NCBI GenBank assembly: GCA_017482205.1
Contig: JAFUNK010000014.1
Location: 1-38,447 of the forward strand
Reading direction: 5' to 3'
Length of the DNA: 38,447 nucleotides
DNA from: Lachnospiraceae bacterium
Lineage (GTDB): Bacteria > Bacillota > Clostridia > Lachnospirales > Lachnospiraceae
The translations under genes and the position numbers were made by a program. The notes under the pieces were generated by a model. That model did no database searches. It was not told the DNA's origin and saw only the letters and a program-made list of their open reading frames with translations. Shown piece by piece: positions 1 through 38,447 of this stretch; position 1 is the first letter of the stretch; each line of letters begins with the position of its first letter.

Positions 1-42
1 ATTATCGCTTAACAAAAGTGCGAAAAGGAGGCGACTTTTTTT

Positions 43-363
43 ATGGCAACAAGTCAAGTAATGAGAATTACACTGAAAGCTTATGATCATCAGTTAGTTG
101 ATGCATCTGCCAAAAAAATCATCGAAACAGTCAAGAAGAACGGATCTCAGGTAAGTGGACCTGTACCTCTTCCTACCAAGAAGGAAGTAGTTACTATCTT
201 AAGAGCGGTTCACAAATACAAAGATTCCCGTGAACAGTTCGAACAGAGAACTCACAAGAGACTGATCGATATCATTGCACCGACTCAGAAAACAGTTGAT
301 GCTCTGCAGAGACTGGAAATGCCTGCCGGTGTTTACATCGACATCAAAATGAAAAACAAATAA
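43..363 (+). CDS. rpsJ: 30S ribosomal protein S10
   Basis: S10 is part of the 30S head and also doubles as the NusE antitermination factor. The 106-residue product has the family length and the conserved [13 protein letters not shown] opening and [26 protein letters not shown] centre (read in two halves around residues 40-70). The ATG follows an AAAAGGAGGCG ribosome binding site at about 23-33. It is the first gene of the S10 operon; the operon promoter and any leader lie off the left edge. No oddity is seen. Confidence 0.98.
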
Positions 364-475
364 TTCATTCTGATGAAGAGAAGCGTCTGAGGATGCAAAA
401 GAAAACAAAAACATTTTATCCCCTACTAGTATGGACGGCCCGTTCGTCCCGCTGTAGAACAAACAGGAGGAAAAC

Positions 476-1159
476 ATGAAAAAAGCAATTTTAGCAACAA
501 AAGTCGGAATGACTCAAATCTTCAACGAAGACGGCGTTCTTGTTCCTGTAACTGTTCTTCAGGCTGGCCCTTGTGTAGTAACCCAGGTTAAGACAGTAGA
601 AAACGATGGTTACAGTGCAGTACAGGTTGGCTTCGTAGACAAGAAAGACAAGACAGTCAACAAAGATGCAGCTGGCAAGAAGGAAGTAATCCATGTACAC
701 GGTGTTAATAAGGCACAGCAGGGTCACTTCAAGAAAGCAGGCGTTACATCTAAGAGATATGTAAGAGAATTCAAGTTTGAAAATGCAGAAGAGTATGCAC
801 TGGGTGCAGAAATCAAAGCTGACATCTTCGCTGCTGGCGACAAGATTGATGCAACTGCTATTTCCAAAGGTAAAGGATTCCAGGGCGCTATTAAGAGATA
901 TGGACAGCACAGAGGACCTATGGCTCACGGTTCCAAGTTCCATCGTCATCAGGGTTCCAACGGTGCATGTTCTTCCCCCAGCCGTGTATTCAAGGGAAAA
1001 GGAATGCCCGGACATATGGGTTGCGTAAAAGTAACTGTTCAGAATCTTGAAGTAGTAAGAGTAGATGCTGAAAAGAACTTACTTTTAGTTAAGGGTGCAG
1101 TACCCGGACCTAAAAAAGCTTTAGTAACCATCAAAGAAACCGTTAAGGTTGAAGCTTAA
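476..1159 (+). CDS. rplC: 50S ribosomal protein L3
   Basis: L3 nucleates 50S assembly and its loop reaches the peptidyl transferase centre. The 227-residue product opens with [15 protein letters not shown] and carries the [17 protein letters not shown] stretch and the GKGMPGHMG motif (about residues 178-186), both typical of the long loop. The start ATG follows AGGAGG. It lies 112 nt after rpsJ. A GGACG/CGTCC stem-loop in that gap is the only structure seen there. Confidence 0.98.
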
Positions 1160-1185
1160 TTTAGGATGAAAGGAGGACCATTCAG

Positions 1186-1806
1186 ATGGCAAAGGTATCT
1201 GTTTATAATATGAACGGCAAAGAAGTTGGCACAATTGAATTAAACGATGCTGTATTCGGTGTTGAAGTAAATGAACATCTGGTACACATGGCAGTTGTAC
1301 AGCAGCTTGCAAACAATCGTCAGGGAACTCAGAAGGCAAAGACCCGTTCTGAAGTATCCGGTGGCGGAAGAAAGCCTTGGAGACAGAAGGGAACCGGTCA
1401 TGCAAGACAGGGTTCAACCAGATCTCCTCAGTGGACCGGCGGCGGTGTTGTATTCGCTCCCGTACCCAGAGATTATTCTTTCAAGTTAAACAAGAAAGAA
1501 AAGAGAGCAGCATTAAAGTCTGCACTTACTAGCAAAGTAAATGACAGCAAGTTAATCGTAGTTGACGAGCTGAAATTTGATGAAATTAAAACCAAGAATT
1601 TCCAGACTGTTATGGATAACTTAAATGTAAACAAAGGACTTGTAGTTTTGGCTGAAAATGATGCAAACGTAGTTCTTTCCGCAAGAAATATCCCTACAGT
1701 ACAGACCACTTTAACTAACACCTTAAACGTATATGACGTTATGAAGGCTGGTACAGTAGTTCTGACAAAGGACGCTGTTTCTAAGATTGAGGAGGTATAC
1801 GCATAA
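1186..1806 (+). CDS. rplD: 50S ribosomal protein L4
   Basis: L4 lines the peptide exit tunnel and in some bacteria represses the S10 operon by binding its leader. The 206-residue protein has the [21 protein letters not shown]-type loop with the GTGHARQG signature at about residues 65-77, which inserts into the tunnel. The start follows AAAGGAGG. Its stop codon overlaps the rplW start (ATAATGG at 1804-1810), so the two are probably translationally coupled. Confidence 0.98.
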
Positions 1807-2105
1807 TGGCTGATATTAAATACTATGACGTAATCCTCAAACCGGTTATCACTGAAAAGAGCATGGCCGGTATGGGCGAAAAGAAATATACTTTCCTGGT
1901 TAATCCCGAGGCTAACAAGTCTCAGATTAAAGAAGCTGTTGAAAAGATGTTCGAAGGCACCAAGGTAGCAAAGGTTAATACCCAGAACTACGACGGTAAG
2001 AACAAGAGACGCGGTATGGTTTACGGAAAGACTGCTAAGACCAAGAAAGCAATCGTACAGTTAACCGCTGACAGCAAAGACATCGAAATCTTCGCAGGAC
2101 TGTAA
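1806..2105 (+). CDS. rplW: 50S ribosomal protein L23
   Basis: L23 sits at the tunnel exit and forms the docking site for trigger factor and SRP. The 99-residue product has the family motifs [14 protein letters not shown] at the N-terminus and [15 protein letters not shown] at about residues 57-71. The first base of its ATG is the last base of the rplD stop codon, the tightest junction in this operon. An 80-nt gap containing a GCGGC/GCCGC stem-loop follows. Confidence 0.98.
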
Positions 2106-2168
2106 TTTAGAAGATTTCGCACAGGTTAAGGTATGCGGCACACAGGAAGCCGCGCAAAGAATCTAACA
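2106..2168 (+). other. Stem-loop in the rplW-rplB gap
   Basis: An outer TTAGAAGATT/AATCTAA pairing encloses a GCGGC/GCCGC hairpin. There is no U-tract, so it is unlikely to be a terminator. It could stabilise or mark processing of the S10 operon transcript; that role is inference. Confidence 0.45.
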
Positions 2169-2185
2169 GAAAAGGAGATACAACA

Positions 2186-3028
2186 ATGGGAATTAAGACA
2201 TACAATCCCTATACACCGTCCAGAAGAAACATGACCGGTTCTGATTTCTCTGAAATTACCAAGACAACTCCTGAAAAATCTCTTTGCGTATCTTTAGCAA
2301 AGAATGCAGGACGTAACAATCAGGGTAAAATCACCGTAAGACATCGTGGCGGCGGTTCCAGAAGAAAATACAGAATCATCGATTTCAAGAGAAATAAGGA
2401 TGGCATTCCTGCTACCGTAATCGGTATCGAATACGATCCTAACAGAACAGCAAATATCGCTTTAATCTGCTACGCAGACGGCGAAAAGGCATACATCATT
2501 GCTCCCGAAGGTTTGACCGACGGTATGAAAGTAATGAATGGTGCAACCGCAGAAGTAAGAGTAGGTAACTGCTTACCCTTATCTGAGATTCCTGTTGGTA
2601 CTCAGGTACACAACATTGAATTATATCCCGGCAAGGGCGGACAGCTGGTTCGTTCTGCAGGAAACAGCGCACAGCTGATGGCTAAAGAAGGTAAGTACGC
2701 AACATTAAGACTTCCTTCCGGCGAAATGAGAATGGTTCCTCTGGTATGTAGAGCAACCGTAGGTGTTGTAGGCAATGTTGACCACAGCCTGATTAATATC
2801 GGTAAAGCAGGACGTAAGCGTCACATGGGTATCCGCCCTACAGTACGTGGTTCTGTAATGAACCCCAACGACCATCCTCACGGTGGTGGTGAAGGTAAGA
2901 CCGGTATCGGACGTCCGGGCCCGAGCACTCCTTGGGGCAAACCTGCACTCGGCTTGAAGACACGTAAGAAGAAAAACAAATCTAACAAGCTGATTGTAAG
3001 AAGAAGAGACGGTAAAGCTATCAAATAA
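2186..3028 (+). CDS. rplB: 50S ribosomal protein L2
   Basis: L2 bridges the subunits and is needed for peptidyl transferase activity. The 280-residue protein is of normal length, opens [17 protein letters not shown], and carries the conserved [20 protein letters not shown] stretch at about residues 231-250, which includes the histidine important for activity. The very basic tail ([17 protein letters not shown]) is typical. The start follows AAAAGGAG. Confidence 0.98.
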
Positions 3029-3058
3029 TAGTTTTTTATTAAAACAGGAGGAAAAACA

Positions 3059-3340
3059 ATGGCTAGATCACTGAAAAAAGGACCTTTCGCAGACCAGAGC
3101 TTACTGAAAAAAGTAGATGCCATGAATGCATCCGGACAGAAGCAGGTTATTAAGACCTGGTCCCGTCGTTCTACAATTTTCCCTTCTTTCGTGGGACATA
3201 CAATTGCAGTACATGACGGCAGAAAGCACGTTCCTGTATATGTAACAGAAGATATGGTTGGACACAAACTCGGCGAGTTCGTAGCAACCAGAACCTTCAG
3301 AGGACATGGAAAAGACGAGAAGAAATCTAAAGTAAGATAG
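3059..3340 (+). CDS. rpsS: 30S ribosomal protein S19
   Basis: S19 is in the 30S head and pairs with S13. The 93-residue product has the classic opening [10 protein letters not shown], the central [20 protein letters not shown] region and [12 protein letters not shown] near the end. The start follows ACAGGAGG. The 154-nt gap before rplV holds two stem-loops. Confidence 0.98.
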
Positions 3341-3341
3341 T

Positions 3342-3456
3342 GAGCTGCGGGAAGGAAATCAAGCGGCCGCATAGCGGACATTTGATTTCACCCCGCTGCT
3401 CAACGAGAAAATCATAGAGCGACTATGTCGCGGCTGCGTGAAACGCAGGATTTTCG
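3342..3456 (+). other. Tandem stem-loops between rpsS and rplV
   Basis: Hairpin 1 (3342-3401) pairs GAGCTGCGGG with CCCGCTGCTC (one mismatch) and, inside it, AAATCAA with TTGATTT. Hairpin 2 (3404-3456) pairs GAAAATC with GATTTTC and carries two inner hairpins, GCGAC/GTCGC and CTGCGT/ACGCAG. Neither ends in a U-tract. The position inside an operon suggests RNA processing, stability or protein binding rather than termination (inference). Confidence 0.7.
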
Positions 3457-3494
3457 AGTTTGCTTAGTTGTTAAGTTGAAAGGAGGACAATTCT

Positions 3495-3884
3495 ATGGCT
3501 AAAGGACATAGAAGTCAAATTAAGAGAGAAAGAAATGCGCAGAAAGATACAAGACCTTCAGCTAAGTTATCTTACGCAAGGGTTTCTGTTCAGAAAGCAT
3601 GTTTCGTATTGGATGCCATCAGAGGCAAGGATGTACAGACTGCACTCGCAATTCTGGCTTACAATCCCAGATACGCATCCGGTGTTATTAAGAAGCTGTT
3701 AGAATCAGCTATCGCTAACGCTGAAAACAATAATGGCATGAATGCTGCAAACCTTTATATTGCTGAATGCTGTGCAAACAAGGGACCTACCATGAAGAGA
3801 GTAAGACCCCGTGCACAGGGTAGAGCATACAGAATTGAGAAGCAGATGAGCCACATCACCATCGTTCTGGATGAGAAGAAATAG
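3495..3884 (+). CDS. rplV: 50S ribosomal protein L22
   Basis: L22 spans the 50S subunit and its beta-hairpin lines the exit tunnel near L4. At 129 residues it is slightly longer than the usual ~113 because of the N-terminal [20 protein letters not shown] extension, a form common in Clostridia. The family core reads [22 protein letters not shown], and the tunnel hairpin is [18 protein letters not shown] near residues 95-112. The start follows AAAGGAGG. Confidence 0.97.
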
Positions 3885-3901
3885 GAAGGGAGCTAAGTAA
3901 A

Positions 3902-4555
3902 ATGGGACAGAAAGTTAATCCTCACGGCCTTAGAGTCGGCGTTATTAAAGACTGGGATTCTAAATGGTACGCTGATGCAGAATTCTCTGACTATTTAGTA
4001 GAAGACTACAACATCAGAAAGTATCTGAAGAAGAAATTATTTGCTGCAGGTATCTCTAAGATTGAAATCGAGAGAGCATCTGACAGAGTAAAAGTTATTA
4101 TCTACACTGCAAAACCCGGCGTTGTTATCGGTAAGGGCGGTGCAGAAATCGAAGTAACCAAGAATGAATTAGCAAAGATGACTGATAAGAAGGTTCTGGT
4201 TGACATTAAGGAAATCAAGAGACCTGACAAGGATGCTCAGCTGGTTGCAGAAAATATTGCACAGCAGCTTGAGAACCGTGTATCTTTCAGACGTGCAATG
4301 AAGTCCTGCATGGGCAGAACCATGAAGGCTGGTGCACTGGGTATCAAAGCTTCCTGCTCCGGACGTCTGGGTGGTGCTGATATGGCTCGTACTGAGTTCT
4401 ATAGCGAAGGTACTATTCCTCTTCAGACCTTAAGAGCAGATATTGATTACGGCTTCGCTGAAGCAGACACAACTTACGGTAAAGTTGGTGTTAAGGTATG
4501 GATTTACAAAGGCGAAGTTCTTCCCACTAAAAATCAGGAAGGGAGCGATAAATAG
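3902..4555 (+). CDS. rpsC: 30S ribosomal protein S3
   Basis: S3 forms the mRNA entry channel together with S4 and S5. The 217-residue protein begins [21 protein letters not shown], has a KH domain with the [12 protein letters not shown] motif at about residues 74-85, and a C-terminal domain with [21 protein letters not shown]. The start follows a GGAAGGGAG site 17 nt after rplV, and rplP follows 2 nt later. Confidence 0.98.
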
Positions 4556-4557
4556 TT

Positions 4558-4992
4558 ATGTTAATGCCTAAAAGAGTAAAACGTCGTAAACAGTTCCGTG
4601 GCAGTATGACAGGTAAAGCTTTAAGAGGTAACACCTTAACTTTCGGTGAATACGGTCTTGTAGCTACCGAGCCTTGCTGGATCAGATCCAATCAGATCGA
4701 AGCAGCCCGTATCGCACTTACCCGTTATACCAAGCGTACCGGTAAAGTTTGGATTAAGATTTTCCCGGATAAGCCGGTAACATCTAAGCCCGCAGAAACA
4801 CGTATGGGTTCCGGTAAAGGTTCTTTAGAGTACTGGGTAGCAGTTGTGAAACCTGGACGTGTAATGTTTGAAATCGCAGGAGTTTCTGAGGAAGCTGCAA
4901 AAGAAGCATTACGTCTTGCAATGCACAAACTCCCTTGTAAGTGTAAGATTGTTTCTAAAGCAGATTTGGAAGGCGGTGTGTCAAATGAATAA
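4558..4992 (+). CDS. rplP: 50S ribosomal protein L16
   Basis: L16 contacts the A-site tRNA elbow. The 144-residue product opens [15 protein letters not shown], matching the usual MLxPKRVK start, so the first ATG is preferred to the one two codons later. Conserved blocks are [20 protein letters not shown] and [18 protein letters not shown]. Its last codons overlap the start of rpmC by 8 nt, which suggests coupled translation. Confidence 0.98.
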
Positions 4993-5182
4993 GTATGTAG
5001 CAGATTTAAAGAATAAATCAGAAGCAGATTTAGCAAAAGAGTTAGTAGCTGCTAAAAAAGAACTTTTCAATTTGAGATTCCAGAACGCAACCAATCAGTT
5101 GGATAACACAGCAAGAATTAAAGAAGTAAGAAAGAACATTGCTCGTATCCAGACTGTCATCACTGAGAAGGCAAACGCTTAA
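4985..5182 (+). CDS. rpmC: 50S ribosomal protein L29
   Basis: L29 is a small helical-hairpin protein at the tunnel exit next to L23. The ATG at 4985 gives 65 residues, the family length. A longer upstream extension in this frame lies entirely inside rplP and is not part of the gene. The core [20 protein letters not shown] and the basic second helix [11 protein letters not shown] are diagnostic. A GGAAGGCGGTG stretch inside rplP serves as ribosome binding site. Confidence 0.97.
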
Positions 5183-5246
5183 TCTCAGCGTTCATATCAA
5201 TTAAGATGCCCTAAGGAGGGCGGAATTTCAGAAAGGAGATTTAACC

Positions 5247-5501
5247 GTGGAAAGAAATTTAAGAAAAACACGTACTGGTAAAGTAGTAAGCAATAAAATG
5301 GATAAGACAATCGTTGTTGCTATTGAAAATCATGTAAAGCATCCTCTTTACAAGAAGATTGTAAAAGATACTTACAAATTAAAAGCACATGACGAAAACA
5401 ACGAATGCAACATCGGCGATACCGTTAAGGTTATGGAAACAAGACCCCTGTCCAAGGACAAGAGATGGAGACTTGTTGAAATCGTTGAAAAAGCTAAGTA
5501 A
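5247..5501 (+). CDS. rpsQ: 30S ribosomal protein S17
   Basis: S17 is a primary 16S rRNA binding OB-fold protein. The 84-residue product reads [19 protein letters not shown] followed by HPLYKKI, and near the end [18 protein letters not shown], all family hallmarks. It starts with GTG, chosen because a GAAAGGAGA ribosome binding site lies just upstream and no ATG occurs before the conserved region. Confidence 0.97.
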
Positions 5502-5542
5502 TTACAGCTAATAATGTTTACTATTTTGGAAGGAGAATTATC

Positions 5543-5911
5543 ATGGTTCAGCAAGAGAGTAGATTGAAAGTTGCTGATAACACAGGTGCTAAAGAACTTC
5601 TTTGCATCAGAGTTATGGGCGGCTCTACAAGAAGATATGCACAGATTGGCGATATCATCGTTGCTTCTGTTAAAGATGCAACACCAGGCGGCGTTGTAAA
5701 AAAAGGTGATGTAGTTAAGGCTGTTGTCGTTCGTTCCGTAAAAGGCGCACGTCGTAAAGATGGTTCTTACATCAAATTTGATGAAAATGCTGCTGTAATT
5801 ATCAAAGATGACAAGACTCCGAGAGGAACTCGTATCTTTGGACCGGTAGCTAGAGAGCTTCGTGAGAAACAGTTTATGAAGATTGTTTCCCTCGCTCCCG
5901 AAGTATTATAA
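5543..5911 (+). CDS. rplN: 50S ribosomal protein L14
   Basis: L14 lies at the subunit interface and is the binding site of the silencing factor RsfS. The 122-residue product has the expected length, with [20 protein letters not shown] at the start and the [16 protein letters not shown] motif near the end. The start follows GGAAGGAG. Confidence 0.98.
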
Positions 5912-5922
5912 GGAGGTACCGC

Positions 5923-6234
5923 ATGGCTACGTTAAAAATCAAAAAGGGTGATACTGTTAAAGTAATCGCCGGTAAAGATAATGGTAAAGAGGGCAAGGTT
6001 ATTGCCGTAGACCACAAGAACAGTAAAGTAACAGTAGAAGGCGTAAACATGATTACAAAGCATGCAAAACCTTCTCAGGCTAATCCCAACGGTGGAATCA
6101 TTCAGAAGGAAGCTTCCATTGATATCTCTAACGTAATGTACGTTCATAAGGGAAAAGCTACCAGAATCGGTTTCAAGGTTGAAGGCGACAAGAAAGTTCG
6201 TATTGCAAAGTCAACCGGCGAAGTGATCGATTAA
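5923..6234 (+). CDS. rplX: 50S ribosomal protein L24
   Basis: L24 is an assembly initiator with a KOW domain. The 103-residue product shows [20 protein letters not shown] (KOW, residues 5-24) and [20 protein letters not shown]. The start lies 11 nt after rplN behind AAGGAGG. Length and motifs are ordinary. Confidence 0.98.
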
Positions 6235-6257
6235 TTCAGGGAAGGAGGAAAATAAAC

Positions 6258-6797
6258 GTGAGCAGACTTAAAGATTTATACAACGACGAAATCGTTGCAG
6301 CAATGACTAAGAAGTTTGGATATAAGAATGTCATGGAAGTTCCCAAGCTGGATAAGATCGTTATCAACATGGGCGTTGGCGAAGCAAAAGAAAATGCAAA
6401 GGTTTTAGAGGGCGCTGTTAAGGATATGGAAACCATTACCGGTCAGAAGGCAGTTCTCACAAAGGCAAAAGGCTCCGTAGCAAACTTCAAGATTCGTGAA
6501 GGTATGGCAATCGGTTGCAAGACAACCTTACGTGGTGAGAAGATGTATGAGTTCCTGGATCGTCTGGTTAACCTGGCATTACCCCGTGTACGTGACTTCA
6601 GAGGCGTAAATCCTAATGCATTTGACGGAAGAGGTAACTATGCACTCGGTATTAAAGAACAGATTATCTTCCCTGAAATCGAATACGATAAGGTAGATAA
6701 AGTAAGAGGTATGGATATCATTTTCGTAACAACTGCAAAGACTGACGAAGAGGCACGTGAATTACTGAGATTATTCAATATGCCTTTCGCTAAATAA
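6258..6797 (+). CDS. rplE: 50S ribosomal protein L5
   Basis: L5 binds 5S rRNA in the central protuberance and contacts P-site tRNA. The 179-residue product has [11 protein letters not shown] near residue 32, [21 protein letters not shown], and the C-terminal [21 protein letters not shown]. It starts with GTG behind a strong GGAAGGAGG; no nearby ATG fits the family start better. Confidence 0.98.
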
Positions 6798-6811
6798 TAG
6801 GAGGTTAATTC

Positions 6812-6997
6812 ATGGCTAAGACATCTATGAAGCTGAAACAGCAGCGTAAACCTAAGTTCTCTACACAGGCTTATACACGTTGCAATATTTGTGGTCGTCC
6901 CCATTCCGTTTTAAGAAAATACGGAATTTGCAGAGTTTGCTTCCGCGAACTGGCATACAAGGGACAGATTCCCGGCGTTAAGAAAGCAAGCTGGTAG
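6812..6997 (+). CDS. rpsN: 30S ribosomal protein S14, zinc-binding type
   Basis: S14 is a late-assembly protein of the 30S head. This is the short 61-residue type Z form with a CXXC-X12-CXXC zinc ribbon at Cys24, Cys27, Cys40 and Cys43, so it is the zinc-dependent version. The start follows TAGGAGG, 14 nt after rplE. A 147-nt gap with two stem-loops separates it from rpsH. Confidence 0.97.
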
Positions 6998-6999
6998 GA

Positions 7000-7086
7000 C
7001 GATGCAAAGAGTTTCTAACGCGGCAGAATACGCCGCATAAGAAACACTATGTTGCATCGCGGAGAATGCCCCAAGGTGCATTCTCC
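7000..7086 (+). other. Tandem stem-loops between rpsN and rpsH
   Basis: Hairpin 1 (7000-7059) pairs CGATGCAA with TTGCATCG and, inside, GTTTCT with AGAAAC and GCGGC with GCCGC. Hairpin 2 (7061-7086) is a perfect GGAGAATGC/GCATTCTCC stem. There is no U-tract after either. The one-composite-plus-one-simple arrangement resembles the rpsH-rplF gap. Confidence 0.75.
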
Positions 7087-7144
7087 CAGATATACAGCTT
7101 AACAAGCATGATTCAAGTCAAATGAACAAGGAGGAAACTAAATC

Positions 7145-7546
7145 ATGACAATGAGTGATCCTATTGCAGATATGCTTACAAGAATCCGTAATGCAAACGC
7201 TGCAAAACATGACACAGTAGATGTTCCTTCTTCCAAAATGAAACTGGCTATCGCTCAGATTTTATTGGACGAAGGTTTTATTAAGAAATTCGACATCGTT
7301 GATGACGGTGCATTCAAGACCATCCGTATCGCATTAAAGTACGGTGCAGACAAGAATGAAAAGATCATCTCCGGTATCAAGAGAATCTCTAAGCCCGGTC
7401 TTCGTGTGTATGCTGGCAAGGAAGAACTTCCTAAGGTATTAGGCGGTCTCGGTATTGCTATCATTTCCACCAATCAGGGTGTTGTAACTGATAAAAAGGC
7501 TAGAGAGCTGCAGGTTGGCGGCGAAGTATTAGCCTTCGTATGGTAA
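7145..7546 (+). CDS. rpsH: 30S ribosomal protein S8
   Basis: S8 is a primary 16S rRNA binder, and in E. coli it represses the spc operon. The 133-residue product starts [18 protein letters not shown] and ends [23 protein letters not shown] is the conserved RNA-binding loop. The first ATG lies behind ACAAGGAGG; the second, two codons on, is also possible. Family length is normal. Confidence 0.98.
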
Positions 7547-7634
7547 AAGCGAAAAGATTTTATAAGGCAACACAATACGTTGCCTAACAAAATCTATATT
7601 TCGCTTAAGAGAATCCCCCTGCGGGGAATTCTCT
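7547..7634 (+). other. Tandem stem-loops between rpsH and rplF
   Basis: Starting at the base after the rpsH stop codon, AAGCGAAA pairs with TTTCGCTT (7599-7606), enclosing AGATTTT/AAAATCT and AGGCAAC/GTTGCCT. It is followed by AGAGAAT-CCCC-tgc-GGGG-ATTCTCT (7608-7634). No U-tract follows. The AGCGAAAA opening right after a stop codon recurs downstream of rpoA. Confidence 0.75.
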
Positions 7635-7676
7635 CTAAGCAACTATAAATTAGCAAATATTATAGGAGGTACGGGC

Positions 7677-8216
7677 ATGTCACGTATAGGTAGAATGCCA
7701 ATCGCGGTTCCTGCAGGCGTAACTGTGGATATCGCAGAAAATAACAAAGTGACCGTTAAGGGTCCTAAAGGAACTCTGGAGAGAGTTCTCCCTCGCGAAA
7801 TGGAAATCAAATTAGAGGGTGCAGAAATTGTAGTAACAAGACCGAATGATTTAAAGAAGATGAAATCTTTACACGGTTTAACCAGAACTCTGATCAATAA
7901 CATGGTAGTAGGTGTTACTTCCGGTTATGAGAAGAAACTGGAAATCAACGGTGTAGGTTACAGAGCTTCCAAGGCAGGTAAGGTATTAAACTTATCCTTA
8001 GGTTTCTCTCATCCTGTAGAGATGACCGATCCTGAAGGCATCGAAACCACTGTTGAAAACAATATTATTACCGTAAAAGGTATCGATAAAGAAAAAGTTG
8101 GCCAATTCGCAGCTGAAATCAGAGATAAGAGAAGACCTGAACCTTACAAGGGCAAAGGTATTAAGTATGCTGATGAAACTATCAGACGTAAAGTTGGTAA
8201 GACTGGTAAGAAATAA
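7677..8216 (+). CDS. rplF: 50S ribosomal protein L6
   Basis: L6 lies near the sarcin-ricin loop and factor-binding site. The 179-residue protein has the duplicated L6 fold, opens [18 protein letters not shown], and ends with the diagnostic [20 protein letters not shown]. The start follows TAGGAGG. Confidence 0.98.
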
Positions 8217-8230
8217 TAGATAAGGAGAGT

Positions 8231-8605
8231 ATGAAGATGGTTAGTAAAGAATCTAGACAAAAAGTACGTGTTAAAAAACACATGAGAATACGTAACCGTT
8301 TCAGCGGCACTGCTGAAAGACCTCGTTTAGCCGTATTCAGAAGCAATAATCATATGTATGCTCAAATTATCGACGACACAGTTGGTAACACACTGGTTGC
8401 TGCTTCCACTCTTGAAAAAGAAGTTAAGGCAGAGCTTGAAAAAACCAATAACGTTGATGCAGCAGCATATTTAGGAACTGTCATTGCAAAGAGAGCAATG
8501 GAAAAAGGTATCACAGAAGTAGTCTTTGATAGAGGCGGCTTTATATACCAGGGTAAGATTGCAGCATTAGCTGAAGCAGCCAGAGAAGCTGGCTTACAAT
8601 TCTAG
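8231..8605 (+). CDS. rplR: 50S ribosomal protein L18
   Basis: L18 binds 5S rRNA with L5. The 124-residue protein has a basic N-terminus ([20 protein letters not shown]), then [13 protein letters not shown], and the end [23 protein letters not shown]. An ATG two codons later (8237) is an alternative start with nearly the same product. The gap after rplF is 14 nt and contains AAGGAGAG. Confidence 0.97.
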
Positions 8606-8622
8606 GAAAGGGAGTAGACATT

Positions 8623-9132
8623 ATGAAACATACAATCATAGATGCAAGTCAGCTTGAATTAATGGATAAGGTTGTTGTTATCAAACGTGTTTCCAAGACT
8701 GTAAAGGGTGGTCGTACCATGCGTTTTACAGCTCTGGTAGTAGTTGGTGACGGCAATGGTCATGTAGGCGCAGGACTTGGCAAGGCTGTAGAAATTCCTG
8801 AAGCAATCCGTAAGGGTAAAGAAGATGCAATCAAGCATCTGGTAAGCGTTTCTATGGATGAAAACAACTCTGTTACCCATGATTTCATCGGTAAATACGG
8901 TTCTGCTAGCGTTCTTTTAAAGAAGGCTCCTGAAGGTACCGGTATCATCGCTGGTGGTCCTGCTCGTATCGTTTGTGAACTTGCAGGTATCAAGAATATC
9001 CGTACTAAGTCTTTAGGCTCCAACAACAAGCAGAACGTAGTTCTTGCAACAATTGCAGGTTTAAGCCAGTTAAAGGCTCCTGAAGAAGTAGCTAAAAACC
9101 GTGGTAAATCCGTAGACGAGATTTTGGCTTAA
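8623..9132 (+). CDS. rpsE: 30S ribosomal protein S5
   Basis: S5 affects decoding accuracy and mRNA unwinding at the entry channel. The 169-residue protein has [19 protein letters not shown] and [20 protein letters not shown] in the double-stranded RNA-binding domain, and [17 protein letters not shown] in the C-terminal domain. The start follows AAAGGGAG. A small AAGTGAA/TTTCACTT stem-loop follows the stop. Confidence 0.98.
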
Positions 9133-9134
9133 TG

Positions 9135-9154
9135 AAGTGAAGCGATTTCACTTT
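9135..9154 (+). other. Small stem-loop between rpsE and rpmD
   Basis: AAGTGAA pairs with TTTCACTT across a short GCGA loop. No U-tract follows, so it resembles the other intra-operon stem-loops, but it is simple and short. Confidence 0.5.
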
Positions 9155-9179
9155 AAGGTTTGAAAGGAGAGAAAAGACA

Positions 9180-9374
9180 ATGGCAGCAAAGAAAGAAAAA
9201 ATGTTAAAGATCACTTTGGTTAAGTCTGTTATCGGTGCTGTTCCCAAGAACAGAGCTATCGTAGAATCCATGGGATTTAAGAAGCTGAACAGCTTTGTTA
9301 TCCTGCCGGATAATGCAGCTACAAGAGGACAGATCCAGAAGATCGCTCATTTAGTTAAAGTAGAAGAAGTATAA
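9180..9374 (+). CDS. rpmD: 50S ribosomal protein L30
   Basis: L30 is a small two-domain 50S protein lost in some bacteria. The 64-residue product reads [19 protein letters not shown] after a short lysine-rich extension and ends [15 protein letters not shown]. The start ATG follows GAAAGGAGAG. The extension means an internal ATG at codon 8 is a possible alternative, but the ribosome binding site favours the first. Confidence 0.95.
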
Positions 9375-9394
9375 GCAGATAAGGAGGTGTCAGA

Positions 9395-9835
9395 ATGGAA
9401 TTATCAAATTTAAGACCTGCAGAAGGTTCCAAGCATAGTGATAATTTTAGAAGAGGACGCGGACACGGTTCAGGAAACGGTAAGACTGCCGGTAAGGGTC
9501 ATAAGGGACAGAAGGCTCGTTCCGGAGCACCCAGAATCGGTTTTGAAGGTGGACAGATGCCGTTATACAGACGTATTCCTAAGAGAGGTTTCACTAACAG
9601 AAACACTAAGGATATCGTCGCTATCAATGTAAGCGCTCTGGAAGCTTTTGATAATGGCAGCGTTGTTGATGTAGAAGCATTAATGAACGCAGGCATCATC
9701 AAGAATCCGAGAGACGGCGTTAAGATACTTGGAAACGGAGAGTTAACCAAGAAGCTTACTGTAAAGGTAGATGCATTCAGTGCATCTGCAAAAGAAAAGA
9801 TTGAGGCTCTTGGTGGAAGTGCAGAGGTGATGTAA
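9395..9835 (+). CDS. rplO: 50S ribosomal protein L15
   Basis: L15 is an assembly protein with a long glycine- and arginine-rich N-terminal tail. The 146-residue product shows [14 protein letters not shown], then [20 protein letters not shown] (residues 21-40) and [20 protein letters not shown]. The start follows AAGGAGG. Its stop lies one base before secY, so the two are likely co-translated. Confidence 0.98.
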
Positions 9836-9836
9836 T

Positions 9837-11156
9837 ATGTTTACAACACTGAAGAATGCATTTAAAATCCGGGAAATCAGAAATAAAATATTATTTACAT
9901 TCGGCATGTTAGTTGTGATTCGTATCGGATCACAGCTGCCTGTGCCGGGCGTATCATCAGAATTTATTCAGAGCTGGTTTGCAGCAAACTCAAGTGCGTT
10001 TAGTTTCTTTGATGCAATTACCGGTGGTTCCTTTGTACAGATGTCCATATTGGCATTGGGTATCAATCCGTACATTACATCTTCCATTATCGTACAGCTT
10101 TTGACCATTGCGATTCCGAAGCTGGAAGAAATGCAGAAGGATGGCGAAGACGGAAAGAAGAAAATTGCAGCTATCAGCAGATATGTGACTGTGGCATTGG
10201 CACTGATTCAGGCAACAGCTATGACAATCGGTTTCAAAAACCAGTTATTATTGGAGCCCAGTGCATTAAATGTAATTACAGCAATCGCAGCAATGACTGC
10301 AGGTAGTGCATTCCTGATGTGGATTGGTGAAAGAATCACTGAAAAGGGCGTAGGAAACGGTATTTCCGTTGTATTGGTAATCAATATTATTTCCCGCCTG
10401 CCGGCCGAATTAAAAGGTCTGTATGAAAAGTTTGTAACACCTCAGTTTACCAAGGGCAACTTTGCTTCAGGTATTCTGGCGCTTGTAGTTATTGTAGCAA
10501 TCATCATTTTAATGGTGATACTGGTTATCATCTTAAATGGTGGTGTTCGCAAGATTCCTGTGCAGTATGCACAGAAGGTACAGGGAAGAAAACTGATGGG
10601 CGGTCAGGCTTCCAGCATTCCGCTTAAGGTAAATACCTCCGGCGTTATTCCTGTAATCTTTGCACAGTCAATTTTATCATTCCCCCTTTTAATCTGCTCT
10701 TTTGTAGGTTATGAAGGAACAGGATTCTGGGGTGAAGTGTTAAAGTGTATGAATACAGAGAACTGGTGTAATATTAAGCAGCCGATTTATTCCATTGGTC
10801 TGCTGGTATACATCCTGCTGGTAATCTTCTTTGCTTACTTCTATACATCCATAACCTTCAATCCTTTGATGGTTGCTGATAATATGAAGAAGCAGGGTGG
10901 ATTTATCCCCGGCATCAGACCCGGTAAACCTACCAGTGATTACCTGACAAAGGTATTGCATTACATCATCTTTATCGGTGCAGTAGGTCTTACCATTATT
11001 GCTATCCTGCCTTTCATCTTTAATGGTGTTTTTGGTGCAAGTATCAGCTTCGGCGGAACAAGCTTAATCATTATTGTAAGCGTTGTACTGGAAACCATTA
11101 AACAGATTGAATCACAGATGCTGGTTCGTAACTACAAAGGTTTTTTAAATGATTAA
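9837..11156 (+). CDS. secY: Preprotein translocase subunit SecY
   Basis: SecY forms the protein-conducting channel of the Sec translocon in the cytoplasmic membrane. The 439-residue product has about ten hydrophobic helices. Visible hallmarks are RIGSQLPVPGV after helix 1, the plug-proximal FSFFDAITGGSFVQMSILALG, GERITEKGVGNGIS, and the cytoplasmic GKPTSDYLTKVL loop. It is the last gene of the spc transcript: an intrinsic terminator follows within 20 nt, so adk must use its own promoter. Confidence 0.98.
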   Translation: MFTTLKNAFKIREIRNKILFTFGMLVVIRIGSQLPVPGVSSEFIQSWFAANSSAFSFFDAITGGSFVQMSILALGINPYITSSIIVQLLTIAIPKLEEMQKDGEDGKKKIAAISRYVTVALALIQATAMTIGFKNQLLLEPSALNVITAIAAMTAGSAFLMWIGERITEKGVGNGISVVLVINIISRLPAELKGLYEKFVTPQFTKGNFASGILALVVIVAIIILMVILVIILNGGVRKIPVQYAQKVQGRKLMGGQASSIPLKVNTSGVIPVIFAQSILSFPLLICSFVGYEGTGFWGEVLKCMNTENWCNIKQPIYSIGLLVYILLVIFFAYFYTSITFNPLMVADNMKKQGGFIPGIRPGKPTSDYLTKVLHYIIFIGAVGLTIIAILPFIFNGVFGASISFGGTSLIIIVSVVLETIKQIESQMLVRNYKGFLND

Positions 11157-11173
11157 TTGCTTCTGGGCAAAAT

Positions 11174-11206
11174 AATCCGGGGAAGGAAACTTTCCCGGAT
11201 TTTTAA
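11174..11206 (+). terminator. Intrinsic terminator after secY
   Basis: ATCCGGGgAAG pairs with CTTtCCCGGAT around a GAAA loop, followed by TTTTTAATT. This is the expected end of the S10-spc transcript. Confidence 0.85.
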
Positions 11207-11272
11207 TTCTATCAGTAAATTATCGGGTAGTGCAATAAAGCACAATATTTTTAATTCATGTGTTGCAAATGA

Positions 11273-11301
11273 CAGAAATAAACGGTAAAATAATAATGTT
11301 A
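11273..11301 (+). promoter_or_regulatory. Promoter for adk
   Basis: TTGCAA and TAAAAT are separated by exactly 17 bp, and the adk start is about 57 nt downstream of the -10 box. It lies just after the secY terminator, so adk-map-infA are expressed separately from the spc genes. Confidence 0.65.
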
Positions 11302-11357
11302 GGCATTTGTGCCGAAAAACAAGCTGTTTATCATGAAAAAGGGTTGGAGGACAGAAT

Positions 11358-11999
11358 ATGAAGATTATTATGTTAGGCGCACCCGGTGCGGGCAAAGGAA
11401 CACAGGCAAAGATGATTGCCGACAAGTATCAGATTCCCCACATTTCTACCGGTGATATTTTCAGAGCAAATATCAAGAATGGTACAGAGCTGGGTAAGGA
11501 AGCAAAGAAGTATATGGACCAGGGACTTTTAGTACCTGATGAGCTGACTGTAAAGATTCTTCTTGACAGAGTGGCACAGGCAGATTGTGCAAACGGTTAT
11601 GTACTGGACGGTTTCCCCAGAACCATTCCTCAGGCAGAAGTACTGGATAAGGCACTGACTGAGTTAAATGACAAGATTGATTATGCAATTAACGTAGATG
11701 TTCCCGATGAAAACATCATTAACAGAATGTCCGGCAGACGTGCATGCGTTGGTTGCGGCGGTACTTACCACATCGTACACATTCCGCCCAAGACAGAAGG
11801 CATCTGTGATAAATGCGGTCAGGAACTTATTCTTCGTGACGACGATAAGCCTGAAACCGTAAAGAACAGACTGAATGTATATCATGAGCAGACCCAGCCG
11901 TTAATCGATTTCTACACCGCTAAGGGTGTGCTGAAATCCGTAGACGGTACAGTTGATATGAAGGATGTATTCAATTCTATCGTAGAAATTTTAGGTTAG
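11358..11999 (+). CDS. adk: Adenylate kinase
   Basis: Adenylate kinase interconverts ATP + AMP and 2 ADP in the cytoplasm. The 213-residue product has the P-loop [12 protein letters not shown] (residues 7-18), the AMP-binding ISTGDIFRA, the DGFPRT motif, and a long LID domain with a Cys4 zinc site (CVGC and CDKC at about residues 130-153), as in Gram-positive enzymes. The start follows GGAGGACAG. The 250-nt gap after it is largely filled by structured element A. Confidence 0.98.
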
Positions 12000-12006
12000 T
12001 ATTTTT

Positions 12007-12205
12007 GAGCGGTTTTAATCGTTGTTTGGAGTAACGGTCTAAAAAGTTTCAACGCAGACGTGCTCTCGCTCCATGTGAAACGTAGCGGATGCTAAACTCA
12101 ACCTTCCCTCTATGAGGTCGGTTTCGTTAAGCACCGACGTTTCACAAGGGTCTGCTTATGAAAGCTTTTTAGAACCGATAACCAAGCAAAGGATTAAAAC
12201 TGCTT
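12007..12205. repeat. Structured palindromic element, copy A
   Basis: This is a nested inverted repeat between adk and map. Outer arms are AGCGGTTTTAATC (12008-12020) with GATTAAAACTGCT (12192-12204), TTGTTTGG with CCAAGCAA, and CTAAAAAG with CTTTTTAG. Inside, GCAGAC (12054) pairs with GTCTGC (12150), TGTGAAACGT (12074) perfectly with ACGTTTCACA (12137), and GCT with AGC near 12091/12130. The 130-nt core 12041-12170 aligns without length change to 28001-28130 (copy B). No open reading frame or known RNA family is recognised. It may be a structured noncoding RNA or a nonautonomous repeat; the sequence cannot decide. Confidence 0.85.
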
Positions 12206-12249
12206 CAAAGGAATGAAAGTGGCCGCTATGGCGGCAAAGGAGAGGAAAC

Positions 12250-13002
12250 ATGGCTGTTACAATAAAATCTGCCAGAGAAATTGAACTGATGAGAGAGTCC
12301 TGCAGGCTGCTTGCCCAGGTACACAAAGAACTGGAATATGCGATTAAACCGGGAATGTCCACGCTGGACATAGATATTATGGGAGATACCCTGATTCGTA
12401 AGATGGGATGTATTCCCAACTTTAAAAATTACAATGGTTATCCCGCATCTATTTGTACTTCCGTCAATGATGAAGTGGTGCATGGTATTCCCAATAAGAA
12501 GAGAATTTTGCAGGAAGGCGATATCATCAGTTTGGACGCAGGTCTTATTTATAAAGGTTATCATTCCGATGCAGCCAGAACCCATGCGGTAGGGCAGATT
12601 AGTGCTGAGGCACAGAAATTGATTGAAGTAACCCGCCAAAGTTTCTTTGAAGGAATAAAAATGGCAAAAGCAGGAAATCATTTACATGATATTTCCAATG
12701 CGATAGATGCGTATGTGTCACAGTTTGGTTACGGTATTGTACGGGAACTGGTAGGACACGGTATCGGTACAGCTTTGCATGAAGACCCGCAGGTTCCCAA
12801 TTTTGCACAAAAGCGTAAAGGAATTAAACTGCAGGCAGGTATGACATTGGCAATAGAGCCCATGATTAACATGGGTAGAGCGGATGTAGAATGGCTGGAC
12901 GACGACTGGACAGTGGTAACAGAGGACGGCTCCTTGTCAGCGCATTATGAAAACACCATACTGATTACGGATGGTGAGCCGGAAATCCTGACTCTTTATT
13001 AA
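12250..13002 (+). CDS. map: Methionine aminopeptidase, type I
   Basis: Map removes the initiator methionine from nascent proteins. The 250-residue product is a short type Ia enzyme without an N-terminal zinc extension. Metal ligands are visible as the two aspartates in SLDAGLIYKGYHSDAARTH (about residues 96-114), the histidine in GHGIGTALHE, and glutamates in AIEPM and SAHYENTILI. The start follows AAAGGAGAGG. The family commonly lies between adk and infA. Confidence 0.97.
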   Translation: MAVTIKSAREIELMRESCRLLAQVHKELEYAIKPGMSTLDIDIMGDTLIRKMGCIPNFKNYNGYPASICTSVNDEVVHGIPNKKRILQEGDIISLDAGLIYKGYHSDAARTHAVGQISAEAQKLIEVTRQSFFEGIKMAKAGNHLHDISNAIDAYVSQFGYGIVRELVGHGIGTALHEDPQVPNFAQKRKGIKLQAGMTLAIEPMINMGRADVEWLDDDWTVVTEDGSLSAHYENTILITDGEPEILTLY

Positions 13003-13014
13003 AAGAAAGGGCGC

Positions 13015-13308
13015 ATGCATATTATGATAGGAAGACTGGCATTTTCCAAAGCCGGACACGATAAGGGGACGGTTTATATAATAATAGGGGAGGACGCAGA
13101 AAACGTTTACGTGTGTGACGGTGAATTAAAACCCGTAGAGCGTCCCAAAAAGAAAAACAAAAGGCATATCCAACCAATATATAAAGGTTGTGATGAAGAC
13201 CTCAGGGAAAGGCTTAAAAATAAGCAGCCCGTCCGTAATGAGGAAATAAAGAGAGCAATTAAAGTGTTTATTATGCAAGGAGGTAACAGATGTCAAAAGC
13301 AGATGTAA
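13015..13308 (+). CDS. KOW domain-containing RNA-binding protein (L14e-like)
   Basis: This 97-residue protein begins with a KOW-like beta segment ([21 protein letters not shown]) and continues into a lysine-rich tail ([14 protein letters not shown]). Members of this family occur between map and infA in many Clostridia and resemble archaeal/eukaryotic L14e, so an RNA or ribosome role is likely but not shown here. Two starts are possible, 13015 and 13024; the AAAGAAAGGG site upstream fits either. The 3' end overlaps infA by 19 nt, and the infA ribosome binding site lies inside this gene, which suggests coupling. Confidence 0.85.
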
Positions 13309-13508
13309 TCGAAATCGAAGGAACAGTCATTGAAAAACTGCCCAATACCATGTTTCAGGTAGAACTGGAAAACGGTCACAAAGTCCTGGCACATATCAGC
13401 GGTAAATTAAGACAGAACTTTATTCGTATCCTGCCGGGAGATAAAGTAACATTAGAACTTTCTCCCTACGACCTGTCTAAGGGACGTATTATCTGGAGAG
13501 ATAAGTAA
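13290..13508 (+). CDS. infA: Translation initiation factor IF-1
   Basis: IF-1 occupies the 30S A site during initiation. The 72-residue OB-fold protein has the exact family length and the motifs [39 protein letters not shown] and [13 protein letters not shown]. Its ATG lies behind AAGGAGG, which is embedded in the end of the KOW gene. A TCACAGGG/CCCTGTGA stem-loop and a new promoter follow, separating it from rpmJ. Confidence 0.98.
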
Positions 13509-13523
13509 GGATAAAAATGCTGT

Positions 13524-13547
13524 TCACAGGGATTTTACTCCCTGTGA
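13524..13547 (+). other. Stem-loop after infA
   Basis: A perfect TCACAGGG/CCCTGTGA stem with an 8-nt loop 15 nt after infA. The downstream sequence is A-rich rather than U-rich, so a canonical terminator is not clear. It may weaken read-through into rpmJ. Confidence 0.5.
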
Positions 13548-13587
13548 TACATAAATAAAAAAAGTAAAAGAAAAACACAAAAAACAC

Positions 13588-13616
13588 TTGTAAACAAAAG
13601 AACTACATGCTATAAT
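13588..13616 (+). promoter_or_regulatory. Promoter for rpmJ and possibly the alpha operon
   Basis: TTGTAA and a perfect TATAAT are separated by 17 bp, 34 nt upstream of the rpmJ start. The flanking DNA is A-rich. It starts a transcript that would carry rpmJ, a terminator-like hairpin, and the structured region before rpsM. Confidence 0.8.
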
Positions 13617-13649
13617 GTAAAACGGTCTTTTTTGAAAGGAGGGTTTAAC

Positions 13650-13763
13650 GTGAAGGTTAGATCATCAGTAAAACCGATTTGCGAAAAGTGCAAAATCATT
13701 AAAAGAAAAGGAAGTATCAGAGTAATCTGTGAGAATCCGAAACACAAACAGAGACAGGGATAA
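13650..13763 (+). CDS. rpmJ: 50S ribosomal protein L36
   Basis: L36 is the smallest 50S protein. The GTG start behind GAAAGGAGGG gives 37 residues beginning [15 protein letters not shown] and ending NPKHKQRQG. The zinc ligands Cys11, Cys14, Cys27 and His32 are present, so it is the zinc-binding form. Because of its size and GTG start it is easily missed. Confidence 0.97.
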
Positions 13764-13818
13764 TCACCAACTTGAAGTTTTAAAATCAAGTATGTGAGTT
13801 CTTGTCCCATTATTGTAT

Positions 13819-13849
13819 GCGGCTGAAAGTATGACTTTCCGCTCTTTTT
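13819..13849 (+). terminator. Terminator or attenuator after rpmJ
   Basis: GCG...GAAAGT pairs with ACTTTCCGC around an ATG loop, followed by TCTTTTTG. It lies 55 nt after rpmJ and 400 nt before rpsM. I find no convincing promoter after it, so it may work as an attenuator that regulates read-through into rpsM-rpoA (inference). Confidence 0.65.
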
Positions 13850-14224
13850 GTGTGTCCGGCGATTTTCGCAGGAAGATACGTAAAACGGGAAGTTGTAATT
13901 TATATATAATGGAAGAGCTTACGGGAGATTACTTGTTGATACCACGACAAAGAGATTTTCTGGATTTGCAAAGAACGCAAATCAACAAAATCTAGGCTTT
14001 GTCGCCAAAAACGCTTAACGCGTTTTTGAAAAGGCAAAACCTGATAATAATCAGAAACTTTTTGTCGGGGAAAGATCGGACACTTCCGGTTGGGTGAAAG
14101 CCCCAATCAACTTAGTAACCAGCAGTCTGGCAAAGCCAGGGTGCATTATGTGTACAGCCTCCGCAGAGCGGGGAGCAAAGACCAGACGTACACAAGCGTT
14201 AAAAATTCCGGGAATCGGAAACGC
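13850..14224 (+). ncRNA. Structured leader region of unknown family upstream of rpsM
   Basis: The 483-nt rpmJ-rpsM gap has no credible gene but dense pairing. GTGTCCG (13852) pairs with CGGACAC (14077) and closes a ~230-nt domain. CGACAAAG (13945) can pair with CTTTGTCG (13997) or with CTTTTTGTCG (14058), two exclusive states. Local hairpins are GATTTGC/GCAAATC, CAAAAACGC/GCGTTTTTG (14006-14028) and CTGAT/ATCAG (14041-14054). A second domain has GGTTGGG/CCCAATC, GTCTGG (14125)/CCAGAC (14182) and GTGTAC (14150)/GTACAC (14188). TTCCG/CGGAA sits just before the rpsM ribosome binding site. I do not recognise a known riboswitch or ribosomal leader motif. Confidence 0.65.
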
Positions 14225-14246
14225 ACAGAAAATGGAGGAAACGTAA

Positions 14247-14618
14247 ATGGCTCGTATCGCAGGTGTTGACTTACCTAGAGAAAAACGTGTAGAGATTGGT
14301 TTGACTTATATCTATGGAATTGGTAGAGTAACTTCAAACAAAATCTTGGCAGAAGCAGGTGTAAATCCTGATACTCGTGTCAGAGAACTGACAGACGATG
14401 AAGTAAAGAAAATCAGCGAAGCAATCGAAACTCTGGATGTTACCGTAGAAGGTGATTTGAGAAGAGAAATCGCATTAAACATCAAGAGATTACAGGAAAT
14501 CGGATGCTATCGTGGTGTTCGTCATCGTAAGGGTCTTCCCGTTCGTGGTCAGAAGACTAAGACAAATGCTAGAACCCGTAAAGGTCCTAAGAGAACCGTT
14601 GCTAATAAGAAAAAATAA
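14247..14618 (+). CDS. rpsM: 30S ribosomal protein S13
   Basis: S13 forms the head-body bridge with the 50S subunit. The 123-residue product shows [34 protein letters not shown] and the basic end [21 protein letters not shown]. The start follows ATGGAGG. It is the first gene of the alpha-operon block and the one directly behind the structured leader. In E. coli the equivalent spot is the S4 repressor target. Confidence 0.98.
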
Positions 14619-14705
14619 GTAACGTAGATGGTGCATATTGTGTACCGTTGCAAAAATAAGTATTGTGTAACTGCAAACAATTTTGAGAAAGTAGGTTAGT
14701 TTAAA

Positions 14706-15107
14706 ATGGCTAAGAAAGTAACAGCTAATAAGAAAGTCGCTAAAAGACGCGTAAAGAAAAACGTTGAACGTGGACAGGCACATATCCAGTCTTCCTTTAA
14801 CAATACCATCGTTACATTAACTGATACCGAAGGTAATGCATTAAGCTGGGCAAGTGCTGGTGGTCTTGGATTTAGAGGTTCAAGGAAATCTACTCCCTAT
14901 GCAGCACAGATGGCAGCAGAAACTGCAACCAAGGCTGCTTTAATCCACGGATTAAAGACTGTAGATGTATTTGTAAAGGGTCCCGGTTCAGGACGTGAAG
15001 CAGCAATTCGTGCCCTTCAGGCATGTGGTCTGGAAGTTACCAGCATCCGCGACGTAACTCCCGTACCTCACAATGGATGCCGTCCTCCTAAGAGACGTCG
15101 CGTTTAG
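14706..15107 (+). CDS. rpsK: 30S ribosomal protein S11
   Basis: S11 lines the platform near the E site. The 133-residue protein has the family blocks [49 protein letters not shown] and the end [18 protein letters not shown]. Its ribosome binding site (GTAGGTTAG) is poorer than those of its neighbours, and the 87-nt gap after rpsM contains nothing else recognised. Confidence 0.98.
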
Positions 15108-15203
15108 TGTGAAACTTGAAACAAGTTGGAAGAAAGCCGCGGCGTGATGCCCGGTTGTAAACAATAGTCAGAGGCATAGGCCTCACAGAAAGGAAACATA
15201 AAA

Positions 15204-15797
15204 ATGGCAGTAAATAGAGTACCCGTACTGAAAAGATGTAGAAGTTTAGGTTTAGAGCCTCAATACTTAGGCTACGACAAGAAGTCTAACAGAACCAGCG
15301 CAAGAGCAGGCAAGAAGATGAGCGAGTATGGTCTTCAGTTAAGAGAGAAGCAGAAAGCAAAATTCATCTATGGTGTATTAGAGAAGCCTTTCAGAAATTA
15401 CTATGAAAAGGCTGACAGAATGAAAGGTATGACCGGTGAAAACCTGATGGTTATCCTGGAAAGAAGACTGGACAGCGTAATTTTTAGAATGGGCTTTGCA
15501 AGAACCAGAAGAGAAGCTAGACAGATTGTTGGTCACAAGCATGTACTTGTAAACGGCAAGAACATCAAAGTACCTTCTTACTTAATTAAGGCTGGCGATG
15601 TAATCGAAATCAGAGAAAAATCCAAATCTTTACAGAGATACAAAGATATCGTTGAAGTAACAGCAGGAAGACTTGTTCCTGAATGGATGGATGTTGATAT
15701 CGAAGGTCTTAAGGGAACTGTAAAAGCACTTCCTACCAGAGAACAGATTGATGTTCCTGTAAATGAAATGCTTATCGTCGAATTATATTCTAAATAA
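15204..15797 (+). CDS. rpsD: 30S ribosomal protein S4
   Basis: S4 initiates 30S assembly and forms part of the mRNA entry channel; in several bacteria it represses its own mRNA. The 197-residue product has an S4 RNA-binding domain around [20 protein letters not shown] and [17 protein letters not shown]. Only one N-terminal cysteine is present (LKRCRSLG), so this is the zinc-independent type. It lies in the alpha operon instead of being monocistronic as in Bacillus. The 96-nt gap before it has AACTTG/CAAGTT and GAGGC/GGCCTC mini-hairpins. Confidence 0.98.
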
Positions 15798-15835
15798 GCC
15801 GTAATTAAAATAGTTCGTAAAGGAGGGTATTTGCA

Positions 15836-16795
15836 GTGTTTGATTTTGAAAGACCGAATATTGAGGTTGCTGAAATTTCTGAAGACAAAAAGTATGGCAG
15901 ATTTGTAGTGGAACCTTTGGAAAGAGGTTACGGTATCACCCTTGGTAATTCTTTAAGAAGAATCATGTTGTCTTCCCTGCCCGGTGCGGCAGTAAGTCAG
16001 GTAAAGATTGAAGGCGTATTACACGAGTTCAGTTCTATTCCCGGCGTAAAAGAAGATGTAACAGAGATTATCATGAATATCAAGAGCCTTGCTATCAAGA
16101 ATAGCAGCGAAACAAATGAGCCTAAGACCGCATATATTGAGTTTGAAGGCGAAGGCGTTGTAAGAGCATCTGATATTCAGGCTGACGCAGACATAGAAAT
16201 CCTCAATCCGGATTTGGTAATTGCTACCTTAAGTGGCGGCAAAGAAACCAAGTTGTATATGGAACTGACCATTACAAAGGGCAGAGGTTACATCAGTGCA
16301 GATAAGAATAAAAATGACGACCTGCCTATTGGTGTAATCGCAATCGATTCCATCTATACACCGGTTGAAAGAGTAAACGTAACAGTAGAAAATACCCGTG
16401 TGGGTCAGATTACAGACTACGACAAGCTTACCTTGGATGTATATACCAATGGAACTTTAGTTCCCGATGAAGCTGTAAGTTTGGCTGCAAAAGTACTCAG
16501 CGAACACTTAAGCCTTTTCATTGATTTATCTGAAAATGCTAAAACTGCAGAAGTTATGGTAGAAAAAGAAGACGATGAAAAAGAAAAAGTTCTCGAAATG
16601 AGTATCGACGAATTAGAGTTGTCTGTTCGTTCCTACAACTGCTTGAAGAGAGCAGGTATCAATACTGTTGAAGAACTGATTAACAAGACTCCCGAAGATA
16701 TGATGAAGGTTCGTAACTTAGGCCGCAAGTCTTTGGAAGAAGTTCTTGCAAAATTAAAAGAATTAGGTCTGCAGCTGAATCCCAGCGAAGACTAA
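15836..16795 (+). CDS. rpoA: DNA-directed RNA polymerase subunit alpha
   Basis: The alpha dimer scaffolds RNA polymerase, and its C-terminal domain contacts UP elements and activators. The 319-residue product has the N-terminal domain with [20 protein letters not shown] at about residues 22-41 and the C-terminal HhH domain ([20 protein letters not shown] and [11 protein letters not shown], residues ~262-300), joined by an acidic linker. The GTG start follows AAAGGAGGG. A very stable stem-loop begins immediately after the stop. Confidence 0.98.
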
Positions 16796-16907
16796 AGCGA
16801 AAATAAATTCTAAGGTGCTGTAATACAGCACCTAAGAATTTATTTTCGCTTCGAAATAATGATCAGGGTCATTATTTCCAATGGGAATGGCGAAGCCATT
16901 CTTCCCA
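16796..16907 (+). other. Three stem-loops between rpoA and rplQ
   Basis: Hairpin 1 has 25-nt arms (16796-16820 and 16826-16850) with one mismatch and a TAATA loop, opening AGCGAAAATAAATTC directly after the rpoA stop. Hairpin 2 is GAAATAATGA/TCATTATTTC (16853-16878). Hairpin 3 pairs TGGGAATGG with CCATTCTTCCCA (16882-16907). None ends in a U-tract. rplQ starts 134 nt later, and a CATCTG/CAGATG pairing is the only other structure in between. Confidence 0.8.
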
Positions 16908-17041
16908 ATATAGATGACTGCATCTGTGGTAAATCCAATGTGTATGCAGATGTATATCATAAATGGCTATTAACAGCATTCGGTATGTAAGTCCAAAGAG
17001 CGTGGCCGGATGTACCATGAAATGAGAAAGGAATTAAAACA

Positions 17042-17647
17042 ATGGCAAAGTACAGAAAACTTGGCAGAACCAGCAGCCAGAGAAAAGCATTATTAAAGAA
17101 TCAGGTAACCGCATTACTGTATACCGGTAAGATTGTTACCACCGAAGCAAAAGCAAAAGAAGTTCGTAAGATTGCAGAAGGCCTTATTGCAATGGCTGTA
17201 GCAGAAAAAGATAACTTCGAAACCGTAAAGGTTACCGCTAAGGTTGCTCGTAAAGACAAAGATGGCAAGAGAGTAAAGCAGATCGTTGATAAGGAGACCG
17301 GTAAGGTTCTTTCCGAAACTCATCGTGACAAAGACGGTAAGATTTTAAAAATCGAAAACGGTGTAACCGTTACCGTTTATGACGAAGTAGAAAAGGAAAT
17401 CAAGAAGGATATGCCTTCCAGACTGCACGCTCGTCGTCAGATGTTAAAGGTTCTGTGCCCTGTAAAGGAAGTTCCTACTGAAAATGCAGGCAAGAAGAAA
17501 AATACCAAGGAAGTTGATATGGTTGCAAAACTGTTCGACGAAATCGCTCCTAAATATGAAAGCCGTAAGGGTGGTTACACCAGAATCATCAAGATCGGTC
17601 AGCGTAAGGGCGACGGTGCTATGGAAGTAGTACTGGAACTGGTATAA
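17042..17647 (+). CDS. rplQ: 50S ribosomal protein L17 with a large internal insertion
   Basis: L17 lies at the solvent side of the 50S near the tunnel exit. Family cores are present: [18 protein letters not shown] and [13 protein letters not shown] at the N-terminus, and [20 protein letters not shown] with [12 protein letters not shown] at the C-terminus. The protein is 201 residues instead of the common 115-130. The extra ~75 residues lie mainly at about 62-125, with two similar lysine-rich segments ([10 protein letters not shown] and [10 protein letters not shown]) that look like a beta-rich extension. The start follows GAAAGGA. Confidence 0.96.
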
Positions 17648-17671
17648 TCAAAACAGTAAATAGTTTGCATG

Positions 17672-17710
17672 GAAAACCGGTAGTCTTAGGGCTGCCGGTT
17701 TTGTTTGTTC
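17672..17710 (+). terminator. Intrinsic terminator after rplQ
   Basis: AAAACCGGTAG pairs with CTGCCGGTTTT, followed by GTTTGTT. It ends the alpha-operon transcript. Confidence 0.8.
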
Positions 17711-17769
17711 ATTATCAATGGATGGGCGAAAATTTTTTTGTGTAAATTTTATAAAATTATATATAAATG

Positions 17770-17798
17770 TGGAAAAATTTTTCAAAATGGACTATAAT
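17770..17798 (+). promoter_or_regulatory. Putative promoter for the chemotaxis receptor
   Basis: A perfect TATAAT lies at 17793-17798, with a weak TGGAAA 17 bp upstream in strongly AT-rich DNA. No flagellar sigma-28-type motif was found. Confidence 0.5.
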
Positions 17799-17831
17799 GT
17801 AACTATGACTATATAGGTTGGAGGGTATGGC

Positions 17832-19532
17832 ATGAAAATTAAATCCAAGATTACATTAGTAGCAATTGCACCTCTTTTATTGATGGGGATTATGATTATA
17901 TTATTAAGCAAACAGAGACTGAATGATGTAGTAGAGAATGCCATTGAGAACGGTTTGCGTAGTACGGCAATTGCAGTACGTAACACAATTATATATTCAG
18001 ATCCGGAAGGTAAGTTTGAGTTCAATAATCATGGTTATCTGGTAAAAGGTGAATTTAATATTTCTAAAACACCTCAAATTGTAGATGACATTAAAGAAGC
18101 AACTAACATGGATGTTAGTATCTGTTACAAGAATGTAAGATATGCGACTACGATTATTGGTCCTACCGGAAATCCCATTGTGGGTACCAGAGAAAATGAT
18201 TTGGTAAAAGAAATCGTATTGGAGAATGGACAGGAATACTTCTCTGACAACATTGATGTTTACGGAGAAACCTATTATGGATATTATGTACCGATGTTTG
18301 ATGCAGAGGGTAAAGCAGTAGGTATGATATTTACCGGTATGCCCAGAGCGGAAGCAATGTCCCAGATTTCCAGTATTGTAACTTTGATTATTATGTTGGT
18401 TGTAATCAGTGTATTGCTCGCAATTGTTCTTGTATATATCATAACGAGTAAACTGGTTAAAGCATTACATAAGGGGACTGGTGCTTTGGAACAGGTATCC
18501 CAGGGACAGTTGGATGTGGAACTGGAAAATAAGTTGCTTAAGAGAAAAGATGAAATCGGTACGATTTCCAGAGCCATTATGAAACTGAAAACGGAACTGG
18601 CAACTACCATCGGTGTGATTAAGGCACAGAGTGAGGAGTTAAACCTTGCAGCAGCCTATCTCCACGATAGAATGGAAGATACATCCGGTACGATTTCCAG
18701 AGTGGAAAGAGCTATTGGTGAAGTGGCAATGGGTGCAAGCAATCAGGCAGAAGAAACCCAGAATGCAACCGATCATGTTATCCATATGGGTGATATGGTA
18801 GAAGATACCGCAAAAGAAACCGAAGAGATGAATCGGAGTGCCAAGGATATGCATGTACTTGGGCAGGAAGCTTTTGAGACCTTACATGAGCTGCATCGTA
18901 TCAACGAAGAGGCAAAAGAGTCGATCAATGTTATTTACGAGCAGACCAATACAACTAACCAGTCTGCACAGAAGATTAAAGAAGCAACCAGCCTGATTAC
19001 CTCTATTGCAGAAGAAACCAATCTGTTATCCTTAAATGCATCAATTGAGGCGGCGAGAGCAGGTGAACAGGGACGTGGATTTGCAGTAGTAGCTTCCCAG
19101 ATTCAGAAACTGGCAGAGCAGTCCAATCAGTCGGCACAGCAGATTGAAGCAATTATCTCAGACCTGATAGCAGATTCTGACAAATCTGTTGAGACCATGG
19201 ATATCGTAAAAGATATTATGGACAGACAGAGTGAAAATATGGTTAGAACGGATAACCGTTTTGCAGAGGTACTGAAAGGTATTGAAGCATCTATTGAAGC
19301 CATCAGCCGTATTACAGCAAAGACGGAAGATATGGATGGTTCCAGGATCAGTGTAGTAGACACAGTACAGAATCTGACAGCGATTGCGGAAGAGAATGCA
19401 GCCAGCACACAGGAAACCTCCGCTTCCATTACCGAGATTGCAAATGCAGTTGCAGATATTTCCATGAGAGCAGAACAGTTGAAGGTTATTGCAGACAAGA
19501 TGGACGAAAGCATGGCAGTGTTCAAATTATAA
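17832..19532 (+). CDS. Methyl-accepting chemotaxis protein
   Basis: This transmembrane chemoreceptor probably feeds CheA/CheW. The 566-residue protein has membrane segment 1 at about residues 7-27, an extracellular single-Cache-type sensor (about 30-165) ending [20 protein letters not shown], membrane segment 2 (about 178-203), a HAMP region, and a signalling domain whose hairpin tip reads [20 protein letters not shown] (about residues 395-414) then GRGFAVVA. The ligand cannot be inferred. The start ATG follows GGTTGGAGGG. It is flanked by terminators and looks monocistronic, an insertion between rplQ and the ECF genes. Confidence 0.93.
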
Positions 19533-19569
19533 GCATTTGATAGTAATAAAGTAAATAGTAAAGTTATAT

Positions 19570-19605
19570 AAAAAGTCGGCATACAGAGGTATGTCGACTT
19601 TTTTC
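19570..19605 (+). terminator. Intrinsic terminator after the chemotaxis receptor
   Basis: AAAAGTCGGCATAC pairs with GTATGTCGACTTTT (one G-U) around an AGAG loop and runs into TTTTTTC. It could also work on the - strand, because an A-run precedes the stem, and so serve the convergent peptidase gene. Confidence 0.85.
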
Positions 19606-19665
19606 TTTACACTGGTATAAATCCATGCAGAAATGCGGGAGGATTCTTTAATATAAAAATCTGTT

Positions 19666-20550
19666 TTAATCAATTACTTTTTGGAAATGCTGATAGTCCT
19701 TGCAGGAGTTCCAATTGCCACCCCAGATAAAACCATGTTCAATAAAGAGCTGGTAACAAAGGTCAGAAGAATCAATTTTGTAAGGAAAACTCTGACTGCG
19801 GTCCGCATAAGGTTCACTGCCTTCGGGAGAAACTCTCTGACCACCATCATCCGTATAAGTAATATAAGGATTGTAAAAAGGATTGATGTCAATCGCTAAT
19901 CCGTAAGCGTGTTTGGAAAGGTTACCTGTCCCCTCTACGGGGCGGAAATTAAAGCAGGAGGTATTGTTGTCCAGCATGGAAGCAGTATCGTCGCCGTCAT
20001 AATTTTCAATCAAAGTGACCTTTTCAATTTGGTATTCGGCCACATACAATTCATAAAAAATTTCTACAAAGTCCTGTGCAATAGCATCATTACAAATCAA
20101 TTCGCCCTCCGTAGTATTACCGTCAAAATCCATATGCAAAATATGAACATAGGACAAATCCTCATAACTGATTTCTTCCGTACCCTCCGCCGGATAAGAA
20201 ACGCCGGTAATATAGGCAATCAGTTCCTCGGAAAGGGGCTCGTAGTAAAAACCCTCTTTGTATGTTATCCGTTCAGGCGAAACAGGTTCAGGCGTTTTTG
20301 GCGTAAGCGTTTCTTCGATATGACCGGTTTCATCTGTGGGAGTGGTTGTACTGTCGGAGATATCGGTGTTTGTTTCGTTATCTCCTAATGCCAGTTCGGG
20401 ATTTTTTTCAGCATATTCGGAAAGTGTTTCTCCGCTAAAAATCGAAGTTTTGGACAAAGCGGTAAAAATAATAATTACCAGTGCCAAAAGTCCGGTCATC
20501 TTTAGTATAGTAGATTTGGCCTGTGGAGACATATTTTGAAAAAGTTTCAT
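19666..20550 (-). CDS. Membrane-anchored M15 family peptidoglycan peptidase
   Basis: The 294-residue product is predicted to cleave peptide cross-bridges or stems of peptidoglycan outside the membrane. It has a cytoplasmic N-terminus, one membrane segment (about residues 15-33), a Thr/Asp/Glu-rich linker (about 45-95) and a C-terminal M15 domain. Zinc ligands appear in SKHAYGLAIDINP (His-X6-Asp) and DYQHF near the end, as in VanY/CwlK-type enzymes. The ATG at 20550 is preferred over an in-frame TTG at 20574 because AGAAGG lies 6 nt before it. It is transcribed opposite to its neighbours. Whether it is a carboxypeptidase or an endopeptidase is not resolved. Confidence 0.88.
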   Translation of the reverse strand: MKLFQNMSPQAKSTILKMTGLLALVIIIFTALSKTSIFSGETLSEYAEKNPELALGDNETNTDISDSTTTPTDETGHIEETLTPKTPEPVSPERITYKEGFYYEPLSEELIAYITGVSYPAEGTEEISYEDLSYVHILHMDFDGNTTEGELICNDAIAQDFVEIFYELYVAEYQIEKVTLIENYDGDDTASMLDNNTSCFNFRPVEGTGNLSKHAYGLAIDINPFYNPYITYTDDGGQRVSPEGSEPYADRSQSFPYKIDSSDLCYQLFIEHGFIWGGNWNSCKDYQHFQKVID

Positions 20551-20594
20551 AAAGGACCTTCTTTCTTTATACAAGTTGTTTTATTTAGTGTACC

Positions 20595-20600
20595 ATTATA
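20595..20600 (-). promoter_or_regulatory. Possible -10 box for the M15 peptidase
   Basis: A TATAAT on the - strand lies 45 nt before the start codon, but no good -35 box stands 17 bp upstream. It is divergent from the ecfA1 promoter. Confidence 0.35.
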
Positions 20601-20619
20601 GAGTGATTTTGTAAAATAG

Positions 20620-20648
20620 TTGTATTTCCCGATAAATTCTAGTACAAT
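20620..20648 (+). promoter_or_regulatory. Promoter for the ECF operon
   Basis: TTGTAT and TACAAT are separated by 17 bp, 86 nt upstream of ecfA1. No riboswitch motif was recognised in the short leader. Confidence 0.6.
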
Positions 20649-20734
20649 AAGAAACATGCGGGGAAACAGTAGATTGATTTGGAGAAGATAGAAGAACTTC
20701 CGAAGATTTCAACGCATGAAAGGCAAGGGTGTTT

Positions 20735-21607
20735 ATGGGAATTATCAAAACAGACAAACTGGTTTTTGAATATATCAGACGTGATGAGGACGGCAATGTA
20801 GAGGGTATTAACCGTGCGGTAGATGAAGTGACCTTAGATATTAAACAGGGAGATTTTATTGCTGTTTTGGGACACAACGGTTCCGGCAAGTCCACACTTG
20901 CAAAGCACATGAATGCGATTCTGTGTCCGACGGAAGGCACCATCTGGGTGGATGGCAGGGATACCAGAGAAGAGGACGAGGTTTGGAATATCCGCCAGAC
21001 CGCAGGCATGGTATTCCAGAATCCCGACAACCAGATTATCGGACAGGTTGTAGAAGAGGACGTAGGTTTTGGCCCTGAGAATATGGGTGTGCCTACCAAG
21101 GAGATTTGGGAACGTGTGGAAGAAAGCCTCAAAGCAGTCGGCATGTATGAATTCCGTAAATATTCCCCAAACAAACTTTCCGGCGGTCAAAAGCAGAGAG
21201 TTTCTATTGCGGGAGTGTTAGCAATGCATCCTAAATGTATTGTGCTGGATGAGCCCACAGCAATGCTTGACCCCAACGGACGTAAAGACGTTATCCGTGC
21301 CATCAGGGCACTCAATGATGTAGAAAATGTAACAGTTATACTGATTACACATTATATGGAAGAGATTATTCATGCAGACAAAGTATTTGTTATGGATGAA
21401 GGAAAAATTGCCATGCAGGGTACACCTAAAGAAATCTTTTCCCAAGTGGAAGCGCTAAAAGCACTCAGGCTGGATGTACCGCAGGTTACACTGTTGGCGT
21501 ATGAATTGCAGAAGAAAGGCATTGCACTGCCGGACAGTATATTAAGTATTGAAGAATTTACAAAAGAAGTGATGCACTATTATGAGCAAAAAGGCAGAAA
21601 GGCATAA
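20735..21607 (+). CDS. ecfA1: Energy-coupling factor transporter ATPase EcfA1
   Basis: EcfA1 is one of the two ATPases powering vitamin uptake by group II ECF transporters. The ~290-residue protein has Walker [10 protein letters not shown] (about residue 45), the signature LSGGQKQR, and Walker [14 protein letters not shown]. The ATG at 20735 follows AAGGCAAGGG; a GTG two codons upstream is less likely. It lies 3 nt from ecfA2. No substrate-specific S component is in the window, as expected for a shared module. Confidence 0.95.
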
Positions 21608-21610
21608 ATT

Positions 21611-22456
21611 ATGGCAATTATATTAGACCATGTAAGCCATGTATACGGCGGAGACACAACCCTTTCCGTCAAGGCTTTAAATGATATCAATCTGGTAATT
21701 CCGGACGGTCAGTTTATCGGACTGATTGGACATACCGGCTCCGGGAAGTCCACACTGGTGCAGCATTTAAACGGATTGTTAAAAGCTACATCAGGCAGTA
21801 TTTATTTTAACGGACAGGACATTGATGATAAAGATTACAACCGTAAAGAACTGCGAAGCAAGGTGGGACTGGTATTCCAGTACCCGGAGCACCAGCTTTT
21901 TGAGTCAGATGTATTTTCAGATGTCTGCTTCGGACCTAAAAACTTAGGCTTATCCAAAAAAGAAACGGAGCTGCGTGCTTATGATGCACTGCGCAAGGTA
22001 GGATTACCGGAAGAATGCTTTTATCAGTCACCTTTTGATTTATCCGGCGGACAGAAACGAAGAGTGGCCATTGCAGGTGTACTGGCAATGAAGCCGGAGG
22101 TGCTGATTTTGGATGAACCTACTGCGGGCTTAGATCCTAAAGGCCGGGAAGAAATTTTGGAGCAGATAGTCAAACTCAGGGAAGAAAGCGGTATTACCAT
22201 TATTCTGGTTTCCCACAGCATGGAAGATGTAGCAGAATATGTGGACCGTATTCTGGTAATGAACCATGGGGAAGTGATGTATGATGATGTTCCCAGAGAG
22301 GTTTTCAAACATTACAAGGAGTTAGAGAGTGTGGGACTTGCAGCTCCGCAGGTAACGTATATTATGCATAAGTTAAAAGCAGCAGGGCTTGGTGTGGACG
22401 AAAATGCCACAACCATCAGTGAAGCTTGTGAGGAAATTTCCAAAGTGCTTTTATAA
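21611..22456 (+). CDS. ecfA2: Energy-coupling factor transporter ATPase EcfA2
   Basis: EcfA2 is the second ATPase of the module and pairs with EcfA1. The 281-residue protein has Walker A GHTGSGKST (about residue 38), the signature LSGGQKRRVAIAG, Walker B VLILDEPTAGLDP, and a C-terminal extension typical of Ecf ATPases. It begins 3 nt after ecfA1 with only a modest GAAAGG site, suggesting coupled translation. Confidence 0.95.
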   Translation: MAIILDHVSHVYGGDTTLSVKALNDINLVIPDGQFIGLIGHTGSGKSTLVQHLNGLLKATSGSIYFNGQDIDDKDYNRKELRSKVGLVFQYPEHQLFESDVFSDVCFGPKNLGLSKKETELRAYDALRKVGLPEECFYQSPFDLSGGQKRRVAIAGVLAMKPEVLILDEPTAGLDPKGREEILEQIVKLREESGITIILVSHSMEDVAEYVDRILVMNHGEVMYDDVPREVFKHYKELESVGLAAPQVTYIMHKLKAAGLGVDENATTISEACEEISKVLL

Positions 22457-22468
22457 ACGAGGAGTCAT

Positions 22469-23272
22469 ATGCTTAGAGATATTACTTTAGGACAATATTA
22501 TCAGACGGAATCCGTCATTCACAGACTGGACCCGCGTGTAAAGCTGGCCGGTACTGTTATATTTATTATATCCCTGTTCTGCTTTGATAAAGGCTGGGGA
22601 TACATTGGAGCGGCAATATTTTTGGCAATAGTTATCAAGCTGTCCAAAGTGCCTTTTAAATTTATGATAAAAGGTATGCGCTCCATTATGTTTATTTTGA
22701 TGATTACCGTAGTGTTCAATTTATTTCTGACACCGGGTGAAGTGGTGGTTTCCTTCTGGAAACTGCAAATTACCAAGGAAGGTATCCGCATTGCAGCATT
22801 TATGGTAATCCGCCTTGCAATGCTTTTAATCGGTTCATCGGTTATGACCCTGACTACCACACCCAACAATCTCACAGACGGTATGGAAAAAGCAATGCGC
22901 CCTTTAAAAGTATTGCGTCTGCCGGTACATGAGATTGCCATGATGATGTCCATTGCACTGCGTTTCATTCCTATTTTAATGGAAGAAACCGATAAAATCA
23001 TGAAGGCGCAGTTGGCAAGAGGTGCAGACTTTGAAAGCGGCAACATCTTTAAAAAAGCAAAAGCCATGGTACCCCTGTTAGTGCCCCTCTTTATCTCCGC
23101 ATTCCGTCGCGCCAATGATTTGGCAATGGCAATGGAAGCCCGTTGTTACAGAGGCGGCAACGGACGTACCAAGATGAAACCGCTGGTATACAAAAAGCGG
23201 GACGCTATCGCCTACCTGGTGTTATTTGCCTATTTAGCAGGCAGTATAGCAGTAGATAAATTACTTTGGTAA
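22469..23272 (+). CDS. ecfT: Energy-coupling factor transporter membrane protein EcfT
   Basis: EcfT is the transmembrane coupling subunit that joins the ATPases to interchangeable S components. The 267-residue product has about five hydrophobic helices and both cytoplasmic coupling motifs: ARG in AQLARGADFESGN and the related ARC-RGG in MEARCYRGGNGRT. It starts with ATG behind ACGAGGAG, 12 nt after ecfA2. Confidence 0.95.
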   Translation: MLRDITLGQYYQTESVIHRLDPRVKLAGTVIFIISLFCFDKGWGYIGAAIFLAIVIKLSKVPFKFMIKGMRSIMFILMITVVFNLFLTPGEVVVSFWKLQITKEGIRIAAFMVIRLAMLLIGSSVMTLTTTPNNLTDGMEKAMRPLKVLRLPVHEIAMMMSIALRFIPILMEETDKIMKAQLARGADFESGNIFKKAKAMVPLLVPLFISAFRRANDLAMAMEARCYRGGNGRTKMKPLVYKKRDAIAYLVLFAYLAGSIAVDKLLW

Positions 23273-23275
23273 TAA

Positions 23276-23339
23276 TCAGAAACGGTAACAATCCGGGCGA
23301 CATTAGCGGCAGCGTGGAGCCGGATGTTACCGTTTCTGA
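23276..23339 (+). repeat. Twin stem-loop 1 with conserved apical motif
   Basis: TCAGAAACGGTAACA (23276-23290) pairs perfectly with TGTTACCGTTTCTGA (23325-23339), with an inner TCCGG/CCGGA stem. The apex holds a 24-nt sequence (23297-23320, opening GCGACATTAGCGG) that recurs in stem-loop 2. There is no U-tract after the stem. Confidence 0.8.
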
Positions 23340-23389
23340 CTGATTACCAGCAACTATCCTCCGCGTTGCATACATACGTCGTATATTGC

Positions 23390-23451
23390 CTGAAAAGGCA
23401 ACACGTAAGCGACGTTAGCGGTAGCGTGGAGCAGAGTGTTGCTATTTTAGA
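23390..23451 (+). repeat. Twin stem-loop 2 with the same apical motif
   Basis: GCAACAC (23398-23404) pairs with GTGTTGC (23436-23442) and extends through CTGAAAA/ATTTTAG. The apical 24 nt (23409-23432, opening GCGACGTTAGCGG) differ from stem-loop 1 at only two positions, although the stems are unrelated. truA starts 19 nt after the stem. Confidence 0.75.
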
Positions 23452-23469
23452 CATATGCAGAGGTAAGGT

Positions 23470-24210
23470 ATGAAACGATTCAAACTAACGGTAGCCTATG
23501 ACGGAACCGCCTATTCGGGATTTCAGGTGCAGAAAAGCAGCCCGACCATAGAAGGAGAATTGAATAAGAGCCTGACTTCCCTGTTGGGAGAAGAGATACA
23601 TGTTATCGGTGCCAGCAGGACGGATGCCGGAGTGCATGCACTCTGCAATGTGGCAGTATTTGATTCAGAGACCACTATTCCGGCAGAGAAACTGGCCTAT
23701 GCATTAAATCAAAGGTTGCCGGAGGATATCCGTATTCAGAAGTCAGAAGAGGTGGCTTTAGATTTTCATCCCAGACACTGCGACAGCAAAAAGACCTATG
23801 AATACCGTATCACCGTAGGAGAGTTTCCTGTTCCTACCAAGAGACTGTATTCTCACTTTACCTATCACAAGCTGGATGTGGCAAAAATGCAGGAGGCTGC
23901 AAAGTATTTGGTAGGAGAGCATGATTTTCAAAGCTTTTGCGCAGCAGCTGCAGTGGTGGAAACCACAGTGCGTACTGTTTACGAGGTAAAGGTAGAAGCA
24001 CAGGGCGACGATATTGTGATTGCAGTCAGTGGCAACGGCTTCTTATATAATATGGTGCGTATCATTGCAGGAACGCTTATGGAAGTAGGCAAAGGCAGAT
24101 GGGAGCCTGAACAGGTAAAAAACATTCTGGAGGCAAAGAACCGTACATTGGCAGGACCTACCGCACCGGCGTGCGGACTGATGCTTGTTAAGTACGAATT
24201 TTTGGTATGA
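23470..24210 (+). CDS. truA: tRNA pseudouridine(38-40) synthase TruA
   Basis: TruA isomerises uridines 38-40 in the anticodon stem-loop of tRNAs. The 246-residue protein opens FKLTVAYDGTAYSGFQVQ and carries the catalytic aspartate in ASRTDAGVHALCN (about residue 53). GNGFLYNMVRIIAGTLMEVG and RTLAGPTAPACGLMLV are family blocks. The start follows AGAGGTAAGGT. Genomic order ecfT-truA-rplM-rpsI is the common Firmicute arrangement. Confidence 0.97.
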   Translation: MKRFKLTVAYDGTAYSGFQVQKSSPTIEGELNKSLTSLLGEEIHVIGASRTDAGVHALCNVAVFDSETTIPAEKLAYALNQRLPEDIRIQKSEEVALDFHPRHCDSKKTYEYRITVGEFPVPTKRLYSHFTYHKLDVAKMQEAAKYLVGEHDFQSFCAAAAVVETTVRTVYEVKVEAQGDDIVIAVSGNGFLYNMVRIIAGTLMEVGKGRWEPEQVKNILEAKNRTLAGPTAPACGLMLVKYEFLV

Positions 24211-24217
24211 CAGAAAA

Positions 24218-24236
24218 GCCCGATTTTACAGCGGGC
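24218..24236. other. Small hairpin after truA
   Basis: GCCCG pairs with CGGGC over a 9-nt A/T-rich loop. On the + strand it is followed by AAAATCC, so it is not a proper + strand terminator. Confidence 0.35.
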
Positions 24237-24338
24237 AAAATCCTTCACATATAAGTGGAAACAATGCCGACAAAATGCAACATATGCAAGTTGAAATAAA
24301 TGGCGTAAAAATACTGGAAAAAATGTGAATTTCCGGGC

Positions 24339-24367
24339 TTGACAGACCCGGTTTCATATAATATAAT
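24339..24367 (+). promoter_or_regulatory. Consensus sigma-A promoter for rplM-rpsI
   Basis: A perfect TTGACA and a perfect TATAAT are separated by 17 bp, the best promoter in the window. Transcription would begin near 24375 and give a ~190-nt leader before rplM. Confidence 0.9.
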
Positions 24368-24374
24368 ATATCAC

Positions 24375-24566
24375 TGTGGCGACGTTTGAAAATGTAGCAC
24401 CAAAGCCCCGGTTCTACAGGGAGAACACGCAGATAAGTAGCTGTTTTGAAGGATTTTATGAGGTGGCCGGACATCTGCCAAGTAAGATTTCTGAGAAGCA
24501 AAAGAATATTCACGAAATGACAGAGAACTGTCAGATTTTGGATTTACTATGTATGGAGGAAATATC
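24375..24566 (+). promoter_or_regulatory. Long 5' leader of rplM
   Basis: The leader holds a GTTCT/AGAAC hairpin near 24411-24430 and TGACAG-AGAA-CTGTCA at 24518-24533, the latter followed by GATTTTGG. Firmicute rplM-rpsI operons often have an L13-binding leader. This one is a candidate by position, but I could not match the published consensus by eye. Confidence 0.4.
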
Positions 24567-24995
24567 ATGAAAACATTTATGGCAAGTCCCGCTACAATCG
24601 ATAGAAAATGGTATGTAGTAGACGCTACAGATATGACCTTAGGCCGTCTGGCTTCTGAGGTTGCAAAAGTTTTAAGAGGCAAGAATAAGCCTATCTTCAC
24701 CCCTCACATCGATACCGGTGACAACGTAATCGTTATCAACGCAGAAAAGATTAAAGTAACCGGTAAGAAAATGGATCAGAAGATTTATTACAGACACTCT
24801 GATTATGTTGGTGGTATGAAAGAAACTACTTTAAAGGAAATGTTAGCAAAGAAGCCTGAGCAGGTTATCGAACTTGCAGTTAAGGGCATGCTTCCTAAGG
24901 GACCTTTAGGCAGACAGATGTACACCAAACTGCACGTATACGCAGGACCTGAGCACAAACATGCAGCTCAGAAGCCTGAAGTATTAACATTCTAA
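24567..24995 (+). CDS. rplM: 50S ribosomal protein L13
   Basis: L13 is an early-assembly 50S protein. The ATG at 24567 behind ATGGAGGA gives 142 residues, the standard length; an in-frame ATG six codons upstream overlaps the ribosome binding site and is rejected. Motifs are [32 protein letters not shown] and [19 protein letters not shown]. Confidence 0.98.
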
Positions 24996-25019
24996 TAGGT
25001 CTGAGAGGAGGAAATAAAA

Positions 25020-25415
25020 ATGGCTAAAGCAGCAAGATACTACGGAACAGGTAGAAGAAAAAAATCCATCGCAAGAGTATACTTAATGCCGGGTACCGGT
25101 AAAATTACCATAAATAAGAGAGACATCGACGAATATTTCGGACTGGAAACCTTAAAGGTTATCGTTCGTCAGCCTTTAGCAGCTACTGAAAACGTTGAGA
25201 AGTTCGACGTATTAGTAAACGTACACGGTGGTGGTACTACCGGTCAGGCTGGTGCAATCCGTCACGGTATTGCAAGAGCACTCTGCCAGGCAGACGCTGA
25301 TTACAGACCCGTTCTGAAGAAAGAAGGATTCTTAACTCGTGATCCTCGTATGAAAGAACGTAAGAAATACGGTCTCAAGGCAGCTCGTAGAGCACCTCAG
25401 TTTAGCAAGAGATAG
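25020..25415 (+). CDS. rpsI: 30S ribosomal protein S9
   Basis: S9's C-terminal tail reaches the P-site tRNA anticodon loop. The 131-residue protein shows [38 protein letters not shown] and the tail [17 protein letters not shown] ending in the conserved Lys-Arg. The start follows AGAGGAGG, 24 nt after rplM. A strong terminator lies 48 nt after the stop. Confidence 0.98.
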
Positions 25416-25463
25416 GAATCCCTGCGATTCAGAACATCTCTGGTCAATTCAATACGATTTGTT

Positions 25464-25498
25464 ACTCCCCAGGATTATTGTCTTGGGGAGTTTTTTTT
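25464..25498 (+). terminator. Intrinsic terminator after rpsI
   Basis: ACTCCCCA pairs with TGGGGAGT and runs into eight T residues. This ends the rplM-rpsI transcript and precedes hairpin array 1. Confidence 0.9.
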
Positions 25499-25544
25499 GT
25501 GCGGGTTTATCATGAATTATAATTTAATTAAATAGTTAAAGGAA

Positions 25545-25849
25545 CCCGACTAAATGCACATTATCTCTTTTGAGTCGGGATAAAATTTACTTCCTATTCC
25601 GACTAAACAAGGGTTTTTACTTCTTCGGTCGGGTTTTAATCACTGCATTTGCCGACTGCAAGGGATGTTTTCGCTCTAGGGTCGGGTTTTAACCACTTTA
25701 CTTGCCCGACTGCAAGGGACGTTTTCGCCCTAGGGTCGGGTTTTAACCACTTTACTTGCCCGACTGCAAGGAACGTTTTCGCTCTAGGGTCGGGTTTTAA
25801 CCACTGCATTTGCCCGACTGCAAAGGATTTTTTCACGCTTCGGTCGGGC
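25545..25849 (+). repeat. Hairpin tandem array 1 (six units, 53-54 bp period)
   Basis: Units begin with CGAC at 25547, 25600, 25653, 25707, 25761 and 25815, that is 53, 53, 54, 54 and 54 bp apart. Each is an inverted repeat, CCGAC...GTCGGG, with an inner AGGG/CCCT pairing in the last units, followed by TTTTAA. Units 3-6 are nearly identical; units 1-2 are diverged and open CCGACTAAA. It lies between the rpsI terminator and the gntR promoter, in a 570-nt gap with no other gene. Confidence 0.9.
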
Positions 25850-25930
25850 GGGGGTTCCATATGTAGGTCCTTAACTGCAAACTTGATGTAAGTTTAATAT
25901 AAAAAATTTAAAATAAACACCATATAACAG

Positions 25931-25967
25931 TTGACAACAGATATAAACTGTTATATACTGTTTATAT
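25931..25967 (+). promoter_or_regulatory. gntR operon promoter with overlapping operator
   Basis: TTGACA (25931-25936) and TATACT (25954-25959) are 17 bp apart. The inverted repeat ATATAAAC (25941-25948) / GTTTATAT (25960-25967) covers the spacer, -10 and start region, a position suited to repression by the GntR protein encoded next. Confidence 0.8.
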
Positions 25968-25985
25968 CAGGAGGATGATCAACCA

Positions 25986-26363
25986 ATGGATATTATAATT
26001 AACAATTCATCTATGACACCTATCTATGAGCAGATAGTGTCGCAGATGAAAGAAAAGATAATGACCGGCAGGCTCAAGCCGGATACGATGTTACCGTCTG
26101 TGAGAACCTTGTCTAAGGATTTAAGGATTAGTGCACTTACGGTAAAAAAAGCCTATGATGCCATGGAACAGGAGGGCTACATCGTAACAGTGCATGGCAA
26201 AGGTAGCTTTGTGGCAAATATCAATCCCAATATAGCCATGGAGGAAAAGCAAAAGGAAGTCGAAAAACTTTTTGAACAGGGAATTCGGAAAGCTAAGGAA
26301 TGTGGAATGTCCACAGAGGATACGCAGGAATTGTTTCTGGTTGTGTTAAGCGATTATAAGTAA
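25986..26363 (+). CDS. GntR family (YtrA-type) transcriptional regulator
   Basis: The 125-residue protein has an N-terminal winged helix (TPIYEQIVSQMKEKIMTGRL, then LPSVRTLSKDLRISALTVKKAYDAMEQEGY read in two parts, and HGKGSFVA) and only a short ~45-residue C-terminal helix pair. That size is typical of YtrA regulators, which repress adjacent ABC transporter genes. The start follows CAGGAGGATG. It is first in a three-gene operon, and a palindrome overlaps its promoter, so autoregulation is likely. Confidence 0.92.
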   Translation: MDIIINNSSMTPIYEQIVSQMKEKIMTGRLKPDTMLPSVRTLSKDLRISALTVKKAYDAMEQEGYIVTVHGKGSFVANINPNIAMEEKQKEVEKLFEQGIRKAKECGMSTEDTQELFLVVLSDYK

Positions 26364-26389
26364 GTGAACGCTGGTTTGGAGGAAAAAAT

Positions 26390-27241
26390 ATGTTATTAAA
26401 ATTGGAAAATGTAAAAAAGAATTACGGAACATTTCATCTGGACTGTTCTATTGAAATAAAGAAAGGGCAGGTGACTGGGCTGGTAGGCAGCAACGGAGCC
26501 GGCAAGAGTACCACATTTAAAGCTATTTTAGGACTGATTTTTCCTGAGAGCGGTACTATCGAAATGTTTGGAAAGAAACTGGCAGATATTACGTCAGCAG
26601 ACAAGGAGCAGTTAGGAGTGGTGCTGTCAGAAGCCAATATTTGCGAGTTACTTAGTGCAAAGGACATGGCACCTATTATGAATGCCATGTATAAAAAATT
26701 TTCCACCAAGGACTATTTTGAAAAATGCAGGCAATACAATATACCTCTTGATAAGCCTATTAAGGAATTTTCAACAGGTATGAAGGCAAAATTGAAACTG
26801 TTATTAGCACTTTCACATGATGCCAAATTGCTGATTTTGGATGAGCCTACGGCCGGTCTGGATGTTATCATGCGAAATGAACTGTTGGATATGCTCAGAG
26901 ACTATATGGAGGACGGGGAGCGTGCCATACTTATCAGTTCACATATTGCCACAGACCTTGAAGGCTTGTGTGATGACCTTTATATGATAGCGGACGGCAA
27001 AATTATTATCCATGAAGAAACGGATGTGCTTCTTGCGGAATATGGCGTGTTAAAGTTAACAAAAGAGCAGTATGAAAGCCTTGATAAAGAATTTATTATT
27101 TCCACAAAGGAAGAAAAATTCGGCTATCTATGCCTTACTAACCGGAAAGATTATTATCAGGAAAACTATCCGCAGATTGCCATTGAAAAAGGAAATATAG
27201 ATGATCTTGTTATATTGATGGGTAAAGGAGGAAAGAAATAA
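26390..27241 (+). CDS. ABC transporter ATP-binding protein (YtrA-regulated exporter)
   Basis: The 283-residue ATPase has Walker A GSNGAGKST (about residue 34), the signature FSTGMKAKLKLLLAL, and Walker B LLILDEPTAGLD, followed by a ~70-residue C-terminal domain. It most resembles BcrA/NatA-type exporter ATPases. The start follows TTTGGAGG, 26 nt after gntR. The substrate is unknown; antibiotic- or cell-envelope-stress exporters are common in this arrangement. Confidence 0.92.
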   Translation: MLLKLENVKKNYGTFHLDCSIEIKKGQVTGLVGSNGAGKSTTFKAILGLIFPESGTIEMFGKKLADITSADKEQLGVVLSEANICELLSAKDMAPIMNAMYKKFSTKDYFEKCRQYNIPLDKPIKEFSTGMKAKLKLLLALSHDAKLLILDEPTAGLDVIMRNELLDMLRDYMEDGERAILISSHIATDLEGLCDDLYMIADGKIIIHEETDVLLAEYGVLKLTKEQYESLDKEFIISTKEEKFGYLCLTNRKDYYQENYPQIAIEKGNIDDLVILMGKGGKK

Positions 27242-27242
27242 G

Positions 27243-27923
27243 ATGAAAGGATTAATGATTAAAGACTTAAAATTACTTGCAAGTCAGAAAAAGATTTTTA
27301 TTATAACCATTTTTGTGGCAGCGGTATTTGCATGGACTTCGGATGATGTAACATTTGCTGCAACCTATATTGTTTTATTGTTGTCAATGATGACGTTAAC
27401 TACTATTAGTTATGATGATATGAACAACGGTATGTTGTTCCTGCTTTCCCTACCCGCAGGCAGAAAAACGTATGTAAAAGAAAAATATGTATTCGCATTT
27501 TTAAATTTGATATTTGCAGGTACTTTATCACTGGTTGTCTGCTATGCGTTTTCTGTTATAAAAGGAACACCTCTGAAGCTTGACGATTTGCTTTCAAATA
27601 TTATAGGTATAACGTTAGGTATGGCAGTCATGCTTGCAGTTACGATACCTCTTGAACTGAAATATGGAGTGGAAAAAGGTCGTATTGCCATGCTTGTAGC
27701 CATAGTAATTGTTGCATTGGTAGGTACCGGCGGATATAAACTTTTGACAAATGTACTGCATGTGGATGTCAATGGTTTTCTGATAAGTATCTTGGAGAAG
27801 CTTCCTAAACCGGGGGAAGGACTGGAAATAATAGTGATGGGCGGATTGTTTGCCATCTTATTATTGGTGCTGTTTATTTCCTATATGATTGCAAATAAGA
27901 TTATGAAAAAGAAAGAATTTTAA
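27243..27923 (+). CDS. ABC-2 type transporter permease
   Basis: The 226-residue protein has about six hydrophobic segments and an N-terminal cytoplasmic MKGLMIKDLKLLASQKK. The loop SYDDMNNGMLFLLSLPAGRK, then TYVKEKY, is characteristic of ABC-2 permeases next to YtrA-type operons. It starts one base after the ATPase stop, with the AAAGGAGG site inside the ATPase gene, so coupling is likely. Element B follows and may terminate the transcript. Confidence 0.9.
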   Translation: MKGLMIKDLKLLASQKKIFIITIFVAAVFAWTSDDVTFAATYIVLLLSMMTLTTISYDDMNNGMLFLLSLPAGRKTYVKEKYVFAFLNLIFAGTLSLVVCYAFSVIKGTPLKLDDLLSNIIGITLGMAVMLAVTIPLELKYGVEKGRIAMLVAIVIVALVGTGGYKLLTNVLHVDVNGFLISILEKLPKPGEGLEIIVMGGLFAILLLVLFISYMIANKIMKKKEF

Positions 27924-27960
27924 AACTCGAAATTCATAGCAGTATCTGAATACATCTTAA

Positions 27961-28173
27961 AAAAAGAGGCTGTTGAAAAAAATGAGGTAGCGTTAGTTGG
28001 AAAAAGTTTCCTTGCAGACACGCTTGCGCTCGTGCCGAACGTAACGGTACTAAACTTGCCCCCCTTCTCTGGGAGAAGCGGGCTCGCTAAGTACCGACGT
28101 TCGCCAAAGGTCTGTGGCGGAAAGCTTTTTCCAACTAACGCTACCTCAAATATTTTGCAACAACCTCTTTTTT
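27961..28173. repeat. Structured palindromic element, copy B
   Basis: The outer stem is a perfect 24-bp pairing (27983-28006 with 28125-28148), preceded by AAAAAGAGG/CCTCTTTTT arms (27961 and 28165). Core pairings are GCAGAC/GTCTGT (28014/28110), GAACGT/ACGTTC, and CGGTACT (28045)/AGTACCG (28089). The 130-nt core matches copy A in length and conserved columns, including an unpaired C in GTTTC/GAAAGC. The 3' arm ends in TTTTTT and also carries the -35 box of the next promoter. Confidence 0.88.
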
Positions 28174-28183
28174 GGTATATAAT
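28155..28183 (+). promoter_or_regulatory. Promoter for the PHP gene
   Basis: TTGCAA and TATAAT are 17 bp apart. The -35 box lies inside the 3' arm of element B, so the element supplies part of the promoter. The start codon is 27 nt downstream of the -10 box. Confidence 0.7.
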
Positions 28184-28209
28184 AACCGGAGACAGATTGG
28201 AGGAATGAC

Positions 28210-28965
28210 ATGCTAAAATCAAAAGATTACCCTTATTTATATGAAACCCATCTGCATACCAGCCAAGGCAGTGCCTGTGCAGTAAACAGTGGTTATGATG
28301 TGGCAAAAGCAGCCCATGAAGCCGGTTATGCGGGGATTATAGTTACAGACCACAATTGGGGTGGCAATACGGCAGTGGACAGAAGCCTGTCTTGGAAAGA
28401 ATGGGTATTGCAGTTTGAAAAAGGATATCTGGATGCCAAGGCCTATGGTGATGCACATGATTTTGATGTATTCTTTGGATATGAGGCAGCTTATCACGGT
28501 ACGGAATTTTTGATTTATGGAGTAGATGCAGAATGGATGATTGCCCATCCGGAAATCAGAACGGCTGCCATTGAAACACAGTATAAACTGATACACGAAG
28601 CCGGAGGTATGGTCATTCATGCGCATCCGTACAGGGAGGAATCCTATATTCCTGAAATCCGTCTGTATCCGGAACTTGTGGACGGTGTGGAGGGCATCAA
28701 TGCAGCTCATTCCAATCATCTGAGTAAAAGTCATAACAATCCCCGGTATGACACTGACGCAATTGCCTATGCCAATGAGCATAAACTACCCATGACGGCA
28801 GGTTCTGACTGCCATAGTGTACAGATGTTTGGTGCAGGCGTTGCTTTTAAAAGAAGACTGAAGTCTATTCACGATTATTGTCAGGCTATTCTTTCGGAAG
28901 AGGAGTATATGCTCAGTAACGGGGATTGCCTTTATGATAAGTATGGTAAGCCCGTGGAAAAATAG
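28210..28965 (+). CDS. PHP domain metal-dependent phosphoesterase
   Basis: The 251-residue protein is one PHP domain. Metal ligands are in ETHLHTS (residues ~10-16), VTDHN (~45), HAHPYR (~138) and GSDCHS (~198). PHP enzymes include histidinol phosphatases and nucleoside phosphate esterases; the substrate is not evident here. The start follows GATTGGAGG. It has its own promoter, and the next gene has another, so it appears monocistronic. Confidence 0.9.
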   Translation: MLKSKDYPYLYETHLHTSQGSACAVNSGYDVAKAAHEAGYAGIIVTDHNWGGNTAVDRSLSWKEWVLQFEKGYLDAKAYGDAHDFDVFFGYEAAYHGTEFLIYGVDAEWMIAHPEIRTAAIETQYKLIHEAGGMVIHAHPYREESYIPEIRLYPELVDGVEGINAAHSNHLSKSHNNPRYDTDAIAYANEHKLPMTAGSDCHSVQMFGAGVAFKRRLKSIHDYCQAILSEEEYMLSNGDCLYDKYGKPVEK

Positions 28966-29020
28966 AGTAGGACACCAAGTTGTCCCAAAAAGATTTCAGT
29001 AAAAAATTAAAATCCGCCAC

Positions 29021-29049
29021 TTGACAAATGCAGAAAAAAGTAGTATCCT
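29021..29049 (+). promoter_or_regulatory. Promoter for the aldolase gene
   Basis: A perfect TTGACA and a TATCCT are separated by 17 bp. The transcript would begin near 29056 and include the AT-rich inverted repeats. Confidence 0.7.
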
Positions 29050-29066
29050 AGCAATTAGTTTAACAG

Positions 29067-29099
29067 TTTAAAGTGTCAAACTTTAAATTGTTAAAGTTT
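29067..29099 (+). promoter_or_regulatory. Overlapping inverted repeats in the aldolase leader
   Basis: TTTAAAGT-gtca-AACTTTAAA (29067-29087) and AAACTTTAA-attg-TTAAAGTTT (29078-29099) share their middle segment, so only one hairpin can form at a time. They lie between the promoter and the GCAGGAGG site. An operator for a dimeric repressor is an equally good reading. Confidence 0.6.
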
Positions 29100-29126
29100 A
29101 AAGTGTTAAAGCAGGAGGAAATAGAG

Positions 29127-30110
29127 ATGGCTCGTACAAGACAAGGTTCATTAGTGTCCTTCCGCCCTGATATCAAAGTAATGGATTGTACTTTAAGAGA
29201 CGGTGGATTGGTTAATAATTTTGCATTTTCAGATGCATTTGTAAAAGATTTATATCTGGCAAATATCAAAGCCGGCGTGGATTATATGGAGTTTGGTTAT
29301 AAGGCTTCCACAGAAATTTTTGACCCTGCCAATTTTGGCAAGTGGAAATTCTGTAAAGAAAAAGATATCCGCGACATCGTAGGTGACAATAAGACCGATA
29401 TGAAGATTGCGGTTATGGCAGATGTGGGCAGAACCGATTTCAAGAAAGACATTGTGAATAAGAAAGACAGTGTCATTGATATGATTCGTGTAGCAACCTA
29501 TATTCATACCATTCCCGCAGCCATTGAGATGATTGAAGATGCCAAAAAGAAAGGTTACGAGACCACTGTAAACATTATGGCAGTATCCAAAGTCAATGAT
29601 GATGATTTGGACGGCGGTCTGGAACTTTTGGGACAGAGCGGTGTAGATGTAATTTACTTAGTAGACAGCTTTGGTGCATTCTATCCGGAACAGATTGAAA
29701 GACTTTGTGACAAATACTTAAATATCGCAGCCAAGTACAACAAGAAGATTGGTGTGCATGCTCACAACAACCAGCAGCTTGCGTTTGCAAATACCATCGA
29801 AGCACTTTCCATGGGTGTTAGTTACTTAGATGCGACAGTCAGTGGTATGGGACGCGGAGCAGGTAACTGCTACATGGAGACATTGCTGAGCTTTTTGCGT
29901 AATCCTAAGTACAACAAGATTGCGGTAATGAATTTTGTAGAAAAGCATATGGATAAGCTTAGAGAAGAAGGTGCCGTATGGGGATATGATATTCCGTACT
30001 TACTTACAGGCGTGTTAAACAGCCATCCTTCATCTGCTATTCAGTTTATCAAAGAAAAAAGAACTGATTACGCAATGTTTTATCAGGAATTGATTGATAA
30101 TGCACTGTAA
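29127..30110 (+). CDS. HMGL-like (DRE-TIM) aldolase family protein
   Basis: The 327-residue product is an aldolase of the 4-hydroxy-2-oxovalerate aldolase / HMG-CoA lyase type. The metal-binding MDCTLRDGGLVNN motif is near residues 17-29, DSFGAFYPEQ is near 186 and the second metal motif HAHNNQQLAFANT is near 211. No acetaldehyde dehydrogenase partner is adjacent, so a role in meta-cleavage is not supported; the true substrate is unknown. The ATG at 29127 is preferred over an upstream ATG at 29073 because it follows CAGGAGGAA and matches the family start. Confidence 0.88.
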   Translation: MARTRQGSLVSFRPDIKVMDCTLRDGGLVNNFAFSDAFVKDLYLANIKAGVDYMEFGYKASTEIFDPANFGKWKFCKEKDIRDIVGDNKTDMKIAVMADVGRTDFKKDIVNKKDSVIDMIRVATYIHTIPAAIEMIEDAKKKGYETTVNIMAVSKVNDDDLDGGLELLGQSGVDVIYLVDSFGAFYPEQIERLCDKYLNIAAKYNKKIGVHAHNNQQLAFANTIEALSMGVSYLDATVSGMGRGAGNCYMETLLSFLRNPKYNKIAVMNFVEKHMDKLREEGAVWGYDIPYLLTGVLNSHPSSAIQFIKEKRTDYAMFYQELIDNAL

Positions 30111-30180
30111 AGGGACAGAGATATTGCAACACATGAGTATGCAAAGAATCGTTTCCAATAATTATAAAATGTAGCCCTAT

Positions 30181-30222
30181 AAAGAAGCAGGAAGCCACGT
30201 GCCCTGCTTCTTTTTGTTGTTG
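30181..30222 (+). terminator. Intrinsic terminator after the aldolase
   Basis: AAAGAAGCAGG pairs with CCTGCTTCTTT around a GCC/GGC-containing loop, followed by TTGTTGTT. It ends the aldolase transcript. Confidence 0.8.
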
Positions 30223-30228
30223 TCGGTA

Positions 30229-30257
30229 TTGTATTTTGTGACATAAACTGGTATTAT
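30229..30257 (+). promoter_or_regulatory. Promoter for the FIST-EAL / folA operon
   Basis: TTGTAT and TATTAT are 17 bp apart, about 59 nt before the start codon and just after the aldolase terminator. Confidence 0.6.
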
Positions 30258-30315
30258 TGGTTATAAGGGATATTTTTAACAAATTTTCTGAAAGAAAAGG
30301 GTGTTGGGACAGAAT

Positions 30316-32841
30316 ATGAGGGCATATAATCACCTATTTATATCATGGCGGATATTTGAAGAGTTTTTAGATGGTATCAGAGCTGACAGAAATAAAAAGC
30401 AATTGGTAAGAGTGCATAGTAGTGTACATAATATGGAAAGTATGCAGGAACTTGCAAAGCAGATACAGGACAGACTTCCCAATGCAGTCATTATCGGGTG
30501 TAGTACACCGGGTGTTATTTGTGAGGGCAGAATTGTAAAGGGGTCCTGCCTGATTTCAGTAACAGAGTTTGAAAACTGCGAGTTGCAGTTGGGAATGTTT
30601 TCATGCAGACAGGCAGACGGTACGGATAAGACTGGGGAGGCTCTGGGAGAAGAACTTTCCGACCGGTTTGTGCAGGGGAAAAAAGGTCTGATGCTTCTTT
30701 TTATGCCGGTTACCTACTATAAGACGGCGCGTTTCGTGGCAGAGATGAATCGTCGCAATCCTGACCTTAAGATGTGCGGAGGTACTACCTATGCGGCAGA
30801 TGAAAACTATGTAAATGCCGGAAATACGGCTTATGTTTTGGCAGGAACGCAGGTTTCCATGACGGATATGGCAGCAGTGCTGATTTCAGGCGAGGGACTT
30901 TCCATATACGAAAATGTTATCTGCGGAATTGAGCAGGTAGGTAGAAAATATGAAGTGACCGGTATGGAAGGTAATTATTTAACAGAAGTGGAAACCGAAG
31001 ATGCCGCTAAATGGTATACAGGACTGTTAGGTGAAGAAGAACTGATACAGGACCCTTCATTGGCAGGGCTTTTCCCTTTGATAAGAGAGGTGGCAGGTCA
31101 CCAGATTGCATATAATCTGGTATTTCAGCCGTACACGGAGCTGGAGTCTCCATATAAAGAGAAAGAGCAGAACCGTCTCAGTATGTTTACGGAGATTTTA
31201 CCGGGCATGAAGTTTGCTATGGGGTATTTTGAGCCCCAGAAAATTGTAAACCAGTTGAGTGCGGTATATCAGGAATTAAAAGAAGAACCCGTGGAAGCCA
31301 TGTTTGCCTATGACTGCTTATCCCGTATGTGGATGTTGCATGATTGTGCCACATGGGAAGTAGGACAGTTTTATACCACCAATATGAGTGGTGCACTTTT
31401 AGCGGGTGAAATCAGTAATATTGAGAACAGAAATATTTATGCCAATTCTACCTTTGTAGTGGCAGGTATTTCTGAAAATCCCGAAGCAAGACTGCTTTTG
31501 CGAAGAAAGGCACTGGCAAATGTATCGGCACTCCAACACAACAATGTGCAGATGATTAACTATTTGTTAAAGGCCGGTAACAAGCAGCTGAGCAAGGAAC
31601 TGAGTGCACAACAGGAGCAAATGCGTCAGGCTATGTTCTGGTGTGAAGAACTGGGTATGCCCAATCAGACCAGATACATATATGAGTGTGACAAGCTTGG
31701 ACTGGATAAGATTGCAGTCTTCAATGTGAAAAATGATAAACTTCTCAGAGTATTTATGGGACAGACAGCTTTTGTGGAGGAGTGGAAGAAAATATACAAA
31801 AAGGCATCTGTTCGTTTTATGACGAAGGGACTGCATGCGTATAGTTATGGTGATTATTCACTGATGGTTGCAGCCAGCGGTGGTGTGGAAGATGAGGAGT
31901 TTGTATCCTGTATCAGGGAAATTTATGAATATCTGAACAGTGGAGTGTACAAGGATTCTGCTTTTACATATTCCTGTGCAGTGGTGTTGCATGAAGAAGA
32001 TGCACTGCAAAAGGTAGAAGAAGCTATTCAGTACGGTATTCGCCACAAAAAGAATTTCGTACAGTACCATGAGGTGCCGGCAGAGGTTATCAGTGTAAAA
32101 GAAGAAATGCGTATGCTACAGGTATTGCGTGAGGCCTTGTCGGAAGACGGAATTGTACCTTATTTCCAGGGGATTCATGATAACCGTACCGGTAAGATTA
32201 ATTTATACGAAGCGTTGATGCGTATTCAGGACGCACAAGGAAAAATGTATTTTCCAATGCAGTTTTTGCCTGTTGCCAAGGATTACAATCTTTACGAGAC
32301 CATGTCCATTATGATGGTAAAGAAGGTCATGACCATGTTCTTGGACAAGGACGTGAGGGTATCTATTAACCTGAATGTGCAGGATATTTATGACAGAGAT
32401 TTGCTTAGGACTATTTTTGACAATCTGCAAAAAGCAAAGCATCCGGAGAATTTTATCTTCGAGTTGGTAGAAAGTGAAGAAGTGCATGACTATCAGTTTG
32501 TCAAACAGTTTGCCGACAGTGTACACAGCTATGGGGCCAAGATGGCAATTGATGACTTCGGAAGCGGTTTCTCCAATCTGCTTCATATTATCCGTCTAGA
32601 CCCTGATATTGTAAAACTGGACGGTGCTATTATCAAAGAAATCGGCAATGATGAAAAGTGCCGTGAGTTCGTAGAATTGATTACAGAATGGTGCAGACGC
32701 CGTGAAAAAGAAGTAGTGGCTGAATTTGTGGAAAATGAGTGTATTCAGCAGATTATGGAGGAAATCGGTATTACCTATTCACAGGGTTACTATTATGCAA
32801 AGCCTGAGACATGGGAAAAATGCTGTGCCAAAGGAGAATAG
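30316..32841 (+). CDS. FIST-domain sensor with C-terminal EAL phosphodiesterase domain
   Basis: The ~841-residue cytoplasmic protein joins a FIST sensory module (FIST_N about 25-215, FIST_C about 230-370), a coiled coil (about 400-440), a degenerate GGDEF-like region (about 450-590) and an EAL domain (about 605-840). EAL residues for cyclic di-GMP hydrolysis look intact: YEALMR, INLNVQD, ELVES, DDFGSGFSN, VKLDG and EFVEN. The GGDEF-like signature has decayed (YGDYSLMV), so it is probably not a cyclase. FIST ligands are thought to be small molecules such as amino acids. The ATG at 30316 is chosen over the GTG at 30301, which directly abuts its purine-rich site. Confidence 0.9.
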   Translation: MRAYNHLFISWRIFEEFLDGIRADRNKKQLVRVHSSVHNMESMQELAKQIQDRLPNAVIIGCSTPGVICEGRIVKGSCLISVTEFENCELQLGMFSCRQADGTDKTGEALGEELSDRFVQGKKGLMLLFMPVTYYKTARFVAEMNRRNPDLKMCGGTTYAADENYVNAGNTAYVLAGTQVSMTDMAAVLISGEGLSIYENVICGIEQVGRKYEVTGMEGNYLTEVETEDAAKWYTGLLGEEELIQDPSLAGLFPLIREVAGHQIAYNLVFQPYTELESPYKEKEQNRLSMFTEILPGMKFAMGYFEPQKIVNQLSAVYQELKEEPVEAMFAYDCLSRMWMLHDCATWEVGQFYTTNMSGALLAGEISNIENRNIYANSTFVVAGISENPEARLLLRRKALANVSALQHNNVQMINYLLKAGNKQLSKELSAQQEQMRQAMFWCEELGMPNQTRYIYECDKLGLDKIAVFNVKNDKLLRVFMGQTAFVEEWKKIYKKASVRFMTKGLHAYSYGDYSLMVAASGGVEDEEFVSCIREIYEYLNSGVYKDSAFTYSCAVVLHEEDALQKVEEAIQYGIRHKKNFVQYHEVPAEVISVKEEMRMLQVLREALSEDGIVPYFQGIHDNRTGKINLYEALMRIQDAQGKMYFPMQFLPVAKDYNLYETMSIMMVKKVMTMFLDKDVRVSINLNVQDIYDRDLLRTIFDNLQKAKHPENFIFELVESEEVHDYQFVKQFADSVHSYGAKMAIDDFGSGFSNLLHIIRLDPDIVKLDGAIIKEIGNDEKCREFVELITEWCRRREKEVVAEFVENECIQQIMEEIGITYSQGYYYAKPETWEKCCAKGE

Positions 32842-32842
32842 T

Positions 32843-33325
32843 ATGATTGCGTTAATTGTAGCATATACCAGAAACCGTGTGATAGGTAATAAAGGGCAGA
32901 TTCCCTGGAGAATCAAAGGGGAACAGAGACGTTTCAAAGAACTGACCACAGGCAATGTAGTTATTATGGGACGCAAATCCTATCAAGAAATAGGTCGTCC
33001 CCTGCCCAACCGTTTTACGGTGGTTGTATCTAATACTGCCAGCTTTGAGGCTGAAAACTGTACCACCGCATCTTCCCTGCCGGAGGCAATTAAGAAGGCA
33101 AGAGAACTGCAGCCCGGCAAGCATATTTATATTTCCGGCGGAGCAGGGCTTTACAAAGAAGCCATTGATATGGTGGAAAAGATGTATATTACGGAAGTAG
33201 ATGCACATATCGAAGGAGATACCTATTTTCCTGAGTTTGACGAGACACTTTTTGAGAAGACCATTGATGAGCAGATAGAGGGAGAGATCCCTTATACTTA
33301 TGTGACCTATACCAGAAAAGGATAA
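32843..33325 (+). CDS. folA: Dihydrofolate reductase
   Basis: DHFR reduces dihydrofolate to tetrahydrofolate with NADPH. The 160-residue protein has MIALIVAYTRNRVIGNKGQI, then PWRIKGEQRRFKELT with the catalytic acidic residue (Glu here), VIMGRKSYQEIGRPLPNR, and YISGGAGLYKEAI for NADPH. The start is one base after the FIST-EAL stop, and its AAAGGAG site lies inside that gene, so the two are tightly coupled. No thyA is adjacent. argC follows 7 nt later, so all three may share one transcript. Confidence 0.95.
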   Translation: MIALIVAYTRNRVIGNKGQIPWRIKGEQRRFKELTTGNVVIMGRKSYQEIGRPLPNRFTVVVSNTASFEAENCTTASSLPEAIKKARELQPGKHIYISGGAGLYKEAIDMVEKMYITEVDAHIEGDTYFPEFDETLFEKTIDEQIEGEIPYTYVTYTRKG

Positions 33326-33332
33326 AAGAGAG

Positions 33333-34283
33333 ATGAGTAAGATAAAAATTTTTATAGACGGTAGTGAAGGAACCACCGGTTTACGTATTAATGAAAGATT
33401 TCAAGGCAGGGATGATATTGAACTTTTGACCATTGACCCTGAACTGAGAAAGGATACTGAAGAAAGAAAGCGTTTAATCAATGCTTCCGATATAACTTTC
33501 CTTTGTTTGCCGGATGCAGCGGCAAGAGAGGCAGTCTCTTTGATAGAAAATGATAACGTAAGAATTATTGACGCTTCAACCGCGCACAGAACCGAAAGTG
33601 GTTGGGCATATGGATTTCCTGAGCTTTCCCCTGAATTTCGCGAAGCCATTAAAAACGGCAAGCGTGTAGCCGTACCCGGTTGTTATGCTTCCGGTGTGGT
33701 TTCCTTAGTATATCCCCTTGTAAAAGCAGGTATATTACCTGCTGACTATCCGGTTACCACTTTCGGTATTTCCGGTTACAGCGGCGGCGGTAAAAAGATG
33801 ATTGCAGAATATGAGGCAGAAGAAAGAATAGCAGAGTTAGATTCTCCCAGAGAATATGCATTGAGTCAGCAGCACAAGCATTTAAAAGAGATGAAGCACA
33901 TTACGGGATTGGCAAGAGAGCCGTTGTTTTCTCCCATCGTATGTGACTATTACAGCGGAATGTTAGTGTCCTTACCTCTTTGCGGAGACTTATTAAGTAA
34001 AAATATGACTCCTGAAGAACTGCATGCTTTCTATACGGAATATTATGCAGGAGAAAAGTTTGTGAAGGTAGCACCTTTCGGTGCAGAAGCAGAGACCAGA
34101 AACTTTTTAGGTGCTAATGTACGCAGCGGCTGGGATGGCATGGAAATCTTTGTAACAGGCTGCGAAGGCCGTCTGTTAGTATCCTCCAGATTTGACAATC
34201 TGGGTAAAGGTGCTTCCGGTGCAGCCGTACAGTGCTTAAACATTATGCTGGGGTGTGCAGAAGATACCGGCCTGTGTTTATAA
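33333..34283 (+). CDS. argC: N-acetyl-gamma-glutamyl-phosphate reductase (type 2)
   Basis: ArgC performs the third step of arginine synthesis, NADPH reduction of N-acetylglutamyl phosphate. The 316-residue product has the nucleotide-binding FIDGSEGTTGLRI start and the catalytic cysteine in VPGCYASG (about residue 117), followed by SGYSGGGKKMI. The shorter length and motif spacing match the type 2 form rather than the ~345-residue form. No other arg genes are in the window. A bidirectional terminator follows. Confidence 0.95.
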   Translation: MSKIKIFIDGSEGTTGLRINERFQGRDDIELLTIDPELRKDTEERKRLINASDITFLCLPDAAAREAVSLIENDNVRIIDASTAHRTESGWAYGFPELSPEFREAIKNGKRVAVPGCYASGVVSLVYPLVKAGILPADYPVTTFGISGYSGGGKKMIAEYEAEERIAELDSPREYALSQQHKHLKEMKHITGLAREPLFSPIVCDYYSGMLVSLPLCGDLLSKNMTPEELHAFYTEYYAGEKFVKVAPFGAEAETRNFLGANVRSGWDGMEIFVTGCEGRLLVSSRFDNLGKGASGAAVQCLNIMLGCAEDTGLCL

Positions 34284-34335
34284 TTTTAGGTAACATATTT
34301 ATTCCAATGATTTGTTATACTATCAACGAATAAGT

Positions 34336-34393
34336 AAAACCCCTGCTATGGGAGGATGTCCGTAATGGGACAGCTCCCGTGGCAGGGGTTTTT
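34336..34393. terminator. Bidirectional terminator between argC and the histidine kinase gene
   Basis: AAAACCCCTGC pairs with GCAGGGGTTTT, with GGGAG/CTCCC and TGTCC/GGACA inside. A-run and T-run flank it, so it can serve both converging transcripts. Confidence 0.85.
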
Positions 34394-34410
34394 GAAATGC
34401 CGGTATATTT

Positions 34411-36648
34411 CTATTCAGACAAGTCTGCATTCTGTGGTGCTGTGTCAGGAACAGCTCCTGCATCTGCGGCAGGTATTGTTTCAGTCGGTATTGTTGCATC
34501 AGGTGCTGTGTCAGCAATAGGAAGCTGCACACAGGCAATAAACATATCAGCATCCGTTTCTACATGGAAAGTGCCGTCACAGGCTTCGGTAAAACTCTGG
34601 GCGATGGAGAGACCCAGACCGCTGCCTTCCGAGGTGCGGGAGGCATCTGCACGGACAAAGCGTTCCGTAATTTCCTGTGTGTCAAAATCCAATTCCTGTT
34701 TAGAAGTGTTTTTGACTTTGACACAGGCGGTAGCATTCTCTAAGGATAGGATCACATGGACGCGGGAGTTTTCCAGAGAATATTGCAATGCATTGATAAA
34801 AAGGTTCTGGAAAACCCGGTAAAGTCTGTCACCGTCAGCATCTACCCATACAGGCATATCGGGAATGTTTGTCTTAAAGGTCAGTGTACTTTCCTGTATG
34901 CGCTCTTCCATATCAGCAAGGGTCTGCTTAAGGAGTCTGACAAGGTCTAAGGTATGTTTTTCTATCGGTAAGTTACCGCTGGTGGCTTTGGAAAGTTCAA
35001 AAACATCCTGTACCATGGTTTTTAACCGATAGGCCTTTTTTTGCAGTGCTTTTGCATATTCTGAAGCCGTAGGAGGCAGGTCCTCCTCGCAAAGTAAGTC
35101 TGCATAGTTAATAATGGAGGTTAAAGGTGTTTTTAAATCGTGAGAGACATTGGTAATCAATTCTACACGCATTTTGTTGGAACGGTTTCTTTGTTCGATA
35201 GCAGCCTCAATACCGTTTTCCAATGTGTTTAATTCTGAAGCGGTTTTGCAAAGCAGGGAACGGCGGGGAAAGGAGAGCGGTTCGGTTTCTTTACCTGCCT
35301 GCATGGCAGAAATCTTTTCAGTTACAGCCTTGGTGTCCTTTGCAAAGCGTCTGGTTCTGATATACATAATAAACAGAAACAGTCCTGCTACCAGTAATAA
35401 TCCCCCCAGAGTGTACCAGATAATTTCCAGTTCATTACGCCGTATATTGCCATTGACAGAATAGGTAAGGACCACAAGATTTAGGCTAATCATATAAGCA
35501 CCTGTGAGTATACACAGTATGGAGCCTGTTATAAGAGCAGTGCAAACAGTCATTGCCTTACGATACCAAGGCAGTGCCACGATATATTCTTTGATATATA
35601 AAATCACTTTTACAAGCAAAGACTGGATAAATATCTTAGTTCCATTTTGCTTACAGTCTGTATAGGCAAGGTAAAATAAGCAGCCTGTCGGAAAAAACAG
35701 TACAATGGGTGGCAGGGTATACTCGGGCAGAGCAGTGCCAAAATAAATCAGATACCCTGCGTACCGGTAAAAGTAATAACCTAAAATAATAAGGCATAGC
35801 AGCTTGCATTCAAAAAATAATTTACCTGCAAGGTGTCCATAAGAAATGCGGGCGGCCCTGCCTGCCTTGCGGGAAAACAGGCATAATATGCAAAAGAGCA
35901 GAGTACAGGTGGTGGAAACTATACATACAGGTAATATTGCCTGATTACTTTTTGCTTTATAATACAGTGTTTGTAATAAGGGATGGGTATAGGTTTCCGT
36001 ATCGGTTCTGACGACAATTGCAATACGGATATTTTGTGCATTTTCACGAATGGGTTCATAGGGCATATCAATCCCTGATACAAGGAAGTCCATAAGAGGA
36101 ATATCTGTTAATGGAAATGACCAATGGGCCCCACTGAGAGTATCAGCGGGACCATTCCAGTAGTAGCATAACCGGTAGCCGTCGGGAATGAGCAATTCCC
36201 CGGTTTGAGAGGAAAAAAGTGGCCGATAGGAAGTGTTGTCATGGGTTCCGGTGGGCGTTTTGATATAATAGAGAATATCATTGCCACCCTTTAACATTTC
36301 CCGATTGAAGTCCTGCCTGTATTTTAACGCAATTAAGGTCGCATTATCGTCCGTAACCGGATAGCCGTCGGCATCTCCTGCACCTGCATAGTAGATCATA
36401 GCTTTATAAAGCAGAGTGTCCATAAGTTCTTCAAATTCTGGGTATATATAAAATTTTCCGCTTAAGGCTGTTTCCAAACCATAGGTAGCAGCCATAGAGA
36501 TTGTATTCCTACCGATAATAGCAGAAGCAAGAAAAAGAAACAGTGCGCCCATGAACAATACTCTGTAAATAAAAGCTCTGATTTGTTTTCCTGCTTTATA
36601 GTTTTTTTCTGTTTTTAAGATTTTATCTTTTTTCAAATTTGTATCCAA
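34411..36648 (-). CDS. Membrane sensor histidine kinase
   Basis: The 745-residue protein has a membrane segment near residues 27-46, a ~190-residue extracellular region, then about five more hydrophobic helices (roughly 238-258, 282-303, 312-330, 364-388, 410-430). HisKA carries the phosphoacceptor His503 in NVSHDLKTP. The ATPase domain has the N box (NLFINALQYS) and the G box (EGSGLGLSIA). A ~34-residue Ala/Pro/Thr-rich acidic tail follows it. The start is uncertain: TTG at 36648 overlaps the regulator gene by 26 nt, and a second TTG at 36636 is possible. The ligand is unknown. Confidence 0.9.
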   Translation of the reverse strand: MDTNLKKDKILKTEKNYKAGKQIRAFIYRVLFMGALFLFLASAIIGRNTISMAATYGLETALSGKFYIYPEFEELMDTLLYKAMIYYAGAGDADGYPVTDDNATLIALKYRQDFNREMLKGGNDILYYIKTPTGTHDNTSYRPLFSSQTGELLIPDGYRLCYYWNGPADTLSGAHWSFPLTDIPLMDFLVSGIDMPYEPIRENAQNIRIAIVVRTDTETYTHPLLQTLYYKAKSNQAILPVCIVSTTCTLLFCILCLFSRKAGRAARISYGHLAGKLFFECKLLCLIILGYYFYRYAGYLIYFGTALPEYTLPPIVLFFPTGCLFYLAYTDCKQNGTKIFIQSLLVKVILYIKEYIVALPWYRKAMTVCTALITGSILCILTGAYMISLNLVVLTYSVNGNIRRNELEIIWYTLGGLLLVAGLFLFIMYIRTRRFAKDTKAVTEKISAMQAGKETEPLSFPRRSLLCKTASELNTLENGIEAAIEQRNRSNKMRVELITNVSHDLKTPLTSIINYADLLCEEDLPPTASEYAKALQKKAYRLKTMVQDVFELSKATSGNLPIEKHTLDLVRLLKQTLADMEERIQESTLTFKTNIPDMPVWVDADGDRLYRVFQNLFINALQYSLENSRVHVILSLENATACVKVKNTSKQELDFDTQEITERFVRADASRTSEGSGLGLSIAQSFTEACDGTFHVETDADMFIACVQLPIADTAPDATIPTETIPAADAGAVPDTAPQNADLSE

Positions 36649-37321
36649 TTCCCCACACCACCTTTAAGTATTCCGGTTCGCCCGGATTAATTTCAATTTT
36701 TTCACGTATCCGCCGGATATGTACCATTACGGTATTTTCGCCGTTGAACGTCATGGGCTCGTTCCAAACAAGAGTATAGATTTCCTCTGCGGAAAAAATA
36801 CGTCCGGGGTGTCGCATAAGCAGTTCTATGATTTTGGTTTCTGTAGAAGTCAGTTTGACGGGCTCGTCATCAGCAGTCAGAGTATGTTCTGTAAAGTTGT
36901 AGCACAGCCTGCCGATTTTCACTTCGTCATTACCCGCATAGATGCCACCCAGTTTCATATATCGTCTTAACTGACTGCGTACGCGGGCGATAACCTCCTT
37001 TGAATTAAAGGGTTTGGTAATATAGTCGTCGGCACCGATGGAAAGTCCCAGAATTTTGTCGGAGTCCTCTGATTTGGCGGACATAACAATAATGGGAATG
37101 TTCTGTTTTTCGCGGATTTTCATAATGGCAGAAAAACCGTCCAGTCGTGGCATCATAATATCCAATAAAATCAGATGCACCTTATTACGGGTCAGCACAT
37201 CCAGCGCCTCTTCGCCGTCATAGGCGCAGAGCACGGAAAAACCTTCCTTTTCTAATTGGATTTTTAAGGTAGTAACGATGTCGCGATCATCATCCACCAC
37301 CAAAATGCGTTCATTTTCCAT
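36623..37321 (-). CDS. OmpR-family response regulator
   Basis: The 232-residue regulator has a receiver domain with acidic residues Asp10-Asp12 and the phosphoacceptor Asp54 in LILLDIMMPRLDG, the conserved lysine in YITKPFNSKEV, and an OmpR winged helix ending VRRIREKIE-type and VWGIGYKFEK. The ATG giving MENERILVVDDD is preferred over upstream in-frame starts because it fits the family; AAAGGA lies 10 nt before it. The gene overlaps the kinase gene, so they are co-expressed. TTGTAAGA repeats upstream suggest autoregulation. Confidence 0.95.
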   Translation of the reverse strand: MENERILVVDDDRDIVTTLKIQLEKEGFSVLCAYDGEEALDVLTRNKVHLILLDIMMPRLDGFSAIMKIREKQNIPIIVMSAKSEDSDKILGLSIGADDYITKPFNSKEVIARVRSQLRRYMKLGGIYAGNDEVKIGRLCYNFTEHTLTADDEPVKLTSTETKIIELLMRHPGRIFSAEEIYTLVWNEPMTFNGENTVMVHIRRIREKIEINPGEPEYLKVVWGIGYKFEKR

Positions 37322-37380
37322 AGCCAAACCGTCCTTTATCCGTAGTACCTTTATCATACCATACATATCCTGATATTTTT

Positions 37381-37437
37381 ATTATAAATGAATTTTCTTA
37401 CAAAAAAAGAGGGGGAAATCTTACAAGATTCTTACAA
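37381..37437 (-). promoter_or_regulatory. Response-regulator promoter with TTGTAAGA direct repeats
   Basis: On the - strand, TTGTAAGA occurs at 37437-37430, 37426-37419 and 37403-37396; the first two are 11 bp apart. A TATAAT at 37386-37381 lacks a good -35 box. OmpR-type regulators typically bind direct repeats with an 11-bp period, so activation by the regulator itself is plausible (inference). Confidence 0.6.
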
Positions 37438-37567
37438 TTGGGAAGATTAAGGCGATTAGGTAGATTAAGGGGGTTAAGAGGATTCGAAAAAGAGTGTAGC
37501 CGGGAATAGGGTTAAATAGGAAAACTGCCGTAAGGTTCCCGATATCACTTCTTTTCCGAAGGCGGAG

Positions 37568-37596
37568 TTGTTTTGTTAAGAGGATGTTGATATAAT
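37568..37596 (+). promoter_or_regulatory. Promoter-like sequence reading into the gene-poor tail
   Basis: TTGTTT and a perfect TATAAT are 17 bp apart on the + strand. No convincing gene follows; the transcript would run through the 31-bp repeat and hairpin array 2. Confidence 0.5.
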
Positions 37597-37652
37597 GGTT
37601 GTTATGAATGGATAACAGGAGAACTAAAATTGAGCGAGATCTTTTGTGCGCG

Positions 37653-37683
37653 ATGACAATTGAACGCAGTTCGATTATATGGG
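37653..37683. repeat. 31-bp flanking repeat, left copy
   Basis: It matches the right copy at 28 of 31 positions in the same orientation and contains a near-palindrome, CAATTGAAC-gca-GTTCGATTG. It also opens a 20-codon reading frame starting MTIERSSI. Confidence 0.7.
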
Positions 37684-37740
37684 TAAAAGTTGAATTTGCA
37701 AATATTTTGGTGTAGCAGAGAGGGTAGAGGCAGTTAGAGA

Positions 37741-37987
37741 CCGACCGGATATAGAGAAAGTTTGCGGCGGTCGGGGCACAATGTCGGTTTCAACCCGACC
37801 AGATAGGAGAAAAAGCTAATCTAGTCGGGATAAAGTAGTGTCAAAAATCCGACTGGAAAGTAGAAAAGCCTAATTTAGTCGGGATAAAGTAGTGTCAAAA
37901 ATCCGACTGGAGAGTAGAAAAGCCTAATGTAGTCGGGGGGAAGTAGTGTCAAAAATCCGACCGGAAGACGAAAAAGCCTTGTTTAGT
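37741..37987 (-). repeat. Hairpin tandem array 2 (five units, 54 bp period)
   Basis: CGAC starts lie at 37742, 37796, 37850, 37904 and 37958, exactly 54 bp apart. Each unit is an inverted repeat CCGAC...GTCGGG, slightly decayed in the last. Read on the - strand the units begin CCCGACTAAAT, as does unit 1 of array 1, so the two arrays are the same family in opposite orientation. Confidence 0.88.
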
Positions 37988-38003
37988 GGGGATTTTGCAA
38001 TCA

Positions 38004-38034
38004 ATGACAATTGAATGTAGTTCGATTGTATGGG
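38004..38034. repeat. 31-bp flanking repeat, right copy
   Basis: This direct repeat of 37653-37683 differs at three positions. The two copies bracket hairpin array 2. Confidence 0.7.
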
Positions 38035-38447
38035 CTCAAATAGAGTTGGCACGTTAGTATAAAGTGGTTTTAAAATATAGGATAGATTTCCGTTTTGTAA
38101 GACTTCTATATAACAATTATTGGCGATAAAAACGTATTTTGATGGATAGATTTCTATTTTTAGTAAAATATATACACTTAATAAGCAAATAGAATTGTAT
38201 TTTTGATAGAAATTTGCAGATAATGTGTATTTTTTATAGGATAGAACGACACACATTTTGAAATCTATACTATATCAACACTATTTTGAAAGGATTTTGG
38301 GTGGATAGATTTAAGAATTTAACCAGTTCTATATAATTAAGGACGATGTGCAGGTAGTTTTGGTGGTAAATACGGTTCCCTATTGTTTGAATATTACTTA
38401 ATGGATATTGTTATATTACAAATCACAATTTATCAATCTAAATATTT
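38035..38447. other. AT-rich stretch without a recognised gene
   Basis: The DNA is clearly more AT-rich than the rest of the window. GGATAGATTT recurs at 38080, 38144 and 38303. Reading frames here are short, lack ribosome binding sites and resemble nothing I recognise. A gene may begin beyond the right edge. Confidence 0.5.

Follow-up and report, generated by a model that had tools for sequence, protein, structure and literature searches.

The stretch of DNA analysed here (the window, 38,447 nucleotides of a Lachnospiraceae genome) contains two copies of a structured element, and the question raised by this locus is what kind of element it is. An earlier note, made from the letters of the window, had left three options, namely a noncoding RNA, a mobile palindrome or a processing element. 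Of these, the mobile palindrome fits best. Both copies were found where the earlier note had located them, each with a core of 130 nt (12041-12170 and 28001-28130), and the relevant features are as follows:

11358 to 11999, + strand: adk, the 5' neighbour of copy A
12007 to 12040, + strand: left variable arm of copy A, between the adk stop codon and the core
12041 to 12170, + strand: conserved core of copy A (R1, 122.1 bits)
12171 to 12205, + strand: right arm of copy A, complementary to 12007-12040
27960 to 28000, + strand: left arm of copy B; its outer end, GAGGCTGTTG, resembles GGGGCTGTTGCAAAATAG, the terminal repeat of a young subfamily
28001 to 28130, + strand: conserved core of copy B (R1, 127.6 bits)
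28131 to 28173, + strand: right arm of copy B; 28150-28165 correspond to the terminal-repeat pattern with one mismatch, and a T tract comes next

The sequence blocks named as conserved occur in copy A and copy B alike, and the arms of copy B indeed form 24 perfect base pairs adjoining the core (TGAGGTAGCGTTAGTTGGAAAAAG and its reverse complement). Predicted pairing in copy B spans positions 27960 to 28173. The folding energies are -87.3 kcal/mol for copy A (z -9.65) and -107.8 kcal/mol for copy B (z -10.77), and none of 200 shuffled sequences reached as good a value in either case. When core B was used as a BLAST query against the window's genome, core A was recovered with 70% identity (E 8.7e-7). 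The single bulge described for the AAAAAGTTTC/GAAAGCTTTTT stem exists, but the bulged base is not a C, as had been thought, but the G before CTTTTT (column 133 of A1). Nor is the same base kept throughout, as A or T is found here in other copies.

The element is far more abundant than the two copies first noticed. A covariance model yielded 69 matches in the window's genome, five of which are antisense overlaps of places already listed, so that 64 places remain. With the same type of model and strict filters, homologues proved abundant in the family, where the earlier note had proposed to look for them: 85 of 200 Lachnospiraceae genomes, the window's own included, contain matches and 115 yielded none. 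The genomes of two relatives, G352 and G353, contain 143 and 147 matches, respectively. In a class-wide draw of 391 genomes, matches were obtained for 12, of which 11 are Lachnospiraceae (again including the window's own) and one is a weak case outside the family. Core length ranges from 108 to 156 nt in the window's genome and from 104 to 164 nt in 164 matches elsewhere, and the core is conserved over 84 genera. Comparison with Rfam, also proposed earlier, assigned the element to no known family: not a single match reached the gathering cut-off in the whole window, and at E values up to 10 there was none for copy A and three unconvincing weak ones around copy B. A known RNA family was rejected on these grounds. 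Cargo of phages or plasmids was likewise rejected, as core B had no blastn match in either collection. Searches of the literature, with subscription papers and preprints outside their scope, turned up no account of the element, which might nevertheless be among the 250 palindromic RNA candidates of PMC8040213 or the further mobile or repeat candidates, beyond MRSC-65-2, of PMC11109978. Copies A and B are members of a large, high-copy and apparently undescribed palindrome family of the Lachnospiraceae.

The fold of the core is strongly preserved. Double changes occur at 32 of the 34 core pairs among 99 copies taken from other genomes, 94.0% of the alignment cells are paired, and the covariation score, the significance of which was judged by shuffles and slid structures, amounts to 0.614 compared with at most 0.104 for slid structures. 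The compensating changes suspected from two copies are thus real, and neither an absence of homologues nor a loss of pairing among them was encountered. The conserved core is asymmetric and consists of a CGCTYTCGCTC internal loop, AACGTA/ACGTT and CGGTACT/AGTRCCG stems and a variable apical hairpin, with conserved blocks that are unpaired. Covariation of this strength together with the unpaired blocks is what would be expected of a structured noncoding RNA or 3'-UTR element, in which the transcribed core-sense strand would fold and be bound or processed (the long stem, for example, by RNase III), with selection acting on the fold. Mismatches in core helix 5 point in the same direction (47 G.U versus 4 A.C), albeit with 37 of the 47 stemming from one pair, columns 65/163. 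In helix 1 the ratio is reversed (15 G.U versus 34 A.C), which argues against RNA, as does the lack of an Rfam match; the per-helix count was made without helices 3 and 4. It is plausible that the inner core acts as a folded single strand, be it RNA or single-stranded DNA. For the element as a whole, we regard an RNA as rather unlikely, for reasons that lie in the arms and in the genomic context.

The arms are paired within each copy and are largely private to it. Within a copy, 74-80% of the arm is paired over about 40 nt outside the core, whereas the similarity between arms from different copies is barely above that of unrelated sequences. In a profile of 34 copies (36 of the 64 exceeded 95 bits and had enough flank, and two that were alike were dropped), arm positions 5-24 outside the core were 80% paired within the copy and 33% identical between copies. 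Beyond position 40, pairing fell to 22% and between-copy identity to 28%. Even for 20 pairs of copies with cores 90-95% identical, median arm identity was 0.45/0.49, compared with 0.40-0.44 for cores 70-90% identical, and only three pairs, with cores more than 95% identical, have common arms (0.68/0.85). Near-background arm identity next to such similar cores disfavours steady slow compensation as the sole process, and we prefer conversion of the cores combined with drift of the arms. Derivation of the arms from the target flank at insertion was also considered and is unsupported at locus L328, where the empty site has no arms.

Arm mismatches were counted in 164 copies, leaving out those with less than 80 nt of flank or with the left 30 nt more than 70% identical to a copy already kept. 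They comprise 294 G.U and 287 A.C mismatches, and this near equality points to a palindrome maintained at the DNA level and not to a selected RNA helix. Selection on the fold in RNA or single-stranded DNA, as the earlier note had read the pattern, is therefore unsupported as RNA for the arms and plausible for the inner core. The two sets of copies lean in opposite directions, with 78 G.U and 111 A.C in the window's genome and 216 and 176 in other genomes, where the lean is the one expected of RNA. For this reason we hold to a mobile palindrome slightly less firmly and give an RNA slightly more weight.

Strand-symmetric mismatches would equally be produced by a resident element kept by the host, such as a cruciform, a bidirectional intergenic terminator or a nucleoid or topoisomerase site, both strands of which must fold. 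The arm ends are in fact terminator-shaped: a T tract is found to the right of the arms in 34 of 59 copies and an A tract to the left in 33 of 59, as compared with 14 and 13 further out and with 18 and 22 of 59 when the letters are swapped at these arm ends (five of the 64 copies, with short flank or below 40 bits, were left out of this count). However, a terminator pattern scan with a loop limit of 8 called none on the outer arms of copies A or B; its calls inside core B (28100-28121) and beside copy A (12222-12235) are near shuffle level. That 115 of the 200 family genomes have no match under strict filters also speaks against a function for the host, as does the adk-map spacer, which lacks the element in 15 of 15 genomes of the same genus that have an adk match. 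Sharing of copies between relatives is in its favour, since in stretches of G352 six of 14 copies have a collinear partner and four of these six are shared, so that copies often look old. Given the terminal repeats and the presence/absence site described below, which favour mobility, we consider a resident host-kept element unlikely.

Gene context gives a similarly divided picture for RNA. In the window's genome the upstream gene is in sense for 43 of the 62 copies having an upstream gene call, and 26 copies lie between convergent and 7 between divergent genes, as would suit a 3'-UTR element. Elsewhere the convergent bias is missing (20 convergent versus 23 divergent contexts), and orientation relative to co-directional genes is inconsistent (15 versus 12 in the window's genome, 42 versus 59 in other genomes). 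Moreover, an RNA gene would not usually be present 64 to more than 140 times per genome, nor be arranged in facing pairs. The copies are single or, in certain genomes, form such pairs. The facing arrangement holds for 26 of 27 close neighbours in G353 and for all 13 in stretches of G352 and G353 that partly repeat this count; at loci of other genomes with gaps under 800, the numbers are 16 of 20 facing, two head-to-tail on the + strand, one head-to-tail on the - strand and one divergent. The single divergent pair sits between two facing pairs in L130. Neighbouring copies closer than 961 bp are absent from the window's genome. Convergent genes were rejected as the cause of facing pairs because the genes around 23 of 30 paired copies are co-directional. 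A GTAG or CGTC tag at the base of the stem is a mark of REP palindromes; inspection by eye showed a GTCA-containing left end in many G353 copies.

High copy number, extragenic position and facing dimers are also the hallmarks of REP/BIME/REPIN families moved by RAYT (Y1) transposases. According to PMC3733652, REPs are imperfect palindromes with units of 20-40 bp that occur in many intergenic copies, frequently arranged as facing dimers whose spacers vary. The present element resembles them in all these respects except size. Its unit of about 200 bp has a multi-loop conserved core and copy-specific arms, and it lacks a consistent Y1 transposase. Of 20 element-rich genomes, 10 have no Y1_Tnp (PF01797) match above the cut-off, and one of these, G353, has no match at all, while 13 of the 15 genomes that lack element matches do have one above it (the survey includes G000 and G012, each only ~73% complete). 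Movement by a RAYT is thus highly improbable.

Evidence for mobility of another kind comes from the ends. Terminal repeats gave 46 matches in G000 compared with 4 for the control, and 73 compared with 9 in G352, such that two clades each have their own terminal repeats; in many old copies they could not be discerned by eye. Units whose terminal inverted repeats are specific to a lineage lie scattered among ordinary genes, and short deletion derivatives occur with them. At L328:1498-1711, about 212 bp are present that are absent from C5 of G353, with CCATT on both sides versus CCCTT. Clean movement rests on this one site, where the relative may instead have lost the segment by deletion between 5-bp repeats, and target-site duplications were not evident by eye in young G000 copies. 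For the site differences at L317/L381 and a30:57532, deletion is the best reading. The terminal-repeat frame at a30:2280 is the same and encloses a different hairpin, as could result from exchange or equally from transposition. Conversion is indicated by 4 of 12 alignments of orthologous sites, in which the apical hairpin has been replaced or lengthened (both copies of L077/L088; L133/L173; L069/L102). For copies A and B an empty-site comparison is not possible, because the best full-length relative among 138 genomes is only ~75% identical to the window's genome at secY-adk.

When flanking ORFs were clustered (721 ORFs under 93 labels, some genomes being counted repeatedly), none of the 14 clusters that recurred most often looked like a transposase. 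By eye, we take these clusters to be ABC transporter, glmS-like, MATE-like and leucyl-tRNA synthetase-like genes, among others; an association with one particular neighbour gene was considered and rejected. Autonomous copies with an ORF between the core halves or in the apical loop were not seen either in a weak motif test (of 134 left motifs, 44 had their right counterpart at no more than 100 nt and 90 lacked one altogether), and inspection by eye of the G000 terminal-repeat loci, in incomplete genomes, revealed no autonomous relative with the same ends.

Taken together, we favour, with moderate confidence, a Lachnospiraceae-specific, high-copy, non-autonomous mobile DNA palindrome of about 200 bp that is MITE- or REP-like. 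Such a unit would be moved in trans by a transposase, and its core would be recognised as a folded strand by some factor. Ectopic gene conversion may homogenise the cores, while the arms of each copy could drift and nevertheless remain paired if repair of one arm uses the other as its template; alternatively, selection for cruciform extrusion might maintain arm pairing. Some copies probably serve in addition as 3'-end hairpins or terminators. MITEs are resembled in that the element has terminal inverted repeats, is dispersed without an ORF, gives rise to short deletion derivatives and offers one site of presence versus absence at which 5 bp may have been duplicated. It differs in that the terminal repeats vary by lineage while the core stays, in that the arms are self-complementary yet largely private to each copy, and in that a partner IS was not found. 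Conservation of the core over so many genera is not explained by a purely selfish MITE.

As described in PMC11109978, MRSC-65-2 has a single long covarying stem, is present in dozens of copies per genome, has been proposed to act perhaps as DNA, spans diverse phyla and contains a UYCCGG repeat. The long covarying stem, the copy number and the possible action as DNA are common to both; the UYCCGG pair, however, is found in none and a single UYCCGG in three of 99 core matches, and our element is almost wholly confined to one family. A more far-reaching and tentative possibility is a new class of mobile DNA that would have a folded single-stranded core as its identity, family-wide spread and machinery unrelated to RAYT or to a fixed IS, with ends and arms that can be interchanged, lineage-swapped ends, arms renewed in blocks and re-paired by arm-templated repair, and facing pairs as a compound unit. 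Integron attC sites are recognised via their hairpin shape and contain variable self-complementary stretches. By this general description of attC, the element, a hairpin with variable self-complementary stretches, is similar.

Lachnospiraceae are a major family of gut and rumen. An element that is present in more than 140 copies in some of their genomes and has no Rfam match has consequences for annotation and assembly, and also for the discovery of RNAs, in which elements of this kind would rank as strong covarying candidates. Comparison of G.U with A.C mismatches illustrates that covariation by itself is no proof of RNA. Finally, the family constitutes a natural experiment on the survival and pairing of long palindromes in bacterial chromosomes.

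The two hairpins of about 200 nt that the earlier note described in the window, copy A at 12007-12205 in the adk-map spacer and copy B at 27961-28173, were both found as claimed, with a shared core of 130 nt and self-pairing arms that are unrelated between the copies. Their folding z values are -9.65 (copy A) and -10.77 (copy B), and in neither case was any of 200 shuffles equally good. The base bulged from the stem, however, is not the reported C, but the G preceding CTTTTT. Both reported copies are present, but they are only a small part of the total: core B used as a BLAST query gave 37 matches in the window's genome (G000), and a covariance model of the core built from 28 copies (R1) gave 69, corresponding to 64 places once 5 antisense duplicates were removed.

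We surveyed 200 genomes of this family with filters strict enough to lose weak matches; R1 was positive in 85, counting the window's own (84 of 199 genera). Matches per genome numbered 143 in G352, 147 (146 distinct) in G353, at least 150 in G072, 62 in G012, 43 in G107 and 40 in G234. R2, a second model made from 99 copies of other genomes, detected the element in 12 of 391 genomes drawn across the class; 11 of these, again including G000, belong to the family, and the match outside it was single and weak (E 1e-4). Among named genomes an 18-base core pattern occurred in at least 114 stretches, most of them titled Lachnospiraceae or with genera that we take to belong to it, while 11 with outlying titles (e.g., Caballeronia, Bradyrhizobium, Arthrobacter) gave no covariance-model match. 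Core B had no match in phage and plasmid collections, and an Rfam search returned no noteworthy match.

In the 99 copies, 94.0% of core cells are paired, 32 of 34 pairs changed on both sides, and the covariation score is 0.614, whereas shuffles reach 0.161 and slid partners no more than 0.104; these absolute values are biased towards structure, since the copies were aligned by fitting them to the model. The conserved stretches, CGCTYTCGCT, AACGTA.CGG, CTAA, TAAG, CCGACGTT and AA.GGTC, fall for the most part within loops and the inner stem. The apical hairpin is unconstrained in sequence; in 4 of 12 alignments of orthologous sites it was swapped out or lengthened.

Arms were analyzed in 34 non-redundant G000 copies, drawn from 36 with more than 95 bits and sufficient flank. 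At positions 5-24 outside the core, identity between copies is 33% and pairing within a copy 80%; the values are 35% and 74% at positions 25-40, and 28% and 22% beyond position 40. Self-pairing has a median score of 23, compared with 1 when arms are mismatched; of 59 copies, 43 score above the controls' 99th percentile and 16 do not. Arms are common to both members in the three pairs with cores more than 95% identical, and at 90-95% core identity their similarity is already near that of distant copies. The arms thus form a stem of free sequence and roughly fixed length that travels with the youngest copies. Two orthologous pairs (L062/L086 and L133/L173) show an identical double change from T:A to G:C, several others have single unpaired changes or none, and locus L124 and the truncated L116 have very different arms within flanks that are 94% identical.

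Pairing selected in RNA should tolerate G.U over A.C. Among 6836 Watson-Crick pairs in the arms of 164 non-redundant copies we counted 294 G.U and 287 A.C mismatches (78 and 111 in G000, 216 and 176 in other genomes; 132 and 143 where matches lie on either side). The respective counts were 15 and 34 in helix 1, 5 and 7 in helix 2, and 47 and 4 in inner helix 5, where one pair supplies 37 of the 47. Because the counts are near equal in the arms and skewed in helix 5, the arms behave overall as a DNA palindrome and the inner core more like a folded strand.

A young G000 subfamily has GGGGCTGTTGCAAAATAG-like ends (46 matches to the pattern versus 4 for the control); the G352/G353 clade has a different end, GGTAATTGCGAAACT (73 versus 9). 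An element end presumably resembles those of IS1182 or IS6 type. Six short G000 hairpins of about 59-87 bp carry terminal repeats as in the young subfamily and lack most of the core:

C1:40170-40240, short hairpin L183
C7:18938-19008, short hairpin L188
C24:91638-91708, short hairpin L197
C21:106707-106777, short hairpin L193
C21:282597-282683, short hairpin L194
C15:23497-23555, short hairpin L176

Since several share a similar deletion junction, a short form may have multiplied.

In fetched G352 and G353 stretches, a copy measuring about 212 bp is present in one genome and absent from the other, bordered by a 5-bp direct repeat (CCATT, versus CCCTT in the other genome). Of 24 same-genus relatives searched, 15 had adk, and each of these lacks the element in the adk-map spacer; in one, L216, the short spacer was judged from the sequence itself. 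Two G352 contig stretches hold 14 copies, 6 of them with a collinear partner: four were shared, one was internally deleted and at one site a different hairpin sits inside the same terminal repeats, which does not show transposition. Nor does the facing pair at L317, of which L381 has only a remnant left end, a difference best read as a deletion. A second palindromic repeat (GACAAAATAAGGGCGACTTGCC...) lies at about 189,100 on G353 C8, at L380:1660-1816, in L337 and in L409; at one site it has GGTGATTGCGAAA-type ends and replaces the element of the sister genome, and elsewhere it adjoins the element.

In G353, 26 of 27 neighbours less than 800 bp apart face each other, as do all 13 close neighbours in fetched G352 and G353 stretches (partly the same pairs) and 16 of 20 at loci of other genomes, some orthologous or near-duplicate. 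One of the four non-facing cases is a head-to-tail tandem with 48 bp between the elements (L155:5991-6261). The 26 G353 pairs (20 in L404-L423) have spacers of 33-617 bp; most of the 20 read by eye keep GTCACGCCG-like left ends outside and CGGCTGAAAG-like right ends inside, and such a pair is possibly a compound unit. In G000, neighbours lie at least 961 bp apart and facing pairs are absent.

As mobiliser, a RAYT-type transposase is argued against because its domain Y1_Tnp (PF01797) exceeded the cut-off in only 10 of 20 element-rich genomes but in 13 of the 15 genomes that gave no element match. No transposase was seen by eye in the 14 most recurrent clusters of 721 flanking ORFs.

Gene context was read from a simple ORF scan, by which orientation relative to co-directional neighbours is inconsistent (15 versus 12 in G000, 42 versus 59 elsewhere) and convergent spacers are favoured in G000 (26 versus 7 divergent) and not in other genomes (20 versus 23). 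The right arm ends with a T tract in 34 of 59 copies (14 further out, 18 for the opposite letter) and the left with an A tract in 33 (13 and 22), and these terminator-like ends suggest a role for some copies as the terminal hairpin of transcripts. At L104/L154 the intergenic element region, and at L075/L114 the element region with the downstream gene start, is near-identical across species while the upstream coding end diverges, a hint of a recent recombination event spanning the element.

Our literature search, which did not reach subscription papers and preprints, found no description of the element. REP/BIME and MITE are the nearest known kinds, with clear differences from both. Concerted evolution would keep the cores alike, and pairing of the arms would be maintained by arm-templated repair or cruciform selection; this repair step is inferred, as are the recogniser of the core and the mobiliser. 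The best-supported reading is an ancient mobile palindrome, non-autonomous and distributed across the family, whose folded core is recognised.
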